This document shows, piece after piece, positions 1 to 64,000 of a DNA stretch of 64,000 bases. Below the pieces are notes generated by a model that was not told where the DNA came from, did not search any database, and saw nothing but the letters and a program-made list of their open reading frames with translations. The position numbers and the translations under genes were made by a program. The stretch spans positions 1-64,000 of the forward strand of contig JAJPKJ010000048.1 in assembly GCA_021323755.1 (NCBI GenBank), in the 5' to 3' direction. The stretch's first letter is position 1, and every line of letters begins with the position of its first letter. Source of the DNA: Chitinophagales bacterium (GTDB taxonomy: Bacteria > Bacteroidota > Bacteroidia > Chitinophagales > Chitinophagaceae).

Positions 1-86
1 GGTCCAACGCCTTTGAGATATTCGATCGGATTATTTAATATGCCTGCAGCAGCGCGGATAAAATTATTTTCAGTAAAAGTAAACAA
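1..86 (-). CDS. recG: RecG helicase, N-terminal fragment
   Basis: Partial gene running off the left edge. The minus-strand frame reads FTENNFIRAAAGILNNPIEY and continues LKGVG to the window edge. The NPIEYLKGVG motif is characteristic of the extreme N terminus of Bacteroidetes RecG, the ATP-dependent helicase that remodels stalled forks and branched DNA. A TAA lies just upstream in frame and there is no ATG, so the start is probably the TTG at 84-86 (or another non-ATG codon nearby). Only about 28 residues are visible, so the call rests on that motif alone. It is transcribed in the same direction as the neighbouring polysaccharide operon but has no obvious functional link to it. Confidence 0.65.
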   Translation of the reverse strand, partial: MFTFTENNFIRAAAGILNNPIEYLKGVG

Positions 87-153
87 AATAAAAGTAGCGA
101 GGCTACCGCCATAGCAAGGTTAGGATCTCAGTCGGCATTTAACAAGGAATCAT

Positions 154-888
154 TTATTGATGTCCTCCCATTTGTAGAATGACATCATCGAGTTTGACGC
201 CGATATGTCTTTCAATATCAATTTTACTTACATTAAGATCGCGCTGCAACTGCAGCTTTTTTATTTGTTCGTCTATATACTTGTTGTTGGCGCTGTTGAG
301 ATCTTCTATTTTTATAACGTTGTCGCTAAAATCCTTTTCCGCCTTTGTATAAGCAGTATATGCGTCTTGGGTTATTTGGTATTGTATTTCGAGTTTTTGA
401 TTTGTTAGCAGATAATCCTCATACCTGGTGAGAATATCCGCTTTTATCAAGCGAAACCGGTCGTTTCTTTCTGCTTCAGCGATTAATTCTTTCTCGTAAG
501 CGATCTTCACATTGTTGCTGGTTTTAGAAAAAATATCCAGTGGGATCTGAATACCAAAATTATAACGAGGATAGTATCCAACATAGTTATTGCCCGCTGC
601 TTTGGGGTCAATTGAAAATTCATTAAGGTTACCTGCTGCCGTAATTTGACCGAGCCAACTGTTTTTTGCCAAACGTATTTCGTATTCAGCGATTGTTACA
701 TTATGATCAGCAATTTCATAAAGCGGATCTTGCAGCGCCAATTGTACCAAGCGCTCCCTGATGTCAACGATTCTTGCAGAATCTGCATTGAGCCTATAGG
801 GACTTGTTCTGCCTTGCTGGTTTGATTTTACTTGCGCATAAATAATTGAGTTACAAAATAATAATGCTAGAAACAATGTTTGCTTCAT
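154..888 (-). CDS. Half-length TolC-family outer membrane protein
   Basis: Outer membrane efflux protein (OEP) type. The start is the ATG at 888, which gives a signal peptide (MKQTLFLALLFCNSIIYAQ); the longer frame to 936 would overlap the upstream gene. The mature part has a long helical segment, a strand-like stretch (YYPRYNFGIQIPLDIFS) that resembles the OEP beta-barrel hairpin, then a charged coiled coil. At about 244 residues it is half the usual 430-490 and appears to carry one OEP repeat. It is last in the minus-strand polysaccharide operon, 10 bp after the polymerase gene, so a role in export through the outer membrane is likely. A periplasmic adaptor role cannot be excluded. Confidence 0.7.
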   Translation of the reverse strand: MKQTLFLALLFCNSIIYAQVKSNQQGRTSPYRLNADSARIVDIRERLVQLALQDPLYEIADHNVTIAEYEIRLAKNSWLGQITAAGNLNEFSIDPKAAGNNYVGYYPRYNFGIQIPLDIFSKTSNNVKIAYEKELIAEAERNDRFRLIKADILTRYEDYLLTNQKLEIQYQITQDAYTAYTKAEKDFSDNVIKIEDLNSANNKYIDEQIKKLQLQRDLNVSKIDIERHIGVKLDDVILQMGGHQ

Positions 889-898
889 GTTTTTCAAT

Positions 899-2401
899 TT
901 AAGGGTTTTGGGCCTGAACCAGGTTGATGTCATCATAGTTAGGCAATTTTATAAAAAATACTAATGCTCCTAAAAAATAGAAAATTCCTGGTTCCAAGAC
1001 CAGCGCTATTTGAGAATACTGGCCTACCATTAAAGTAAACACCATCGTAACCAAAGCTATACAATGATTTTGGATTTCCAGATTTCGTGCGCGGTAAAAA
1101 TTTTTGATGCCACTGCGTAAGAAAAGGTAGTAGCAAAAAAGCAAAATACCAAGTCCAATGAACCCCTGCTCGGCAAACACTTTCATGTAACCGCTGTCCG
1201 GAGTAAAGTGTTCAAGGTAATGACCGGGATTATATTTTGATCCCTCACTTACACAAGTATAGATACCACCACCCATGGGATGATCGTATAAATATGGTTG
1301 AACACGATGACGGTTAATATCTCTCACCGCTGCTGAGGCATCTTTTGTTCCATTAAACGTTGAACGAACTCTTTCTATAGCCGGTGGATGCCATGGCGAA
1401 ACCATCAGCGCTACAAAGCCAAGCAAAGCGATAATGGCAAATATCATTGTTCTTCTTTCATAAATCGTAGCAATGCAATAAAAAGCGATACCTGCAACCA
1501 TCATCAATGTTGCGGTGCGGGTGCCGGAATAAATAAAACCAAATGAATTAATAATTGATGCGATTAATAGCCAGGTTTTTATTTTTTTGTTTTTTTCACG
1601 GATGGTCAGAATAATGCATTGCATGGCTACCGAAGCAAACAATACCCCGGAAGTTGCCGGATCGGATAAAGTAGAGAACTTACGGAGTAATCCGCCTTGT
1701 AAGAACAGTTGAAGTTGCAACGGTCGCGCATTTAACCAATTCCATTCAAAGGCCGCAAGACCAAACCACTGCTGCTTGCAGGCATATGCTGCGAGTATGG
1801 TTACAAAAACAATCCAGAAATAGATAAAATATTTAAATGTTTTCCACGAATTGAGCAGGCAATAACAAATAAGTACAAAAAAAAGCTGGAGTATATATTT
1901 TCTGGTGTAGCTAAACCAACCCAATTTGCTAAACATGTTTGGGTTTAATACTTGTATGATATAGTATGCAAACAGTAGAGATAATCCTACAAAAAGAGGA
2001 CTGTAAAAAAACTTCCTGTCAACCTCACTACGCAATTTATATTTCAATATCACGCTCAAAAGGAGCAGATAGAATAATCCATCCGTAACGCTGGCGTAAG
2101 GGAAATCGATATTGCTTGGTAATCTTTCGAGGAGGGGTGGCAGCGCAGCAAAAGCAATAGTAAAATATAATCCGAAATAAGGATATCGAAAAAATAAAGC
2201 AACAATAAAAATAACGGCAAAAGCCCCAAGTATTCCTATTCCCACTTTAACATCAATCAAGGCTGTGCCACTGGCTATGCCGACTGCCAGCAGTCCAAAA
2301 ATAATATAGCCCAAACCTGTTTTTAATTTTTTATCCAGGAAATGATACCTGAGCCATTCTTTAAAAGGACTACTTTTTTTTATGACGCTGAAGTTATTCA
2401 T
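899..2401 (-). CDS. O-antigen ligase/polymerase-type membrane protein
   Basis: A 500-residue polytopic membrane protein with about ten to twelve hydrophobic segments. The central GTRTATLMMVAGIAFY segment and the following large periplasmic loop (HPMGGGIYTC, HYLEHFTPDSGYMKVFAEQG) match the O-antigen ligase/Wzy (PF04932) pattern. Such proteins polymerise or ligate lipid-linked glycan repeat units on the periplasmic face. It sits between glycosyltransferase and TolC-like genes with gaps of 5 and 10 bp, consistent with one transcript. Ligase and polymerase cannot be separated by sequence alone. The exopolysaccharide context (Wzc-like partner, no lipid A genes) favours polymerase. Confidence 0.8.
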   Translation of the reverse strand: MNNFSVIKKSSPFKEWLRYHFLDKKLKTGLGYIIFGLLAVGIASGTALIDVKVGIGILGAFAVIFIVALFFRYPYFGLYFTIAFAALPPLLERLPSNIDFPYASVTDGLFYLLLLSVILKYKLRSEVDRKFFYSPLFVGLSLLFAYYIIQVLNPNMFSKLGWFSYTRKYILQLFFVLICYCLLNSWKTFKYFIYFWIVFVTILAAYACKQQWFGLAAFEWNWLNARPLQLQLFLQGGLLRKFSTLSDPATSGVLFASVAMQCIILTIREKNKKIKTWLLIASIINSFGFIYSGTRTATLMMVAGIAFYCIATIYERRTMIFAIIALLGFVALMVSPWHPPAIERVRSTFNGTKDASAAVRDINRHRVQPYLYDHPMGGGIYTCVSEGSKYNPGHYLEHFTPDSGYMKVFAEQGFIGLGILLFCYYLFLRSGIKNFYRARNLEIQNHCIALVTMVFTLMVGQYSQIALVLEPGIFYFLGALVFFIKLPNYDDINLVQAQNP

Positions 2402-2406
2402 CAGGC

Positions 2407-2511
2407 TTAGAAAAAAACGAATTTAATAAACATGAAAATTAAAAAAAGAATGAATATGGTTGTCGTCAATACTTCCATCAGTTGTTTTACCGATTTTTCC
2501 TGTTTCGACAT
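2407..2511 (-). CDS. 34-residue single-pass membrane microprotein
   Basis: Small ORF in the 118-bp gap between glycosyltransferase and polymerase genes. It begins MSKQEKSVKQLMEV and continues as one hydrophobic helix (TTTIFILFLIFMFIKFVFF) to a TAA at 2407-2409. It starts 8 bp after the glycosyltransferase stop and ends 5 bp before the polymerase ATG, so it fills the gap exactly, as expected of a translationally coupled gene. The charged N terminus and the C-terminal helix with a Lys near the end suggest an inner-membrane peptide. I do not recognise a family. It could be a small regulator or stabiliser of the polymerase or the Wzc-like protein, which is inference from position. Confidence 0.6.
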   Translation of the reverse strand: MSKQEKSVKQLMEVLTTTIFILFLIFMFIKFVFF

Positions 2512-2519
2512 TCAAGTAA

Positions 2520-3722
2520 TTATTTGTCGGTTAAAAAGGTTTCATAATAGGCATCACCCAACATGCCAATGCTATTTTCCCAACTGTGGGTAAGTGCAAA
2601 ACTTCTTCTTCTTTCTTTTTCTTCTTTATTCTGAAATAATTTGTTGGTAAGAATGAATCGAATTTTGTCAGCATAGTCTTCTTTTGTTTTGCACAGGAAA
2701 ACATAATCACCAAACATTTCCATTGCCTCAGTCACCGTTGCAACAACCGGCTTGCCCATGGCAAGATATTCATCTATTTTTCTCGGATAATTACCTACGG
2801 TCATGGGATTAAGTGCCTGAGGATTTATGCAGATATCGAACTGAAAAATATAGGTAGGCACTTCTTCCGGTTCTATTCTTCCAAGAAAATAAATATTCTT
2901 ATATTTTTCAAGATAGCTTTTCTTAAAAAGCTCGTCGGGGGGGCCAACCATAACAACGCTGCAATCGGGAAATGATTTTGCGATATGCTCTATAACAGTA
3001 ACGTCTAACCGCATTTCGGTAATTGCGCCGCAATACCCGATAATCGGGTGGGGAATGTTCGCCATTTTCTGCGGAACGGGAAAATTGTCGAAAATGAAAT
3101 TTTCGTAATCGCAACCTTGTCCGATATCGAAACTCTTATCATTCCATTCCGATGCATATCTGGCCAGATAGGCAGAATTGGCAACCACCAGATCGGACTT
3201 TTGCATTATCTTTTGTTCCAACCTTGTTCCATGTTTTTTGAAATAGGGTTGTACAGTTAAAAAATCGCGGAGGTAAAAAATGTATTTACTGCATTCCGGC
3301 AAAAGCTCTTTTTGGTAAAAGCCGCGATAGAAATCATTATCATTGATCAATATCGCATCTTTAAAAGATAATTTTTTTACAGCTTTATTAATTGCAGCAG
3401 CAAGACGTTTATTATTTATCTTATTTAAGAAATCATACACCCAATTCACCGAGATCCAATTGATGGATTCCAACACAATATTTGGATTATAGACCCACAG
3501 GTTTTTTTGGATTTCCGTCAACTCCAACTTCTGCTTAGAGACACTCTTATCTTTTTTCTTTCTTAACAATGAATTTCTGTCCGGAACCCTGCTCACAAAC
3601 AATACTCTGTTGTTTCGCGCAAGTTCGTAAGCCATCTCTTTGAAATTAAAACCAATCTCCAGGTCCCACGGCTGAAAGCTGAACAGAATAATATCCTTAT
3701 TATGAATGAAGTTGTGTTTCAT
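2520..3722 (-). CDS. Glycosyltransferase, GT4-like
   Basis: A 400-residue soluble GT-B type protein. The N-terminal half begins DIILFSFQPWDLEIG and contains a segment typical of acceptor domains. The C-terminal half has the nucleotide-sugar domain features: HPIIGYCGAITEMR, VVMVGPP, IYFLGRIEPEEVPTYI and PRKIDEYLAMGKPVVAT (the E of the latter is the conserved EX7E-type position). It is expected to transfer a sugar from a nucleotide donor to a lipid-linked intermediate on the cytoplasmic face. It lies between the Wzc-like gene and the microprotein/polymerase genes. Donor and acceptor cannot be told from sequence. Confidence 0.8.
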   Translation of the reverse strand: MKHNFIHNKDIILFSFQPWDLEIGFNFKEMAYELARNNRVLFVSRVPDRNSLLRKKKDKSVSKQKLELTEIQKNLWVYNPNIVLESINWISVNWVYDFLNKINNKRLAAAINKAVKKLSFKDAILINDNDFYRGFYQKELLPECSKYIFYLRDFLTVQPYFKKHGTRLEQKIMQKSDLVVANSAYLARYASEWNDKSFDIGQGCDYENFIFDNFPVPQKMANIPHPIIGYCGAITEMRLDVTVIEHIAKSFPDCSVVMVGPPDELFKKSYLEKYKNIYFLGRIEPEEVPTYIFQFDICINPQALNPMTVGNYPRKIDEYLAMGKPVVATVTEAMEMFGDYVFLCKTKEDYADKIRFILTNKLFQNKEEKERRRSFALTHSWENSIGMLGDAYYETFLTDK

Positions 3723-3796
3723 GAAAATGTCCTCAATTATCTTAATGCAAAGCCAATTATATTTTTTACCATTTTTCGAATTTTCTTTTGATCAGA

Positions 3797-6025
3797 TTAA
3801 ACATCAAGATAATCTTTCTCAACGTTATTCAAAATTGCGCCGATAAATTTATCCGGAGCAGCTGCTTTTACAAACTGAATGGATTCTTTGTCAATTTCCC
3901 CTAAAGAATTCTTTGCTGAAAAAACGACCATAATGGCATCCGCATATTTTGAAAGCTCTTTACTATCAGAGTGACTATCCAATGCAGCGCCTTCAATGAA
4001 AATAAAATCGTAATGCTGGCCTACTTTATTAAGATTAGACAATAAATTATTTTTTGGCAAGACTTCCGCCGGCGTATAATTGCCCTCATTGCATCCAATG
4101 ATATCAACGTTTGGAATATCGGTGAGCGTTGTAATTCCCCAGATCTTATCTGTTGGATTATCCTGCACACCCAGGCTAAAATTCTCCAAAGTTGGTTTTG
4201 CAGAAAACTTGCGGGTTATCGTATTGTTCGAGAAGTTGGAATCTATGATCAGGATTTTCTTCTTCGTCATGCTGAATGTGTATGCCAATGCTTCAAGAAG
4301 CGTGCTTTTGCCTTCCTGTGATTTTAAACTGGTAACGAGGATGATTTTTTTATTCGTGCTCTCTAATTCAAAACGTAATTTTCTAAAACTTTCAATAAAA
4401 AACTGGTTATTATAATTTGCGTTTTGTACATCGGTCATGTCAAAATTTTCTTTCATCGGTCTTTTGGCAATATCCATTCTATTCACGATTGTCAATAATT
4501 TCAATTTTGTTTCTCTCAAAAAAATTGAAGGACTTCTCAAAGAGGAATCCAGGAACTCAAGAATCAAAATGATAATACAGGTGATGAAAAGAATGCCGAT
4601 GCCCGAAACCCCAACAATAACGCTTCTGTACATTGGCTGCGCTTTGATTGGTGGTTGACCGATCAATGTTTGTTTGAAATTAAAATCGGGATTAACCTCC
4701 AGATCCTGTGAGGTGAACTGGCTGCTCTTGTATTTGGCCAATTCATCTTGCGCACTCTTGAGATCATTTTCAAACGCATTGGCAACAACTTCTGTTCCGC
4801 CTCCGGAATTCGCTATTCTTCTGAATTCACTTGCCTGGTTTTCATAAAGAGAGATATTTTTCTTCGAAGCCTCAATATCAGCCAAGAGCTCTTGCTTTTT
4901 ACTATTTAAATTATCACGTGTCGTTTCTATTCGTTCTGCGGCCCTGGTTGGATTTGTACCGGTTGAAGTTGATTGAGAAAGAGAGGTCATCTTGGTGGTA
5001 TTACTCTTTATTTTCGCTTCAATATCAGGATCGTTCCCGCCTTTTTGGGCCAATTGAACAGAAAGATTTTCATTTTCCTTTTTTAATCGTAAATACTCGG
5101 CGTTATTATTATTTTGAGGTACAACGGTGGTTGTATTCGATGTATTATTGTCCAGATCGGCCAATTGATTAATGACCGCAGTTAACTGGGCATTTAATTT
5201 GTTTAGGTTTGTTTGTTCGTTGGTAACCGCAGTGGTCGCTTCAGCAGCGCTTGATATTGCCGCTCCGGTTGCATCGCCGGTTTTTGACATACCATTAGTA
5301 GCGCGAAATCTTTCCAGCCGGTCGCGTAAACTATCAACCTTTTTTTGTTGAGCTTTTGTGAGGCTATCTATTTTATACAGAGACTCTCTTGTTCTTGATG
5401 AAGTGAGCGAGAAATAGAATTCCTGGAATTTTATACCGATGGTATTCACTACAAAAGCGCTTAGCTCCGGGTTTCTTGAAGTATATAAAATATCAAGAAA
5501 ATCCGAATTCTTTATGCGCTCGATCGTCAGCTTTTTAGAAATATGATAGTCGTCGTATTCATAAAGCAACATCAAATCAAATACTCTTTTTTCGTCCGAC
5601 TCATAATTGTTCAATAAAGTCAGCGTATTGAGCTTTTTATGCAAAATCTCTTTTGCTTTTTGAAAATCCACGAAAGTATATGCCGTGTCTTTTTTATCTT
5701 TTTCAGTCAATTCCGTAAAAGGATGGGAGTTCTCAATATCATGCAATAAAAGCTCATAGGACAACATCCCCAAAACAGTTGGGGATTGGAAGGTCTCGAT
5801 TACATTATTAAAGCGAAGGTCAATTTGGTTGATATCAAAAACCTCGCTGGTGTTCAACGCTACTTTGCTTGTTTGGGTAAGACCTGTGGAATACTGTGCC
5901 TCAGACACATAGGATTTTTTCATGAAAAATGTAAAAACCAATCCAGCAGCAAATCCAATAAATGTCGTTGTAATTATAAGCCACTTCCTGCCTAATAATG
6001 CTTTTAAAAGATAATTAAAGTCCAT
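3797..6025 (-). CDS. Wzc/GumC-like chain-length and BY-kinase protein
   Basis: A 742-residue polysaccharide co-polymerase. There are two transmembrane helices (about residues 14-34 and 468-490) around a large periplasmic region with long coiled coils rich in Asn/Thr/Gln. The C-terminal cytoplasmic domain has a Walker A motif (SLKSQEGKST, 566-575) and a Walker A' (ILIID, about 591-595). The Walker B position reads DFIFIEGAA, with Glu where family members usually have Asp. The tail ends NNVEKDYLDV, with one Tyr in place of the usual Tyr cluster. It is probably the first gene of the minus-strand operon. It is expected to control chain length and couple assembly to export, but its kinase activity is doubtful. 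Confidence 0.85.
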   Translation of the reverse strand: MDFNYLLKALLGRKWLIITTTFIGFAAGLVFTFFMKKSYVSEAQYSTGLTQTSKVALNTSEVFDINQIDLRFNNVIETFQSPTVLGMLSYELLLHDIENSHPFTELTEKDKKDTAYTFVDFQKAKEILHKKLNTLTLLNNYESDEKRVFDLMLLYEYDDYHISKKLTIERIKNSDFLDILYTSRNPELSAFVVNTIGIKFQEFYFSLTSSRTRESLYKIDSLTKAQQKKVDSLRDRLERFRATNGMSKTGDATGAAISSAAEATTAVTNEQTNLNKLNAQLTAVINQLADLDNNTSNTTTVVPQNNNNAEYLRLKKENENLSVQLAQKGGNDPDIEAKIKSNTTKMTSLSQSTSTGTNPTRAAERIETTRDNLNSKKQELLADIEASKKNISLYENQASEFRRIANSGGGTEVVANAFENDLKSAQDELAKYKSSQFTSQDLEVNPDFNFKQTLIGQPPIKAQPMYRSVIVGVSGIGILFITCIIILILEFLDSSLRSPSIFLRETKLKLLTIVNRMDIAKRPMKENFDMTDVQNANYNNQFFIESFRKLRFELESTNKKIILVTSLKSQEGKSTLLEALAYTFSMTKKKILIIDSNFSNNTITRKFSAKPTLENFSLGVQDNPTDKIWGITTLTDIPNVDIIGCNEGNYTPAEVLPKNNLLSNLNKVGQHYDFIFIEGAALDSHSDSKELSKYADAIMVVFSAKNSLGEIDKESIQFVKAAAPDKFIGAILNNVEKDYLDV

Positions 6026-6367
6026 TGGGGTTATTTTCTGAGTTCAATATTAATAATTGAAATATTATAACGTCTTTTTGGCAATTAGCATATATTTCTA
6101 CAAAAAAATGTTTTTTAATGGTTTAAGGCGAAAGATTTTCATAGGAAATAAAGAATCGCGATGAGGAGTTATAAGCAATGTCAATTTTTTAAAACGCAGT
6201 AAGCTCTGAGCAATTCAGCCAAAAATAGGAATTATTTTTAAATACCAAAATAATAAGAAAACAAGCCAAAAGAGAACGCAAATTACTTATTAATAAATAA
6301 TTATGCGCCTTAAATACTATTCGATTTTCAGAATCGTTTATAATTTTTCATTTTCGATCGACATACA
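6026..6367. promoter_or_regulatory. Divergent intergenic region of polysaccharide locus
   Basis: A 342-bp AT-rich gap between the two divergent halves of the polysaccharide locus, so it should hold both promoters. I could not place a convincing TTTG/TAnnTTTG pair for either side. A short dyad (CGATT, 5-bp spacer, AATCG) lies near 6322-6336, about 35 bp before the plus-strand start. No ORF with coding character is visible. Confidence 0.4.
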
Positions 6368-7558
6368 ATGGGCACATTAAAAATACTTTTTTGGATAAGT
6401 TTATTTATTGTTTTTTATAGCTACTTCGGTTATGCTATCTTGTTGTATTTACTGGTTCAGCTAAAAAAGGTATTTTCATCTTCAAAGGCTAAAACGGTAT
6501 TGCTCCAGGAATTTGAGCCTGAAGTTACATTGATCGTTTCTGCCTATAACGAACAGGATTTTATAGAAAAAAAAATCAGGAACACCCTTGCCCTGGATTA
6601 TCCTACTCAGAAACTAAAGATCATTTTCATTACCGACGGCTCTTCAGATAATACTCCCCAAATAATTGCGAAATTCAAAGAAATCCAGTTGCTTCATCAG
6701 GCAGAACGCAGGGGCAAACTCGCTGCGATGAATCGTGCGATACAATTTGTGCAAACTCCTGTTGTTATTTTTTCCGATGCCAATACATTACTAAACACTG
6801 CTTGCATAAAAGAAATTGCAAAACATTATGCGGACCCTTTGGTTGGCGGTGTTGCAGGAGAGAAAAAAGTAGTAAATGATTATGAAAATACGGCAGCCGG
6901 TGTCGGAGAAGGGTTATACTGGAAATACGAATCCTTCTTAAAAAAATTGGATTCTTCTCTTCATTCTGTAGTTGGCGCTGCGGGTGAGTTGTTTTCTGTA
7001 AGAACAGATTTATTTGAAAAGGAAGAAAAAGAGGTTATCATCGAAGATTTTGTTCAGTCTCTGAAGATATGTATGAAAGGGTACGTGATCAGATATGAAC
7101 CCAATGCTTATGCGATTGAAACATCCTCGGAATCCATGAAAGAAGAAGAAAAAAGAAAGATCAGAATTTGTGCTGGGGCATTTCAGGCGATGGGAATCCT
7201 GAAAGGGTTGTTTAATGTCTTCAAATACCCGGTTCTGTCCTTTCAATTCATTTCGCACCGTATTCTACGCTGGACTCTTTGTCCCATTTGTCTGATAATC
7301 TTATTTCTGGTAAATATCATCATTGTCCTTCAGGATCAAGCCGTATTTTATAGTGCAGTCTTAGCAGTTCAGGGCTGCTTTTATATTTGCGCATTAATTG
7401 GATGGTTTTATGCAAATAAGAACATCAAGCTTAAAGCACTTTATATTCCCTACTATTTTTTCTTTATGAATATTGCAGTTTTCTTAGGGTTTAGAAGGTT
7501 TATTATGAAAAAGCAAACGGTGCTCTGGGAGAAAGCGGTACGCCAAAAAACAGCTTAA
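6368..7558 (+). CDS. Membrane glycosyltransferase family 2
   Basis: A 396-residue enzyme with an N-terminal transmembrane helix, a cytoplasmic GT2 catalytic domain and three C-terminal membrane helices, the layout of processive BcsA/PgaC-like synthases. Visible motifs are VTLIVSAYNEQDFIEKKIRN (donor site), ITDGSSDNT, FSDANT (DxD position) and IIEDFVQSLKI (ED acid motif). The usual QxxRW is weak here (KRKIRICAGAFQAMG aligns with the region), so a non-processive transferase is also possible. It is the first plus-strand gene of the polysaccharide locus, divergent from the Wzc-like gene. Confidence 0.75.
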   Translation: MGTLKILFWISLFIVFYSYFGYAILLYLLVQLKKVFSSSKAKTVLLQEFEPEVTLIVSAYNEQDFIEKKIRNTLALDYPTQKLKIIFITDGSSDNTPQIIAKFKEIQLLHQAERRGKLAAMNRAIQFVQTPVVIFSDANTLLNTACIKEIAKHYADPLVGGVAGEKKVVNDYENTAAGVGEGLYWKYESFLKKLDSSLHSVVGAAGELFSVRTDLFEKEEKEVIIEDFVQSLKICMKGYVIRYEPNAYAIETSSESMKEEEKRKIRICAGAFQAMGILKGLFNVFKYPVLSFQFISHRILRWTLCPICLIILFLVNIIIVLQDQAVFYSAVLAVQGCFYICALIGWFYANKNIKLKALYIPYYFFFMNIAVFLGFRRFIMKKQTVLWEKAVRQKTA

Positions 7559-7927
7559 TCACCGTTTTATAGGGTAATTCCCAGTAATAAGGAGTAATTG
7601 ACGTGCTGTTAATAAAAAAAATGCCCTCAATGTTTGGCTATTAGAAAATTGTTATTATTTTTACCACTGATTAAGTATCCAATGTAGATTCAAATCCTCT
7701 GAACTCCTCATTAATTCAGTACTTATCTATCTACAAAAATCCCTTGGAAATCCCCCGCCGATACCTGTTTAACGCACAAAATTCTAAGTAAGTTTATATT
7801 ACACATCCTTAAAGCCATACTTCTTTTGCAGGAAGTAGTTTCGTAAAGCCAATACCTTTTGTGAGCCCAGTATCTGATGATGTTACCCTATTAAAAAATA
7901 TTGGTTTTAAACTAAGCACTTCTGCCC
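7559..7927. other. Intergenic region before response regulator
   Basis: A 369-bp gap without an ORF of coding character. A 9-base inverted pair (ATAGGGTAA near 7570, TTACCCTAT near 7882) is separated by about 300 bp and is probably chance. The promoter of the response-regulator gene must lie here, but no clear consensus was found. Confidence 0.4.
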
Positions 7928-8329
7928 ATGAAAAAGCAAATTTTAGCAATAGATGATAGCAAAGCAATCCGCTTTTTGCTTCAGACCATACTCAGTAAAG
8001 ACTACCAGGTAATAACTATGCCGGATGGTTGTTCAGCAATGTATTGGCTTTCAAAAAAGAATTTACCAGATTTAATTATTGCCGATCCTCAGCTACCCGA
8101 TATGGACAATTGGGAATTAATCCATCAACTCTCGTCAAGCGGGATTTATGGGGATATTCCTCTTCTTGTTTTATCTGCTTTGGATAATCAGGAAACGCAG
8201 GTTAAATGTATTGAGTACAGCGTTTCAAAATATTTTTTGAAACCTTTTAACCCGGTGGACTTATTGACGTCTATAAACAACCTTATGAAAAAACAAGTGG
8301 TTGACAAGAATTTTTTTAATGCTAACTAA
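7928..8329 (+). CDS. Single-domain response regulator (CheY-like)
   Basis: A 133-residue receiver domain with no output domain. The functional residues are present: acidic pair D9/D10, phosphoacceptor D53 (LIIADPQLPDMD), S83 at the Thr/Ser switch position and K105 (FLKPF). It should be phosphorylated by an unlinked histidine kinase and act by protein contact. The next gene, 36 bp downstream, encodes a priming sugar transferase with its own degenerate receiver-like N terminus, so a role in controlling polysaccharide initiation is a reasonable inference. Confidence 0.9.
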   Translation: MKKQILAIDDSKAIRFLLQTILSKDYQVITMPDGCSAMYWLSKKNLPDLIIADPQLPDMDNWELIHQLSSSGIYGDIPLLVLSALDNQETQVKCIEYSVSKYFLKPFNPVDLLTSINNLMKKQVVDKNFFNAN

Positions 8330-8365
8330 TGGCGCTACCGTAATTATGAAACTATAAACCTTTTT

Positions 8366-9529
8366 ATGGATTTTACATTTCTACCCAGAACAACTTTTAA
8401 AAGCAAAACTTTTGCTCACTACAGCATAAAATCATACTATGCTGTAAAAGAAAACACGATTTATCGCAACAGTGGGTTTTACTACATTGGTAAAAACTCA
8501 GAAAATATAGAAAAACTTGTAAAAGTTTTTAAACGCGGCTACGCCTCCGAACTTCTTGAAAACGCAAAATCAGAATTGCTTCGTTCGCTCAGGCACGAAA
8601 ATAGCACGGTTCCTGAAGTGATATTTTGCGACTCTGGCTTTGATGTAGCGGCGATAAAAAACTTTCGTCATTTTCTAAATAATGACCCCGTTTTATCTTC
8701 CATTCCTTTTATCTTAGATGGTTCTGGTTTATCAGATAAGGATTTGACTTACTACAAGAAGAACAAGGTTCTTGATGAAATCGTTTTCTTTGATGATTTC
8801 AACGAAGAAAGTATTCTTAGCAAAAGTCAGTTTCTTAACAAAGTAAAATCAAGATCAAACGAATTGACCATTAATTCGACAGAAAAGAATTCATCCCCTA
8901 TCCAAAACATTCTGAAAAGAATTTTTGATATTGTTGCAGCCTTATTTGTGCTGGTAGCTTTAAGCCCCTTATTACTTTTGGTGGCCTTAGCAATCAAGAT
9001 CGAATCCAAGGGTCCTGTTTTTTATATTTCAAAAAGGGCAGGAAAAGGTTACCGGATCTTCAACTTTTATAAATTCAGAACAATGTTTACCGGCGCCGAT
9101 GAAAAGATTGGCGATTTTGCTCATCTGAATCTATACACTGCCAATGGCACAGACGCGGCGGGTCCTGTTTTCATTAAAATCAATAACGACCCGAGAATTA
9201 CCAGGGTGGGTTCATTTTTAAGAAACAGTAGCCTGGATGAATTGCCACAGTTCCTAAATGTATTGATGGGAGATATGTCATTGGTAGGAAACCGTCCATT
9301 ACCGCTTTATGAAGCTGCCACCTTAACTACCGATGAATGGGCAAAACGTTTTATGGCCCCTGCAGGCATTACTGGCTTGTGGCAAATAAAGAAAAGAGGT
9401 AAAGAGGATATGTCTGCCGAAGAAAGGATAAGTCTTGATATCGATTATGCAGATAATTGCAATTTTGTTTACGATCTATGGATCATGGCGCAAACACCTT
9501 CTGCGCTTATTCAAAAAACAAATGCATAA
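8366..9529 (+). CDS. Priming sugar transferase with pseudo-receiver domain
   Basis: A 387-residue fusion. Residues about 35-160 look like a degenerate receiver domain: FYYIGKNSENIEKL where the acidic pair should be, and VIFCDSGFD with D89 near the phosphoacceptor position, but no conserved Lys. Residues about 183-387 are a bacterial sugar transferase (PF02397): membrane helix 188-210, then GPVFYISKRAGKGYRIFNFY, KFRTM, SLDELPQFLNVLMGDMSLVG and PAGITGLWQI. This class transfers a sugar-1-phosphate to undecaprenyl phosphate and starts repeat-unit synthesis at the inner membrane. The usual N-terminal membrane bundle of WcaJ is replaced by the receiver-like domain. Confidence 0.85.
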   Translation: MDFTFLPRTTFKSKTFAHYSIKSYYAVKENTIYRNSGFYYIGKNSENIEKLVKVFKRGYASELLENAKSELLRSLRHENSTVPEVIFCDSGFDVAAIKNFRHFLNNDPVLSSIPFILDGSGLSDKDLTYYKKNKVLDEIVFFDDFNEESILSKSQFLNKVKSRSNELTINSTEKNSSPIQNILKRIFDIVAALFVLVALSPLLLLVALAIKIESKGPVFYISKRAGKGYRIFNFYKFRTMFTGADEKIGDFAHLNLYTANGTDAAGPVFIKINNDPRITRVGSFLRNSSLDELPQFLNVLMGDMSLVGNRPLPLYEAATLTTDEWAKRFMAPAGITGLWQIKKRGKEDMSAEERISLDIDYADNCNFVYDLWIMAQTPSALIQKTNA

Positions 9530-9580
9530 TATTTCCGGGTTAATTAATTAATTTGTCCTGCAAATTGAAGCCATTACTTT

Positions 9581-10489
9581 ATGTTAAAGGATAATCAGCC
9601 TTTAATATCTATCATTACACTCAATTACAACCAAACGCAGGTTACCTGTCAGTTTCTTGAATCAACAAAAAATCTGAGATACAGGAACTATGAGATATTG
9701 GTTTGTGATATGGCTTCTGATATTGATCCAACTGGAGCTATAGAATCAGGAAATTATCCAAATACAAAACTGCTGATCAGCAAAAAGAATTTGGGTTTTG
9801 CCGCCGGAAATAATTGGGGTATGAGCCAGGCTAAAGGCAATTTTTTTTTTATTGTCAATAATGATACCGAAGTAACAGCGGATTTGCTGGATAAGCTCTT
9901 GCACCCTTTTTCTGAAGACGCAACAATTGGCGTGACCTGCCCGAAGATCAGGTATTTCAATCCGTCTAATGTTATTCAATATGCCGGGTTTAATCCGATG
10001 AACCCATTTACCGGACGCACAACTACAATTGGCGAAAAAGAAGTCGATCATGGACAGTACAACATTTCTCATCCCACATATGGCGCTCATGGCTGTGCCA
10101 TGCTCGTCAAGCGCGAAGTGGCAGAAAAAACAGGAATGTTCCCCGAAAGATTTTTTTTGTATTACGAAGAGTGGGATTGGTCGTCTCGGATTTTAAAAGC
10201 AGGATACAAAATTTGGTATACTGCGGATGCCGTGATTTACCATAAAGAATCAATGTCTGTTGGTAAGAACAATCCCATGAAGGTTTTCTATCACACGCGC
10301 AACCGCATATTGTACATGCGCCGGAATACTAATTGGATAGAATTGATCGTTTTTACTTTGTTTTTTACCTTTTTTTCAATACCAAAAACAGTGGTGGGTT
10401 TTCTCGGTAAAGGACAATTCACCCAATTGAAATATTTTTTAAAAGGAGTTTTCTGGAATTTATATTCTTCCAGTGGTTCAAAAATATAA
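9581..10489 (+). CDS. Rhamnosyltransferase-like GT2
   Basis: A 302-residue GT-A enzyme. Motifs are ISIITLNYNQTQVTCQFLES (donor site), LGFAAGNNWGM, FIVNNDTEV (NNDTE, the DxD-equivalent of the rhamnosyltransferase subgroup) and RFFLYYEEWDWSSRILKAGY (catalytic EEWDW region). A C-terminal hydrophobic stretch may attach it to the membrane. It should add one sugar to the growing lipid-linked repeat unit. It lies 51 bp after the priming transferase and 26 bp before the next GT2, consistent with one transcript. Confidence 0.85.
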   Translation: MLKDNQPLISIITLNYNQTQVTCQFLESTKNLRYRNYEILVCDMASDIDPTGAIESGNYPNTKLLISKKNLGFAAGNNWGMSQAKGNFFFIVNNDTEVTADLLDKLLHPFSEDATIGVTCPKIRYFNPSNVIQYAGFNPMNPFTGRTTTIGEKEVDHGQYNISHPTYGAHGCAMLVKREVAEKTGMFPERFFLYYEEWDWSSRILKAGYKIWYTADAVIYHKESMSVGKNNPMKVFYHTRNRILYMRRNTNWIELIVFTLFFTFFSIPKTVVGFLGKGQFTQLKYFLKGVFWNLYSSSGSKI

Positions 10490-10515
10490 ATAGAAAATTC
10501 TGCTTTCAAATTCAG

Positions 10516-11709
10516 ATGCTATTATCAATCTTTCATATTCTTTTCCTGGTTGTTTTTGCTTATTTGTTTTTAAGCGTTCTGTATTTATTGTTGATCGCAG
10601 TCTTCGGCAAATTGTGGCATGCACCGGTTTATGAAATTTGTTCTGAAAAGAAAAAAATAGCCGTTCTCATCCCCTCATATAAAGAAGATAATATCATTGT
10701 GGATACTGCTTCAAAAGCAAAGCAAAATGATTATTCTTCATTTGATGTTTTTGTAATTGCCGACAAACTTCAACCAGGTACAATTGAAAAATTAAGATTG
10801 ATTCCGGTTAATGTAGTGCCCGTGAATTTTGAAATAGGAATGAAATCAAAATCATTGAACGCAGCATTGAATAGCATTCCGGAAAATGAATTCGATGTGG
10901 CATTGATACTGGATGCTGATAATATCATGTCTTCAAATTGTCTTGAAAAAATTAACAGTGCATTCCGGCAACAGTCCAAAGCAGTCCAATGTCATCGCGT
11001 AGCAAAAAACAAGAATAACGCTGTTTCGTTACTAGATGCTATAAGCGAAGAGATCAATAATAATTTATTCCGGCGCGGGCAAAGAGCCCTTGGTTTTTCT
11101 GCTTCGCTGATCGGTTCGGGAATGGCTTTTGAATTTCAAAAGATAAAATCAATTCTTAATGAAGAATATATTCTTAGTAATCCCGGAGAAGATCGTGAAA
11201 TTGAATTGCAATTGATGAAAGACAACATTACCGTTGAATATATCAATGATGCATTTGTTTATGATGAGAAAGTTTCTTCAACTGAAGTTTTTGAAAAGCA
11301 AAGAACACGCTGGCTCGAAGCGCAATTCACCAATATCAAAAGAATGTTCGATCAAGACGTGAAAACGCTTGCCAATAGAAGTACTTACTGGAATAAACTT
11401 TTCCAGGTCTTATTATTACCGAGATCTTTGTATTTATTATTGCTCGTTGCCATAAGCATAATTTTTGCGCTGGCTTATATTATTCATTATCCGATTTTTT
11501 ATCCCCATCCTGTCTTGTGGTTGCTGCTGGGGGTTGCCTATATTTTATCGCTTGCCATTTCAGTACCGGGGAGTTATTATAATTTTACCACGATAAAGGC
11601 TGTTGCACGAATTCCTGTATTAATGATCGCCATGCTAAGGGCAATGTTTAAAATGAAAGCGAATAGAAAAGAATTCTTACACACTCCGAAAGTTCATACA
11701 GGCGAATAA
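10516..11709 (+). CDS. Processive-type membrane GT2
   Basis: A 397-residue protein with one N-terminal and two to three C-terminal membrane helices around a GT2 domain. Motifs in order are IAVLIPSYKED, LILDADNIM (DxD), LIGSGMAFEF, GEDREIELQL (ED) and KQRTRWLEAQF (Q-x-x-R-W), the full set of beta-glycan synthase-like processive enzymes. It could make a homopolymer segment or transfer a single sugar across the membrane-associated acceptor. It ends the plus-strand polysaccharide run and converges on the YbdK-type gene with a 13-bp gap. Confidence 0.85.
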   Translation: MLLSIFHILFLVVFAYLFLSVLYLLLIAVFGKLWHAPVYEICSEKKKIAVLIPSYKEDNIIVDTASKAKQNDYSSFDVFVIADKLQPGTIEKLRLIPVNVVPVNFEIGMKSKSLNAALNSIPENEFDVALILDADNIMSSNCLEKINSAFRQQSKAVQCHRVAKNKNNAVSLLDAISEEINNNLFRRGQRALGFSASLIGSGMAFEFQKIKSILNEEYILSNPGEDREIELQLMKDNITVEYINDAFVYDEKVSSTEVFEKQRTRWLEAQFTNIKRMFDQDVKTLANRSTYWNKLFQVLLLPRSLYLLLLVAISIIFALAYIIHYPIFYPHPVLWLLLGVAYILSLAISVPGSYYNFTTIKAVARIPVLMIAMLRAMFKMKANRKEFLHTPKVHTGE

Positions 11710-11722
11710 AAGGACCCGGCAG

Positions 11723-12835
11723 CTATAGTCCATGCAAAAATTGTGCATGAATATAATCAACCACGCTGATCAGGCTATTTGTTTGGCTAAATACCTTTAA
11801 CTGTCTGTCTGCACCGGTTCCGTTCTCTAAAATATTCCCAACATAATTTACCGCATTTCGGCTGCCCAGCGGATCCACCACATCATCGACAAAATCCAGT
11901 AATTCATAAATCAGTACCCGGGTATTCACTTCTTCTTCTTTGCCAAAATCAATAAGTCTTCCATCAATTCCATAGCGACTTGCACGCCATTTGTTTTCAT
12001 TTATTAATGCGCGGGAGTATTGGATGAAATTGAGATTTTGGGAACGTAGCTTATATATTTTTGCGCAGATTGCCTGGAACAGAGCCGCAATGCAAATCGT
12101 TTCCTGGACCGTCATTGGCACATCGCAAATTCTGAATTCTACAGTGTTAAAAAAAGGATGAACCCGCAAATCCCACCAGATTTTCTTTGCATTATCGATA
12201 CAATTTGTTTTTACCAACAGCTTGACAAAATTTTCATAAGCTTCAATACTTTCAAATGCCTCCGGAATTCCGGTGCGCGGGAATTTGTCAAATACTTTGG
12301 TGCGAAAAGATTTGTAGCCGGTTTGTCTTCCTTCCCAAAAGGGTGAGTTGGTGCTTAATGCATAAATATGCGGCAAAAAATACCTTGTTGAGTTGGCAAT
12401 ATGATTTGCCATTTCCCTGCTTTCCATGCCAACATGCACGTGTAATCCGAAAATAAGATTGCTGCGGGCAGCTTCCTGCAATTCGTTTACGATTTCATTG
12501 TATCTCGCATGGTCAGTGATCAATTGATTTTCCCAATGGCTGAATGGATGCGTGCCCGAAGCGCCTACCCAAAAACCATTGTCGTTCGCAATTTGCGAAA
12601 TTGTTTTTCGCAAAGTGGCTACATCATTAAATGCTTCATCAATGTTCTGGCAAATATCTGTTCCTACTTCAACAACAGCCTGATGCATTTCTGCTTTTAC
12701 TTTGTCTTTGATGACTTTTTGTCCTTCGGTAACTATTTTTTGTTCATGGCTTTTCAGTTCTTTTGTTTCCGGATCAACAACCATGTATTCTTCTTCAACG
12801 CCTAAAGTGAAGTGCTTGTAACTAATATTTGCCAT
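11723..12835 (-). CDS. YbdK-type carboxylate-amine ligase (GCS2 family)
   Basis: A 370-residue member of the glutamate-cysteine ligase type 2 family. The N terminus FTLGVEEEYMVVDPETKEL carries the metal-binding Glu motif. Other blocks are VEVGTDICQNI, GASGTHPF, FGLHVHVGM, YALSTNSPFWEGRQTGYKSF and VEFRICDVPMT, all typical. These enzymes form an amide bond between a carboxylate and an amine using ATP. E. coli YbdK has weak glutamate-cysteine ligase activity, but the true substrate here is unknown. The ATP-grasp gene 120 bp upstream is on the same strand and probably cotranscribed, which points to a small peptide-like product. Confidence 0.88.
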   Translation of the reverse strand: MANISYKHFTLGVEEEYMVVDPETKELKSHEQKIVTEGQKVIKDKVKAEMHQAVVEVGTDICQNIDEAFNDVATLRKTISQIANDNGFWVGASGTHPFSHWENQLITDHARYNEIVNELQEAARSNLIFGLHVHVGMESREMANHIANSTRYFLPHIYALSTNSPFWEGRQTGYKSFRTKVFDKFPRTGIPEAFESIEAYENFVKLLVKTNCIDNAKKIWWDLRVHPFFNTVEFRICDVPMTVQETICIAALFQAICAKIYKLRSQNLNFIQYSRALINENKWRASRYGIDGRLIDFGKEEEVNTRVLIYELLDFVDDVVDPLGSRNAVNYVGNILENGTGADRQLKVFSQTNSLISVVDYIHAQFLHGL

Positions 12836-12955
12836 AGAAAATGATGATTTTCAATTTAAGATTTACGAATCCTGTTTTAGGTTAGCGTTAATGCCAGACC
12901 CTATAATTTGAGCGATGCGATTCGCGTCATTTCCCCCCATAGCAGTTAGCTTGCG

Positions 12956-13909
12956 TCAAACCAATGCTTCGTGGGCAACGCTTCTTTTCAAATATTCTCC
13001 CCAGGTTAAATTATCAACTCCGTCTTTATGTGCGATCGCTCTTTCTATTGCATAATTAGCCGCCGTTTCTACCACCCAATTGAAATTATCTTCACCGACG
13101 CTGGTTCTTTCTGCATCTGGTGCAGGATTGCAAAAATCAATTGCATAAGGAACCCCATCGCGCAGCGCAAGTTCTACTGTATTGAAATCGTAACCCAGAT
13201 ATTTGTTGATGCGCAGAACAATTTGCTCCATTTGTTGCAATCTTTCTGTTGATGGATTAAAATTACTTGCATAGCGCAAGTGGTGCGGATTGCGTGGTTC
13301 GTATGGCATAATGCGAACATATTTTCCGCCGATGCAATAACAACGGTAATATTCATCAAAAACAATTTCTTCCTGTAACAGCATGACCAACTCGCCGGTC
13401 TCGCCATGCTTTTGATAAAATTCTTCCGCATTATTTAATTTATAAACATTCTTCCATCCACCGCCCGCAAACGGTTTCATGTAAGCGGGAAACCCCACAT
13501 AACTAAAAATTCCTTCCCAATCCAATGGATAAGCAAGGTTGGAAAATGACTGTTCACTGGTATCAACCGGATGATCTCTCGAGGGAAGAATAACTGTTTT
13601 CGGAACAGGCACGCCGATTTTTGTTGCCAAACTATTATTAAAGAATTTTTCATCGGCGCTCCACCAAAATGGATTATTGATAACTGCGGTTCCGCATATC
13701 GCGGCATTTTTTAAAAACGCACGATAAAATGGAACATCCTGTGAAATCCGATCAATAATAACTGCATAACCGGAGGACTCACCCTGCGTGACTTTATCAA
13801 TACGCACAGGTTCAGCAACAATGCCTGAAACATTTTTACTGTTTACTCTTTCTATAAAAGCCATCGGAAAACTTCTTTCTTTACCGAATAGAACGCCAAT
13901 TTTTTTCAT
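12956..13909 (-). CDS. ATP-grasp ligase, RimK-like
   Basis: A 317-residue protein with ATP-grasp features: pre-ATP-grasp N-domain (KKIGVLFGKERSFPMAFIER), INNPFWWSADEKFFNNSLAT (the NP..W..DK pattern), PAYMKPFAGGGWKNVYKLN (ATP-binding Lys and Gly-rich loop), MLLQEEIVFDEYYRCYCIGG, and metal-binding VPYAIDFCNPAPDAE near the C terminus. It should activate a carboxylate as acyl phosphate and join it to an amine. It lies upstream of the YbdK-type ligase on the same strand and diverges from an esterase gene. The substrate is unknown. Confidence 0.82.
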   Translation of the reverse strand: MKKIGVLFGKERSFPMAFIERVNSKNVSGIVAEPVRIDKVTQGESSGYAVIIDRISQDVPFYRAFLKNAAICGTAVINNPFWWSADEKFFNNSLATKIGVPVPKTVILPSRDHPVDTSEQSFSNLAYPLDWEGIFSYVGFPAYMKPFAGGGWKNVYKLNNAEEFYQKHGETGELVMLLQEEIVFDEYYRCYCIGGKYVRIMPYEPRNPHHLRYASNFNPSTERLQQMEQIVLRINKYLGYDFNTVELALRDGVPYAIDFCNPAPDAERTSVGEDNFNWVVETAANYAIERAIAHKDGVDNLTWGEYLKRSVAHEALV

Positions 13910-14072
13910 TGAAAAATTTTTAAATTATTTAATAAGAATTAGCTGATGATAACGCACTGATATTAGTCAGCTGGATATTGAAATGTTGATAAACAGGATA
14001 GAGAACTTAACACGGTAATCAAATTTATTTTTAAAACAACAAAAAAACAAATTGATTATTTGCAGAGAAATA

Positions 14073-14101
14073 TTGCAGTTAAGTCTATTTTATTATTTTT
14101 G
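14073..14101 (+). promoter_or_regulatory. Predicted promoter of esterase gene
   Basis: TTG at 14073-14075 and TATTTTTG at 14094-14101, 18 bp apart, fit the Bacteroidetes -33/-7 consensus. The -7 element ends only 5 bp before the ATG at 14107, so transcription would start at or next to the start codon (leaderless mRNA). Confidence 0.45.
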
Positions 14102-14106
14102 ACTTT

Positions 14107-14925
14107 ATGCAAGAAACCCCCGCGCATGTTTTACCGGAAAGTGTGGAACTGCTATCTGAAGCGCTCGACAGAAAAGTTATAGTTGACTTCTATTTGCCCA
14201 CGGATGTTCCTGATTCAACGGGAATAAGTCTATTGCTGATCAATGACGGACAGGATATGGAAAAGCTTGAACTCGCTTCAATGCTGGAAGAATTATATGC
14301 AGCAAGAAGTCTTGAACCATTACTGTGTGTGGGAATTACGGCAGGCGTTGAAAGAAAGATGGAATACGGGACAGCAAAAATTCTGGATTACAAAGGACGG
14401 GGAGCGAAGGCTCGGCTTTACACCGATTTTATTTTTGAAGAGTTGATTCCTTTTGTACATAGAAACTATAATATTCCCTCATTCAAAGAAAAAGCATTTG
14501 CTGGTTTCTCTCTGGGCGGATTAAGCGCATTGGATATTGTTTGGAATCATCCCCAGCATTTCTCCAAGGTTGGTGTGTTTTCCGGTTCTTTATGGTGGCG
14601 GACCAAAGATCAAAACGATAAAACGTACAGCGATGACAGAGATCGGATCATGCAGCAGCAAATAAGAGCAGGGAAATATTATCCATGGTTGAAATTTTTC
14701 TTTGAATGCGGAGCCGGAGATGAGGAAGAAGACAGAAATAATAATGGCATTATTGATTCTATTGATGATACTTTAGATTTAATAAAAGAATTAGCGGCCA
14801 AAGGATATGATCTGGGAAAAGATATTCATTACCTGCAAATAGAAGATGGCAAACATGATGTAGAAACATGGGCGAGAGCGATGCCTGAATTCCTGAAATG
14901 GGGATGGGGCAATAGGGTCGACTAA
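14107..14925 (+). CDS. Esterase-D/enterochelin-esterase-like hydrolase
   Basis: A 272-residue alpha/beta hydrolase of the PF00756 type. The nucleophile elbow is GFSLGGLSALD (S135). The N-terminal part has LLLINDGQDMEKLELASMLE, and the C-terminal DGKHDVETWARAMPEFLKW supplies the catalytic His. There is no signal peptide, so it is cytoplasmic. An acidic, EF-hand-like stretch (GDEEEDRNNNGIIDSIDDT, about residues 201-219) may bind a cation. It diverges from the ATP-grasp and YbdK-type ligases. A shared product (a peptide or ester-linked metabolite that it hydrolyses or releases) is inferred. Confidence 0.82.
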   Translation: MQETPAHVLPESVELLSEALDRKVIVDFYLPTDVPDSTGISLLLINDGQDMEKLELASMLEELYAARSLEPLLCVGITAGVERKMEYGTAKILDYKGRGAKARLYTDFIFEELIPFVHRNYNIPSFKEKAFAGFSLGGLSALDIVWNHPQHFSKVGVFSGSLWWRTKDQNDKTYSDDRDRIMQQQIRAGKYYPWLKFFFECGAGDEEEDRNNNGIIDSIDDTLDLIKELAAKGYDLGKDIHYLQIEDGKHDVETWARAMPEFLKWGWGNRVD

Positions 14926-14967
14926 CAGTGGAATGAAAAACAAAGCTATCAATTAACCCCAGGCAAT

Positions 14968-14996
14968 AAAAAACTCCACAAAACGTGGAGTTTTTT
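14968..14996. terminator. Bidirectional intrinsic terminator
   Basis: A perfect 12-bp stem AAAAAACTCCAC / GTGGAGTTTTTT with a 5-base loop lies between the converging esterase and lipoprotein genes. The A and T tracts make it work in both directions. Confidence 0.85.
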
Positions 14997-15018
14997 ATGC
15001 CTCAGCAAATCAAAAATT

Positions 15019-15525
15019 TTATTGAACAAAAACGGTTTTGGCTTTACTTGCGCCAACATCACTTATGGTAACTGTGCTGCTACCCTGAGAGCTAAAAGTC
15101 AATTGATAATTAAATGTGCCTGTTATGGTCAGTGATGTATTGGCCGCCACATTGGTAGCGCCAACCAGCATAATGGTTGAAGACCAGCCATAGAGACCAT
15201 TGGTAGCCGAACCGATAACCTTGGTCAGCTTCACAGGAGTTTTAGTTGTAGCAAGGCTTGATGTGGATGTGCCATAAGTAAAAGTATTTGCTCCGCTTGC
15301 GACGGAAATGTAAGGATAAATATTTTGCGTGGTATCCGACATCGTTCCGGCTACAGCCAAATAAATGGTATCTCCAACATTAACAGTATCTGCGGTATGG
15401 CTTAATGAAGTCACTGAAAAACCTTTTGAAAAAGGTGGTGTATAGCTTGGAAGCGTTGTGTTTTTCACGCAACCAACAAATAAAATGCCTGCTGCAACTA
15501 AACTGGTAAAGAGCATTTTTTTCAT
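15019..15525 (-). CDS. Hypothetical lipoprotein linked to TonB receptor
   Basis: A 168-residue secreted protein. The start at 15525 gives a lipoprotein signal (MKKMLFTSLVAAGILFVGC) with Cys19 as lipidation site; the longer frame to 15585 would run into a perfect hairpin. The mature part is rich in Thr, Ser and Val and probably all-beta (repeated TVNVGDTIYLAV and TSLTITGTFNYQLTF stretches), resembling cell-surface beta-sandwich domains. It follows the Oar-like TonB receptor by 76 bp on the same strand, the place where a surface accessory lipoprotein is often found. No family recognised. Confidence 0.7.
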   Translation of the reverse strand: MKKMLFTSLVAAGILFVGCVKNTTLPSYTPPFSKGFSVTSLSHTADTVNVGDTIYLAVAGTMSDTTQNIYPYISVASGANTFTYGTSTSSLATTKTPVKLTKVIGSATNGLYGWSSTIMLVGATNVAANTSLTITGTFNYQLTFSSQGSSTVTISDVGASKAKTVFVQ

Positions 15526-15554
15526 AATAGTTATTTTAAGTAAGTTTATTTTTT

Positions 15555-15594
15555 TCAAGTTCAATGACCAGTTTTTAATGGTCATTGAACTTGA
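15555..15594. repeat. Perfect 16-bp inverted repeat (intercistronic hairpin)
   Basis: The arms TCAAGTTCAATGACCA and TGGTCATTGAACTTGA are perfect complements around an 8-base loop. It lies 7 bp after the TonB receptor stop and 29 bp before the lipoprotein start. In the direction of these genes it is followed by A residues, so it does not look like a terminator for them; read on the plus strand it is followed by T-rich sequence. It may set mRNA stability between the two cistrons or block antisense transcription. Confidence 0.8.
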
Positions 15595-15601
15595 TTTTAT
15601 T

Positions 15602-18600
15602 TTAGTTAAACAAATATCTTATACCAAACTGCATGGTCCATCTTGAACCTGGTTCCGTAGCATTATTGACAAGATTAGTTAAACTGGTATTGTCTGCAAA
15701 GCTAGATGTATACGGAGTGTAGCTGCCAGCATCTGCAAATGGGAACGAGAATAATGGTGTTTTGCCATCTGCAGCCATTCCTTCAAATTTAATGAAGTTG
15801 GTCGCCGTAGGTACTTTTATAACGCCCCAATATTTGTTAAGCAAATTTCCAACGTTGGTTAAGTCCAGGCTTAAACGTAAAGTATGCTTATCTTTTTCAC
15901 CGCCTCTTTTTGTATAGAAATAAATATCCTGAGTAATGTTCAAGTCAACACGTTTGTAAAAAGGATAAACATCAGAATTAGCCTTCGCATATTGTCCGCG
16001 ATGCGCTGCTAAATAATGATCCTGGTTAATAAGATTATTCAACTGTGTCCAGATTTGTGCCGCAGTTCTTGGATCGGCAGTAGTTCCGGTAGTAATACCT
16101 GTATGAGTAGTTGAATTGTAAGAACCGGCATCGATCAAATTTATTTCTGATGCATTTCTAGGAATATAAATCAGATCATTCCCGGTATTACCATCGCCAT
16201 TCAAATCGCCATTATAAACAACTGAGGTGACTCCCGCGGGAGCTGCTTCAAGAGTAGCTCCGAAAGAGGTAGAAAAATGCTTTGCATATTCAATATGATA
16301 AATACCATAAGCAAATATGCGGTTAGGCTGGAACCAGGAAGGTCGCGCCAATACAGGTGCATTTGGATCAGTATTAGATACTGCTCTTGCAGACCATAAG
16401 GAACTTGCCGTACTACCATTTTCCATCGTTGTCCTTGCATCGCTATGAACATAAGATAAATTCAAAAATAAATGAGGGAAGCTTTTTTGAATCCGGAATG
16501 TTGCAGTGTAAGAATAACCTTGATTGGTATTAGCCAATAATATTACATTTTGAATATTGGGAGAATCCAAAGATGCTGTTCCGTTGGTCATTCCACTCCA
16601 ATACTTGTTGGTTGAGTTTGTTGTTCCGGAACCCGTATTAAATCGCATTCTGTTATCCGGGCCGTTAGATATTGCGAATCCATTGCTTTCTTTAAGATTC
16701 ACATTCTCCATATAGGTAGCATTAATATCTTTTGAATAAGTAAATTCTCCGGTGATAACCCAATCATCAGGAAGTTTTTTATCCAAACCTAAACTTGCTT
16801 TTAATTTGGTTGGGTATTTGAAATTTTTTGCAATGACATTCACAGCATAACTTGGCGGAGTAGCTGTCTGATCAATTGGTGTACCTCCGGGACCTGCAGT
16901 TGCCAAATAATGTGCAAGCCCTGCAGTAGATGATGGGAAAAATGGGGCATTGGTCAAATAAGCGATCCCCTGTTGCACGCCGTTATTGGCAGCCTGGTTT
17001 TCTATCCACACAAAGGGTGGAGCGCCTTCAAAAATCCCGGCGCCGCCTCTTAACTGCCAGGTTCTGTCACCGGTGATATCCCAGTTAAAACCAACACGCG
17101 GAGAAATTACAAGGAAACCATTTGGTGCAGTACCCACATTATATTTTGCTCCATTTAAAAATGTTAGCTGATCAAAATTCGGATTGTCGGTAAACTTGTT
17201 TTGATAAGTCGTATAGTCAAAACGAATACCGTAAGTCAAAGTAAAGTTGCTCTTAACCCGCCACTTATCCTGTGCGAAAAAACTCAGGTTTGTTGCACCG
17301 GCATAAGCCCAGGGAAAAGCACCACCCTTCAAGGTAGAATATTGCTGATAATAGTTCGTTGCAGGTGCACCCGATAAGAATGCATCTAAACTGCTGAACT
17401 GATATCCTCCATTATAATCCGGTGCAAAGGCGTTTTGATATTTTTTGTAGCTGTTCTGTGTTCCAACAGTTATTTCATGCGGTCCTTTATAGAAAGTAAA
17501 GATATCCGTGAATTGATAAGAATCCATGAACAGTTGATTGTTATAAGTATAAGGCTCATATCCAAAAGTGGTGTAGATATTTCCACCATTCAGGATATCA
17601 ACCAATGGAAATGTATCGGATGATGATTGAGGAGAACGAAAATCTCTTTCTCTGGTGTAACCTATTTGCAGTTTGTTGGAAGCCTTATTGCTGAACCTCG
17701 TGTTCAATTCTGCAATATAAATTTTGAGATTATTATTGATCCGATACCCGCTTCCCTGAAACGGCATCGCAAAAGTCCCGGGCTGACCCCCCGTAACTTG
17801 TCCATTCGTGCTTCCCGGACGGCTCGTGCTTGCAAATTGATCAGCATAGGACTTCAAATAATTATATTTCAAAGAAAGTTTGTTCTGATCATTAATGTTG
17901 AAATCAATACGTGCATTGATTTTATAGCTGTTTGTTTTGAACGAATAACCCTGGAAACTGCCAGGATTGTAGTTATAGGTATTCTTCAAATACGTCCCTA
18001 ATGCATTTAAAGTATCCGCGTTTGCCTGGGACACCACCCCTGCTACCGGTGCGTGCGTAGCATCTGATGCTATTACCCCAGTTGCCGGTGCGCTTTGCAG
18101 ATCTTGCTCTGCGTTAATAAAGAAAAATAATTTATCTTTTATGATCGCGCCTCCCAGACTTCCGCCCAGAATATTAAAGCTAAATGGCGTTCTTGCAATT
18201 ACATTGTTATCTACTTTATAACCTTGCAGACCCGGTGTCTTGATATAGGTGTATACAGAGCCTTTCCATTGATTGGTTCCGCTTTTTGTCACTGAGTTGA
18301 CTCCTGCGCCGGTAAATCCACCTTGTCTGACATCATAAGGGGAGACATTGACCTGGATCTGATCGATCGCATCCAATGCTATTGGCTGTGCATTTGCTTG
18401 TCCGCCGAGCGTACCTGATAATCCGAACGAATTGTTGAAATCGGCACCATCAACAGTAATATTATTATAAGAAGCAGTAACGCCGCTAAAACTTAAACCA
18501 TTCGATGTAGGTTCAAGTCTGGTGAAGTCGGCGATTGAGCGGCCAACAGTTGGAAGTTGCTCAATTTGTGAACGGGTAATAATTTCCTGGCTACCGGTTC

Positions 18601-18994
18601 TGCTACTGTTAAATACTTTACTCTGTGGAGTGGTTGCCGTTACGACGACTTCCGTTAGTTGTTTTGTTTCAGGAACCAACGCAAAATCGGCGGTAAAATC
18701 TTGTCCGATAGAAAGGGTGATGTCTTCCTGTTTTTCCGTCTTGTAACCAACATAAGTTACCGTAACAACATACGGACCTCCAATTCTTAAACCAGGTAAA
18801 TTAAAACGTCCATCTTTTCGGGTAGTGGTGGTGTACTTTGTTCCTGATGGCACATGTAGGGCAACAACGGTAGCACCTCCGAGCCCTGTTGTTCCTTCTG
18901 CAACCGTACCTAAAATCTGTGACGTGGTTTCCTGTGCTAATAATACATAGGAAAAAGAAATGCATAATGCTGATAATAGCAGTCGTTTTATCAT
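15602..18994 (-). CDS. Oar-like TonB-dependent receptor
   Basis: A 1130-residue outer membrane protein. A signal peptide (ends SYVLLAQ) is followed by a carboxypeptidase-regulatory-like beta-sandwich (about 25-115: TTGLGGATVVALHV, GRFNLPGL, VTVTYVGYKTEK), a TonB plug (SRSQ/QLPTVGRSIADFTRLEP, NNITVDGADFNNSFGL, SGTNQWKGSVYTYIK) and a large beta-barrel ending in TMQFGIRYLFN. The plug without a typical SusC signature, and the length, match the Oar group. Such receptors import large or scarce substrates or transport surface proteins. The downstream lipoprotein is the likely partner; the substrate is unknown. Confidence 0.87.
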   Translation of the reverse strand: MIKRLLLSALCISFSYVLLAQETTSQILGTVAEGTTGLGGATVVALHVPSGTKYTTTTRKDGRFNLPGLRIGGPYVVTVTYVGYKTEKQEDITLSIGQDFTADFALVPETKQLTEVVVTATTPQSKVFNSSRTGSQEIITRSQIEQLPTVGRSIADFTRLEPTSNGLSFSGVTASYNNITVDGADFNNSFGLSGTLGGQANAQPIALDAIDQIQVNVSPYDVRQGGFTGAGVNSVTKSGTNQWKGSVYTYIKTPGLQGYKVDNNVIARTPFSFNILGGSLGGAIIKDKLFFFINAEQDLQSAPATGVIASDATHAPVAGVVSQANADTLNALGTYLKNTYNYNPGSFQGYSFKTNSYKINARIDFNINDQNKLSLKYNYLKSYADQFASTSRPGSTNGQVTGGQPGTFAMPFQGSGYRINNNLKIYIAELNTRFSNKASNKLQIGYTRERDFRSPQSSSDTFPLVDILNGGNIYTTFGYEPYTYNNQLFMDSYQFTDIFTFYKGPHEITVGTQNSYKKYQNAFAPDYNGGYQFSSLDAFLSGAPATNYYQQYSTLKGGAFPWAYAGATNLSFFAQDKWRVKSNFTLTYGIRFDYTTYQNKFTDNPNFDQLTFLNGAKYNVGTAPNGFLVISPRVGFNWDITGDRTWQLRGGAGIFEGAPPFVWIENQAANNGVQQGIAYLTNAPFFPSSTAGLAHYLATAGPGGTPIDQTATPPSYAVNVIAKNFKYPTKLKASLGLDKKLPDDWVITGEFTYSKDINATYMENVNLKESNGFAISNGPDNRMRFNTGSGTTNSTNKYWSGMTNGTASLDSPNIQNVILLANTNQGYSYTATFRIQKSFPHLFLNLSYVHSDARTTMENGSTASSLWSARAVSNTDPNAPVLARPSWFQPNRIFAYGIYHIEYAKHFSTSFGATLEAAPAGVTSVVYNGDLNGDGNTGNDLIYIPRNASEINLIDAGSYNSTTHTGITTGTTADPRTAAQIWTQLNNLINQDHYLAAHRGQYAKANSDVYPFYKRVDLNITQDIYFYTKRGGEKDKHTLRLSLDLTNVGNLLNKYWGVIKVPTATNFIKFEGMAADGKTPLFSFPFADAGSYTPYTSSFADNTSLTNLVNNATEPGSRWTMQFGIRYLFN

Positions 18995-19267
18995 AATCGT
19001 TGTTTTTGGTCTTGATTTGGTAAGATGATTAAACTATTCGCAAAGAAAACAATTTAACCCCTTTTGTTCGGCAAGTAAATCATTAAGAAATTATAAACAT
19101 ATAGCAGTAATCAGTGCAGGGTAAGGCTTATAAATTTTGAGATTGCAAGAAAGGAAAAAAGAAAACAAACACCAAAATATATTTTTTATTAAAAAAAAAG
19201 ATTGAAAACAAATTTGATGATTTATCTAAAAAATCAATTCCGATTTGCAGGATTCTGAAATTTGATT

Positions 19268-19777
19268 TTATTTTTTAGCAAAAGCGTTCATTAATGTTGA
19301 AACTTTTTGACTTCCTTCAAAAGTGGTGATCAATTTCCCGCTTTTATCATATAAAGCAAGAAAAGGCAGGCTTGAAAACTTGTAGTATTTGGGAAAATCG
19401 AATTTCGCATCGTATCCCATTTTTATATTTGAATAATCTGCAATGTGATAATCCTTATAAAATTTCTTCATCTCGGAAAACGGCTGAAAGGTCCCCATCA
19501 CTATCTCAATATCTTTGAATTTATCCATTGAATCTATGATGTTTTTCGTTTGACGCTGACAATGTTCGCATGTAGGACTAAAGATCATGATGATGGTCAG
19601 ATGGTTCTTCCTGATATCGCTATTGGTAATGAAAGTGGAGCTGTCCACTTTTAAAAAGCTAAAAGGGGGAATAGTTGGGTATGGGTTCGGTATTGGCTGG
19701 GTCTGCGCAAGGGTCTGCTGGGTAAAAATAAAATTACCGACCAAAATTGATAATAAAACAGGAATTAATTTTTTCAT
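19268..19777 (-). CDS. Thioredoxin-like periplasmic protein
   Basis: A 169-residue protein with a signal peptide ending ..TQQTLAQ when started at 19777. The thioredoxin fold shows FSPTCEHCQRQ (redox pair C70/C73) and SLPFLALYDKSGKLI (cis-Pro loop), as in TlpA/ResA-like proteins of the cell envelope. It may reduce or isomerise exported disulfides. The Cys-Glu-His-Cys active site is less common than CPPC. It diverges from the first blaI gene across 97 bp, with the BlaI operators in between, so co-regulation is possible. Confidence 0.82.
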   Translation of the reverse strand: MKKLIPVLLSILVGNFIFTQQTLAQTQPIPNPYPTIPPFSFLKVDSSTFITNSDIRKNHLTIIMIFSPTCEHCQRQTKNIIDSMDKFKDIEIVMGTFQPFSEMKKFYKDYHIADYSNIKMGYDAKFDFPKYYKFSSLPFLALYDKSGKLITTFEGSQKVSTLMNAFAKK

Positions 19778-19827
19778 GAATTCTTTTTCTGGTTGAAGAT
19801 ACAATCTACAAAAATAAAAAGAATTTT

Positions 19828-19871
19828 TTTGTTAGATTACGAAATGTTCGTACGTTTACGAAAAATTCGTA
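19828..19871 (+). promoter_or_regulatory. Promoter with tandem BlaI-type operators
   Basis: TTTG at 19828-19831 and TACGTTTA at 19851-19858, 19 bp apart, form a -33/-7 promoter. Two perfect 15-bp dyads of the form TACGAA-N3-TTCGTA lie at 19838-19852 and 19857-19871, centres 19 bp apart (about two helical turns). The first fills the gap between the promoter boxes and the second covers the expected start point, just before the blaI ATG at 19875. Confidence 0.75.
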
Positions 19872-19874
19872 GAT

Positions 19875-20237
19875 ATGCAGAAATTAACCTTTCAGGAAGA
19901 AGAAGCGATGCAGGCTGTTTGGAAAACCGGCGAAGGCAACGTAAAACTTTTCTTAGAAAATATGGATGAACCCAAATTGCCTTACACCACACTTGCATCA
20001 ACCATTAAAAACTTGGAGAAGAAAGGCTATTTGCAAAGCCGCTTAATGGGTAATACTTATGTGTACAAGCCTTCAGTAAGTCACGATGATTATAAGAAGA
20101 AATTCATGAATGGATTCGTGAAGGATTATTTCGAGAATTCGTATAAGGAACTCGTGAATTTTTTTATTACCCAAAAAAAACTCAGTCCAAAAGAGTTGAA
20201 AGAAATTATTGAAATGATTGAAAAAGGGAATAAATAA
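19875..20237 (+). CDS. BlaI/MecI/CopY-family repressor (first copy)
   Basis: A 120-residue winged-helix protein: LTFQEEEAMQAVWKTGEGNV (helices 1-2), LPYTTLASTIKNLEKKGYLQ (recognition helix; the ..TT.......L...G.L pattern of BlaI) and NTYVYKP wing, then a helical dimerisation tail. BlaI-type proteins repress as dimers and are inactivated by proteolysis triggered by the partner M56 sensor, which is the next gene, 72 bp downstream. Two operators overlap its promoter, so it is probably autoregulated. Confidence 0.9.
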   Translation: MQKLTFQEEEAMQAVWKTGEGNVKLFLENMDEPKLPYTTLASTIKNLEKKGYLQSRLMGNTYVYKPSVSHDDYKKKFMNGFVKDYFENSYKELVNFFITQKKLSPKELKEIIEMIEKGNK

Positions 20238-20309
20238 AATCGATAAAATGATAAATTTTCAATTCCTACCATGCATCAATCATCGTACAACTTAGATCAA
20301 TCATAATTT

Positions 20310-23213
20310 ATGCCTTTTTTCATTTTATATCTTGTAAAATTTTCCATCAGCGTTTCGATTGTGTATGTATTTTACCAGTTATTATTGCGAAAAATCACAT
20401 TCTATAATTGGAACCGCTGGTATTTGCTCGGTTATTCGCTATTATGTCTTTTTATTCCTTTCATTCATATCAACCCTCTTGCTGAAGAGCATAATTTCAG
20501 CAACGCACAGGTCTTTCGTTACATTCCGGCTATTGAAGATTATACAACAACACCTGTTCATATTGGGGGTAATGTTCCGGCAACTGTTCGTGGAATAAAC
20601 AGCTGGCCAATACTTTATTCATTACTACTTATCGGTGCATTGATAATGACGGCGCGTTTGATCATTCAATTTATTTCTTTGCAGAGAATAAAAAGAAAAG
20701 CAAGCATAATAAGTGATGGCGATACGATCATATATCATGTTGATAAAAAAATCATTCCTTTTTCTTTCGGCAATGCTATTTATCTGAACCGGGATTTACA
20801 TTCTGAAAAAGAATTGCAGGCAATCATTTTGCACGAATATGTTCATATAAAACAAAATCACACAGCCGATATTTTCTTTGCCGAATTTCTTTGCATCGTG
20901 AACTGGTATAACCCATTTGCCTGGTTGATGCGGCATGCCATAAGGCAGAATCTTGAATTCATTGCCGATAATCACCTGCTACAGAATGGTCTCGACAAGA
21001 AATCTTATCAATATCATTTATTAAATGTGGTGGGATCGACACAATACCGTATAGCCAACAGTTTCAATTTTTCTTCTTTAAAAAAACGTATAGCCATGAT
21101 GAACAAGATCAAAAGCGCTAAAGTCCATTTGCTTCGATTTTTATTTATGCTGCCATTAATAGCGTTGTTGTTACTCGCATTCAGAGACAAATACAAAAGG
21201 ATTTTTAAAAACCAAACTGTTATCAATGAAGTAGGAATTATTGTCGACATTAATTCCAAACAACCCATAGCCGGCGTATCAGTATCGGATACGATTTCGG
21301 GTGTGAAAACAATTTCTGATGAACGGGGATTTTATGCTATGAAAATTCCAATTATAACAAAGAATGATTTTTTCACTGTTGCGCTAAAATTTACAAAAGA
21401 AGGGTATGAAAATAATTCAAGTAGCGGAATGTACAGTTTTTCAAAAATGCAATCGCATGGTCATATAAATATTGATGCGCTTATTCCTTTATCGGGAACA
21501 AAATCAATTTCTTTTTTTGGACTAAATCCATTCAATAATAAATTCCCGGATGATCCTACCTACGAAGATGCATTGCAACAATTCAAAAAAGCAAAACGGG
21601 AAGGTGAGGATTGGGATCTCTATTTCAAATTGCAAAAAGATCATCCCGAAGTCAGCCTGTTTTATACGAGTGAATATAAAAAGAAGATTATTGTTTTCTA
21701 TCAAGACGGATTGATTGAAAAATATGGATTTCCTGGCGGAGCAACAATGGCTGATATGCAAAAAAAATTCGGACAGCTGCCTGATATGATGACCAAGAGC
21801 GAATTGCCTTTGCCGGCAGCTTACCTTGCCAAATGGGAATCTATTGCAGCAGAAGCAGAAAAGAAATTTCATACCGATAATCCTAATGTGTATGCAATTA
21901 TTTTCCCCGGCGACAGTCGCGTAATTGCTGTCCCTAAAAAGGGCAAGCCGCAAATTTATGACCTGGATAATGCTGTTCCTGAGGAAAGACCTGCATTTGA
22001 AAAACTATATGGCTCATTGGATGGAATAGTTCCGCCGGCGGCCAATTTTGTAAATGCAGCACATAATGATGAACGCTATAAGGATTGGAGAATCAGCGGA
22101 ATTGAATTTGTCGGGTTTAATAAAGTGGATTATGATAAAGACAATTCGGCAACCCATTTTACAGGGGAGGGGGTTTTAAAAATAAATAATGCAGCTCAGG
22201 CATTGATCATCTATCACAACAAAGAATATAATCCGGAGTCATTCAAGAACCAATTTGGTAATGGAAAAGTCAGTGATGTTTTTGTATACGAAAATGAAGG
22301 CGCGTTTAATAAGTTTGGCCAAAAAGGAAGATACGGAGTGATTGTCATTAATGATAATTCGTCAGCTTCAACATCCTCGGCTCACATTATTTCAGTTATC
22401 AAAAAAGATTCAGTTCCTTCAACATCTTCACACAAGCATTTTGGCATTTCATTACACAGGGACGACAGGATGAACCAGGAGGATAGAAATTTTTTTAACC
22501 GCAACGCCGGTATTCATTTATTACATTGGACTGCAGATGATAATCAATTGCAGATCTATCATGTTAAAGACGATATTGAAAATGTAAATCTGAAGAATAA
22601 TGGTGAGGTGCGAAACGCAATTGCGAAATATAAAAGCCTTCCCCAGGTCAGGGAATCGTATTTCGATAGGAAACCCCTCTTGGATTCAGTTCTGATCATG
22701 GTCGACAACAAAGAAATCAATTCATTGCAAATGGAAAGACTGGATGTCAAGGAAATAGAATCGATCAGCATAGTTAAAGATTCTTCGGCCATAAACCAAT
22801 ATGGTAACAGAGCGAAAAAAGGAGTGATAATAATTACAACAAAAAAAGCGCTCGAAAAAAATAAACGGGTGAAAAATAAAAAGAACGCTGATTTTTCTTT
22901 TGCATCAAATGATGGGAGTGAGATTAAAATTAAGATTTCAGTCATTAATCTTTTTCTGGAATATTTAAATGGTCCGCAAAACGATTACCGGTTAGTACCT
23001 ACAAATATTGGATTTGAAACCTCGGAACTTTCTAAATTGATTGATGATTATAATAAATTGCAAAGAAAAAGAGAGACACAATTGCACATAGCAAATGAAA
23101 ATGATATTGCTATTAAAGAAATAGATTACCGGTTGAAGGCAGATCGTGATAAGATCAATAATTTGCTGGGAGAGGTGAAGCATGACCTTGAATTGAAAAT
23201 GAACAGGGGTTGA
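20310..23213 (+). CDS. M56 (BlaR1-like) sensor peptidase with plug-like C-terminal region
   Basis: A 967-residue membrane protein. The N terminus has four helices around the M56 metalloprotease site HEYVHIKQN (H175, E176, H179) with QNLEFIADNHLL supplying the third ligand. A fifth helix near residues 275-295 is followed by a carboxypeptidase-regulatory-like domain (SKQPIAGVSVSD, SDERGFYAMKI). The remaining roughly 560 residues carry two segments that resemble TonB plug-domain ends: YGVIVINDN and IESISIVKDSSAINQYGNRA followed by KKGVIIITTKK. No penicillin-binding domain is present. It pairs with blaI; the stimulus is unknown. Confidence 0.85.
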   Translation: MPFFILYLVKFSISVSIVYVFYQLLLRKITFYNWNRWYLLGYSLLCLFIPFIHINPLAEEHNFSNAQVFRYIPAIEDYTTTPVHIGGNVPATVRGINSWPILYSLLLIGALIMTARLIIQFISLQRIKRKASIISDGDTIIYHVDKKIIPFSFGNAIYLNRDLHSEKELQAIILHEYVHIKQNHTADIFFAEFLCIVNWYNPFAWLMRHAIRQNLEFIADNHLLQNGLDKKSYQYHLLNVVGSTQYRIANSFNFSSLKKRIAMMNKIKSAKVHLLRFLFMLPLIALLLLAFRDKYKRIFKNQTVINEVGIIVDINSKQPIAGVSVSDTISGVKTISDERGFYAMKIPIITKNDFFTVALKFTKEGYENNSSSGMYSFSKMQSHGHINIDALIPLSGTKSISFFGLNPFNNKFPDDPTYEDALQQFKKAKREGEDWDLYFKLQKDHPEVSLFYTSEYKKKIIVFYQDGLIEKYGFPGGATMADMQKKFGQLPDMMTKSELPLPAAYLAKWESIAAEAEKKFHTDNPNVYAIIFPGDSRVIAVPKKGKPQIYDLDNAVPEERPAFEKLYGSLDGIVPPAANFVNAAHNDERYKDWRISGIEFVGFNKVDYDKDNSATHFTGEGVLKINNAAQALIIYHNKEYNPESFKNQFGNGKVSDVFVYENEGAFNKFGQKGRYGVIVINDNSSASTSSAHIISVIKKDSVPSTSSHKHFGISLHRDDRMNQEDRNFFNRNAGIHLLHWTADDNQLQIYHVKDDIENVNLKNNGEVRNAIAKYKSLPQVRESYFDRKPLLDSVLIMVDNKEINSLQMERLDVKEIESISIVKDSSAINQYGNRAKKGVIIITTKKALEKNKRVKNKKNADFSFASNDGSEIKIKISVINLFLEYLNGPQNDYRLVPTNIGFETSELSKLIDDYNKLQRKRETQLHIANENDIAIKEIDYRLKADRDKINNLLGEVKHDLELKMNRG

Positions 23214-23512
23214 CCGATTAAAAGACTTCATGGCGCTTTAATAAAGGAAAATTAACCACATGGACAGATGAATTAAAATATCAGGTTAATTTGTGCCTAT
23301 GCGGCAAAAACATCCATCTGGAAAATAAACCTAGCCTTCAATAGAAGCGCCATCGATGAACGGATTGCAATCCAATGTTGCCGAACCGGAGCTACTGAAA
23401 CTGGCATCATAATATTCATTCACTTTTTTCTCTGCCTATTTTACTGTAAATTTGCCGCCCAATTATTTTTAAACCGGCTTATAGCCAATTGCTATCAGCT
23501 CAAACTTTTTTA

Positions 23513-24079
23513 ATGGCAAATACAGCAGACATTAGTCGCGGCATGATTATCAAATTAGATGGCAGCCTGTACACCGTTGTTGACTTTGGTGAAAACAAAA
23601 CTGCACGCGCCGCTGCAAAAGTGTGGGCGAAATTGAAAGGTCTGGATAACAGTCGCTCCATTGAAAAGACATGGAACAGCGGCGACACTATTTTCCCCAT
23701 TCGTGTAGAGAGAAAAGATTTTCAATATTTATACAAAGATGACACCGGATACAATTTCATGGATAATGAAACCTTTGAACAAATTGCCATGAATGAAGAA
23801 ATGGTTGATGCCCCGCAGTTTTTGAAAGAAGGTCAACAGGTTTCTGTTCTTGTTAATACAGAAACAGAACTGCCGATGAGTGTTGAACTTCCGGACAAAA
23901 TTGTCTTGCAGGTCACTTATTCCGAACCAGGCGTTCGTGGTGATACGGCTACACGCACATTAAAACCTGCCAAGGTGGAAACGGGAGCAACAGTAAATGT
24001 TCCTTTATTTGTGAACGAGGGAGAATTAATAAAAATCAATACAAAAACCGGTGAATACGTGGAAAGAGTCAAAGAATGA
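23513..24079 (+). CDS. efp: Elongation factor P, Arg-tip type
   Basis: A 188-residue three-domain factor that relieves ribosome stalling at polyproline stretches. The ATG at 23513 gives the usual MANTADISRGM start; the frame to 23489 adds residues unlike the family. The tip loop of domain I reads ENKTARAAAKVWAKLKG, with Arg at position 32 where E. coli-type EF-P has Lys34 in PGKG. Domains II/III are standard (SYSEPGVRGDT-like block, FVNEGELIKINTKTGEYVER). TAAATTTG at 23447-23454 followed by GCCGCCC may be its -7 element. accB and accC follow. Confidence 0.93.
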   Translation: MANTADISRGMIIKLDGSLYTVVDFGENKTARAAAKVWAKLKGLDNSRSIEKTWNSGDTIFPIRVERKDFQYLYKDDTGYNFMDNETFEQIAMNEEMVDAPQFLKEGQQVSVLVNTETELPMSVELPDKIVLQVTYSEPGVRGDTATRTLKPAKVETGATVNVPLFVNEGELIKINTKTGEYVERVKE

Positions 24080-24185
24080 AACAGGTCGCCTGTGACCAGT
24101 TTCTGCCGTCCGGCAACTAGCTGACAGTAAGTAATTTCTTTTCCTTATCTTAGTCCACCATTTCACTAACTGTAAATTCATTAAT

Positions 24186-24674
24186 ATGGATTTTAAACAG
24201 ATTCAGGAGTTAATCAAGCTTGTCAACAAATCTAACATTGGCGAACTTACTATTGAAGAAAAAGGATTTCATATAACAATCAAACAAAAAGAGGAACCGG
24301 TGCAACAAATCATTAGCGCTGCGCCAACGCAGTACCAGCCAATGGTATCGCATCCCGTTTCTTCAGCTCCGGCAATTCAGCCGTTGGCAGTGGCGGAAAA
24401 GCCAAAAGTTGAAGAGCCTTCTGTTGCAAATAATCTAATTACCATCAAAAGTCCGATGATTGGAACTTTTTATAGAAGCCCTTCACCCGACAAACCATCT
24501 TTCATAAATATTGGCGATGAAATTGAACCAGGCAAAGTGGTTTGCATTATTGAAGCCATGAAATTGTTCAATGAAATTGAAAGCGAAGTGAAAGGAAAAA
24601 TAGTAAAGGTACTCGCCGAAGATGCATCACCTGTCGAGTATGATCAACCCTTATTTTTGGTAGAGCCTGTTTAA
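24186..24674 (+). CDS. accB: Biotin carboxyl carrier protein of acetyl-CoA carboxylase
   Basis: A 162-residue protein. An N-terminal helical part (MDFKQIQELIKLVNKSNIGE) is followed by a Pro/Ala/Val-rich linker (about 45-85) and a C-terminal biotinyl domain with the biotinylation motif EAMKL (K126). The carried biotin shuttles carboxyl groups between biotin carboxylase and carboxyltransferase in the first step of fatty-acid synthesis. accC follows 86 bp downstream and efp lies 106 bp upstream, a common gene order. Confidence 0.96.
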   Translation: MDFKQIQELIKLVNKSNIGELTIEEKGFHITIKQKEEPVQQIISAAPTQYQPMVSHPVSSAPAIQPLAVAEKPKVEEPSVANNLITIKSPMIGTFYRSPSPDKPSFINIGDEIEPGKVVCIIEAMKLFNEIESEVKGKIVKVLAEDASPVEYDQPLFLVEPV

Positions 24675-24683
24675 TGGCTTAAT

Positions 24684-24757
24684 GTGCAAATATGAAAGGG
24701 TGAAAATGTATTTTGTTTCCACCTTTCACGCATTACCACATTCATCACATTTGAAAG
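24684..24757. repeat. Heptad-periodic inverted repeat between accB and accC
   Basis: The accB-accC gap is built of 7-bp units: CTTTCAC, GCATTAC, CACATTC, ATCACAT in phase from 24723, with partly complementary units (GTGCAAA, TATGAAA, GGGTGAA) on the left from 24684. It ends 3 bp before the accC ATG. See the heptad finding. Confidence 0.5.
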
Positions 24758-24760
24758 TTT

Positions 24761-26098
24761 ATGTTTAAAAAAATATTGATTGCGAACCGTGGAGAGATTG
24801 CCTTACGCGTGATAAGAACCTGTCGTGAAATGGGCATTAAAACTGTTGCTGTTTACTCCACCGCAGATAAAGATAGTCTTCATGTGCGTTTTGCCGATGA
24901 AGCAGTATGCATCGGCAAACCTGCCAGTTTTGATTCTTATCTGAATATCCCGCACATCATGGCCGCAGCAGAAATTACCAATGCTGACGCTATTCACCCC
25001 GGTTATGGCTTTTTAGCAGAAAATGCAAAGTTTGCTGAAATATGTGGCGAGCATGGAATTAAATTCATAGGACCAACTCCTGCCATGATCAACTCGATGG
25101 GCGATAAGATCACGGCTAAAGAAACAATGATCAAAGCCGGCGTCCCTGTCGTTCCCGGCGGCCAGGGGTTATTGGAAAGCGTTGATGATGCAAAAAGACT
25201 CGCTTACGAAATTGGCTACCCGGTAATTTTAAAGGCAACTGCCGGCGGCGGAGGTAAAGGTATGCGCGTGGTTTGGGAAGAAAATGAAATGGAGCGGGCA
25301 TATAATACCGCAAGGGCTGAAGCTGCAGCATCCTTTAAGAATGATGGTGTTTATATCGAAAAATTTGTTGAAGAACCCCGGCATATTGAAATTCAGGTTG
25401 CGGGAGATCAATATGGAAAAGTTTGCCATTTGAGTGAAAGAGATTGCTCCATTCAACGTCGTCATCAAAAATTGGTCGAAGAATCTCCTTCACCTTTCAT
25501 GACGCATGAATTGCGTCAGCGCATGGGGGAAGCAGCGATCAAAGCCGCATCAGCAATCAATTATGAAAGCGTTGGCACAATCGAATTCTTGGTCGACAAG
25601 CATCGCAATTTTTATTTCATGGAAATGAACACACGTATTCAGGTAGAACATTGCGTTACTGAAGAAGTCGTAAATTTTGATCTGATAAAAGAACAAATAA
25701 AAATCGCAGCCGGCGATTCTATTACCGGCGAAAATTACGAACCTCAAATGCACGCCATCGAATGCCGCATTAATGCCGAAGATCCTTATAATGATTTTCG
25801 CCCGTCGCCAGGGAGAATTACCACTTTGCACCAGCCCGGCGGCCATGGCATTCGCGTTGATTCGCATGCTTACGCGGGTTACACAATTCCACCATATTAT
25901 GATTCCATGATCGCAAAAATAATTGCGGTTGCACGTACCCGTGAGGAAGCCATCAACACGATGCAGCGGGCATTAATGGAATATGTTATTGAAGGCGTTA
26001 AAACCACTATCCCCTTTCACTTGCAATTGATGAAGGATGAGCGTTTCCGCAGCGGAGATTTCAATACAAAATTTCTGGAAGGCTTCAAGATGGTTTAG
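24761..26098 (+). CDS. accC: Acetyl-CoA carboxylase biotin carboxylase subunit
   Basis: A 445-residue ATP-grasp enzyme that carboxylates the biotin on AccB using bicarbonate and ATP. Diagnostic blocks are [20 protein letters not shown] (N-terminal biotin-carboxylase domain), [31 protein letters not shown] (Gly-rich ATP loop), [32 protein letters not shown] (catalytic loop) and the C-terminal [20 protein letters not shown]. Length and order match the family. It converges on ispH with a 69-bp gap. Confidence 0.97.
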
Positions 26099-26167
26099 AA
26101 ATCAATTACTCAGAATAACCAGGGCTCGATGCCTGAGACCACAGCAAGTAAGAAAGTATAAAATAAA

Positions 26168-27367
26168 TCATGATTTCAATTTGCTTCCCGGAAAAAATCC
26201 AGCTAATTTATTAATGATTCCTTCTACCAGGGCATCAGGACAAGAAGCGCCGCTGGTAATTAAAATTCTTACAGGACTTTTTGTTGGTAAAAAATCTATC
26301 GTTAATTTTTCCTGCTTGCTGTGGAAATCATAATGAAGAATCTCTTTGTCGGATAATATTTTTTCATCTGCATTAATAAAGAAGGTCTGCAACTTTTCTT
26401 CACATAATTCAACCAGGTGCGATGTATTGGAAGAATTATATCCCCCAACAACAATGGCAAAATCAGCGGTAGTCTCAAGCATATTAACAACCGCAGTTTG
26501 ATTGTCATTGGTTGCATAACACAATGTATCACGCGTGTCTGCAAAATGCTCTTCGATATGATCAGCATCATATTTATTCATCATCGTCTGTTTCAAAAAA
26601 TCGGCAATTGCCTGAGTGTCGCTCGCCAGCATGGTTGTTTGATTAACCACTCCGATTCTCCCCAGATCTTTCTTAGCATCAAAATTCTTACTGAACTGAT
26701 TTGAAAAATCTGTGTAGAATTCTGCTGGTGGCTTTTCTTCCAAAATGTATTTTGCGAGCAACTCGGCTTCTTTCATATCGTTAACAACAACAGTGGGAGT
26801 GTGCGAAGCTGCATGAGAAAATGTTGCTCTGGTTTCTTCGTGTTTGGGTTTGCCGTGAACAACCACGGTATATCTTTTTTCTGCGATCTGCTCTGAGCGG
26901 TTCCAGACTTTTTCAACGAACGGACAAGTCGTATTATATTTTTCAGTATGTACACCGATATTCTGTAATTGCTTTTCAATTTCCAGGGTTGTGCCGAATG
27001 CTGGAATAATAACAATGTCATCAGCCGTTAATTCTTCCAGCGGAATGAGCTGTTTTCCATAAGTATCCTGTAAAAATCTTGCACCTCGAGATTGCAGATC
27101 TGCATTCACTTGTGGATTGTGGATCATTTCACTTAATAGAAAGATTCTCTTGGATAAATTTTCTTCAATTGTTTTGAAAGCGATTTCAATCGCATTTTCT
27201 ACACCATAACAAAATCCAAAATGGCGTGCAAGAAAAATTTGCAGGGGCCCGAAATCCAATAAAGTCGGTGTGAAATCTTTTTTCATTCTGTCTTCCTGCT
27301 TTCGTTTATTTTTGATTGCAGTGATCAGCGGACTACGATAAATGATCGGAACGTTGAAGGTTTTCAT
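26168..27367 (-). CDS. ispH: 4-hydroxy-3-methylbut-2-enyl diphosphate reductase
   Basis: A 399-residue iron-sulfur enzyme for the last step of the MEP isoprenoid pathway. Iron-sulfur cysteines lie in RHFGFCYGVENAI (C53), NTTCPFVEKVW and SGASCPDALVE; the His of FLLSEMIHNPQVN and the TTMLASDTQAI block are also typical. The start at 27367 (MKTFNVPIIYRS) is preferred; the frame continues upstream into heptad repeats with no family resemblance. It is the long form with an N-terminal extension of about 40 residues, as in cyanobacteria and plants, rather than the E. coli-like short form. Confidence 0.95.
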   Translation of the reverse strand: MKTFNVPIIYRSPLITAIKNKRKQEDRMKKDFTPTLLDFGPLQIFLARHFGFCYGVENAIEIAFKTIEENLSKRIFLLSEMIHNPQVNADLQSRGARFLQDTYGKQLIPLEELTADDIVIIPAFGTTLEIEKQLQNIGVHTEKYNTTCPFVEKVWNRSEQIAEKRYTVVVHGKPKHEETRATFSHAASHTPTVVVNDMKEAELLAKYILEEKPPAEFYTDFSNQFSKNFDAKKDLGRIGVVNQTTMLASDTQAIADFLKQTMMNKYDADHIEEHFADTRDTLCYATNDNQTAVVNMLETTADFAIVVGGYNSSNTSHLVELCEEKLQTFFINADEKILSDKEILHYDFHSKQEKLTIDFLPTKSPVRILITSGASCPDALVEGIINKLAGFFPGSKLKS

Positions 27368-27386
27368 CATCACAAAGGTAAACAAT

Positions 27387-27477
27387 GTAGAATGTATGAT
27401 GTAAGATGTACAATTTTTCAATTTTAAAACAAAAATGAAAATCACGCATCTAAGATCTTGTATCAAACGTCTAAAAC
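27387..27477. repeat. Heptad-periodic dyad between ispH and GH13 gene
   Basis: Thirteen consecutive 7-bp units in one phase: GTAGAAT, GTATGAT, GTAAGAT, GTACAAT, then TTTTCAA and TTTTAAA, then units such as CACGCAT, CTAAGAT, CTTGTAT, CAAACGT. The right half resembles the reverse complement of the left. It spans most of the divergent region between the two start codons. Confidence 0.6.
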
Positions 27478-27487
27478 AGAAATATTT

Positions 27488-28756
27488 ATGTCATTTGAAC
27501 AAATAGACTGGAGCTATAAAACAAATATTTACGAAGTGAACTTACGGCAATACTCAGCCGAAGGGAGTTTTGCTGCATTTGCGAATTCATTGCCACGATT
27601 AAAAGATATGGGAATTGAAATTTTATGGTTCATGCCCATCACTCCGATCAGTATCGAAAAAAGGAAAGGGACATTGGGTAGTTATTATGCATGTTCTGAT
27701 TTTTTCGATACTAACCCTGAATTCGGGACGATTGAGGATTTTAAAAACCTTGTTCAGCAGGCTCACGAATTGGGCTTTAAAGTGATTATTGATTGGGTGG
27801 CAAATCATACCGGTTGGGATCATCGCTGGACACGCGAGCATCCAGGTTATTATGTAAGAGATGCTAGCGGAAATTTTACCGAACGTAATGGTTGGGATGA
27901 TGTGATCGATTTGAATTATGATAATCCTGAATTACGTACAGCAGTCATTGGGGCCATGAAATTTTGGATCGTCAACGCTGACATTGATGGATTTCGTTGT
28001 GATATGGCGCATCTTGTTCCGCTTGATTTTTGGATCGAGGCAAGAACGGCACTCGATGCAGTTAAGAAATTATTCTGGCTTGCAGAATGTGAGGAAGTGG
28101 TTTATCACCAGGCCTTTGACGCAACATATACCTGGCGCTGGATGCATAAAACGGAAGATTTTGCAAAACATCAGACGGACAATAATGGTCTTTGGGATTT
28201 ATTAACGCAGTATGATAATGAATTTCCACAAGATGCCTTTCGGGCGTATTTCACATCAAATCATGATGAAAACAGTTGGAATGGGACGGAATATGAAAAA
28301 TACGGAGCTGTTGCAAAAAATCTGGCTGTGTTCTGTTGCACCTGGAATAGCCTGCCTTTAATTTACAGCGGACAAGAATTACCGAATTATAAACGATTAA
28401 AATTTTTTGATAAAGACCCAATTGACTGGACGGGAAACTTTGCGCTTCATGATTTTTATAAAACATTATTGAACTTGCGAAAACAAAATGTTGCCCTGCG
28501 CGCCGGAGATAAAAATGTTGTTACCCATAGAGTGCAAACAAATGCAAATGATAAAGTTTTTTCTTTTTTACGAAGGAATAGTAATGATGAAGTGTTGGTG
28601 ATCTTGAATCTTTCTTCGGAACAAATTGATTTGGAAATTCAGGATCCTGATGTAAAAGGGATTTTTAGAAATGTATTTGATAATTCTTCATCGGATTTTA
28701 ATGAATCGGGAATAATCAGTATTTCGCAATGGAATTTCTATGTTTTTGCGAAATAA
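27488..28756 (+). CDS. Alpha-amylase family glycosyl hydrolase (GH13)
   Basis: A 422-residue cytoplasmic (beta/alpha)8 enzyme. Start chosen at 27488 (MSFEQIDWSYK), since the frame upstream is heptad repeat. GH13 regions are visible: VIIDWVANHTGWDH (region I), DGFRCDMAHLV (nucleophile D172), LAECEE (acid/base E200) and FTSNHDENSW (D260), with a short C-terminal beta domain. The region III Glu in a CEE context is unusual. It may act on alpha-1,4-glucans or transfer glucosyl units; specificity is not visible. There is no signal peptide. Confidence 0.9.
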   Translation: MSFEQIDWSYKTNIYEVNLRQYSAEGSFAAFANSLPRLKDMGIEILWFMPITPISIEKRKGTLGSYYACSDFFDTNPEFGTIEDFKNLVQQAHELGFKVIIDWVANHTGWDHRWTREHPGYYVRDASGNFTERNGWDDVIDLNYDNPELRTAVIGAMKFWIVNADIDGFRCDMAHLVPLDFWIEARTALDAVKKLFWLAECEEVVYHQAFDATYTWRWMHKTEDFAKHQTDNNGLWDLLTQYDNEFPQDAFRAYFTSNHDENSWNGTEYEKYGAVAKNLAVFCCTWNSLPLIYSGQELPNYKRLKFFDKDPIDWTGNFALHDFYKTLLNLRKQNVALRAGDKNVVTHRVQTNANDKVFSFLRRNSNDEVLVILNLSSEQIDLEIQDPDVKGIFRNVFDNSSSDFNESGIISISQWNFYVFAK

Positions 28757-28782
28757 AAAGCCCCGCGTTCTGCGGGACTTTC
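28757..28782. terminator. Bidirectional terminator after GH13 gene
   Basis: An AAAGCCCCGC / GCGGGACTTT stem (one C-A mismatch) with a GTTCT loop lies right after the stop codon. The converging htrA gene ends at 28811, so it can serve both. Confidence 0.7.
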
Positions 28783-28810
28783 ATTATCATAATCCATTAT
28801 AAATTGTCAA

Positions 28811-30307
28811 TTAATTTCCGTTATTTAATTTCAACGGATACTGGAACGCGCCTTCGTAACCGGGATAAACCCCTTCTAATTTTACAGAACCATCTGAACC
28901 TTCCAATATCTTTTTGAAATCATCAACATTGGCAACCTCTTTACCGTTTGCTTTCAATATCACAAATCCTTCTTCCATTCTCGTTTTGCTAAACAGTCCA
29001 TTCTCATCGATCGATTTAACAACAACTCCTCCTTTTACATTCAGGTCAGCGGCATCTTTTTTAGTCAATGTTTGCAGGTCCGCGCCCAATTTTTCAAGAA
29101 TCGAATTCTTTACAACATCTGTTGTTCCGGCATTATTGCGCAAAACAACGGGAACTGTATATTCTTTCCCTCCTCTTACATAAGTTACATTTACTTTATC
29201 ACCCGGGTGGAAAGTGGCTACTAATCCTATCATTTCGGCTGCACTGCCTAAGGTAACACCATTGATCTTGGTAAGCCTGTCGCCTTTAGCGATTCCGGCT
29301 TTTGCAGCAGAGCCATCTGCTGGAACATCAAGAACGTACACACCGTCGCCATCCTGAATGCCAGCTTCTTTTTTCTGTTCATCACTTGCATTGTCCGGTA
29401 AATATCTTACGCCGAGGTAAGCTCTTTGCGGAGTTCCGTATTTGATTAAGTCGCCAACAACTTTTTTAACGATATTGACTGGAATAGTGAAAGAATATCC
29501 GGCATAGGATCCGGTTGGTGAAGCAATGGCTGAATTGATACCGACCAACTGGCCCTCGGTATTAATAAGCGGACCACCGCTGTTTCCGGGATTTACCGCA
29601 GCATCTGTTTGAATGAAAGACTCAATGGGCATTTTGCTTTGGCGCGCATTGATATCTAAAGTTCTTCCTTTAGCACTGATGATACCAGCAGTAACTGTCG
29701 TTTCCAGATTTAAAGGATAACCCACCGCCAAAACCCACTGACCTATTTTTGCCTCATCGGAATTCCCGTATAGCAAAAATGGTAATCCTTTCGCATCAAT
29801 TTTAATAACGGCTAAATCGGTGCTGGGATCAACTCCCACGACTTTGGCTTTGAAAGATTTTCTGTTGCTTAAAGTAACCGTCAGATCATCTGCACCATCA
29901 ACAACGTGATTATTTGTAACAATGTATCCATCTTCACTGATGATAACTCCTGAACCCGATGCCATTTCAGGGATGGAACGCATTTGGGGACCGAACCATT
30001 CGTCTCCCAATCCAAATAAATCGGAGAAGGGATTCTTAGGAAGATTGTTACTTACCGTGCGGACACTTTTTGTTTTGATATGAACGGTTGCCGGAATTGC
30101 TGCACTTGCCGCATCCGTGAAATCAGCGGGTCCGTTGCCGGATTTTTGGCCGTCGAAGAATTTTGCATAGTTGGCCGGAATTTTACCAGAAGAATCCTGT
30201 GCGTAAAAATAAGTCTTGCTTCCTGCAAAATGATTATAGCCCCACATGGTAGCCAGCGCAGATGAAGCACTGATCAAAACCACAGCTACTACTTGTCTTG
30301 CTTTCAT
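28811..30307 (-). CDS. Do-like periplasmic serine protease (DegP/HtrA)
   Basis: A 498-residue protease/chaperone with an N-terminal hydrophobic anchor or signal (residues 5-22). The trypsin-like domain has H134 (TNNHVVDG), D164 (DPSTDLAVIKID) and S243 (NPGNSGGPLIN). Two PDZ domains follow: about 300-380 (YLGVRYLP, ADGSAAKAGIAKGDRLTKIN) and 400-490 (KGGVVVKSIDENG, FVILKANGKEV). It degrades misfolded envelope proteins. A 232-bp gap separates it from the next minus-strand gene; no operon partner is evident. Confidence 0.94.
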   Translation of the reverse strand: MKARQVVAVVLISASSALATMWGYNHFAGSKTYFYAQDSSGKIPANYAKFFDGQKSGNGPADFTDAASAAIPATVHIKTKSVRTVSNNLPKNPFSDLFGLGDEWFGPQMRSIPEMASGSGVIISEDGYIVTNNHVVDGADDLTVTLSNRKSFKAKVVGVDPSTDLAVIKIDAKGLPFLLYGNSDEAKIGQWVLAVGYPLNLETTVTAGIISAKGRTLDINARQSKMPIESFIQTDAAVNPGNSGGPLINTEGQLVGINSAIASPTGSYAGYSFTIPVNIVKKVVGDLIKYGTPQRAYLGVRYLPDNASDEQKKEAGIQDGDGVYVLDVPADGSAAKAGIAKGDRLTKINGVTLGSAAEMIGLVATFHPGDKVNVTYVRGGKEYTVPVVLRNNAGTTDVVKNSILEKLGADLQTLTKKDAADLNVKGGVVVKSIDENGLFSKTRMEEGFVILKANGKEVANVDDFKKILEGSDGSVKLEGVYPGYEGAFQYPLKLNNGN

Positions 30308-30539
30308 GTTTTTTTAAAATTTTGATTGATGTTAAAATTTATATTTAGTTTTTTTCTGATTCCTGAGACAACAAATTAACGCGTTCGTTTTAAAATGGTT
30401 GATACCACCGGTTTAGTTTAACAAATTATTTACTAAGCTCTTCGTACTTCAGTACAAATCTACAAAAGAAAATTTTTCCTATCAACTGGGATTCTTGTTA
30501 ATTATGATTTAACCAATGGCGGCGGATCCGGTCGTTTTT

Positions 30540-31538
30540 TTAAAGACTGGTAAGAAAGGTCATTGTATCAATTCCGTCTGCATAATCCGTTAATAAAGGT
30601 TCTTGAGTTGTGCCAAATGGCAGGAAGTTTTTTCCAACAATGCACTGAATATCTTCGCTGTTTTTTAATGCTGTTTCCAACTCATCGCTGTTTTTATAAT
30701 ATTCGTAATGCAGGACGCTGATGGGCGAAAAATAAGAACTATTTTCTGTAAGTATGATTGAACTGTTGGTCATGTACAATTTGTTATTCATGATCAATAT
30801 AGCCAATTGATAATCATAATTGTTTTTGTATTTGTGATGCTCAAAAAAATAATCGAATTTTTTGAGCGCACTAAGCAGCGGTAAAAAATCGTAATTTTCA
30901 GGAACATATATTTTGGTTACATTTCTGCAACCAAGTCCGAAATAAAAAGAAATGTCTTTCGATAATTTTTCCAATTCTTCCTTTATTTCATCGCCGGTTA
31001 AAATGGCCACAGAGGTTCTGTTGCGACGAATGATGTGCGGGTATTTTGAAAAATAATATTCAAAATACCTTGCTGAATTATTACTGCCTGTGGCAATGTA
31101 AGCATCGCAACCTTTTAGCATATCGGCAAAAGAGACAAAATCATTAACTGATGGATCTCTTTTAGATAAATAATGAGCGATATGTTTTATCAGCGTAAGA
31201 TCTTTTGATGAGGGTTTGATGATCTGGCGATGCCCGCTGATAAACGCGCAAAGAAAATCGTGAAAGCCCACGAGCGGAATGTTTCCGGCCATTACCAAGC
31301 CAACATTTTTTGGAAAAGGAATTTGATCAGCAACATGATAAGCGGCGGACCATGTTGCCAATTTATCTTTCTGCAGAAATTCTTCGGCAATATTTTTAAC
31401 GGCATCATTAATGAATTCTTCGGTAAACCAGCTGTTATCAATTGAAGCCTTCCTTTTAATGGCAAGCCATTCAGCATTATCAGATGATATATAACCCCCA
31501 AGATCGGCGAGCAAGTCAATACGTTGTTGCAAATTCAT
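30540..31538 (-). CDS. LuxC-like acyl-CoA reductase
   Basis: A 332-residue protein of the acyl-CoA reductase (PF05893) family, related to aldehyde dehydrogenases. Visible are NVGLVMAGNIPLVGFHDFLC (cofactor-binding loop), IIKPSSKDLTL, DAYIATGSNNSARYFEYYF and the active-site block SFYFGLGCRNVTKIYVP with C204. It should reduce an acyl-CoA or acyl thioester to an aldehyde with NADPH. It is slightly shorter than LuxC (about 480). A ferredoxin gene diverges 71 bp away, a neighbour pair I have seen in other Bacteroidetes, suggesting a redox link. Confidence 0.82.
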   Translation of the reverse strand: MNLQQRIDLLADLGGYISSDNAEWLAIKRKASIDNSWFTEEFINDAVKNIAEEFLQKDKLATWSAAYHVADQIPFPKNVGLVMAGNIPLVGFHDFLCAFISGHRQIIKPSSKDLTLIKHIAHYLSKRDPSVNDFVSFADMLKGCDAYIATGSNNSARYFEYYFSKYPHIIRRNRTSVAILTGDEIKEELEKLSKDISFYFGLGCRNVTKIYVPENYDFLPLLSALKKFDYFFEHHKYKNNYDYQLAILIMNNKLYMTNSSIILTENSSYFSPISVLHYEYYKNSDELETALKNSEDIQCIVGKNFLPFGTTQEPLLTDYADGIDTMTFLTSL

Positions 31539-31609
31539 AGCCAGATTTTATCTAAATCATTTTATATTTGAGTTGCAAAAATAATTGTAATCAACCCCAA
31601 TTTTAAACT

Positions 31610-31957
31610 ATGGCAATAAAAATAACAGAAGAATGTATCAACTGCGGCGCCTGCGAGCCGGAATGTCCGAATAATGCGATCTATGAGGGAGGCGTGGAAT
31701 GGGCAATAGCAGATGGCACTACAATTAAAGGAAAATTTACGCTGCTCGATGGAACTGTTGTTGAAGCTGATCAACGCAATGCCCCGGTAAGCGAAGATAC
31801 TTATTATATCACACCCAATAAATGCACAGAATGCCAGGGATTTCATGAAGAACCGCAATGTGCGGCTGTTTGCCCGGTAGATTGTTGTGTGCCCGATGAA
31901 ATGTATAAAGAAACGGTTGAGGAATTGCTTGCCAAAAAAGAAAGATTGCATATTTAA
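31610..31957 (+). CDS. 4Fe-4S dicluster ferredoxin
   Basis: A 115-residue electron carrier with two cluster motifs: CINCGACEPECPNNAI and the wider CTECQGFHEEPQCAAVCPVD (spacing C-x2-C-x8-C-x3-CP), as in Allochromatium-type 2[4Fe-4S] ferredoxins with a long insertion between the clusters. A C-terminal helix (YKETVEELLAKKERLHI) follows. It diverges from the acyl-CoA reductase. Confidence 0.93.
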   Translation: MAIKITEECINCGACEPECPNNAIYEGGVEWAIADGTTIKGKFTLLDGTVVEADQRNAPVSEDTYYITPNKCTECQGFHEEPQCAAVCPVDCCVPDEMYKETVEELLAKKERLHI

Positions 31958-31989
31958 AAAATGTGCAAAAAAAAGCACCATTTTTTTTG
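31956..31989 (+). terminator. Intrinsic terminator after ferredoxin
   Basis: AAAAAATGTGC / GCACCATTTTTT with one bulged C around an A-only loop, followed by more T residues, directly after the stop codon. Confidence 0.6.
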
Positions 31990-32315
31990 GAATCGGGTAT
32001 TAATCAATACTACCTTGTATCCAGTTAACGAAAGCAATTTGTTTGCACATGTAGCCAAGAGCTACTTATAATAGGCGGGTGATATTTCCCGTCGTAAAAG
32101 GGTGAAGGAAAATATGTAATAATATGCCTTCACCTTTCTTATTTTATTTTAGACCTCAGTTCTTATTTTATGAATTTTTTTCACTACGATCAATCTGTTA
32201 TTAGCTTTAATTACAGGTTATTATCTCTATAGCTTCACTAATATTGGTAATAAAATGATTTGGGCGGAATAATTACAAATGTGGTTCTAATTTATACTTT
32301 GTATCAACAAACTGC
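31990..32315. other. Non-coding gap with a second hairpin
   Basis: No gene is seen. At 32097-32137 there is an 11-bp stem AAAGG(G)TGAAGG / CCTTCACCTTT with one bulge and an 18-base loop, followed by a T-rich run to about 32150; it looks like another terminator. The rest is AT-rich sequence that may be the decayed 5' part of the adjoining pseudogene, but no homology to that family could be read. Confidence 0.45.
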
Positions 32316-32700
32316 ATGAATTATAAAAACCCAACAATTGTCCAAATGGGCGTGGGTCAGTTTAATCCCGCTTTTGCTTGTTGGTTTGCTATCTGTTTGC
32401 TATTGAAATTGGAGTGAGTTACACGGTGCGGGAGGTCTAAGATTATATGCACTGGTTCAGTCCTTGCCAATGGTATTATTGCTGATACTCCTTGCATTTG
32501 GGCAAAGGTATTTCATAGTCAATTTGGATCTTGGAATTAATGCTGGCATTTGCACTGGCGAAACTTGCCGAATATTACGATATAAAAATATATGAGCTGA
32601 CTGCGGGAATGATTTCCGGCACACGCTAAAACATATTTTGGTGGCAATTGGATTGTATATCATGATCAGCTATTTTCAAAAAAGAAAAACCCACTTATAA
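32316..32700 (+). pseudogene. Decayed membrane protein (phytoceramidase-annotated family)
   Basis: Reading across frames gives a coherent C-terminal half of a polytopic membrane protein: KWAWVSLIPLLLVGLLSVCY, then [stop] NWSELHGAGGLRLYALVQSL and PMVLLLILLAFGQRYF, then in the next frame LMLAFALAKLAEYYDIKIYE and LTAGMISG, then back in the first frame HTLKHILVAIGLYIMISYF to TAA at 32698. Lesions: a TGA at 32404-32406 where Trp is expected, a +1 shift between about 32500 and 32530, and a one-base loss near 32620. Family features WHWSE-type, LVQ, AKLxE and SGHTLKH are all in order. The N-terminal half is missing. Confidence 0.7.
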
Positions 32701-32781
32701 CTTTAACAATTTCTCAAACAATAAATCTCAAACAATAAACTCAACTCTTTTTGTTTATTTTGCTGAAAATTCATCTCATTA

Positions 32782-33777
32782 ATGAAACCCAATATTGCGT
32801 TCGTTACGGGCGGGTATTCCGGCGAAGCAGTCATCTCCTACAAAAGCGCGGTTACAATTCTCGATAATGTTGATACAGATAAATTCAATGTTTACAAAAT
32901 TGATATCACTCCGCAAGGTTGGTTTTACGAAACGGCAAAAGGGGAAAGGTCGATGGTGAATCGCGAAGATTTCTCTATCAAAGTGGACGAAAAGAAAATA
33001 AATTTCGATGCCGTATTGATTGGTATTCACGGCACCCCCGGAGAAGATGGAAAATTGCAGGGGTATTTTGATCTTGTAAATATTCCTTACACATCCTGCG
33101 ATGCTACCACTTCTGCAATCACCTTTAATAAAAGATATACTGTTGCCATTGCATCATTTGCCGGCATAAATGTCTCAAAATCTATTGTATTGATAAAAGG
33201 AAGATTTGGTAATGCTGATGAAATAGCTTCACAATTAAAATTCCCTGTTTTTGTAAAACCCAATAACGGCGGTTCCAGCATCGGTATGTCGAAAGTGAAT
33301 AACCCTTCTGAAGAATTGGGTGCTGCGATAGAAAAAGCATTTAAGGAAGATGACCAGATATTAATAGAAGAATTTATCAGCGGAAGAGAATTTACAATCG
33401 GTGTGTTCAGGGCAAATGGTGAAATAATCACACTGCCTTTCACTGAAATAAGAACTAAAAAAGAGTTTTTTGATTTTGAAGCAAAATATACTCCGGGTTT
33501 TACAGAAGAAATAACACCGGCACCTGTTGATGAAACGATTGCTGCAAAAGTAAGAGATACAGCAAGAAAAGTGTACCAGGTTTTTAATTGCAATGGCGTA
33601 ATAAGAATTGATTTTATTTACGATGAACACAAAGCCGAGCCATTTTTGTTAGAGATCAATACTGTGCCGGGGCAAACAAAAGAAAGTATAGTTCCGCAAC
33701 AAGTTCGTGCAATGGGTTGGTCTTTGAAACAATTTTACGCCGCATTGATAGAGGATGCGCTTGCAAGGAAGAAATAA
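32782..33777 (+). CDS. ddl: D-alanine--D-alanine ligase
   Basis: A 331-residue ATP-grasp enzyme that makes the D-Ala-D-Ala dipeptide of peptidoglycan. Blocks seen: IAFVTGGYSGEAVISYKSA (N-terminal loop), VLIGIHGTPGEDGKLQGYFD, PVFVKPNNGGSSIGMSKV (ATP loop), ILIEEFISGREFTIGVF, and VIRIDFIYDEHKAEPFLLEI with NTVPGQTKESIVPQQ (metal and D-Ala site). It is followed by a PASTA-domain gene, a pairing typical of Bacteroidetes cell-wall loci. Confidence 0.96.
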   Translation: MKPNIAFVTGGYSGEAVISYKSAVTILDNVDTDKFNVYKIDITPQGWFYETAKGERSMVNREDFSIKVDEKKINFDAVLIGIHGTPGEDGKLQGYFDLVNIPYTSCDATTSAITFNKRYTVAIASFAGINVSKSIVLIKGRFGNADEIASQLKFPVFVKPNNGGSSIGMSKVNNPSEELGAAIEKAFKEDDQILIEEFISGREFTIGVFRANGEIITLPFTEIRTKKEFFDFEAKYTPGFTEEITPAPVDETIAAKVRDTARKVYQVFNCNGVIRIDFIYDEHKAEPFLLEINTVPGQTKESIVPQQVRAMGWSLKQFYAALIEDALARKK

Positions 33778-33819
33778 AAAATACGAAACAAGTTTTGGAA
33801 TTAGAAAATGGGAAACGCT

Positions 33820-33875
33820 CTCATTTCTTATTTTTCGTTATTTATTTCTCATTTACTTAGTATTTTACATTCTTT
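33820..33875. repeat. Heptad-periodic tract before PASTA gene
   Basis: Units CTCATTT, CTTATTT, TTCGTTA, TTTATTT, CTCATTT, ACTTAGT, ATTTTAC, ATTCTTT keep one 7-bp phase. It lies 18 bp before the GTG start of the PASTA protein. Confidence 0.5.
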
Positions 33876-33892
33876 AATAAAAAAATCCGTTC

Positions 33893-34702
33893 GTGTTCAA
33901 ATTCATTACCTGCAAACCACTTTGGGTCAATGTAATAGCATCAATAGTGATCTTGTTGTTGTTATTGCTGATCTTTTTGGGCTCGCTTCAACTCATTACC
34001 AGTCATGGAAAGGAATTAAAAATTCCCTCAGTTGTAGGAATGACGGTTGAAAATGCAAAGAAGACCTTGGCTTCTCAGGGCTTTGAAGTGCAGGTTCAGG
34101 ATTCTATATATAATGATACAGTGCCGCCGCTTCAGGTCATCAGACAAATCCCGGAAGCCGATAATATTGTAAAAGTGAACCGCACAGTTTATCTGACCAT
34201 TAATCAATCGGTTGCACCTTTCATTGCAATGCCTAATCTTGTTGGAATGACTTTCCGCAACGCCGACATGATCCTTAAACAATATGGACTGAAAATTGAA
34301 GACACGATCTTCAAACCAGACTTTGCGAAAAATTCTGTGCTTGATCAGATGCATAACGGCGAAAGCATCAAGCCCGGAACAAAAATTCAGGAAGGAAGCA
34401 GCATTACGATCGTTTTGGGAAATGGAATTGGTGACATTGATTTTGCGGTGCCCAATTTATTTGGAATGACTTATCACGATGCAAAAATATTATTAGATTC
34501 CAGCAGGCTGATCATCGGAGCTGTCGTGCCTTTGGATAATGTCACCGATATGCAAAATGCTTTTGTATATCGCCAGAATCCCGAAGCATTTGATCAGGAT
34601 CGTAAATCCAATCATATCCGGCAAGGACAAACCATTGATCTTTGGATCACTTCAACAAAACCAGAAAAAAGATCTGATAGCGCTGCGGTAATAACCCAAT
34701 GA
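33893..34702 (+). CDS. PASTA-domain membrane protein
   Basis: A 269-residue protein with a GTG start (no ATG is available), one N-terminal membrane anchor (about 11-37) and three PASTA repeats outside: LKIPSVVGMTVENAKKTLAS (about 42-105), IAMPNLVGMTFRNADMILKQ (about 110-180) and FAVPNLFGMTYHDAKILLDS (about 183-258). PASTA domains bind muropeptides or uncrosslinked peptidoglycan. There is no kinase or penicillin-binding domain, as in other Bacteroidetes members found next to ddl. It probably links cell-wall status to an unknown partner. Confidence 0.9.
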   Translation: MFKFITCKPLWVNVIASIVILLLLLLIFLGSLQLITSHGKELKIPSVVGMTVENAKKTLASQGFEVQVQDSIYNDTVPPLQVIRQIPEADNIVKVNRTVYLTINQSVAPFIAMPNLVGMTFRNADMILKQYGLKIEDTIFKPDFAKNSVLDQMHNGESIKPGTKIQEGSSITIVLGNGIGDIDFAVPNLFGMTYHDAKILLDSSRLIIGAVVPLDNVTDMQNAFVYRQNPEAFDQDRKSNHIRQGQTIDLWITSTKPEKRSDSAAVITQ

Positions 34703-34721
34703 TTTTTCTAAAATAAAAAAT

Positions 34722-35030
34722 ATGCAACTAATAACTGTTGAAGAATTGAAAGCGAGATTAGATAATGGGGAGCAATTAAATTTACTCGATGTTCGTCAGC
34801 CATCAGAAAATGCTGAATTTAATATCGGCGGATTACTTTACCCTCTTGGAAAAATTCAGGCGATGGATATTGAAGAGATAGAAGATTTGAAAAGCAAAGA
34901 AGTAATATGTTATTGCCGCAGCGGGAACAGAAGCGGACAGGCCTGCACCATACTGGCAATGCTCGGGTTTGCAAACACAAAAAATCTTACCGGCGGAATG
35001 TTGGCTTGGAGAGAGAAATTTGGGGTTTAA
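34722..35030 (+). CDS. Rhodanese-like domain protein
   Basis: A 102-residue single-domain protein. LLDVRQPSENAEFNIGG is the conserved CH2A motif, and the active-site loop is CYCRSGNRSGQA with C65 as the sulfur-carrying Cys; the C-terminal LTGGMLAWREKFG is standard. It may transfer sulfur or act as a redox/signalling module in the cytoplasm. It lies 19 bp after the PASTA gene and 18 bp before the VOC gene, probably one transcript. Confidence 0.92.
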   Translation: MQLITVEELKARLDNGEQLNLLDVRQPSENAEFNIGGLLYPLGKIQAMDIEEIEDLKSKEVICYCRSGNRSGQACTILAMLGFANTKNLTGGMLAWREKFGV

Positions 35031-35048
35031 AAAATCAATTCAAATTTT

Positions 35049-35471
35049 ATGAGCGGTGATGCGATTAAAAATTCAAGCGATTATTTTCCTTCTTCTATCG
35101 CCCCATGGTTAGCCGTTGATGGCGGCAAAAGAGCAATTGAGTTTTATAAAACTGCTTTTGGCGCCGTTGAGATTTATCATATCGAATCTCCCGATGGAGA
35201 GGTCGTTTCGCGACTCTCCGTCAATGATGCAGAATTTTGGCTCAGCGATGAATCACCGCATAATGGTAATATCAGTCCAAAATCCAATGGTCAGGTCTCT
35301 GTCCGTATGATCCTGACAGTAGCCGATCCTGATGAGCTTTTTAATCGGGCTTTGCAGGCAGGCGCAAAAGAAATTTATCCGGTGAGTGAAGGGCATGGCT
35401 GGAGAGTAGGTCGATTGGTTGATCCATTCGGTCATCACTGGGAGATCGGCCGACCAGTTGGCAATGAATAA
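35049..35471 (+). CDS. VOC/glyoxalase-like (PhnB-type) protein
   Basis: A 140-residue protein of the vicinal oxygen chelate superfamily: SSIAPWLAVDGGKRAIEFYK (first beta-alpha-beta unit), AFGAVEIY, AEFWLSDESPHNG, ILTVADPDELFNRALQAGAK and GWRVGRLVDPFGHHWEIGRP (second unit, with the metal-ligand-like HHWE). PhnB-type members have no settled function; some bind small molecules. Confidence 0.85.
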   Translation: MSGDAIKNSSDYFPSSIAPWLAVDGGKRAIEFYKTAFGAVEIYHIESPDGEVVSRLSVNDAEFWLSDESPHNGNISPKSNGQVSVRMILTVADPDELFNRALQAGAKEIYPVSEGHGWRVGRLVDPFGHHWEIGRPVGNE

Positions 35472-35603
35472 ATTATGATTTCTGCCATGATCCCCCTGCA
35501 TTATCCTTCGATTTCTTCCTTTTTTATTTAAAGATATTTTCTAAAAGTTCATCACTCCATCAATTCTTTTCTTGTTAAAAAATTCCAAAAGAAGAAGTAA
35601 AAT

Positions 35604-35633
35604 TTTGTTCGTACGAATAATTTCCTACCTTTA
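35604..35633 (+). promoter_or_regulatory. Promoter with BlaI-type palindrome (second system)
   Basis: TTTG at 35604-35607 and TACCTTTA at 35626-35633 are 18 bp apart. The perfect 10-bp palindrome TTCGTACGAA at 35608-35617 fills the spacer and contains both half-sites (TTCGTA and TACGAA) found upstream of the first blaI. The -7 box ends 4 bp before the ATG at 35638, implying a leaderless mRNA. Confidence 0.7.
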
Positions 35634-35637
35634 ACGA

Positions 35638-36039
35638 ATGAAACAGGACAAAAAGGAGAGCAGTAATAAAATTGAACCGACAAAATCTGAGCTTGAAATT
35701 CTGCAGGTTTTGTGGAAACACGGACCTTCAACCGTGAGGTTCGTCAATGACACATTAAATGAACAAAAGCGTGCCGTACAGTATACTTCTACATTAAAGC
35801 TGATGCAAATAATGGCGGAGAAAGGAATTTTAAAAAGAGACGAAAGCAGCATGAAGCATATTTATATTCCTGCAGTAGAAGAACAAAAAACAAAAAGTTT
35901 TTTATTGGAAAGATTTGTTGATTCGATGTACAACGGTTCTGCAAGTAGTTTAATGATGCAATTGCTTGGAAATAAAAAAACATCGAAGAAAGAATTAGAA
36001 GCAATAAAAGAATTGCTGAAGAATCTTGATAAAGAGTAG
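35638..36039 (+). CDS. BlaI/MecI/CopY-family repressor (second copy)
   Basis: A 133-residue winged-helix repressor: KIEPTKSELEILQVLWKHGP (helix 1-2), RAVQYTSTLKLMQIMAEKGI (recognition helix) and KHIYIPAV (wing), then a helical dimer tail ending KELLKNLDKE. It is only distantly similar to the first copy but keeps the family pattern. The cognate M56 gene starts 57 bp downstream. A short charged N-terminal extension (MKQDKKESSNK) is present. Confidence 0.9.
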   Translation: MKQDKKESSNKIEPTKSELEILQVLWKHGPSTVRFVNDTLNEQKRAVQYTSTLKLMQIMAEKGILKRDESSMKHIYIPAVEEQKTKSFLLERFVDSMYNGSASSLMMQLLGNKKTSKKELEAIKELLKNLDKE

Positions 36040-36065
36040 TGTTTGTCATTGGTAGCGCTCCGCAG

Positions 36066-36093
36066 CTACAAACCGCAAACTATAAACCTCAAT
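36066..36093. repeat. Heptad tract before second M56 gene
   Basis: CTACAAA, CCGCAAA, CTATAAA, CCTCAAT in one 7-bp phase, 2 bp before the ATG at 36096. A similar pair of words (AAACTAT, AAACCTT) precedes the sugar transferase start at 8366. Confidence 0.5.
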
Positions 36094-36095
36094 GT

Positions 36096-38183
36096 ATGCA
36101 TTTACTAAACAATGAAGCAATGCAAGCCATTTGCTGGACGTTGATCCACTCTTTGTGGCAAGGCCTATTACTTGCTGTGATTGGAGGTATCATTATCCTG
36201 GTTACAAAAAAATCAAATTCCGCAATACGATATAATTTATTATCCGGTTTGTTTCTTGCTTTTATTCTAACAGTTTTTTTCACTTTTGAAAGACAATACA
36301 ATCTTGCTTCGGTAAATAATAAAATTTCAGATTCACATGTAACAGCTCATTCAATTCAAAATATTAAATCCATAGTTTCTTCTGTTGACGAAACTCCCCC
36401 CGAAAAAAATAATATTGCAATATTCATTGATTATTTCAATGAGCATGCTTCCTTGATAGTAACCATTTGGTTTATTGTTCTAAGCGCCCAATTAATAAAT
36501 CTCATTGCGAATGCAGCCTACATTCAGCGCATCAAGCATTACAAAACATATTATCCTCCTATATATTGGAAAAGAAGAGTGAACGAACTTGCAGAGAAAC
36601 TAAATGTAAAACAAAAAATAGTATTGCTGCAGTCGGGAATTGTAAAAGTGCCGGTGATGGTTGGATTTTTTAAACCGGTCATCTTATTCCCATTAAGCTT
36701 ATTGTCACAATTACCGCCCGAGCAAATTGAGGCAGTGTTGCTCCACGAACTGGCGCATATCAAGCGCAAGGATTATTTCGTGAACATGCTTCAAAACCTT
36801 GCTGAAATCATTTTCTTTTTTAATCCAGGTCTCCTGTGGATCTCATCATTAATAAAAGATGAACGCGAAAATTGCTGCGATGATATCGCATTAAGAGCGA
36901 TCAATAATAAAAAAGAATTTATTCATGCACTTGTTTCCTTCCAGGAATTTCATTTGGAAAATTCAAAGTATTCTCTTGCATTTCCCGGAAGAAAAAATCA
37001 TCTGTTGAATCGTATAAAAAGAATTATTACCAGCAACAATAAAACACTTAACAATATGGAAAAGATCTCACTGGCATCATGCATTATTATTATTGGATTG
37101 ATAGTATTTGCGTTCAAACCTACCGACGAAAAGAATACATTTCAAAAACAAACGGCATCAAATGTATCTCCAATTGTTCACCTGAAAGATACAGTTCCTG
37201 GTACGCAGGAAAGCAGATCATTATTTTCTTACAGCACGAAATTAGATGGTAAAGAATACAGAATAAAGGAAGTGAATGATAAAGTGACGGAGTTTCTTGT
37301 TGACGGGAAAAAAATTCCAGATGATAAGATAAAAGACTACCAGGATATTATTGACAGGATTCATATACAAGCAAAAAAGGAACAGGAAGAATTACAATTG
37401 CAGAATGAAGCATTGCAAAAAGAAAGAAATGAAATGATGGAACAAAGGGAAATAATGGCAAAAAAACAGCAGGAAATGGACGAACTGGAAAATAGAGATA
37501 GAGCGACGGAATATGCCCGCAAAGCGGAGAAGCTAGAAATGATGAATAAACTACTTGCAGAACAGGAAGCCCTCAACTTAAAATTGGATCAGTTGAAAAG
37601 AATGCAGGAAATGGATGCTTTGGCTGAAAGCAAATCCATATATGGAAAACCTGAGTTATTAAATGATCAGCAATCAGCGCTGATTGCTCAAAACGAAGAT
37701 ATGAAAAAGGCCCTGGCTGATATCGCCTATAAATCAAGAATAATCAGGGATAAGGGCGCTACCGATGCAGATTCACGAAAGCTTATGTACGATTTGCAAG
37801 ATCATGCAAAAGAATTGTATGAACAACAGGAGATACTGAATAAAGAAATGCGGAATAAAATGCTGATGGACGCAAGATTGCACGATAATAATTCTTTGCC
37901 CTTCAGAAGAGATGATGTACTCATGGAAGTACCCAGAGCGCCTTTTGCCAATGGGGTTATTGAAAGGATCGTTGAAAATATGCTTGATGCAAAACTTATT
38001 ACCAGCGTGGATGATCTTTCTTTCACTTTAAATAAAAAAGAATTTAAGATAAATGGAGTAGTTCAACCTGAGGAGATACATCAGAGATTTAAAGAAAGCT
38101 ATATTAAGGGCAATAGCAACAACCACATAAAATATTCGAAACACGGGGGTTCCACCAGCACAGAGGCAATTATCAATGATTAA
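36096..38183 (+). CDS. M56 (BlaR1-like) sensor peptidase with coiled-coil domain
   Basis: A 695-residue protein. The ATG at 36096 puts the first membrane helix at the N terminus; the frame to 36039 overlaps blaI and is heptad repeat. Four helices surround HELAHIKRKD (H217, E218, H221) and ERENCCDDIAL (third-ligand region). After a further membrane helix (about 330-345) comes a periplasmic or cytoplasmic region with a strongly charged coiled coil (about 425-520, rich in Glu/Gln/Lys/Met) and a second helical stretch, without a penicillin-binding domain. It should cleave or trigger loss of the partner BlaI on an unknown signal. Confidence 0.85.
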   Translation: MHLLNNEAMQAICWTLIHSLWQGLLLAVIGGIIILVTKKSNSAIRYNLLSGLFLAFILTVFFTFERQYNLASVNNKISDSHVTAHSIQNIKSIVSSVDETPPEKNNIAIFIDYFNEHASLIVTIWFIVLSAQLINLIANAAYIQRIKHYKTYYPPIYWKRRVNELAEKLNVKQKIVLLQSGIVKVPVMVGFFKPVILFPLSLLSQLPPEQIEAVLLHELAHIKRKDYFVNMLQNLAEIIFFFNPGLLWISSLIKDERENCCDDIALRAINNKKEFIHALVSFQEFHLENSKYSLAFPGRKNHLLNRIKRIITSNNKTLNNMEKISLASCIIIIGLIVFAFKPTDEKNTFQKQTASNVSPIVHLKDTVPGTQESRSLFSYSTKLDGKEYRIKEVNDKVTEFLVDGKKIPDDKIKDYQDIIDRIHIQAKKEQEELQLQNEALQKERNEMMEQREIMAKKQQEMDELENRDRATEYARKAEKLEMMNKLLAEQEALNLKLDQLKRMQEMDALAESKSIYGKPELLNDQQSALIAQNEDMKKALADIAYKSRIIRDKGATDADSRKLMYDLQDHAKELYEQQEILNKEMRNKMLMDARLHDNNSLPFRRDDVLMEVPRAPFANGVIERIVENMLDAKLITSVDDLSFTLNKKEFKINGVVQPEEIHQRFKESYIKGNSNNHIKYSKHGGSTSTEAIIND

Positions 38184-38210
38184 AATCAGGCGCTCTCAAA
38201 AAAAGATTTT

Positions 38211-40670
38211 TTAGAATTTTACATTTACAGCGAACATAAAATTGGTGGTTGCCATCGGGAATAAGAAATTTTCTGTTATTAGTTGTCCGCCATAGATATA
38301 GCTGTAGGTATATCCGTTAGGTTCATATTTTTTATTGAATACATTATTTAACTGAAAAATAAGATTCACCTCTTTAATCTCCTTGAACCTAACGGTGTAT
38401 ATCATGCGTAAATTTTCAACAAAATAACTGTTGAGTTTTCTGTCTTCATGTTGTGAGTTGTCTAAGTATTCTTTACTCACATATTTGCTTATTAAACTCA
38501 GTTCGTAATTTTTTAAGACAGGAAAATTAAGTGTTGCTGCCCCAACGATAGAAGGGGAAAATGCAATATCAGTGAGCTTGTAAAAATTGGTTTTCTGTCC
38601 ACCACTGTCGTAGTCATCAATATATTCCGTATAATTTTTTACTTTATTTCGACTGAAAGAAATATTCGCTTCAGCATTGAACCAATCAGTAAATTTTGCG
38701 CTTCCCTGTAATTCAATTCCTAGACGATAACTGCCGGGAATATTAATTCGCGTGTATTCTCCTACATAATTAATCTTTCCGTTCAATACCAATTCGTTTT
38801 TATAAAGCATATAATATCCAGTTGCACTCCATGAATATCGAGAATTTTTCTTTCCGATATTTAATTCAAAATCGTTGAGCGCTTCGGGTTTGGGCTTATC
38901 ACTGTTTGCGGTTTCAAAATCATTTCTGTCAGGTTCATGATTTGCTAATGAGTAAGAAAAATAATTATCCCACCCATCGTTTGTATAACTGATACCAATC
39001 TTTGGGTTATAAAAATTATAAGTCGTCTTTACGATTAATAAAGGATTATCATCAAAGCCATCGATTGCATAAGCAATTCGCCGATATTGAAGATCTGCGA
39101 ATAATGTAAAGTGACCCACCAGGTCTTGCTGCCATTTTCCGTACACATTAAAATCGGTTTTGTAAGCAGGTTCGTTATACCATTTATAGTTTGGTGGAAT
39201 GCCGCCGTTCTGTGCCCAGGTTATGATTCCATAATGTTTACCATCATATTTATCCCAGCCGCCGCCGATAGTGAATTGTGTTTTTTGATGTTTGTATTGT
39301 AATGAAAAAATTCCACCATAGAAATAATTATTCAACCATAATTGACGAATGAGATCGGTGCTTTGTAATGTGTCGATGCCAATGATCTGATTTGGCAATC
39401 CATAAACAGCATATTTTGCATTTGATGAATCACCCTGGTCGTGATATTCTTCATAATATCCATAACCGCGCGTTAAGAACCCGGCAACGTTCATAGATAT
39501 ACGCTGATTGATTTGGTGGTTAAAAAAAAGCTGGTAATGATTTTGCCAATAATTATCTGTTTGATTTTGGTAAGTAAAATAGTTGTACCTGCGATTTTTT
39601 GAATTAAACAGGTTCAACGAATCGGCTTGGGTAAAATATAATGAACCGACATTATCCGCATAATGCTGATCCAGCGCGGTCTTATTGCCATCCACTTTGG
39701 CCTCCGGAATTCCATTCCATGCCTGGTATGTTTTTTCTTCCCCCTGAATAATATTAAATCGCAAGGAAGAATTATTCGAATAATAGGCCGCCGATAAAAA
39801 CAAGGATTTTAAATTGCTCGTGGCGCGATCAATATAACCATCACTGGTGATCTGCGATAACCTTGCATCAATTGTAAAATGATCATTCAGCAAACCGGAC
39901 CCGACTTTCAGGGTATTTTTCCAGGTATTGAAAGAGCCATAACTATTATTGATCTCGGCGTAAGCTTTATCATTAAATTCATTGGTAGAAAAATTGATTG
40001 TTGCGCCAAAAGCACCGGCGCCATTTGAAGAGGTTCCAACACCGCGTTGAATTTGAATGCTGTTGACCGATGAAGCAAAATCAGGAAGATCAACAAAATA
40101 AATTGATTGTTCTTCCGCATCATTATAGGGAATTCCATTCAGCGTCATATTAATGCGCGAATCGTCAGTGCCGCGGATGTAAATGCCGGTGTAGCCAACA
40201 CCGTTGCCCGCATCAGAATTAATGACAACGCCGGGAGTCTGGTTTAAAATGAAAGGAAGATCTTGGCCAAGATTATTTTGTTCGATGTATTCTTTTGTAA
40301 GATTCGTTTTTGTGAAGGGTGCCTTTTCTCCTGCACGCAATGCCTTTATTTCCACAGGTTGTAAAAATAATTTCATCTGCGATAACGAAATTGTGACCAG
40401 TCTTTCATTAATATTAATTATCGAGTCGAATGTTTTGTAACCTACACTTGTGATCTTTAATTTGTAATTGCCCGGCTTTACTCTTTTAAACTGGAAAACT
40501 CCGGCATCATTGGTTGAAGTGGTGCCAATGCCATTGATAAAGACTGTTGCGCCGGCTACCGGTAATCCGGTCAATGAATCAACAATTTTTCCTTTTGAAT
40601 TGATTTGCGCCACTGCCAAATGCACAGTAAAAAGTGAAGAACAAAACATAAAAACTAACCTGCTTTTCAT
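38211..40670 (-). CDS. TonB-dependent receptor under TPP riboswitch
   Basis: An 819-residue outer membrane receptor. The start at 40670 gives signal MKSRLVFMFCSSLFTVHLAVA; 40682 is an alternative. A carboxypeptidase-regulatory-like domain (SLTGLPVAGATVFINGIGTT, KLKITSVGYKTF) precedes the plug (FILNQTPGVVINSDAGNGVG, IYIRGTDDSRINMTLNGIPY) and the 22-strand barrel ending FMFAVNVKF. The upstream aptamer ties it to thiamine status, so thiamine, its phosphates or a precursor is the expected substrate. No thiamine biosynthesis or inner-membrane transporter gene is adjacent. Confidence 0.9.
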   Translation of the reverse strand: MKSRLVFMFCSSLFTVHLAVAQINSKGKIVDSLTGLPVAGATVFINGIGTTSTNDAGVFQFKRVKPGNYKLKITSVGYKTFDSIININERLVTISLSQMKLFLQPVEIKALRAGEKAPFTKTNLTKEYIEQNNLGQDLPFILNQTPGVVINSDAGNGVGYTGIYIRGTDDSRINMTLNGIPYNDAEEQSIYFVDLPDFASSVNSIQIQRGVGTSSNGAGAFGATINFSTNEFNDKAYAEINNSYGSFNTWKNTLKVGSGLLNDHFTIDARLSQITSDGYIDRATSNLKSLFLSAAYYSNNSSLRFNIIQGEEKTYQAWNGIPEAKVDGNKTALDQHYADNVGSLYFTQADSLNLFNSKNRRYNYFTYQNQTDNYWQNHYQLFFNHQINQRISMNVAGFLTRGYGYYEEYHDQGDSSNAKYAVYGLPNQIIGIDTLQSTDLIRQLWLNNYFYGGIFSLQYKHQKTQFTIGGGWDKYDGKHYGIITWAQNGGIPPNYKWYNEPAYKTDFNVYGKWQQDLVGHFTLFADLQYRRIAYAIDGFDDNPLLIVKTTYNFYNPKIGISYTNDGWDNYFSYSLANHEPDRNDFETANSDKPKPEALNDFELNIGKKNSRYSWSATGYYMLYKNELVLNGKINYVGEYTRINIPGSYRLGIELQGSAKFTDWFNAEANISFSRNKVKNYTEYIDDYDSGGQKTNFYKLTDIAFSPSIVGAATLNFPVLKNYELSLISKYVSKEYLDNSQHEDRKLNSYFVENLRMIYTVRFKEIKEVNLIFQLNNVFNKKYEPNGYTYSYIYGGQLITENFLFPMATTNFMFAVNVKF

Positions 40671-40730
40671 CGTTGTGAGCATTTTGGAATTAAAAAGACG
40701 CTGTGCAGGTAAATAGTGAAGCAAATATTG

Positions 40731-40820
40731 AGCACCTTCCCTGCGCAGGCATTACCCTGTTCAGGTTCTACGGGTATCATCTCAGCCTTTCCCGCCATTG
40801 GCAGGATCAGCACCCCGAGG
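40731..40820 (-). ncRNA. TPP (THI-box) riboswitch
   Basis: The minus strand has the conserved TPP aptamer in order: CTCGGGGTGCT, GGCTGAGATGATACCCG, TAGAACCTGA, AGGGTAATGCCTGCG and GGGAAGG. These are the thi-box core and the pyrophosphate- and pyrimidine-sensing loops. It lies 60 bases before the TonB receptor start. Downstream, CCTGCACA can pair with TGCGCAGG of the aptamer 3' side and is followed by TTTTT, a possible terminator alternative. Binding of TPP should lower receptor expression. Confidence 0.95.
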
Positions 40821-40965
40821 AATCTGAGAAATCATGGCAAAGATAAGAGAAAGTTATTTTTTCGGTGTAACATTATTTCAGGCTTCTACGTCCAACAGAA
40901 AACCCGGAAAATCCGGGGAGAAGCAACATTGTATAATTTTGATTGTCTTTCCTAAAACTCTTTTT

Positions 40966-41685
40966 ATGAAGAAAATAATTCTTTCAACTTTTTTATTGGT
41001 AACAGTCAGTTTTTCATTTGCACAGAATGGAAAAATTATTGATGACAGGAATGCTGAAAAGCGCAATGTTACAGGTTTTCACGCTATTCATGTTGCCAGT
41101 GGTATTGATCTTTATCTTTCCCAGGGCGATGAAGCTGTTGCGGTTAGCGCCTCTGACATAGATGTGAGAAATCACATCAGAACCGAGGTCGTGAATGGTG
41201 TATTGAAAATTTATTACCAAAACACCGGAACCTTACATTTTGGATGGGGAAATAAACATTTGAAGGCCTATGTTTCAATAAAAAATATTGACGGTCTTGA
41301 TGCTTCGGGTGGTTCTGACGTGTATTTGCAGGGAATGATAAAATCTGAAAAACTCAATATTGAACTTTCCGGCGGAAGTGATTTGAAAGGCAGTGTAGAT
41401 GTTCATGAAATGTCCATTAACCAAAGCGGCGGGTCCGATGTGAATATTTCCGGTTCGGTTGCTAGTCTTAATGTTGATGCAAGTGGTGGCAGCGATTTGA
41501 ATGGTTATGAATTGGTAACTGATTATTGCAAAATAGATGCAAGTGGTGGCAGCGATTCACACATTACGGTTAATAAAGAGCTTTCTGCAAAAGCGAGCGG
41601 CGGCAGCGACATATATTATAAAGGGAACGCAATAATCCATGAATTAAAATCCAGCGGTTCCAGCAGCGTCACCAAAAAAGGATAA
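40966..41685 (+). CDS. GIN-domain (DUF2807) secreted protein, SGGSD type
   Basis: A 239-residue exported protein (signal MKKIILSTFLLVTVSFSFAQ, start 40966; the frame upstream overlaps the riboswitch strand and is not coding). After an N-terminal beta part (AIHVASGIDLYLSQGDEAVA) it has six copies of an SGGSD unit spaced by about 12-21 residues, e.g. DASGGSDVYLQG, ELSGGSDLKG, KASGGSDIYYKG. This is the putative auto-transporter adhesin head/GIN fold, a right-handed beta-solenoid. It is followed 38 bp on by a paralogue. The function is unknown; it lacks any transporter domain. Confidence 0.87.
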   Translation: MKKIILSTFLLVTVSFSFAQNGKIIDDRNAEKRNVTGFHAIHVASGIDLYLSQGDEAVAVSASDIDVRNHIRTEVVNGVLKIYYQNTGTLHFGWGNKHLKAYVSIKNIDGLDASGGSDVYLQGMIKSEKLNIELSGGSDLKGSVDVHEMSINQSGGSDVNISGSVASLNVDASGGSDLNGYELVTDYCKIDASGGSDSHITVNKELSAKASGGSDIYYKGNAIIHELKSSGSSSVTKKG

Positions 41686-41723
41686 TCCATAAATTATTAA
41701 CCATTCAAAAAACGAATAAACAC

Positions 41724-42437
41724 ATGAAAAAGGTATTTTTTGCCATTACTGCTTTAATGATCACATGCGGTGCATTTGCGCAAGTAAAAACGTATAACGA
41801 TGCAAATGCTGAAGTGCGCAACGCAAAAGACTTCCATGCTATTAAAGTATCCACAGGAATTCACCTTTATCTTAGTCAGGGAAATGAAGAAGCGGTTGCA
41901 GTTAGCGCTTCTGATAAAGCATATATAAGCAGAATTAAAACCGAGGTGGTGAATGGTGTATTGAAAATTTATTACGATAATAAATGGAATGATTGGGGAA
42001 ATAATAATAAAAATTTGAAAGCATATGTTTCCTGTAAGACACTTGATGCCTTAAAAGGAAGTTCAGGCGCGCATGTCGATGTCGATGGGACAGTACATTC
42101 AAACACATTAAGTCTCGATTTTTCCAGCGGCGCTTCATTTAAAGGAAATGTTACGGTGACGGATTTAACTGCAGAAACAAGCAGCGGCGCACATTCCACT
42201 ATTTCTGGCACTGCTTCAAATATCAAATCTGAAGCAAGCAGCGGGAGTCATCTTGATGCTGACGATCTGCAAGCCGAAACCGCTGAAGCGGATGCAAGCA
42301 GCGGAGCACGTATTGAGCTTAATGTTAACAAACAACTTTCTGCTTCTGCAAGCAGTGGAGGGCACATTCATTACAAAGGCAATGCACTCATAAAAGATAT
42401 TGATACCAGCAGTGGAGGCGCTGTTTCAAAAAAATAA
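41724..42437 (+). CDS. GIN-domain (DUF2807) secreted protein, SSGAH type
   Basis: A 237-residue paralogue of the preceding protein, with a signal peptide (MKKVFFAITALMITCGAFAQ). The shared N-terminal half is close (FHAIKVSTGIHLYLSQGNEE, KTEVVNGVLKIYYDN), but each solenoid turn now carries SSGA/S-H/S/R instead of SGGSD: GSSGAHVDVDG, ETSSGAHSTISG, EASSGSHLDAD, SASSGGHIHYKG. The Asp ladder is thus replaced by a His-containing one. It probably arose by tandem duplication. A terminator follows. Confidence 0.87.
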   Translation: MKKVFFAITALMITCGAFAQVKTYNDANAEVRNAKDFHAIKVSTGIHLYLSQGNEEAVAVSASDKAYISRIKTEVVNGVLKIYYDNKWNDWGNNNKNLKAYVSCKTLDALKGSSGAHVDVDGTVHSNTLSLDFSSGASFKGNVTVTDLTAETSSGAHSTISGTASNIKSEASSGSHLDADDLQAETAEADASSGARIELNVNKQLSASASSGGHIHYKGNALIKDIDTSSGGAVSKK

Positions 42438-42461
42438 AGCATTACAGAGTAGTTGAAAAAC

Positions 42462-42490
42462 AAAAGCCGCGCAATTTGCGTGGCTTTTTT
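42462..42490. terminator. Intrinsic terminator between GIN gene and tRNA-fMet
   Basis: Twelve-bp stem AAAAGCCGCGCA / TGCGTGGCTTTT (one G-T pair), ATT loop, followed by T residues. It can end both the plus-strand GIN transcript and the minus-strand tRNA transcript. Confidence 0.85.
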
Positions 42491-42499
42491 ACTTATTTG

Positions 42500-42571
<72 letters not shown>

Positions 42572-42582
42572 ATATAGGGACG

Positions 42583-42614
42583 CAAAGGTAATTGTCTGTC
42601 AAATAATAGCCAAA
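42583..42614 (-). promoter_or_regulatory. Promoter of tRNA-fMet
   Basis: On the minus strand TTTG (42614-42611), a 20-bp spacer, then TACCTTTG (42590-42583), a full match to the Bacteroidetes consensus, 11 bp before the tRNA 5' end. TACCTTTG also occurs on the plus strand at 42632-42639, 9 bp before the era ATG. Confidence 0.75.
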
Positions 42615-42648
42615 CAAATTTTATCTTAACGTACCTTTGCGTTCTTTT

Positions 42649-43515
42649 ATGAAAGCAGGATATGTAAGCATTTTTGGTAAGCCCAACGCGGGAAAAAGCA
42701 CACTGCTTAATGCATTGCTGGGCGAGAAGCTGGCTATCGTTTCTCACAAAGTCCAAACGACGCGGCATCGCATCAAAGGTATTCTTACAGAAAAAGAATA
42801 TCAGGTAATTTTTTCTGATACACCGGGAATCATTCAGCCCAAATATAAACTTCACGAAAAAATGATGCAGGCCGTAAAAAATTCTTTGGAAGATGCTGAT
42901 GTTGTCATATTAATGATCGATGCCAATGATGATGTAAAAGAAAATGATGAATTGTTTGCATCCCTCAATATTAAGACTCCTGCAATTGTTGTTATTAATA
43001 AAACAGATAAAGTAAAAACTGAAAAAATAAAACAGAACACGGAGTTTTTTCAGCATAAAAAATATTGCACTAATGTGGTTGGTATTTCTGCATTGAAGAA
43101 GAAAAATATCAATGAACTGTTGCAGTCAATAATAAAATTGCTTCCGGAAGGGCAACCTTTTTTTGATGGAGATAATCTTACCGATCTGCCAGTGAAATTT
43201 TTTGTTGGTGAAATGGTGCGCGAAAAAATATTTTATTTGTACGAAGAAGAAATCCCTTATCATGCCACGGTTGTTGTTCAGGAATTTAAAGAGAAAGAAA
43301 CATTAACAAAAATACGTGCCGAGATTATTGTTCAGCGCGAGACACAAAAAGGAATTATTTTAGGAGAAAAGGGAAGCATGATAAAAAGGTTGGGCACCGA
43401 AGCAAGAAAAGACATCGAAGCATTTTTGCAAAGAAAAGTTTTTTTAGAACTTTTTGTAAAAGTGCGTCCAAAATGGCGGGATAATGAAATATTCTTAAAG
43501 GAATACGGATACTAA
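42649..43515 (+). CDS. era: GTPase Era
   Basis: A 288-residue ribosome-assembly GTPase that binds the 3' end of 16S rRNA. The ATG at 42649 is chosen over an in-frame TTG at 42637. G motifs: GKPNAGKST (G1), TTRH (G2), DTPG (G3), NKTD (G4) and SALK (G5). The C-terminal KH domain has RAEIIVQRETQKGIILGEKG and FLELFVKVRPKWRDNE. A TACCTTTG -7 element lies just upstream. der follows. Confidence 0.96.
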   Translation: MKAGYVSIFGKPNAGKSTLLNALLGEKLAIVSHKVQTTRHRIKGILTEKEYQVIFSDTPGIIQPKYKLHEKMMQAVKNSLEDADVVILMIDANDDVKENDELFASLNIKTPAIVVINKTDKVKTEKIKQNTEFFQHKKYCTNVVGISALKKKNINELLQSIIKLLPEGQPFFDGDNLTDLPVKFFVGEMVREKIFYLYEEEIPYHATVVVQEFKEKETLTKIRAEIIVQRETQKGIILGEKGSMIKRLGTEARKDIEAFLQRKVFLELFVKVRPKWRDNEIFLKEYGY

Positions 43516-43520
43516 TTAAT

Positions 43521-43569
43521 GTCAGATGTAGGATGGATGATTTTGATCTAAAATCACATCCTGCGTTAG
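43521..43569. repeat. Heptad-periodic hairpin between era and der
   Basis: GTCAGAT, GTAGGAT, GGATGAT, TTTGATC, TAAAATC, ACATCCT, GCGTTAG in one phase. The centre folds as TGATTTT-GATCT-AAAATCA, extended by GGATG/CATCC. The left units match the GTANGAT words of the ispH-GH13 tract at 27387. Confidence 0.55.
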
Positions 43570-43595
43570 ACATTGTGCACTAAATATCAAAACTT

Positions 43596-44906
43596 ATGGC
43601 AGGATTTACAGTGGCAATTGTAGGCAGACCAAATGTTGGCAAAAGTACTTTCTTTAATCGTTTACTTGAGCAGCGCAAAGCTATCGTGGACGACACAAGC
43701 GGAGTTACGCGAGACAGACAATACGGGGTTACTGACTGGAATGGTAAAACTTTCAATGTAATTGACACAGGAGGTTTTGTACCGCAAAGCGAAGATATTT
43801 TTGAGCGCGAAATAAAAAAACAAGTAATGATCGCACTGCAGGAAGCAAGTGCGGTGATTTTTATGGTTGATACTGCTACGGGCATTACCAATTTGGACCA
43901 GGCCATGGCAGATGTTTTGCGCCGAACGGAGAAGCCGGTATTTCTTGCTGTTAATAAAGTCGATAACAGCGAAAGACTGTTGGAAGCAACAGAATTTTAC
44001 AGTCTTGGCTTTGAAAATATTTTTTTTATTTCTGCAATGACAGGTAGCGGCACCGGAGAAATACTCGATGCCATAACTGCATTGATCAAAGACGATAGTG
44101 CTGAAGTCGATGAGACCGGGTTGCCAAAATTTGCAATCATCGGACAACCCAACGTTGGAAAATCTTCTTTGCTAAATGCATTAACCGGCCAGGAAAGAAC
44201 AATTGTAAGTGATATTCCCGGAACAACGCGCGACACTATTCACACGCATTATAATCTTTTTCAAAGAGAATTTATACTGATTGATACCGCTGGTATTCGC
44301 CGTAAAAGCAAAGTACATGAAGACTTGGAATTTTATTCTGTGATTCGTGCCATCAATGCAATGGATGAAGCTGATGTTTGTTTATTGTTGATCGATGCCA
44401 CAAAAGGAATTACTGCTCAGGACCTTAACATTTTTAGCCTTGCCGTAAAAAAAGGAAAAGGAATTGTGTTGCTTGTTAATAAATGGGATCTTATTACCAA
44501 AGAAACAAACAGCGCCAAAGAATATGAAAAAGAATTAAAAGAAAGGCTCGCGCCGTTAACAGACATACCGGTCGTTTTTATTTCTGCCATCGAAAAACTC
44601 CGCATTTTCAAAGTCATCGAAGTGGCGCTGGAAGTGTATGCAAACCGGCAACGTAAAGTGCCGACCTCTCAGTTAAATGATGTGATGCTCAAAGCTGTTG
44701 AATCTTATCATGCGCCCGTCGTTAGGGGTCATGCTATTAAAATAAAATATGTGACACAGCTTCCAACCATTACCCCATCTTTTGCTTTTTTTAGTAATCA
44801 CCCCGATGATATTAAGCTTCCGTATAAAAATTATCTAGAAAATCAACTTCGTAAACAGTTTAATTTCAGCGGAGTGCCGATCAGGATATTCTTTAGAAAG
44901 AAATAA
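43596..44906 (+). CDS. der: GTPase Der
   Basis: A 436-residue protein with two tandem GTPase domains and a C-terminal KH-like domain, needed for 50S subunit assembly. Domain 1: GRPNVGKST, DTGG, NKVD. Domain 2: GQPNVGKSS, DTAG (IDTAGIRRKSKV), NKWD. The KH-like end has HAIKIKYVTQLPTITPSFAF and NFSGVPIRIFFRKK. Length and order are standard. Probably cotranscribed with era (80-bp gap). Confidence 0.97.
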   Translation: MAGFTVAIVGRPNVGKSTFFNRLLEQRKAIVDDTSGVTRDRQYGVTDWNGKTFNVIDTGGFVPQSEDIFEREIKKQVMIALQEASAVIFMVDTATGITNLDQAMADVLRRTEKPVFLAVNKVDNSERLLEATEFYSLGFENIFFISAMTGSGTGEILDAITALIKDDSAEVDETGLPKFAIIGQPNVGKSSLLNALTGQERTIVSDIPGTTRDTIHTHYNLFQREFILIDTAGIRRKSKVHEDLEFYSVIRAINAMDEADVCLLLIDATKGITAQDLNIFSLAVKKGKGIVLLVNKWDLITKETNSAKEYEKELKERLAPLTDIPVVFISAIEKLRIFKVIEVALEVYANRQRKVPTSQLNDVMLKAVESYHAPVVRGHAIKIKYVTQLPTITPSFAFFSNHPDDIKLPYKNYLENQLRKQFNFSGVPIRIFFRKK

Positions 44907-44926
44907 TTGGCTGCGATAATTTAAAA

Positions 44927-44956
44927 TTTGTAAATACATATTTTTTTTTACCTTTG
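44927..44956 (+). promoter_or_regulatory. Promoter of small lipoprotein gene
   Basis: TTTG (44927-44930), an 18-bp spacer and TACCTTTG (44949-44956), 27 bp before the ATG at 44984. A full consensus match. Confidence 0.7.
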
Positions 44957-44983
44957 CGCCCATCAAAAATTAAAACAACACTG

Positions 44984-45235
44984 ATGAAAAAATTCTTTGG
45001 CGTAATTATCATTGCTGGTGCATTAACTGCATGCGGCAGTGGATCTGGTTCTTCAACTGCTGATTCTACAGTTAAAGCTGTTGATTCAACTGTAAAGGCG
45101 GCTGCTGATACATTAAAGGCAGCAGGCGATTCTGCAGCAAAAAAAATTGATTCTGCTGGTAAAGCAGTTGTTGATTCTGCAAAATCAAAAATGAGTGCGG
45201 CTGTGGATAGTGCTAAAAAAGCTTTGAAGAAATAA
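44984..45235 (+). CDS. Small Ala/Lys-rich lipoprotein
   Basis: An 83-residue protein. Signal MKKFFGVIIIAGALTAC with a lipobox (LTAC) makes a lipoprotein. The mature part is a repeated amphipathic helix of near 11-residue period built on VDSTVKAAADTLKAAGDSAA and KKIDSAGKAVVDSA units, like late-embryogenesis-type or Lpp-like helices. It may coat or span the periplasmic space; the function is unknown. It has its own promoter and terminator, so it is an abundant single-gene transcript candidate. Confidence 0.85.
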   Translation: MKKFFGVIIIAGALTACGSGSGSSTADSTVKAVDSTVKAAADTLKAAGDSAAKKIDSAGKAVVDSAKSKMSAAVDSAKKALKK

Positions 45236-45262
45236 TTTTATCGAAACATTATTTCTTTGTTT

Positions 45263-45297
45263 AATCCTTTCGAATATTTTCGAGAGGATTTTTTTTT
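45263..45297 (+). terminator. Intrinsic terminator after small lipoprotein
   Basis: AATCCTTTCGAA / TTCGAGAGGATT stem (12 bp with one T-G pair), TATT loop, and a run of T residues. Confidence 0.85.
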
Positions 45298-45548
45298 GCA
45301 GGTACAATTGGTTATGGATTTGCTTACCCTTTTTTTCTCACGTATTCCTGCCCGATCATATATTTTGTAACAAGCTGACAAACCTTTTTTTTATGAAAGA
45401 AAATCAATTGCTTAAAAAGGAGCCTGATCCTTCAGGATTAATAAAATCATCTTCTTTAATTTGCCCTTTTTGGGTGGTAGCCTTCGCGCTTTCCCAAATG
45501 CATTTAGCAGACTAGCAAACAGGTTCTTCTATTTTTAGAGTGAGGACC
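45298..45548. other. Non-coding gap before DUF4954 gene
   Basis: With the terminator this completes a 313-bp gap. A 40-codon ATG frame at 45394-45516 (MKENQLLKKEPDPSGLIKSS...) has no supporting feature. Otherwise no recognisable element. Confidence 0.4.
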
Positions 45549-47756
45549 TTATATTTTTTTAAGAAGACCAGCCACTTGTTTTTTATATGACAGGAGTGCT
45601 TCTGTCTGTTGTTTGATAAAACTATTGCCGCGCAGGGGACCAGTAACGGAATTCATTTCATCCATATTATCATAGACCATTTTACGGAATGGATTGCTAT
45701 AATCTTTTGCACGAGAATCATAAATCCCTTTTGTCATCCATTCTTTCGTAACAATACTTTGCTGCAATAGATGTTTAAATTGTTTTTTATCAATTTTCTT
45801 CAAATCAATTCCATGGATTTTCTTCAAGACTGCAAGTGCGTGCTGCAATTTGTCTTTACCATAATTTGACCCTTCCGTTTTATAAAATTGATGAACATGC
45901 TCCCAGCTTTTTATCTTGTTGCTGTGAATTTGTTGAATGAATTTTCCCAAAGAATCTTTTTTAATAAGCTGTCCGCCAACGTTAACCCATTGGGCAGTCA
46001 TCGATCCGGATGGCAATGATTCTTGGATTTTTTCAAACCTGGCAAGCGTATTTTGTTCAATAAAGATCAGCAGTTGTTTTACAGCATAATAAGCAATCAA
46101 TTCTTTGAAAAGATGATATGCTCTGGAAACCTTTACGAGTTTAGTTTTTCGCTTGTTGTTCTCAAATCCTTCGGCAATGATTTCAAGTTCATCAACGACT
46201 TCTTTTTTACTGGTTAATATCTTTTTACCGATATCAATTATTTTTTCTTCAGGATATTTTTTTCCTTTTTCAATTTGTTGGACATAAGCTTTGCCCGCAA
46301 ATTTTTCAAACAACCTCAATGAATCAACCATTTCATTTACAGAATCTGGAGCCAGAAAATCAAACTCCAGTAATTGAGTTTTATCAATTCGTTTATCACG
46401 ATCAATATATTTCCATGAGTTTCTGGAAAGCGCATACATATTATACATGAACCAATAGGCAGGCATGATTACCAATTCATTATTGGTTTCATTATTACTG
46501 ATAAGTGAAAAAGGGATAGGAATATTTAATTCTGACGGATAAGCACCTTTTGTGATTATACAAAAAGAAGCAAACTTTGAATTGTGTTTTAAGCTTACAC
46601 TTAAACCTGGCCAAAACCCTCGGCCAGCAATTATTTCACCATCTGCACTTCGCGAGTTGTGATTGGAGCCAATGGTTGCGCCTGCAGCCATATTACTTTG
46701 TCCGAGCACTAACGAAGCGCACAGAAATGAGTTATTGTGATGTTGTTCATGCGCGGGAAAAATGAGCGAGTTCAAAACCTCGCAGCAGGAAATGGTTGAA
46801 TTATTACCAAGATAAGAATTGATCAATCGTGCGCCATATTTCAATTGTGAATGCGAAGACATGATAAATCGGACCGCTTTCACGCCATAGAAAATCCTGC
46901 ATCCATAGTCAACAATCCCATTTACCAATTCACATCCTTCCCCAATTTGCGATTTTGCATCTGCGGAGGAATTGATGGTTAGATTCTTAAGTTTGTTTGC
47001 TCCTTTCAGATATGCATCACTTCCGATCAATACATCTTTTATGATCTTACAATTTTTTATCACGGTTCTGTCGCCGATCGTTCCATAATACCCCCGACGA
47101 TCATCAAATTTTTTTGCGGTGAATTCTTTAAATCTATTTTGTAAAAATTCATCATCGCGAAAACGACTCCATAAATAAGCATCGCCCGGCAACATGCCGT
47201 CAAACGGAATGATCCTTCTCCCGCCATTTTCATTGCACACTTCCATCCAGATCCGGATCGAATCCGATTCACCTTCTTTTAAAATACCATTACCAAATTT
47301 TGCATGATCGGTGGTCGCCACTTCATTCGTGTTCACGATCATCACATCATTGCCAATAATGTAATGCGAAATATAATTCACATTATCTATCACTACATTA
47401 TCTCCAAAATCAGAACTGATTATCGTGCTGCTGTATAAACCAACAGGGCGGCGAAGATTATTGAACTCCAGATAATAAGGCTCCAATTTGCCGATACGGA
47501 CGAGACCAAAGAATTTGCAGTCCATTACCAACTCCGGGGTAAAAGCATCAGATACGAGAATATTATTCCAATCATCTGAGGTGTTGCGATTGCGAACAAG
47601 TGATTCTATTTCAGAAGCACTAAGCTTTCGGTAAACAATACCGTTTTTATTTTGCTGATTGCGCAAATAATATTCGTCCTTTCCTTTAGGAAGAAAATCT
47701 TTTGGAATGAAGTGATACCCCAACGCTTCAACAGGGCTTTTTTTGATCTCATTCAT
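45549..47756 (-). CDS. DUF4954 beta-helix protein
   Basis: A 735-residue cytoplasmic protein of the Bacteroidetes DUF4954 family. The start at 47756 (MNEIKKSPVEALGYHF) is preferred to the frame at 47966, which overlaps the divergent fucP-like gene. Residues about 110-430 carry spaced hexapeptide-like turns (DNVVIDNVNYISHYIIGNDV, IGDRTVIKNCKIIKDVLIGS, LGQSNMAAGATIGSNHNSRS), a left-handed beta-helix as in sugar-nucleotide acyl- and nucleotidyl-transferases. The C-terminal third is helical. The biochemical role is unknown; the N-terminal layout suggests a sugar-phosphate-related enzyme. Confidence 0.8.
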   Translation of the reverse strand: MNEIKKSPVEALGYHFIPKDFLPKGKDEYYLRNQQNKNGIVYRKLSASEIESLVRNRNTSDDWNNILVSDAFTPELVMDCKFFGLVRIGKLEPYYLEFNNLRRPVGLYSSTIISSDFGDNVVIDNVNYISHYIIGNDVMIVNTNEVATTDHAKFGNGILKEGESDSIRIWMEVCNENGGRRIIPFDGMLPGDAYLWSRFRDDEFLQNRFKEFTAKKFDDRRGYYGTIGDRTVIKNCKIIKDVLIGSDAYLKGANKLKNLTINSSADAKSQIGEGCELVNGIVDYGCRIFYGVKAVRFIMSSHSQLKYGARLINSYLGNNSTISCCEVLNSLIFPAHEQHHNNSFLCASLVLGQSNMAAGATIGSNHNSRSADGEIIAGRGFWPGLSVSLKHNSKFASFCIITKGAYPSELNIPIPFSLISNNETNNELVIMPAYWFMYNMYALSRNSWKYIDRDKRIDKTQLLEFDFLAPDSVNEMVDSLRLFEKFAGKAYVQQIEKGKKYPEEKIIDIGKKILTSKKEVVDELEIIAEGFENNKRKTKLVKVSRAYHLFKELIAYYAVKQLLIFIEQNTLARFEKIQESLPSGSMTAQWVNVGGQLIKKDSLGKFIQQIHSNKIKSWEHVHQFYKTEGSNYGKDKLQHALAVLKKIHGIDLKKIDKKQFKHLLQQSIVTKEWMTKGIYDSRAKDYSNPFRKMVYDNMDEMNSVTGPLRGNSFIKQQTEALLSYKKQVAGLLKKI

Positions 47757-47940
47757 AGCACAACAATTATGCGGAAAGATAAATAAAATCTGCTTGGCCC
47801 AAGGCAGTACAATTCTGCAGGCTGCAGAAAAAATATGAGTAAAGAAAAGATTGTTTATATTGAATAAATAAACAAATTTGTAGTTGAAGCGGAATTTTGC
47901 GGTAACGCTCTTTATTTGAAAATGTAACCAAACGATTGTC

Positions 47941-49197
47941 ATGCCAACCAAGAACAAATATCTCATTCCATTTATACTGGTAACATCTTTATTTTTTTTA
48001 TGGGCTTTTTTGCATAATCTGAATCCGATCTTAATTCCGCATTTGAAAAAAGCCTGCGAGTTAAGTGATCTCGAATCTGCATTTATTGATTCAGCAGTTT
48101 ATCTTGGCTATTTTTTGATCGCCATTCCTGCCGGATTATTTGTTCATAAATATGGATATAAAAAAGGAATAATTTTCGGATTGATGTTATATGCATTTGG
48201 CGCCTTATTATTTATTCCGGCTGCATCAACGCGGGAATATTTTTTCTTTTTAGTTGCTTTATTCATTATTGCAAGCGGCGCCACCTTCCTGGAAACAATA
48301 GCCAATCCTTATATTACGATACTCGGAGATCCATCGACTTCAGAACAAAGGTTAAATTTCGCGCAGTCTTTTAATGGAGTCGGCGCTTTTCTCGCGCCGC
48401 TATTGGGGAGTAAATTTATTTTGTCGGGTATTGAACATTCGAATGCAGAATTAAAAAAAATGTCGCCGCAACAACTGCACGATTATCTGGGTTTTGAAGC
48501 CTCAACGGTAAAAATCCCATATCTCGTAATGGCTTGTGTTATTGTAATTGTCATCATTCTTTTCTTAATGACAAAGCTACCGGAAGTGCAGGCAGACGAC
48601 AGCGCAGCGCACGGGACAAAATTCTCGTTGGCAGTTTTTAAATTCAGTCATGTAAAGTGGGCTGTAATTGCTGAACTGTGTTATGTAGGTGCACAGGTTG
48701 GAGTGGGAAGTTTCTTTGTGAGGTTTTCAAAATACCTGATGGATCTTCCCGAAAAACAAGCTGGCTATTGGTGGGGAAGCATTGCCATGGTTGGTTTTAT
48801 GGTGGGAAGATTTAGCGGAACATTTTTTATGCGTTATATAAAACCAGCGCGCCTACTTGCTGTTTATGCGACCATTAATATTCTATTGTTGGCTTTTGCA
48901 CTAATCATGCATGGAAGTATCGCTGTGTATGCAGTGATGGTGGTTCCTTTTTTTATGTCTATTATGTTTCCAACCATTTTTGCATTGGGCATAAAAGGGC
49001 TGGGTGAGGAAACAAAAATCGCTTCATCGTTTTTAGTAATGTCAATCATTGGGGGCGGAATCATTCCTTTGATAATGGGTTTCATTTCAGACAAAACAGG
49101 AAGCATTCAAACAGCATATATTGTTCCGCTGATTTGTTTCATTTTCATTTTATATTTTGCAGTGAAAGGATACAAAATAAGGCCGGTGGCTAATTAA
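47941..49197 (+). CDS. Sugar MFS transporter, FucP-like
   Basis: A 418-residue 12-helix major facilitator of the fucose:H+ symporter family. Signature parts are FFLWAFLHNLNPILIPHLKK (helix 1 with acidic/Asn motif), GYFLIAIPAGLFVHKYGYKK (helix 2 and loop), SGATFLETIANPYITILGDP and NFAQSFNGVGAFLAPLLGS. Family members carry L-fucose, glucose or galactose. The gene heads a cluster of sugar-acid oxidation genes that fits L-fucose or a related 6-deoxy sugar such as L-galactose or D-arabinose. Confidence 0.88.
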   Translation: MPTKNKYLIPFILVTSLFFLWAFLHNLNPILIPHLKKACELSDLESAFIDSAVYLGYFLIAIPAGLFVHKYGYKKGIIFGLMLYAFGALLFIPAASTREYFFFLVALFIIASGATFLETIANPYITILGDPSTSEQRLNFAQSFNGVGAFLAPLLGSKFILSGIEHSNAELKKMSPQQLHDYLGFEASTVKIPYLVMACVIVIVIILFLMTKLPEVQADDSAAHGTKFSLAVFKFSHVKWAVIAELCYVGAQVGVGSFFVRFSKYLMDLPEKQAGYWWGSIAMVGFMVGRFSGTFFMRYIKPARLLAVYATINILLLAFALIMHGSIAVYAVMVVPFFMSIMFPTIFALGIKGLGEETKIASSFLVMSIIGGGIIPLIMGFISDKTGSIQTAYIVPLICFIFILYFAVKGYKIRPVAN

Positions 49198-49207
49198 AAT
49201 CAAGGGC

Positions 49208-49972
49208 ATGTTAAGTTTAGAAAATAAAGAGACAATAATAACGGGAAGCGGAAGCGGAATTGGAAAAGCCATAGCCTCACTTTTTGCAAAACAAAAAGCG
49301 ATAGTTCATATCGTTGATCTCAACAAAAAAGATGCGGAAGCTGTGGTAGGGGAAATTGAAAGAGGCGGCGGCAAAGCATTTGCCCATGAATGTAATGTGG
49401 CTAATCAGCAGGAAGTAAAAAATATTTTTGACAAAATAAATAAGGTTGATGTGCTGGTAAATAGCGCCGGTGTTTCGCATATCGGCAAAGCGCACACAAC
49501 CAGTGAAACAGATTTTGACCGCTTGATCAATGTGAATGTAAAAGGAGTCTATAATTGTTTGCATGCAGCTATTCCATTAATGCAAAAACAAGGAGGCGGA
49601 GTAATCATAAACATTTGTTCCATAGCTGCACTTGTAGGATTGAATGATCGCTTTGCTTATTCGATGACCAAAGGCGCCGTCTATTCGATGACATTAAGTG
49701 TAGCGAAAGATTATCTTGCTGACAATATTCGTTGCAACAGCATTTCACCGGCGAGAGTGCATACACCATTTGTTGATGGATTTCTCGCAAAAAATTATCC
49801 AGGAAAAGAAAAAGAGATGTTTGAAAAATTATCAAAAAGTCAACCGATAGGAAGAATGGCAAAGCCGGAAGAGATCGCCACACTCGCATTATATTTATCG
49901 AGTGATGAAGCGTCCTTCATTACCGGAAGCGATTACCCGATTGACGGAGGATTTTTGAAATTGAACGGATAG
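49208..49972 (+). CDS. SDR dehydrogenase, likely 2-keto-3-deoxy-sugar-acid type
   Basis: A 254-residue classical short-chain dehydrogenase. TGSGSGIGKA is the cofactor loop, D at the end of beta-2 (VHIVDLN) favours NAD, and NSAGVSH, S (CSIAALVG), Y-x3-K (YSMTKG) and the C-terminal GSDYPIDGG are present. It lies 10 bp after the FucP-like transporter. In the oxidative L-fucose route this position would be the 2-keto-3-deoxy-L-fuconate dehydrogenase; that assignment is inferred from the cluster. Confidence 0.85.
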   Translation: MLSLENKETIITGSGSGIGKAIASLFAKQKAIVHIVDLNKKDAEAVVGEIERGGGKAFAHECNVANQQEVKNIFDKINKVDVLVNSAGVSHIGKAHTTSETDFDRLINVNVKGVYNCLHAAIPLMQKQGGGVIINICSIAALVGLNDRFAYSMTKGAVYSMTLSVAKDYLADNIRCNSISPARVHTPFVDGFLAKNYPGKEKEMFEKLSKSQPIGRMAKPEEIATLALYLSSDEASFITGSDYPIDGGFLKLNG

Positions 49973-49974
49973 GC

Positions 49975-50072
49975 GAATGGTCAATAGTGAATATCTGATT
50001 TAATATTCCCAATTATAGTCTGACCATTCACTATTGACATCTCATAATTCATAATTTATAACTCATATTTCA
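49975..50072. repeat. Fourteen in-phase heptads before FAH-family gene
   Basis: From 49975 to 50072 the whole gap splits into fourteen 7-bp units. The last seven are CCATTCA, CTATTGA, CATCTCA, TAATTCA, TAATTTA, TAACTCA, TATTTCA. The first ones (GAATGGT, CAATAGT) are reverse complements of the later CCATTCA/CTATTGA words, giving a 13-bp stem (49980-49992 with 50026-50038). It ends 2 bp before the ATG at 50075. Confidence 0.7.
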
Positions 50073-50074
50073 TC

Positions 50075-50950
50075 ATGAAACTTTTTCGTTTTGGCGAACT
50101 TTATAAAGAAAAACCAGGAGTCATCATTGATGATGTAATGTATGACGCCTCTGCATTTGGAGAAGATTATAACGAACATTTCTTTGAAACCGAAGGAATA
50201 TCAAGATTGTATGAGTTTATTAAGAAAAATAATTCTTCGCTTGTTGAGATACAGGCCGGTGTTAGATTGGGAAGTGCCGTCGCGCGACCATCAAAAATTG
50301 TTTGTATTGGTCTGAATTATGCACAACATGCTGCTGAAACTGGTGCATCATTGCCCGCGGAGCCGGTAGTTTTTTTTAAATCTACAACGGCTTTGTGCGG
50401 GCCGAATGATGATATAATCATTCCTAAAAATTCTGAGAAAACAGATTGGGAGGTAGAACTTGCTGTGGTTATGGGGAAAAAGACTTCTTACATCAGCGAA
50501 GAAAAAGCAAACGATCATATTGCGGGGTATGTCTTGCATAATGATTATTCCGAAAGAGAATTTCAAATTGAAAGAAACGGCCAATGGGTAAAAGGAAAAA
50601 GCTGCGATACGTTTGCTCCGCTTGGACCTTTTTTGGCTACAAAAGATGAAATAAAAGATGCGCAGAATTTACATTTATGGTTGAATGTGAATGGAGAAAA
50701 ACTGCAACACTCCAACACAAGCGATATGGTTTTTCGAATTCCTTTTTTGATTCATTATCTCTCGCAATTCATGACTTTACTTCCCGGGGATGTGATTTCA
50801 ACGGGCACACCATTCGGCGTTGGGCTTGGCTTTAAGCCACCGCGTTATTTGAAACCAGGTGATATTATCGAATTAGGTATTGAAGGTTTGGGAACACAAA
50901 AACAAAAAACAATTTCATATGAAGAGGCATTGCGGAAAGGATTTTATTAG
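50075..50950 (+). CDS. Fumarylacetoacetate hydrolase family protein
   Basis: A 291-residue FAH-superfamily enzyme. CIGLNYAQHAAETG, PVVFFKSTTALCGPND, DWEVELAVVMGKK (metal-binding E-x-E/D set), YVLHNDYSEREFQ, GKSCDTFAPLGPFL and STGTPFGVGLGFKPPRYLKP are typical. In oxidative fucose catabolism a member hydrolyses 2,4-diketo-3-deoxy-L-fuconate to pyruvate and lactate, which fits the gene's place between two dehydrogenases. Ureidoglycolate lyase-type annotations for this family would be less consistent here. Confidence 0.9.
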   Translation: MKLFRFGELYKEKPGVIIDDVMYDASAFGEDYNEHFFETEGISRLYEFIKKNNSSLVEIQAGVRLGSAVARPSKIVCIGLNYAQHAAETGASLPAEPVVFFKSTTALCGPNDDIIIPKNSEKTDWEVELAVVMGKKTSYISEEKANDHIAGYVLHNDYSEREFQIERNGQWVKGKSCDTFAPLGPFLATKDEIKDAQNLHLWLNVNGEKLQHSNTSDMVFRIPFLIHYLSQFMTLLPGDVISTGTPFGVGLGFKPPRYLKPGDIIELGIEGLGTQKQKTISYEEALRKGFY

Positions 50951-51029
50951 TTGGAAATGGAGAAATGACGGTAAAATGTGGCTCAATTTAAACTGTTAGT
51001 ACATCGTAAAAATAAAATCGTACATCAAA

Positions 51030-51812
51030 ATGGATTTGCAATTAAAAGATAAAGTGATTATTGTAACCGGCGGCGCGAAGGGAATTGGTGAAGGTATTGT
51101 AAAACTGCTCGCTGCTGAAGGTGCAATTCCGGTTATTGTTGGCAGAAATCGCGAAGACAATCTCAAAGTTTTGCATGAGCTGCAAGCCAATGGCAGGAAT
51201 GCTTTTCAGGTTGTTGCCGAATTAACGCAACCCAACGAATGTGAGCATGCAGTAAAAAAAACCATTGAACATTTTGGAAAGATTGACGGATTGGTGAATA
51301 ATGCCGGTGTTAATGATGGAGTAAATCTTGAACATGGAAATTATGAATTATTCGTTGAATCGCTTCATAAGAATCTTATTCATTATTATTTGATGGCGCA
51401 TTTTGCTTTGCCTGAATTAAAGAAATCGAAAGGTGCAATAGTGAATATTAGTTCGAAAACTGCCGAGACAGGACAAGGAGGAACATCGGCTTACGCTGCT
51501 GCAAATGGAGGCCGTAATGCGCTTACACGAGAATGGGCTGTAGAATTGTTGAAATATGAAATTCGCGTGAATGCAATTGTTGTTGCGGAATGCTGGACGC
51601 CGTTGTATGAGAGTTGGATAAAGACATTACCAAACCCAGCAGAAAAATTGAAAGATATAGTTTCAAAGATTCCATTGGAAAAAAGAATGACTACAGCTGA
51701 AGAAATTGCAAACGCAGTTGCATTTTTATTATCGCCAAAATCGAGTCACACAACCGGACAGTTAATTCATGTTGATGGAGGTTACGTTCACCTGGACAGA
51801 GCGATCGGCTAA
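51030..51812 (+). CDS. SDR dehydrogenase, L-fucose dehydrogenase-like
   Basis: A 260-residue short-chain dehydrogenase: TGGAKGIGEG (cofactor loop), NNAGVNDGVNLEHG, ISSKTAETGQGGTSAYAAANGG (catalytic Ser; note YAAANGG where YxxxK would have Lys, replaced by Asn) and GQLIHVDGGYVHLDRAIG. Missing the catalytic Lys in Y-x3-K, it keeps the rest of the fold. Related bacterial proteins in sugar-acid clusters are annotated L-fucose dehydrogenase. This assignment is inferred from context; altered catalysis is possible. Confidence 0.75.
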   Translation: MDLQLKDKVIIVTGGAKGIGEGIVKLLAAEGAIPVIVGRNREDNLKVLHELQANGRNAFQVVAELTQPNECEHAVKKTIEHFGKIDGLVNNAGVNDGVNLEHGNYELFVESLHKNLIHYYLMAHFALPELKKSKGAIVNISSKTAETGQGGTSAYAAANGGRNALTREWAVELLKYEIRVNAIVVAECWTPLYESWIKTLPNPAEKLKDIVSKIPLEKRMTTAEEIANAVAFLLSPKSSHTTGQLIHVDGGYVHLDRAIG

Positions 51813-51820
51813 ACGGGAAT

Positions 51821-51848
51821 TATGAGGTACATGGTAAGAGGTACGAAT
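51821..51848. repeat. Heptad tract before DinB-like gene
   Basis: TATGAGG, TACATGG, TAAGAGG, TACGAAT in one phase, then ATTCTTA complementary to TAAGA. It lies 27 bp before the ATG at 51876. Confidence 0.5.
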
Positions 51849-51875
51849 TCTTATGCAATTTTAAATTTTTTAACG

Positions 51876-52502
51876 ATGAAAGACCTAATGATTTTTCTTA
51901 AGAGCTTGATGCTTTTTTTTATTCTATTTATTGCCGTAGAAAGTATTTCGTCCGCTAAAAAAAATGTAAAAGAAAGTTCACCAAAGAAATCTGTTACTGA
52001 TATTTCTTTGGCGAATGCTGTGGAAAGACAACTTAATGGCATTGAAAGGAATATTATCAATACGGCGGAACAAATGCCGGATGACAGGTTTTATTTTACT
52101 CCTGAAAGTCTGAACCTGAAAGGAAGTGAATTTAAAGGTGTTCGCACTTTTGCAGGACAAATAAAGCATCTTGCTGCAGATAATATTTTTATCTGGAGCG
52201 CGGTTACTGGCGATACGGTAAGAGCTGATATGACGGATGTGAACGGACCGGCTAGTATAAAAACAAAAGCAGACATCATTAAATATTTAAAAGAATCATT
52301 TGCGTTGGGTCATAAAGCAATTGCGACACTAACAGAAAAAAATGCGATGGAAATGATTTCTTTTCGCGGAAGAGACTTACCGCGACTCGATCTGGTATTT
52401 TATGCGCTCACTCACGCCAATGAACATTACGGGCAAATGGCTGTTTATATAAGAATGTGTGGAATAATCCCATTTGCAAGTTTGCCACCAAATAATAATT
52501 AA
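51876..52502 (+). CDS. Exported DinB-superfamily protein
   Basis: A 208-residue protein, start 51876, with an N-terminal hydrophobic segment (IFLKSLMLFFILFIAVESIS) that acts as signal peptide or anchor. The rest is the four-helix DinB/YfiT-like fold: LANAVERQLNGIERNIINTA, FAGQIKHLAADNIFIWSA (metal-binding His) and YALTHANEHYGQMAVYIRMC (H-x3-H pair). DinB-like proteins are putative metal-dependent hydrolases or thiol transferases. It is embedded in the sugar-acid cluster, with no evident role in it. Confidence 0.85.
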   Translation: MKDLMIFLKSLMLFFILFIAVESISSAKKNVKESSPKKSVTDISLANAVERQLNGIERNIINTAEQMPDDRFYFTPESLNLKGSEFKGVRTFAGQIKHLAADNIFIWSAVTGDTVRADMTDVNGPASIKTKADIIKYLKESFALGHKAIATLTEKNAMEMISFRGRDLPRLDLVFYALTHANEHYGQMAVYIRMCGIIPFASLPPNNN

Positions 52503-52526
52503 ATTCTTCTTTGAAAATTTTTTTTA

Positions 52527-54170
52527 ATGAAACACAGAGTTCTTCAAATTCATCCGAAAGATAATGTGCTTGTGGCATTAACGAATTTGAGCAAAGGCGA
52601 AATAATTCAATACCAGGATGTTTCTTATTTTTTGAAAGATAATATTCCGGCGAAGCATAAATTTTTTATGCGCGACATGAAGGCAGGCGATGAAGTGATC
52701 ATGTACGGAACGCTTGTTGGGAAACTGCAAAATGATCTTACTACGGGTTCATTAATGACAACAGAAAATACAAAACATGCTGCCCAGGAGTATGGTTATC
52801 GTGATACACATTATCAATGGCACAAACCAGATGTCTCAAAATTTAGTGGTCGCACATTTAACGGTTACCATCGAAGTGATGGAAGGGTTGGCACGGCGAA
52901 TTATTGGATATTTTTGCCAACGGTCTTTTGCGAGAACAGAAATCTTGATGTGATTCGCGAAGCGTTACAAAATGAATTAGGTTATTCTGTTACGGGAAAA
53001 TATCGGCAGTATGCGCATTCATTAGTAGAAGCCTTTAAAGATGGGAAAAATATAGATGATATTACTGTTGATCTTTCATTGTCAGAAAAAAGAAAAAACT
53101 TCCTTTTCAAAAATGTTGACGGAATAAAATTTCTAAATCACCAGGGTGGATGCGGTGGCACAAGGCAAGACAGCGCCGCACTTGGCAGATTGCTTGTTGC
53201 CTATGCAGATCATCCAAATGTTGCCGGAGTTACCATTTTAAGTTTGGGTTGTCAGCATTTGCAGTTGCCGGAATTTATGGATGATCTGAAAAAGCGAAAT
53301 CCGAAATTTGATAAACCATTATTGGTTTTTGAACAACAACAATCACAAAGTGAAGAGCAACTGGTTGGTGATGCGATCAGAAAAACTTTTCTTCATTTAG
53401 TTGAAATCAATAAACAGGAAAGAAAGCCAGCTTCATTAAGCGAATTATGTATTGGCGTGAAATGTGGTGGCAGCGATGGTTTCAGTGGCATTTCTGCAAA
53501 CCCGGCTGTAGGTTATTGTGCTGATCTTGTAGTGGCTTTGGGCGGTAAGATATTATTGGCGGAGTTTCCTGAATTGTGCGGAGTAGAACAAGAACTTGTT
53601 GACAGAAGTATAGATGAAACCACTGCAAAAAAATTCATTCATCTCATGCGCAGTTATGATGAACTCGCACACAAAGTAGGATCAGGATTTTATATGAACC
53701 CTTCCCCCGGGAACATTAAAGACGGATTAATAACCGATGCGATAAAATCTGCGGGCGCTGCAAAAAAAGGCGGCACATCTCCTGTAACTGATGTGCTGGA
53801 TTATACCGAACCTGCCGTGAAACCGGGACTCAGCCTTGTCTGTACGCCCGGAAATGATGTGGAAGCTACAACCGGCAAGGCAGCATCCGGAGCAACGTTA
53901 ATATTATTTACAACGGGGCTTGGTACACCGACCGGTAATCCGGTTTGTCCGGTTATCAAATTATCAACCAACTCTTCGCTTGCAAAAAGAATGGGCGATA
54001 TAATTGACCTTGATACAGGCGCCATTATTGAAGGCGAAAAAACAATTGAGCAAATGGGTGAAGAGATTTTGGAATATTGTATCAAAGCAGCGAGTGGGGA
54101 AATTATCCCGAAAGCAGTTTTATTGAACCAGGATGATTTCATTCCATGGAAACGCGGCGTGAGTTTGTAA
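52527..54170 (+). CDS. Altronate/UxaA-family dehydratase
   Basis: A 547-residue full-length dehydratase. The N-terminal SAF-like domain (about 1-95: QIHPKDNVLVALTNLSKGEI) is followed by FNGYHRSDGRVGTANYWIFL, FLNHQGGCGGTRQDSAALGR (iron-binding Cys region), SLGCQHLQLPEF, GVKCGGSDGFSGISANPAVG and LSLVCTPGNDVEATTGKAAS. It removes water from a sugar acid to give a 2-keto-3-deoxy acid. In this cluster it probably acts on L-fuconate or L-galactonate-like acids rather than altronate, as no uronate genes are present. Confidence 0.92.
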   Translation: MKHRVLQIHPKDNVLVALTNLSKGEIIQYQDVSYFLKDNIPAKHKFFMRDMKAGDEVIMYGTLVGKLQNDLTTGSLMTTENTKHAAQEYGYRDTHYQWHKPDVSKFSGRTFNGYHRSDGRVGTANYWIFLPTVFCENRNLDVIREALQNELGYSVTGKYRQYAHSLVEAFKDGKNIDDITVDLSLSEKRKNFLFKNVDGIKFLNHQGGCGGTRQDSAALGRLLVAYADHPNVAGVTILSLGCQHLQLPEFMDDLKKRNPKFDKPLLVFEQQQSQSEEQLVGDAIRKTFLHLVEINKQERKPASLSELCIGVKCGGSDGFSGISANPAVGYCADLVVALGGKILLAEFPELCGVEQELVDRSIDETTAKKFIHLMRSYDELAHKVGSGFYMNPSPGNIKDGLITDAIKSAGAAKKGGTSPVTDVLDYTEPAVKPGLSLVCTPGNDVEATTGKAASGATLILFTTGLGTPTGNPVCPVIKLSTNSSLAKRMGDIIDLDTGAIIEGEKTIEQMGEEILEYCIKAASGEIIPKAVLLNQDDFIPWKRGVSL

Positions 54171-54209
54171 GTGTCGGCTCAAAATTTATCAAATTAAATT
54201 TCATCAGTA

Positions 54210-55226
54210 ATGCGCGCACTAGTCTGTGAATCGCCAGGATTCCTAGAATACAAAGAGATAAATGCGCCGGCATTAAAACCTGGTCATGCAATAATAAGAA
54301 TAAAACGTATTGGCATATGCGGAACAGACCTCCATGCATACGAAGGCACTCAACCTTATTTTAATTATCCGAGGATTTTAGGCCATGAATTATCCGGCGA
54401 CCTGATTGAATCAGATAATGCCAATGGTCTTGTTCCCGGGGAAAAAGTTACCGTCATCCCTTATTTTAATTGCGGCATTTGTATTGCATGCAGAAATGGA
54501 AAACCCAACTGTTGTACTGGTCTAAAAGTCTGTGGCGTGCATGTTGATGGCGGCATGGTTGATTATCTTGCTGTGCCATCTTATTCAATAATCCACAATA
54601 ACGGATTAAATTATGATGAGTTGGCATTGATAGAACCATTGGCCATTGGGGCGCATGGCGTGCGACGAGCGGAAATCAAAAAAGATGAATTCGTGCTGAT
54701 TATTGGTGCTGGGCCAATCGGGGTGGGGACGATGGAATTTGCCCGTATTGCGGGTGCGCAGGTGATTGCGATGGATATCAATGAATCAAGATTACAATTC
54801 TGTAAAAATAAATTGAACCTGGAGCATATTATTAATCCATCACATGATAATATTGTTGAACGATTAATGGAAATTACAAAGAATGATATGCCAACAGTTG
54901 TGATAGATGCAACAGGAAATCGAAAAGCGATAAATAATGCATTGTCTTATTTATCCCATGGCGGAAGATTTGTATTGATCGGATTACAAAAAGAAGAAAT
55001 CATTTTCAGTCACCCGGAATTTCACAAACGCGAAACATCATTGATGAGTAGCCGAAATGCAACGAGAAAAGATTTTGAATACGTTCTGGATTGCATGAAA
55101 AAAAAGCTCATTGATCCATCGACATATATTACGCACAGAGTAAAATTCGAAGAGGTAAAAAATGAAATTAAAAGCTGGCTCGATCCGGCTAACGGAGTGG
55201 TCAAAGCGCTAGTGGATATGGAGTAG
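54210..55226 (+). CDS. Zinc-dependent medium-chain dehydrogenase
   Basis: A 338-residue MDR-family polyol or sugar-acid dehydrogenase. Catalytic zinc ligands lie in GICGTDLHAYEG and GHELSGDLIE; structural zinc Cys in NCGICIACRNGKPNCC; the cofactor loop is VLIIGAGPIGVGTMEFA with D/E at MDINESRLQF. Relatives include L-galactonate and L-threonate/sorbitol dehydrogenases. It is last in the cluster, 40 bp after the UxaA-type gene, so it may oxidise a related sugar acid or an alternative substrate entering the same route. Confidence 0.9.
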   Translation: MRALVCESPGFLEYKEINAPALKPGHAIIRIKRIGICGTDLHAYEGTQPYFNYPRILGHELSGDLIESDNANGLVPGEKVTVIPYFNCGICIACRNGKPNCCTGLKVCGVHVDGGMVDYLAVPSYSIIHNNGLNYDELALIEPLAIGAHGVRRAEIKKDEFVLIIGAGPIGVGTMEFARIAGAQVIAMDINESRLQFCKNKLNLEHIINPSHDNIVERLMEITKNDMPTVVIDATGNRKAINNALSYLSHGGRFVLIGLQKEEIIFSHPEFHKRETSLMSSRNATRKDFEYVLDCMKKKLIDPSTYITHRVKFEEVKNEIKSWLDPANGVVKALVDME

Positions 55227-55256
55227 GAAATAGGTATCCTTAACAAAAAAAATAAT

Positions 55257-55760
55257 ATGATAACACAAACACAAAATTCAACGCCATCTCAAAAGGAAAT
55301 TTTTATTAAGATGGTCCTGTCCGCATGGGAAACGCAAAATAGTCGTCTTGATAAATTACTTTCAAAATTGTCTGATGAACAACTGGTTGCGGAAGTAACG
55401 CCCGGGCGAAATAGCGGCGTTTACCTTTTAGGGCATCTAGTTGCCATTAACGATGCAATGATCCCTTTGCTTGGTTTTGGTGATAGATTATACCCTCAGT
55501 TGGAGAATATTTTTATTTCCAATCCGGACAAATCAGTATTTGAAAAACCTGCAATTGCTGATTTAAAGAAATATTGGGTTGAAGTAAATGCAGAACTTAG
55601 CCGGCACATCAGTATTATGCACCCAGACGAATGGTTCACCCGGCATAATTCAGTAAGCGACGAAGATTTTGCCAAAGAGCCACACCGAAATAAATTGAAT
55701 ATCCTTATTAATCGGGCAAATCATCAGAGCTATCATTTAGGGCAACTCGCTTTTCTATAA
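55257..55760 (+). CDS. DinB-superfamily protein
   Basis: A 167-residue cytoplasmic four-helix protein. VLSAWETQNSRLDKLLSKLS, VYLLGHLVAINDAMIPLLGF (metal His) and INRANHQSYHLGQLAFL (H-x3-H pair) fit the DinB/YfiT fold. It is unlike the exported DinB protein at 51876 beyond the fold. It lies 31 bp after the medium-chain dehydrogenase and may belong to the same transcript. Function unknown. Confidence 0.85.
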   Translation: MITQTQNSTPSQKEIFIKMVLSAWETQNSRLDKLLSKLSDEQLVAEVTPGRNSGVYLLGHLVAINDAMIPLLGFGDRLYPQLENIFISNPDKSVFEKPAIADLKKYWVEVNAELSRHISIMHPDEWFTRHNSVSDEDFAKEPHRNKLNILINRANHQSYHLGQLAFL

Positions 55761-55806
55761 TATTTTTCTATTAAATAAATGGCAATAATTAACGGGCTAT
55801 TAAATG

Positions 55807-55832
55807 AAAAAACCACGCCGAAGCGTGGTTTT
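55807..55832. terminator. Bidirectional terminator between DinB gene and tRNA-Glu
   Basis: Perfect 10-bp stem AAAACCACGC / GCGTGGTTTT. On the minus strand the loop is a stable C(UUCG)G tetraloop directly after the tRNA; on the plus strand it ends the DinB transcript. Confidence 0.85.
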
Positions 55833-55833
55833 G

Positions 55834-55905
55834 TACCGCGTAGGGGAATCGAACCCCTCATTCGTCCGTGAAAGGGACGCGTCTTAACCGATTGACCAAC
55901 GCGGC
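55834..55905 (-). tRNA. tRNA-Glu (TTC)
   Basis: Full cloverleaf on the minus strand: acceptor GCCGCGT / ACGCGGT, anticodon arm CGTCC-CTTTCAC-GGACG with anticodon TTC, T arm with GTTCGATTC. CCA is not encoded. Confidence 0.95.
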
Positions 55906-55947
55906 GTTTTGCGCAGTTGCCTTGGCGTTTTTTTCGCGAAAGGAGTG

Positions 55948-55979
55948 CAAAGATATAGGCACAGCTAAAATTTGCCAAA
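55948..55979 (-). promoter_or_regulatory. Promoter of tRNA-Glu
   Basis: On the minus strand TTTG (55979-55976), a 20-bp spacer, then TATCTTTG (55955-55948), 42 bp before the tRNA 5' end. Same spacer as the tRNA-fMet promoter. Confidence 0.7.
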
Positions 55980-56022
55980 AGTTTCTCATAGTTATCCCCC
56001 AATAGTTGCAGGTAACTGGTTA

Positions 56023-56064
56023 CCATTCAATTCTAAATTCTCAATCCTAACTTCTAAATTCTTT
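56023..56064. repeat. Heptad tract before gapA
   Basis: CCATTCA, ATTCTAA, ATTCTCA, ATCCTAA, CTTCTAA, ATTCTTT: six units in phase, ending about 42 bp before the gapA ATG. A -7-like TAACTTCG with GCGTCC follows at 56067. Confidence 0.6.
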
Positions 56065-56106
56065 CTTAACTTCGCGTCCTTAATTTAAAATCAAATTTGT
56101 TAAACT

Positions 56107-57120
56107 ATGAGCACAGTTAAAGTTGCAATTAATGGTTTCGGACGAATTGGCCGTTTGGTTTACCGCCAGATCTATAAAATGGATGGCATTGATGTGGTTG
56201 CTATTAATGATTTAACGAGCCCTAAAATGCTAGCGCATCTATTAAAGTACGACAGCGCACACGGACGTTTTGATGCTGAAGTAAAATCTACAGAAAATTC
56301 AATTCTTGTTAATGGGGAAGAAATAAAGATATACGCTCAAAAAAATCCTGCAGAAATTCCCTGGAAACAACATGATGTCGATGTTGTTTTGGAATGCACT
56401 GGCTTTTTTACCGATAAAGCAAAGGCAGAATTGCATTTAGCTGCTGGCGCAAAACGCGTGGTTATATCTGCTCCGGCTACAGGTGAAATGAAAACAATCG
56501 TTTTCAACGTTAATCACCTCACGCTTGATGGTAGCGAAACAGTTATCAGTTGCGCTTCCTGCACAACAAATTGTCTTGCACCAATGGCGGACACCCTCGA
56601 TAAGGTTTTCGGGATTGAAATGGGATTAATGACTACCGTTCATGCATATACAAACGATCAAAACACCCAGGACGCTCCTCATCCAAAAGGTGATCTAAGA
56701 AGAGCGCGCGCAGCTGCACAGAATATTGTTCCGAACAGTACCGGTGCTGCAAAAGCCATCGGTCTAGTTCTTCCAGGTTTAAAAGGGAAATTAGATGGAA
56801 CTGCCCAGCGTGTTCCAACATTAACGGGTTCGCTTACAGAACTTACAACCATCTTAAAGAAAAAAGTAACTGTTGAAGAAGTGAATGGCGCGATGAAGGC
56901 CGCAGCCAACGAAAGTTTCGGCTACACAGAAGATGAAATCGTGAGCAGCGATATTATAGGAATGAACTATGGTTCTTTATTTGATAGCACACAAACAAAA
57001 GTATTGACCATCGGCGATAAACAATTGGTTAAAACAGTTAGCTGGTACGATAATGAAATGAGTTATGTAAGCCAATTGGTGCGTAGCGTAATCTATTTTG
57101 CAAAGCTGATAAGCAAATAA
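56107..57120 (+). CDS. gapA: Glyceraldehyde-3-phosphate dehydrogenase, type I
   Basis: A 337-residue glycolytic enzyme. The Rossmann N terminus is [20 protein letters not shown], followed by [20 protein letters not shown] (Asp after beta-2, NAD-type) and the catalytic [12 protein letters not shown] (C152). Other family blocks are [20 protein letters not shown] and [17 protein letters not shown]. pgk follows 131 bp downstream, a normal glycolytic pairing. Confidence 0.97.
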
Positions 57121-57183
57121 GAAATTGCCGTAAAGCATCGTTGGTTCGCACCCTTATACAGCACATCATTATTGTACGAAGTA

Positions 57184-57246
57184 AAAAATCAAAAGTAAAA
57201 ATTAAAAAAACAGGTCTTAGCTTTTTAATTTTTACTTTTTAATTCA
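57184..57246. repeat. Heptad-built 18-bp inverted repeat before pgk
   Basis: AAAAGTAAAAATTAAAAA (57191-57208) and TTTTTAATTTTTACTTTT (57222-57239) are perfect complements around a 13-base loop. The whole block also divides into nine 7-bp units from 57184 (AAAAATC, AAAAGTA, AAAATTA ... TAATTTT, TACTTTT, TAATTCA). It ends 5 bp before the pgk ATG, so a strong AT hairpin sits in the 5' leader or acts as an attenuator. Confidence 0.75.
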
Positions 57247-57251
57247 CCAAC

Positions 57252-58445
57252 ATGAGCAAATTCGCTGATTATAATTTTTCTGGACAAAAAGCACTAGTGC
57301 GCGTTGATTATAACGTTCCACTAAATGATAAATTCGAAATTACAGACGACACCAGGATGCGCGCAACTGTTCCCACCATCAAAAAGATCCTTAATGATGG
57401 GGGGAGTGCTATTTTAATGTCTCATCTTGGTCGGCCAAAAGGCGGACCGGAAGATAAGTTTTCATTAAAGCATTTGATAAAGCATTTAAGCGAATTATTA
57501 GGTTCGCCGGTTCTATTTGCCAATGATTGCATTGGAGAGCAGGCACATCTTACAGCAAATATGCTCCGACCAGGCGAAGTTTTATTATTAGAGAATTTGC
57601 GTTTTTATAAAGAAGAAGAAAAAGGTGACGTTGCCTTCGCGAAGAAATTATCAACGCTTGGTGATGTTTATGTAAATGATGCATTCGGAACTGCGCATCG
57701 CGCGCATGCTTCAACGGCAGTAATCGCTCAATTTTTTCCGCCCGATAAAAGAATGTTTGGATTATTAATGGAAAGCGAAGTCAGCAGTGCTGAAAAAGTT
57801 TTGCATCAATCACAAAGACCATTTGTAGCGATCATTGGCGGAGCAAAGGTGTCGGACAAAATATTAATCATTGAAAATTTGCTTGATCGTGCAACAGATA
57901 TTATTATCGGCGGTGGTATGGCCTATACATTTATGAAAGCAATGGGCGGAAAGATAGGCAATTCATTATGTGAAGAAGATAGATTGGGAACTGCTAATGA
58001 ATTATTGAAAAAGGCAGCAGAAAAAAATGTATCCATTCACCTGCCATCGGATTCCGTAATTGCAGATAAGTTTGATGCTAATGCAAATGATTCAACAGCG
58101 CCAAGCAATAATATTCCTGACGGATGGATGGGATTGGACATTGGTGAAAATGCCTGCGAGCAATTCAGTAATGTCATTAGAAATTCAAAAACCATATTAT
58201 GGAATGGACCAATGGGCGTCTTCGAAATGCAAAAATTTCAACACGGAACAAAAGCCATTGCCATGGCCATTGCTGCATCCACGCAAAATGGGGCCTACTC
58301 ATTAGTAGGGGGTGGCGATAGTGTTGCCGCAGTTAATCAATTTGGATTCGCCGATAAAGTGAGTTATGTTTCCACCGGCGGCGGCGCCATGCTGGAATAT
58401 TTTGAAGGAAAAGAATTGCCTGGCATTGCTGCGATCAAAGGCTAA
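57252..58445 (+). CDS. pgk: Phosphoglycerate kinase
   Basis: A 397-residue two-lobe kinase that makes ATP from 1,3-bisphosphoglycerate. Motifs: [50 protein letters not shown] (signature), [21 protein letters not shown] and [10 protein letters not shown] with the C-terminal [20 protein letters not shown]. Length is standard. The 5' leader holds the large hairpin described at 57184. The next gene starts 10 bp on. Confidence 0.97.
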
Positions 58446-58454
58446 ATTTTTTTT

Positions 58455-59129
58455 ATGAAATATTATAAATCGGCTCCCGCCTGTTTGATTTTTTTCTTTT
58501 TGGTTCTTATTAATCATATTTCTGCACAGGTACCGGTTAGGTTTGAACCTCATCATCGGGTAGTCTTGGAGAATGAATACGTCAGATTGATTGATGTTCA
58601 TATTCTTCCACATGATACAACAAAGACGCATATCCACGCTGAGGCTTCGGTTATTGTTTTTCTCAGTAACGCAAAGATCGGAACACAAATAGTAGGTGAC
58701 AGCCCCGTGATTGCTGACGTAAAGCCTGCACAAATAGGTTATGCTGAATATGATGAGAAACCAATTACACATAAAGTTTGGAATCAGGGCGATTCACTAT
58801 TTCATGTAATGGATATTGAACTGCTGAAAAAAAATCCTTCGAATGATAGTTGTGCCGTTTTATCGGAGAACGGCTTTGAATTAAAACGAACCCAAAAATT
58901 AGTTCGTGTTTATAATCTGCACCTCGTTCCTGGTAAAAAATACCAGATCGGAAAATCAAGCTGCGCACACCTTTTGATTAATGTGTCCGGATACAGCAAT
59001 GCGTTTTCTTCAAACGTAATCCATTCTTTAGCACCCGAAACTTTTATTTTTTTTCCACCACAGCGTATTGTCGAGATCACCGACAATACAAAAGACAATG
59101 CAGAATGTGTACTGCTAGAATTCAAATAG
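58455..59129 (+). CDS. Exported cupin-like protein
   Basis: A 224-residue protein with a signal peptide (about 1-25, ending HISAQ). It has two cupin-like halves: HHRVVLENEYVRLIDVHILP with THIHAEASVIVFLS (paired His), and LVRVYNLHLVPGKKYQIGKS with a similar strand pattern. Metal-binding His in the first half look intact; the second is degenerate. It lies 9 bp after pgk and may be cotranscribed, although it is envelope-located and has no evident link to glycolysis. Function unknown. Confidence 0.7.
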   Translation: MKYYKSAPACLIFFFLVLINHISAQVPVRFEPHHRVVLENEYVRLIDVHILPHDTTKTHIHAEASVIVFLSNAKIGTQIVGDSPVIADVKPAQIGYAEYDEKPITHKVWNQGDSLFHVMDIELLKKNPSNDSCAVLSENGFELKRTQKLVRVYNLHLVPGKKYQIGKSSCAHLLINVSGYSNAFSSNVIHSLAPETFIFFPPQRIVEITDNTKDNAECVLLEFK

Positions 59130-59145
59130 TTAGGTTTCTCATTTT

Positions 59146-61611
59146 CTATTTTTCTGCAGGAAGTTTTGATTTAATATAATCTGCCTGTTCTGTTGAGCCT
59201 GCGGCTTGTTTTTTCTGCATCAGGTCTTTTAAGGCATCATTTATTTCAGGATCAGTGAAAGAATGAAATTGCTGCGGAATATCGCCTCTTATTTTCACCA
59301 ACAGGTCAACTCCTTTTTTAACTTTATCCGTACTTTTTACATTTGCTAAAAAATGCGCAAAGGGTTTTATAGAAAAAAATTGTTCGTTGCCAAATTGCAG
59401 GCTTGCGTAATTATCAAAGATCGCATCAAATTTTGATTCGTCGCTATTGCTCAGAATGGCATATTTCAATTCACCTTTTGCAGGAGCAGATGATAATTTT
59501 TTTGTTTGTTCAATGGCTGCTACGGAATCTAATTTACTTAATGCTATTAATGCATCTCCGGCAACCATGTAGGAAGAATCGTTGATGGAGTTGAGAAATA
59601 ATTCTCTATAGCTGGGGTTTTTATAATTTCCCAGGATTTGTATTGCGCGAGCTTTCAGTGGTTTGTATTTTTCGTTTTTAGCGATATTCAGAATCTCCGT
59701 TTCCAGCGCAGTTTTCACGGTGTCATTATCTGTATGAATTTCCTCAAGTGCTGTACTTTTTATTCTCCATAATTTATCATGCAAACATTCCTTAAGAAAA
59801 TTCAATGCTTTTGGTTCTGTTTGATGTTGTAATGCAAATATCAATGCTTCTCTTCTGTCGACAAATAGACCGGCATGATGATATTGATAAATAAATTCAT
59901 CCAATGTTTTGTGATCGTTTTTTTCGCAGAGTAATATTTTGTCGCCATCAACATTGATAAGATCAGGTTTTGTATTTGCCGAAAATGAAAATGTGTCTGT
60001 TGCATCATTCAACCAGACATGATATCGCTTTTTGTTTCCGTTTTCATAAACATCAATCGCAAAAGGAAGCTTAAATGCTTTTGCAGCCTGCGTTTGCGTG
60101 ATGAAGACTTTTGCTGTTTTATTTGCAGCATCATAACTATAACTGATATCCAATTTCGGGTGACCGACACCGTAATACCATTGATTCCAAAACCAGTTCA
60201 TATCCTTTCCAGTCACTTCTTCAAATGCCAACCGAAGATCCTGCGCTTCTCCATTATTGAACTTATGTGTGTTGAGATATAATTTCAGTGATTTTGTAAA
60301 AGCGCTGTCACCGACATAGTTGCGCAGCATGTGTAAGATTCGTCCGCCCTTTGCATAACTGACTGCGTCGAAAACATCATCTTTGTCGTAATAATGAAAA
60401 CGAACCAACGATTTTAAAGTATCATCGGGGTTACTCAAATAATTTCTCATTGCCCGATTATTGTACCCGTCAGCATCATCTTTGCCATATTTATATTCAC
60501 GCCAGAGCGTTTCGCCATAATCGGCAAATGACTCATTGAGGGTGACATTCGGCCAACTTTCGCAGGTAACATAATCGCCAAACCATTGATGAAATAATTC
60601 ATGTGCAATCGTTTCTTCCTGGGGATTTCCATCCGCGAGTTCTCTTGCATCTTGTTCAATAAAATCTCCATGCAGCGTATTACTGGTGTTTTCCATCGAA
60701 AAACTTTCATTGTCCACACCAACGATCTGTACATATTTCGGCCATGGATAATCAACACCAGTAACTTTTGAATAAAATGCAATCATCTCCGGAGTTAATC
60801 CGAATATCCTTCTTGCAACATTGGCATATTTCTTTTCTACATAATAGCTCACTTCTTTGCCGTGATAGCTATCTTTTATTACGGCATAATCACCTACTCC
60901 CATAAAAAATAAATAAGGCTTGTTAGGCAGATCCATTTTCCAGGTATCGGTGCGCGTTCCGTCTGTATTGCTCTTTTGATTCACCAACAAACCATTACTC
61001 ATCGTTTTATATTTGACGGGAACGGTCATCCTTATTTCCTGCGTTGTGGTTTGATTGGGTTTATCAATCGTTGGCAACCATGCTGAATTGAATTCGCTTT
61101 CACCCTGTGTCCAGATTTGCGTTGATTTATTTTTTTCAGTTCCTCTGGGATTAATAAAATACAATCCTTTCGCGCCTACAATGGAGTTGGCTTCCAGCTT
61201 GCGTTCATCAGGTTTTGAAATATAATCTATGAATATGACATAGTTTTCATTTGCCTTATAAGTTTTGTCGAGATTAATGCGAACATTAGCATTATCGTAA
61301 GAATATTTCAGTGGAATATTCTTACCGTTTTCAACAACGGATATTTCATTAAAGGTTATTCCTTTTGCATCGAGATTTAATGAATCTGTGGGGTAAAAAT
61401 GCGGATGTATTGTTATCCATTCTTTTCCATACATCCAGGATTTATTAAAATCAAATTTCACCTCCAATTTGGTATGAACAAGATCGTTGATCTTTGTTGC
61501 AGACGGGCGGTAAATTTTTTTCCAAGGCTCTTCCTTTTTTATGGTATCAGTTGCTTGCGAAAAAACACTCATGGCACTTAATATGCAAGCGCAGAATAGA
61601 AGATTTCTCAT
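59146..61611 (-). CDS. M1-family metallopeptidase (aminopeptidase N-like)
   Basis: An 821-residue exported peptidase; start 61611 gives the signal (MRNLLFCACILSAMSVFSQA), while the frame to 61686 overlaps the next gene's region. The zinc site is HELFHQWFGDYVTCESWPNV followed by TLNES (HExxH-18-E), with SMENTSN upstream as the exopeptidase GAMEN equivalent (SMEN). The N-terminal beta domain precedes it, and a HEAT-like helical domain (about 620-820) follows. It trims N-terminal residues from peptides in the periplasm. Confidence 0.93.
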   Translation of the reverse strand: MRNLLFCACILSAMSVFSQATDTIKKEEPWKKIYRPSATKINDLVHTKLEVKFDFNKSWMYGKEWITIHPHFYPTDSLNLDAKGITFNEISVVENGKNIPLKYSYDNANVRINLDKTYKANENYVIFIDYISKPDERKLEANSIVGAKGLYFINPRGTEKNKSTQIWTQGESEFNSAWLPTIDKPNQTTTQEIRMTVPVKYKTMSNGLLVNQKSNTDGTRTDTWKMDLPNKPYLFFMGVGDYAVIKDSYHGKEVSYYVEKKYANVARRIFGLTPEMIAFYSKVTGVDYPWPKYVQIVGVDNESFSMENTSNTLHGDFIEQDARELADGNPQEETIAHELFHQWFGDYVTCESWPNVTLNESFADYGETLWREYKYGKDDADGYNNRAMRNYLSNPDDTLKSLVRFHYYDKDDVFDAVSYAKGGRILHMLRNYVGDSAFTKSLKLYLNTHKFNNGEAQDLRLAFEEVTGKDMNWFWNQWYYGVGHPKLDISYSYDAANKTAKVFITQTQAAKAFKLPFAIDVYENGNKKRYHVWLNDATDTFSFSANTKPDLINVDGDKILLCEKNDHKTLDEFIYQYHHAGLFVDRREALIFALQHQTEPKALNFLKECLHDKLWRIKSTALEEIHTDNDTVKTALETEILNIAKNEKYKPLKARAIQILGNYKNPSYRELFLNSINDSSYMVAGDALIALSKLDSVAAIEQTKKLSSAPAKGELKYAILSNSDESKFDAIFDNYASLQFGNEQFFSIKPFAHFLANVKSTDKVKKGVDLLVKIRGDIPQQFHSFTDPEINDALKDLMQKKQAAGSTEQADYIKSKLPAEK

Positions 61612-61682
61612 TTTGGTATTTTTATAAGTAGTTAGGAAATCAGGCCGGAAAGCAAATGTATTTGAAATACGAACAACAATGC

Positions 61683-63038
61683 TCAATATTTAAAAACCTT
61701 TCCATTCACCATTACTTCTTGGGTAGCTTCATCAAATGTTGCTTTATAACCGGTGCGAACAGAAGCGTTGGTCATTATGGTGGCAATGGAGTGTGAGTAA
61801 CCGGCTTCCACCGGTGCATTCGGTTGCTTGCGGCTTCGCACACATTCCATCCAATTACGCACATGGTTCGAAGTTAGTAAATCGCCGCCGGTATTCGCAG
61901 ATGCAACCACTTTCTCTTCCATATCCGACAAGCTCATTTCTGGTAATAAATTTGGTTTCATTCCCATTGCTGCAGCTTCTTTTTCATGTAGTCCTCCGCG
62001 GGGAGAAATCTTATTGGTAATAAGATTTAATTCTCCGCCGTTGGAATAATAAATTTCTGATGGGTTTTCGTCACCATTATGCATGCGTGAAGAAAAAATG
62101 ACCTGGAAGTTTTTTTCGTTACTGTCATCACCGTATTCAAACACGGCAGCCGTTGTATCCCAATTTTGTCTGCCGTCTTTCCACACATATACACCACCGT
62201 TAGCGACAACGCTACGGGGATGCTTTAATCCGCTGAACCAATGTACCGTATCGATCTGGTGGCTCATCCATTGTCCCGGCATGCCCGATGAATAGGGCCA
62301 GAACAAACGGAATTCAAGATAATGTCTTGCATTGAAAGGTTCGTAAGGTCGGTTCAATAAAAATCTTTTCCAGTCTGTGTCTTCCTCTTTCAATTGCGGA
62401 ACCAATGCAGTTCTCCGCCATCTACCAGGCTGGTTCACATTCCAGGTTAGCTCGACCATAGTAACGTTTCCGAATTTTCCAGACTGAACAAATGCTGCAG
62501 CCGCTTTATAATTTGCACCACTTCTTCTCTGTGAACCGATCTGTACAATTTTATTTGATTCTCTCACCGCTCTTAGGGCAGCGCGATTATCTTCCATCGT
62601 TTCTGCAAATGGTTTTTCTGCATATACATCGCAACCTCCTTTCACTGCTTCAATAGTATGCAATGCATGTTGAAAATCTGCAGTGCTCATAAAAACAGCA
62701 TCTACCATTTTGGATGAGTATAATTCTTCATTATTGCGAAATCCGGTTATATCGTGTTGCATTTTTTCTTTCCAAAATGCAGATCCTTCGTCTCTTCTTT
62801 TTTTCCAAATGTCGGATACAGCAACAATATCAAAATTCAATTCTTTATAATGATTCATAAAACTCGGAGCATGTGAACTGCGATGGCGATCGGAAAATCC
62901 AACTACGCCAACACGCACCCGATCATTAGCGCCGATAATGTTACGATAGTTCTTTGCACTTAAACTTAAAGCGCCCAGGTAAGTGCCTGCGCCGGCTACA
63001 GCGCCTTTCTTAATGAATTCCCTGCGAGAATTTTTCAT
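61683..63038 (-). CDS. Tat-exported Gfo/Idh/MocA oxidoreductase
   Basis: A 451-residue protein. The N terminus has a twin-arginine signal (NSRREFIKKGAVAGAGTYLG). The Rossmann part is RVRVGVVGFSDRHRSSHAPS, with VDAVFMSTADFQHALHTIEA and CDVYAEKPFAETMEDNRAAL (the EKP motif). The C-terminal dehydrogenase domain has MPGQWMSHQIDTVHWFSGLK (catalytic His region). It is expected to be exported folded with its bound nucleotide and act on a sugar or glycan. It is on the same strand as the M1 peptidase and the cupin. Confidence 0.92.
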   Translation of the reverse strand: MKNSRREFIKKGAVAGAGTYLGALSLSAKNYRNIIGANDRVRVGVVGFSDRHRSSHAPSFMNHYKELNFDIVAVSDIWKKRRDEGSAFWKEKMQHDITGFRNNEELYSSKMVDAVFMSTADFQHALHTIEAVKGGCDVYAEKPFAETMEDNRAALRAVRESNKIVQIGSQRRSGANYKAAAAFVQSGKFGNVTMVELTWNVNQPGRWRRTALVPQLKEEDTDWKRFLLNRPYEPFNARHYLEFRLFWPYSSGMPGQWMSHQIDTVHWFSGLKHPRSVVANGGVYVWKDGRQNWDTTAAVFEYGDDSNEKNFQVIFSSRMHNGDENPSEIYYSNGGELNLITNKISPRGGLHEKEAAAMGMKPNLLPEMSLSDMEEKVVASANTGGDLLTSNHVRNWMECVRSRKQPNAPVEAGYSHSIATIMTNASVRTGYKATFDEATQEVMVNGKVFKY

Positions 63039-63110
63039 GACAATATTTTTTGAATTTCTGATTTTAGTTCGCTATTGACTGCAGCCAATAGCCATAGCAG
63101 ATAAAAAAAA

Positions 63111-63440
63111 CTATTTCTCTCCGCTGGATGGTCCGTAAAAAAATACCCAGGTTAGCAGATCTTCCGTAAAGCTAATGAAACGATGTTCAGCATGCGCGGG
63201 AACGAATAAAAAATCTCCTTGCTTGAATGATACACTTCTTCCTTCGCAGTAGAAATTGCCTTCGCCGGAAATAATAATATACACTTCGTCTTTGTCGTGT
63301 GGCTGCTGTTTGTCGGTTTTATCCGGACGATAAACTTCAACTTCCAGCGTTCCATGCTTGAAAAGCGAAATAAATTCGTTTCCAGATTCTTTCAATTTCT
63401 GCAAAGCCTCGACAGCTGAAATTTTTATGTCGTTACTCAT
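63111..63440 (-). CDS. Small cupin-domain protein
   Basis: A 109-residue single cupin: HGTLEVEVYRPDKTDKQQPH, DEVYIIISGEGNFYCEGRSV (first motif) and GDFLFVPAHAEHRFISF (second motif with conserved His). Cytoplasmic. It lies 72 bp upstream of the oxidoreductase on the same strand. Such cupins may be sugar-phosphate isomerases or metal-dependent regulators; function not assigned. Confidence 0.85.
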   Translation of the reverse strand: MSNDIKISAVEALQKLKESGNEFISLFKHGTLEVEVYRPDKTDKQQPHDKDEVYIIISGEGNFYCEGRSVSFKQGDFLFVPAHAEHRFISFTEDLLTWVFFYGPSSGEK

Positions 63441-63441
63441 T

Positions 63442-63476
63442 TGGTGAATAATGAATGGTGAGTGGTGAGTTATATC
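63442..63476. repeat. Heptad tract before cupin gene
   Basis: On the plus strand TGGTGAA, TAATGAA, TGGTGAG, TGGTGAG, TTATATC. The tract begins 1 bp upstream of the cupin ATG (minus strand, at 63440). Confidence 0.6.
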
Positions 63477-63533
63477 TTCAATAATTAATTAAACCGCCAG
63501 CTAATTATCACTCGCTTCTTACCTATATTTTAA

Positions 63534-64000
63534 TTACGTTAATCCAATTTCATAATGTCGTTCTGGAATTTCAATATCTGTAAATCCTTTTTTCATTAAT
63601 CTGTCTTTAAACGCCTGCTGTACATCGTAATCACCATGTACCAAAAATAATTTTTTTACCTGTTTGGGATCCTGGCAGGAGAGAAACTGTGAAAGATCAT
63701 TATAATCGCCATGCGCGCTCATACTGCGGATGCTGCCGACTTCTGCATTCACTTCATGTTCTACTCCAAAAATATTTACTTCTTTTGCGCCCGCCATCAA
63801 TTTTCCGCCAAGGGAATGAGGCTCACAATAACCTACTAATAGGATGGTGTTGCGACTATTCTCGATATTATTACTAATATGATGTTTCACTCTTCCTGCT
63901 TCCGCCATTCCACTCGCAGAAATAATCACAAACGGTCCGTTGCGAAAGTTGAGCGATTTGGATTCATCTACCGATTTAATATATTTCAATCCTTTAAAAG
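63534..64000 (-). CDS. Beta-CASP metallo-hydrolase RNase, C-terminal part
   Basis: Partial at the right edge: the frame runs past 64000 (visible start ..FKGLKYIKSVDESKS), so only about 155 C-terminal residues are seen. FVIISASGMAEAGRVKHHI is the beta-CASP SGM motif, NTILLVGYCEPHSLGGKLM and VNIFGVEHEVNAEVGSI follow, then MSAHGDYNDLSQFL and LVHGDYDVQQAF (metal-ligand His). This matches CPSF-like/YsnI-type MBL-fold RNases that process RNA in the cytoplasm. Confidence 0.85.
   Translation of the reverse strand, partial: FKGLKYIKSVDESKSLNFRNGPFVIISASGMAEAGRVKHHISNNIENSRNTILLVGYCEPHSLGGKLMAGAKEVNIFGVEHEVNAEVGSIRSMSAHGDYNDLSQFLSCQDPKQVKKLFLVHGDYDVQQAFKDRLMKKGFTDIEIPERHYEIGLT

What the first reader, a model, noticed from the sequence alone, without database searches (positions are those of the whole stretch)
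20275..63476. Recurrent intergenic tracts written in degenerate 7-bp units
At least eleven gaps (20275, 24684, 27387, 33820, 36066, 43521, 49975, 51821, 56023, 57184, 63442) divide into consecutive 7-bp words that hold one phase for 4 to 14 units. Nearly all end within about 60 bp of a start codon, often within 5 bp. Several are large inverted repeats built from the same words. The words differ between loci but fall in groups (GTANGAT; TNATTCA; AAAAGTA). Tandem slippage alone does not explain degenerate, dyad-symmetric copies. I know of heptameric STRR repeats in cyanobacteria but no matching description in Bacteroidetes. Possible roles: unstructured AT-rich translation leaders, protein-bound hairpins, or relics of an unknown replicating motif.
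Basis: seen in the sequence. Interest (0 to 1): 0.75.

Follow-up and report, generated by a model that had tools for sequence, protein, structure and literature searches.

The report
Degenerate seven-base word arrays between genes
Some gaps between genes in this bacterium are written in loosely repeated seven-base words; the excess is real, some related genomes carry much stronger versions folded into hairpins, and the pattern looks more like a fast-changing by-product of DNA copying than a fixed control signal.

Summary
The lag-7 signal is real: 22 tracts in 478 sampled gaps of the window's genome, against 2.05 in shuffles and 0-7 at other lags. Nearness to start codons is not above chance. 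In a congener (G015) and a family member (G330) such words build long intergenic hairpins: 107 near-perfect ones in 496 kb of G015, none in 870 kb of the window's genome. In G015, 2 of 273 gaps hold more than one. The 5' arm is mostly G-rich, opposite to T-run terminators of related genomes. In 22 kb compared, a sister species of G330 has none; one array-filled 221-bp gap is 8 bp there. No reverse transcriptase or Y1 transposase occurs in the window's genome. Best reading: slippage in 7-8-bp steps plus copying between hairpin arms, with an unknown way of spreading; arm copying is shown best in G015 only. Heptamer repeats are in print, also in five Bacteroidetes (PMC4679880); the mirrored form did not turn up in my paper searches.

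The parts
27384..27441 (.). heptad tract (GTAGAAT GTATGAT GTAAGAT GTACAAT ...) in a divergent gap
   Evidence: lag-7 score 17, p=0.002; dyad p=0.08; divergent gap 27371-27487
33778..33892 (.). weak heptad tract
   Evidence: lag-7 score 9, p=0.02; dyad not significant, p=0.75
43516..43595 (.). imperfect dyad of GATGTAG-like words directly after a stop codon
   Evidence: lag-7 p=0.012, inverted repeat p=0.049
49973..50074 (.). imperfect dyad followed by TAATTCA-like words up to the start codon
   Evidence: lag-7 score 16, p=0.002, inverted repeat p=0.016; tract 50023-50073
56029..56062 (.). heptad tract ATTCTAA ATTCTCA ATCCTAA CTTCTAA upstream of the GAPDH gene
   Evidence: lag-7 score 15, p=0.002; dyad p=0.23; none of 21 GAPDH loci of relatives (L004-L024) has a lag-7 segment of score 13
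57174..57244 (.). AAAAGTA-word dyad in the GAPDH-PGK gap, where many relatives have an ordinary GC-rich hairpin (by eye)
   Evidence: lag-7 score 18, p=0.002, inverted repeat p=0.016; relatives
63445..63470 (.). TGAATGG/TGAGTGG words between two minus-strand genes
   Evidence: lag-7 score 13, p=0.002; dyad p=0.53
51017..51026 (+). ATCGTACATC, one of 11 genome copies of a word family, 3 bp before an ORF start at 51030
   Evidence: ORF
24675..24760 (.). listed gap: marginal dyad, no significant lag-7 signal
   Evidence: lag-7 p=0.33, inverted repeat p=0.066
20238..20309 (.). listed gap, lag-7 not significant
   Evidence: p=0.142
36040..36130 (.). listed gap, lag-7 not significant (bounds set by hand)
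   Evidence: p=0.065
51813..51905 (.). listed gap, lag-7 not significant (bounds set by hand)
   Evidence: p=0.10

Best explanation
These are sparse, perhaps eroded members of a class of non-coding intergenic repeats made of degenerate 7-bp (in some relatives also 8-bp) words. Inferred mechanism: (1) replication slippage adds or removes units in 7-8-bp steps; (2) where an array has an inverted partner, the nascent strand can switch template across the hairpin, so one arm is re-copied from the other, and copies drift apart in spelling while their arms stay alike; (3) such hairpins spread within a genome by a route not identified here and sit between genes because insertions there are tolerated. 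Lack of SbcCD, the nuclease known (recalled) to cut long palindromes, may permit the long perfect arms. I propose no conserved function. Shown: the period, the intergenic bias, gain in one lineage, words shared between loci, mirrored arms in G015 and partly in G330, arm polarity in both. Inferred: slippage, template switching, the spreading route, the role of SbcCD, and that the window's tracts are of the same origin.
For: Lag 7 above shuffles and above other lags, mainly intergenic. G015: 55 lag-7 and 35 lag-8 intergenic segments against 0-6 at other non-harmonic lags. G330: 48 at lag 7 against 0-5 (stretches partly chosen around word matches). Mirroring without selecting for pairing: the CTTTGCG family of G015, found by word pattern only, has 1.50 mismatches between the arms of one copy and 4.06 between copies, 14 of 28 pairs perfect against 1.2% (12 further arms unpaired; 5 of the 31 loci given were brought in by exact matches to the pattern). 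For G015 heptad clusters the own arm is the best match in 13 of 22. Arm mismatches show no clear gene-sense G.U excess: 79 G.U to 75 A.C, on another cut 75 to 65 in G015 and 38 to 29 in G330, as expected if arms are kept alike at DNA level. Gain: in 22 kb aligned to G330, sister species G343 has no lag-7 segment (score 13) and no hairpin (score 15); a 221-bp gap filled mostly by an array is 8 bp there; the TGAAT word pattern has 84 + 87 matches in G330 and 0 in all of G343. SbcD is over its cut-off in 3 of 12 genomes, not in G000, G015 or G330. Precedent: template switching creating and maintaining hairpins (PMC8794818, passages).
Against: In G330 the own arm is best in only 7 of 28 clusters, median rank 5, so mirroring is not general. 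G000 has no near-perfect hairpin in 870 kb, so arm copying is not shown there; 3 of 11 gaps have a significant dyad. Hundreds of matches to one family (CTTTGCG, 180 + 185 in G015) need a spreading step that slippage does not give. G343 lacks SbcD over the cut-off too and yet has no arrays in the 22 kb seen; G204 has SbcD and TGAAT words. The 5'-G-rich polarity is not explained. The pattern test failed for the two heptad families tried: arms of one copy were no more alike than arms of different copies (8.65 against 8.36; 6.88 against 7.30), which I put down to register slips.
Confidence: 0.45

Rival explanations
1. In the window's genome these are only simple heptamer repeats made by replication slippage; the few dyads are chance or old terminators, and the hairpins of G015 and G330 are a separate phenomenon.
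For: No near-perfect hairpin in 870 kb of G000; dyads significant in 3 of 11 gaps; slippage idea for heptamers cited in PMC4692102 and PMC4679880.
Against: By eye, GTGAATG-like and GCTAAAN-like words occur in G000, G015 and G330, and GATGTNN-like words in G000 and G330. Three of 11 significant dyads are more than shuffles give. Gaps with a tract lean G left, C right in 16 of 22 (5 the other way), but so do 285 of all 478 gaps (167 the other way), so this is weak.
Confidence: 0.25
2. The hairpins are non-autonomous mobile elements (REPIN- or MITE-like) moved by a transposase in trans; word variation is secondary.
For: Many copies per genome with a recurring order of word blocks (by eye); 2 of 273 gaps in G015 hold two or more hairpins where random placement gives 15.6-19.2; gain against G343; Y1 transposase matches in G330 (4) and G015 (3), none in G343; one G015 Y1 gene (L197) has a word-type hairpin just upstream of it.
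Against: No Y1 transposase in G000 or G142, which carry words. Of the 20 Y1 loci scanned (9 of 11, 11 of 12) only L197 has a word-type hairpin directly beside the gene, and hairpins occupy 103 of 273 G015 gaps anyway; L344 and L345 hold words farther off; some have palindromes of other kinds. Target-site duplications were not tested systematically, nor other transposase families.
Confidence: 0.2
3. They are RNA hairpins kept by selection, such as transcription terminators.
For: In G015 hairpins occupy 31 of 55 convergent, 57 of 157 co-directional and 15 of 61 divergent gaps, and in co-directional gaps start a median 15 nt after the stop codon; one G330 array stands where G343 has a T-run hairpin.
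Against: T-run terminators taken from G000, G002, G025 and named relatives (not from G015 or G330) have a C-rich 5' arm (62 of 93; 23 G-rich; some may be counted twice), word hairpins the reverse (G330 lag-7 30 of 31; G015, all classes, 110 against 22, 16 ties); other G330 hairpins show no bias (9 against 9). No clear G.U bias. In G000 0 of 63 convergent and 4 of 99 divergent gaps have tracts. One G330 array separates genes 8 bp apart in G343.
Confidence: 0.12
4. C-rich, G-poor word tracts before start codons are leaders that help translation or bind a regulator, as proposed for TAACTGA repeats.
For: In 18 co-directional G000 tracts the gene-sense strand has 94 C and 40 G (11 tracts C-rich, 6 G-rich); words of the ATCGTACATC family run to near an ATG in 5 of 11 places (by eye).
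Against: Nearness to starts is not above chance (P=0.06 within 10 bp); the tract before GAPDH has no lag-7 counterpart in 21 GAPDH loci of relatives; G015, G330, G002 and named relatives show no sense bias.
Confidence: 0.1
5. A reverse transcriptase copies a short RNA template again and again, as DRT10 or telomerase do.
For: DRT10 adds 9-nt tandem repeats from an RNA template (PMC12632851, passages).
Against: RVT_1 matches in 3 of 10 genomes searched (G002, G339, G025) and in none of G000, G015, G330, G204, G142.
Confidence: 0.02

Closest known systems
TAACTGA heptamer repeats of Beggiatoaceae, cyanobacteria and five Bacteroidetes (PMC4679880; abstract and two sections read)
   Same: Intergenic heptamer arrays, patchy between species, in places mixed with other heptamers, indels mostly in 7-nt steps between two close strains
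   Different: One near-exact word in direct repeats, mostly just before start codons in the main genome; here many degenerate words, mirrored arms in relatives, no start-codon excess
Degenerate heptanucleotide repeats of the Nostoc tRNA-Leu intron P6b stem (PMC3488679, one passage)
   Same: Degenerate 7-nt words that pair into a hairpin and vary in copy number
   Different: One site inside an intron, not dispersed gaps
Heptameric G-rich repeats of Xanthomonas and Nostoc (PMC4692102, passages)
   Same: Heterogeneous intergenic heptamers, length and sequence vary between close species, some inverted
   Different: One G-rich family studied for quadruplexes; here several, mostly AT-rich, word families
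Hairpins created and maintained by template switching (PMC8794818, passages including its abstract)
   Same: One arm re-copied from the other keeps stems perfect
   Different: Shown on RNA gene histories, not on dispersed word arrays
REP palindromes (PMC3733652, search listing only)
   Same: Dispersed palindromes outside genes
   Different: 20-40 bp with a GTAG or CGTC tag at one end; no such tag was searched for here, and copies here differ in length and words

Membership tests
heptameric degenerate tandem repeats of bacteria (STRR-like) | 7-bp period well above neighbouring lags, mainly intergenic | tested here: met
heptameric degenerate tandem repeats of bacteria (STRR-like) | same words shared by several loci of the genome | tested here: met
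   one family: ATCGTACATC 11 against 2 for the reversed control; a blind 11-mer ranking showed no word family at the top
TAACTGA repeats | location just upstream of start codons | tested here: not met
   not above chance: P=0.06 within 10 bp; 13 of 18 against 11.9 within 60 bp
intrinsic terminators | 5' arm composition like ordinary T-run terminators | tested here: not met
   opposite polarity in G015 and in G330 lag-7 hairpins; the terminators compared come from other relatives
intrinsic terminators | excess in convergent gaps | tested here: inconclusive
   G015 31 of 55 convergent gaps; G000 0 of 63
REP/REPIN with Y1 transposase | cognate Y1 transposase in the genome, flanked by the element | tested here: not met
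   no Y1 match in G000; in relatives 1 of 20 Y1 loci scanned (L197) has a word-type hairpin directly beside the gene
RT-made tandem repeats (DRT10-like) | reverse transcriptase in the genome | tested here: not met
   no RVT_1 match in G000, G015, G330
template-switch maintained hairpins | arms alike within a copy, different between copies | tested here: inconclusive
   met for the G015 octamer family (14 of 28 perfect) and 13 of 22 G015 heptad clusters; 7 of 28 in G330; failed for two heptad word patterns; not shown in G000
known RNA families (Rfam 15) | match at gathering score | tested here: not met
   100 kb of G015 (5 of its 26 stretches) gave one tRNA only; the window was not scanned

The most novel reading that the evidence does not exclude
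A class of palindromic elements in Bacteroidota without an enzyme of their own: short word arrays that grow in 7-8-bp steps, rewrite one arm from the other, nest word blocks inside one another, and so spread and spell themselves anew at each site, tolerated where SbcCD is missing.
Probability: 0.25. Interest if true: 0.75.

Novelty: new variant of a known kind. Interest (0 to 1): 0.5.

Why it matters
Heptamer excess in bacterial genomes was reported in 2007 (as cited in PMC4692102 and PMC4679880) without a settled cause. A genome such as G015, with 107 near-perfect word hairpins in 496 kb, and a pair such as G330 and its sister G343, with and without arrays, would make the slippage and template-switch ideas testable. 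It also warns that compensatory change in such stems need not prove a functional RNA.

Tried and rejected
Y1 (REP) transposase as mobiliser: family searched in 6 genomes (4 with matches) and 8 genomes (6 with matches); flanks of 20 loci scanned. One G015 locus (L197) has a word-type hairpin directly upstream, the rest do not; not convincing, not excluded for relatives.
Reverse transcriptase.
RNA-level selection by G.U against A.C: no clear bias.
CDS tails copied into the hairpin as a fold-back scar: 5 overlaps in G015, 1 in G330, none in G000, G002, G025, and those seen are mostly word sequence.
Blind 11-mer ranking of shared sequence in G000: no word family at the top.
Pattern-based arm pairing for the heptads TTGANTA and GTGAGAC: arms of one copy not more alike than arms of different copies; I blame register slips, so I used the cluster test.
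The control (pattern read backwards) is itself a 7-spaced pattern; by my count 20 of the 296 genomes match it, so it is no null for period.
One search listed no alignments because my filter kept one strand only; one search repeated it. In one search five congeners (G021, G022, G017, G007, G009) were printed in the wrong orientation; I therefore rest on the strand-blind count.
One search, the first paper search, brought nothing on the topic.
Full report
Check of the observation. The window lies in a 4.08-Mb genome of 75 contigs (G000). Named records with the most similar GAPDH include Terrimonas, Niastella and Chitinophagaceae MAGs. I compared each sequence with itself at lags 4 to 21 (match +1, mismatch -1) and counted high-scoring segments. 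In 870 kb of this genome (window plus 43 stretches) the intergenic count at score 13 is 14 for lag 7, 4 for lag 14 and 0-3 for other lags; ORFs give 4 for lag 7. In 478 gaps, score 11 gives 22 against 2.05 in shuffles. The start-codon link is within what short gaps give.

Other genomes. In 57 named Bacteroidota loci around GAPDH the intergenic lag-7 count is 18, with 9 at lags 8 and 14 and 0-7 elsewhere; in 23 Firmicutes loci it is 1. In 496 kb of G015, placed in the same genus, intergenic segments number 55 at lag 7 and 35 at lag 8, with 41, 17 and 27 at the harmonics 14, 16 and 21, and 0-6 elsewhere. The hairpin scan found 118 there: 57 in co-directional, 32 in convergent and 16 in divergent gaps, 8 in ORFs, 5 at edges. 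At a stricter score G015 has 107, while G000 (870 kb), G002 (140 kb) and G025 (140 kb) have none. Some are composite: one word family outside, another inside, mirrored on both arms (L178:10166-10322, L192:17401-17541, L181:1938-2197). G330, another genus of the same family, has 48 lag-7 segments in gaps and 12 in ORFs of 400 kb; these stretches were partly chosen around word matches. In an even draw of 296 genomes of the phylum the strict TGAAT word pattern occurs in 64. In 32 genomes of the genus, 4 have the octamer CTTTGCG pattern: G015 180 + 185 matches, G339 10 + 3, G021 3 + 3, G023 2 + 2.

Are arms copied from each other? For the CTTTGCG family, found by words only, arms of one copy differ by 1.50 of 23 bases and arms of different copies by 4.06; 14 of 28 pairs are identical, and 2000 permutations never fell below 3.11; 12 arms had no partner. 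The AGAGCGG family shows it more weakly (2.82 against 3.91; 4 of 17 perfect; permutation minimum 3.12). Two heptad patterns failed in that test. For heptad clusters split at the G/C switch, the own arm ranks first in 13 of 22 in G015 but only in 7 of 28 in G330. So arm matching is clear in one genome, partial in another and unproven in the window's genome.

What they are not. Word hairpins mostly have a G-rich 5' arm (G330 lag-7 30 of 31; G015 110 against 22 with 16 ties), while 93 T-run terminators of G000, G002, G025 and named relatives lean to C (62 against 23); other G330 hairpins show no bias. Mismatches show no clear RNA signature: 79 G.U to 75 A.C. Rfam finds only a tRNA in 100 kb of G015. 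Y1 transposases are absent from G000; of 20 Y1 loci of relatives that I scanned, one (L197, G015) has a word-type hairpin directly beside the gene, which is not much in a genome where 103 of 273 gaps have a hairpin. RVT_1 reverse transcriptases are absent from G000, G015 and G330.

Gain in one lineage. G343 is the only other genome of G330's genus in the set; the TGAAT pattern matches 84 + 87 times in G330 and not in G343. Over 22 kb of G343 aligned to G330 at about 66-80% identity, no lag-7 segment of score 13 and no hairpin of score 15 was found, though its intergenic part there is small. At G330 L301:9997-10217 a gap of 221 bp, mostly array, separates two genes that in G343 are, by my reading, 8 bp apart; at L301:3940-4424 an array stands where G343 has a T-run hairpin. 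Around the window's GAPDH, 21 loci of relatives (20 of the genus, and G025) have no lag-7 segment of score 13. By eye, many relatives have an ordinary hairpin after GAPDH, but two Chitinophaga records (L074, L087) have a heptad dyad with other words in that same gap.

Placement. In G015, 2 of 273 gaps have two or more hairpins, where random placement gives 15.6-19.2 (minimum 6-10). This fits a site effect, new material growing within an existing hairpin, or selection for one hairpin per gap; the data do not decide.

Mechanism. I favour slippage in 7-8-bp steps, with template switching across the hairpin keeping arms alike, plus an unidentified way of spreading. Heptamer slippage has been proposed before (as cited in PMC4692102 and PMC4679880), and template switching as a maker and keeper of hairpins is described in PMC8794818 (passages). 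SbcD is over its cut-off in 3 of 12 genomes (G204, G007, G025), not in G000, G015, G330. That fits tolerance of long palindromes, but G343, also without it, shows that it does not suffice.

Literature seen. PMC4679880: abstract, Introduction and the section on Cyanobacteria and Bacteroidetes. PMC4692102, PMC3488679, PMC2700814, PMC8794818 and PMC12632851: passages. PMC2700814 describes tandem heptanucleotide elements in Geobacter. PMC3733652: listing only. That the mirrored composite form is undescribed rests on nine searches of one open-access library, two of which (51, 62) were aimed at mechanisms; it is not a full review. Cyanobacterial STRRs of 1990 and the role of SbcCD at palindromes are recalled, apart from what the cited papers say.

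Verdict. A real and fairly common signal, a new variant of known heptamer repeats. The window's own tracts are modest; the interest lies in the relatives.

Noticed in passing
G015 loci L170-L195: Octamer word hairpins (CTTTGCG, CTATGTG, GTCGATAA, GTTGATTG) and fixed families (AGAGCGGAGAAACAGAGCGG; TTTGAACCATGATTAAAGG; TCTGAACCGGGATT) beside the heptads.
   Followed up: partly
L301:3996-4315, L301:5068-5319, L304:14916-15063, L312:7977-8259: G330 repeats a core of roughly 150 bp (GTGCGAGACC..GGTCTCGCAC, GTCGCC..GGCGAC); in L301 and L312 heptad words flank it on both sides.
   Followed up: no
genomes: The SbcD model is over its cut-off in only 3 of 12 genomes searched; of the 10 in the window's family only G007 has it.
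   Followed up: partly
L337, about 1200-1420: A Y1 transposase gene of G330 has short palindromes of another kind beside it (GTGCTCC..GGAGCAC), unlike the word arrays.
   Followed up: no
L197:1388-1445: A G015 Y1 transposase gene (ORF from 1474) has a word-type imperfect hairpin (GATTTTGA words) directly upstream.
   Followed up: no
L180:17225-17277: A perfect 25-bp inverted repeat with a 3-base loop in G015 that is not made of 7- or 8-bp words.
   Followed up: no
window 56060-56106: Congeners share a GTAACTTYGC-like stretch shortly before GAPDH, possibly a promoter; the window's heptads lie next to a similar stretch (by eye).
   Followed up: no
L176:1-56, L177:1-58, L191:1-58: Three G015 contigs begin in such a hairpin, so assemblies may break there.
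   Followed up: no
478 gaps of G000: Gaps lean G-rich left and C-rich right in general (285 against 167, 26 ties), not only those with words.
   Followed up: no
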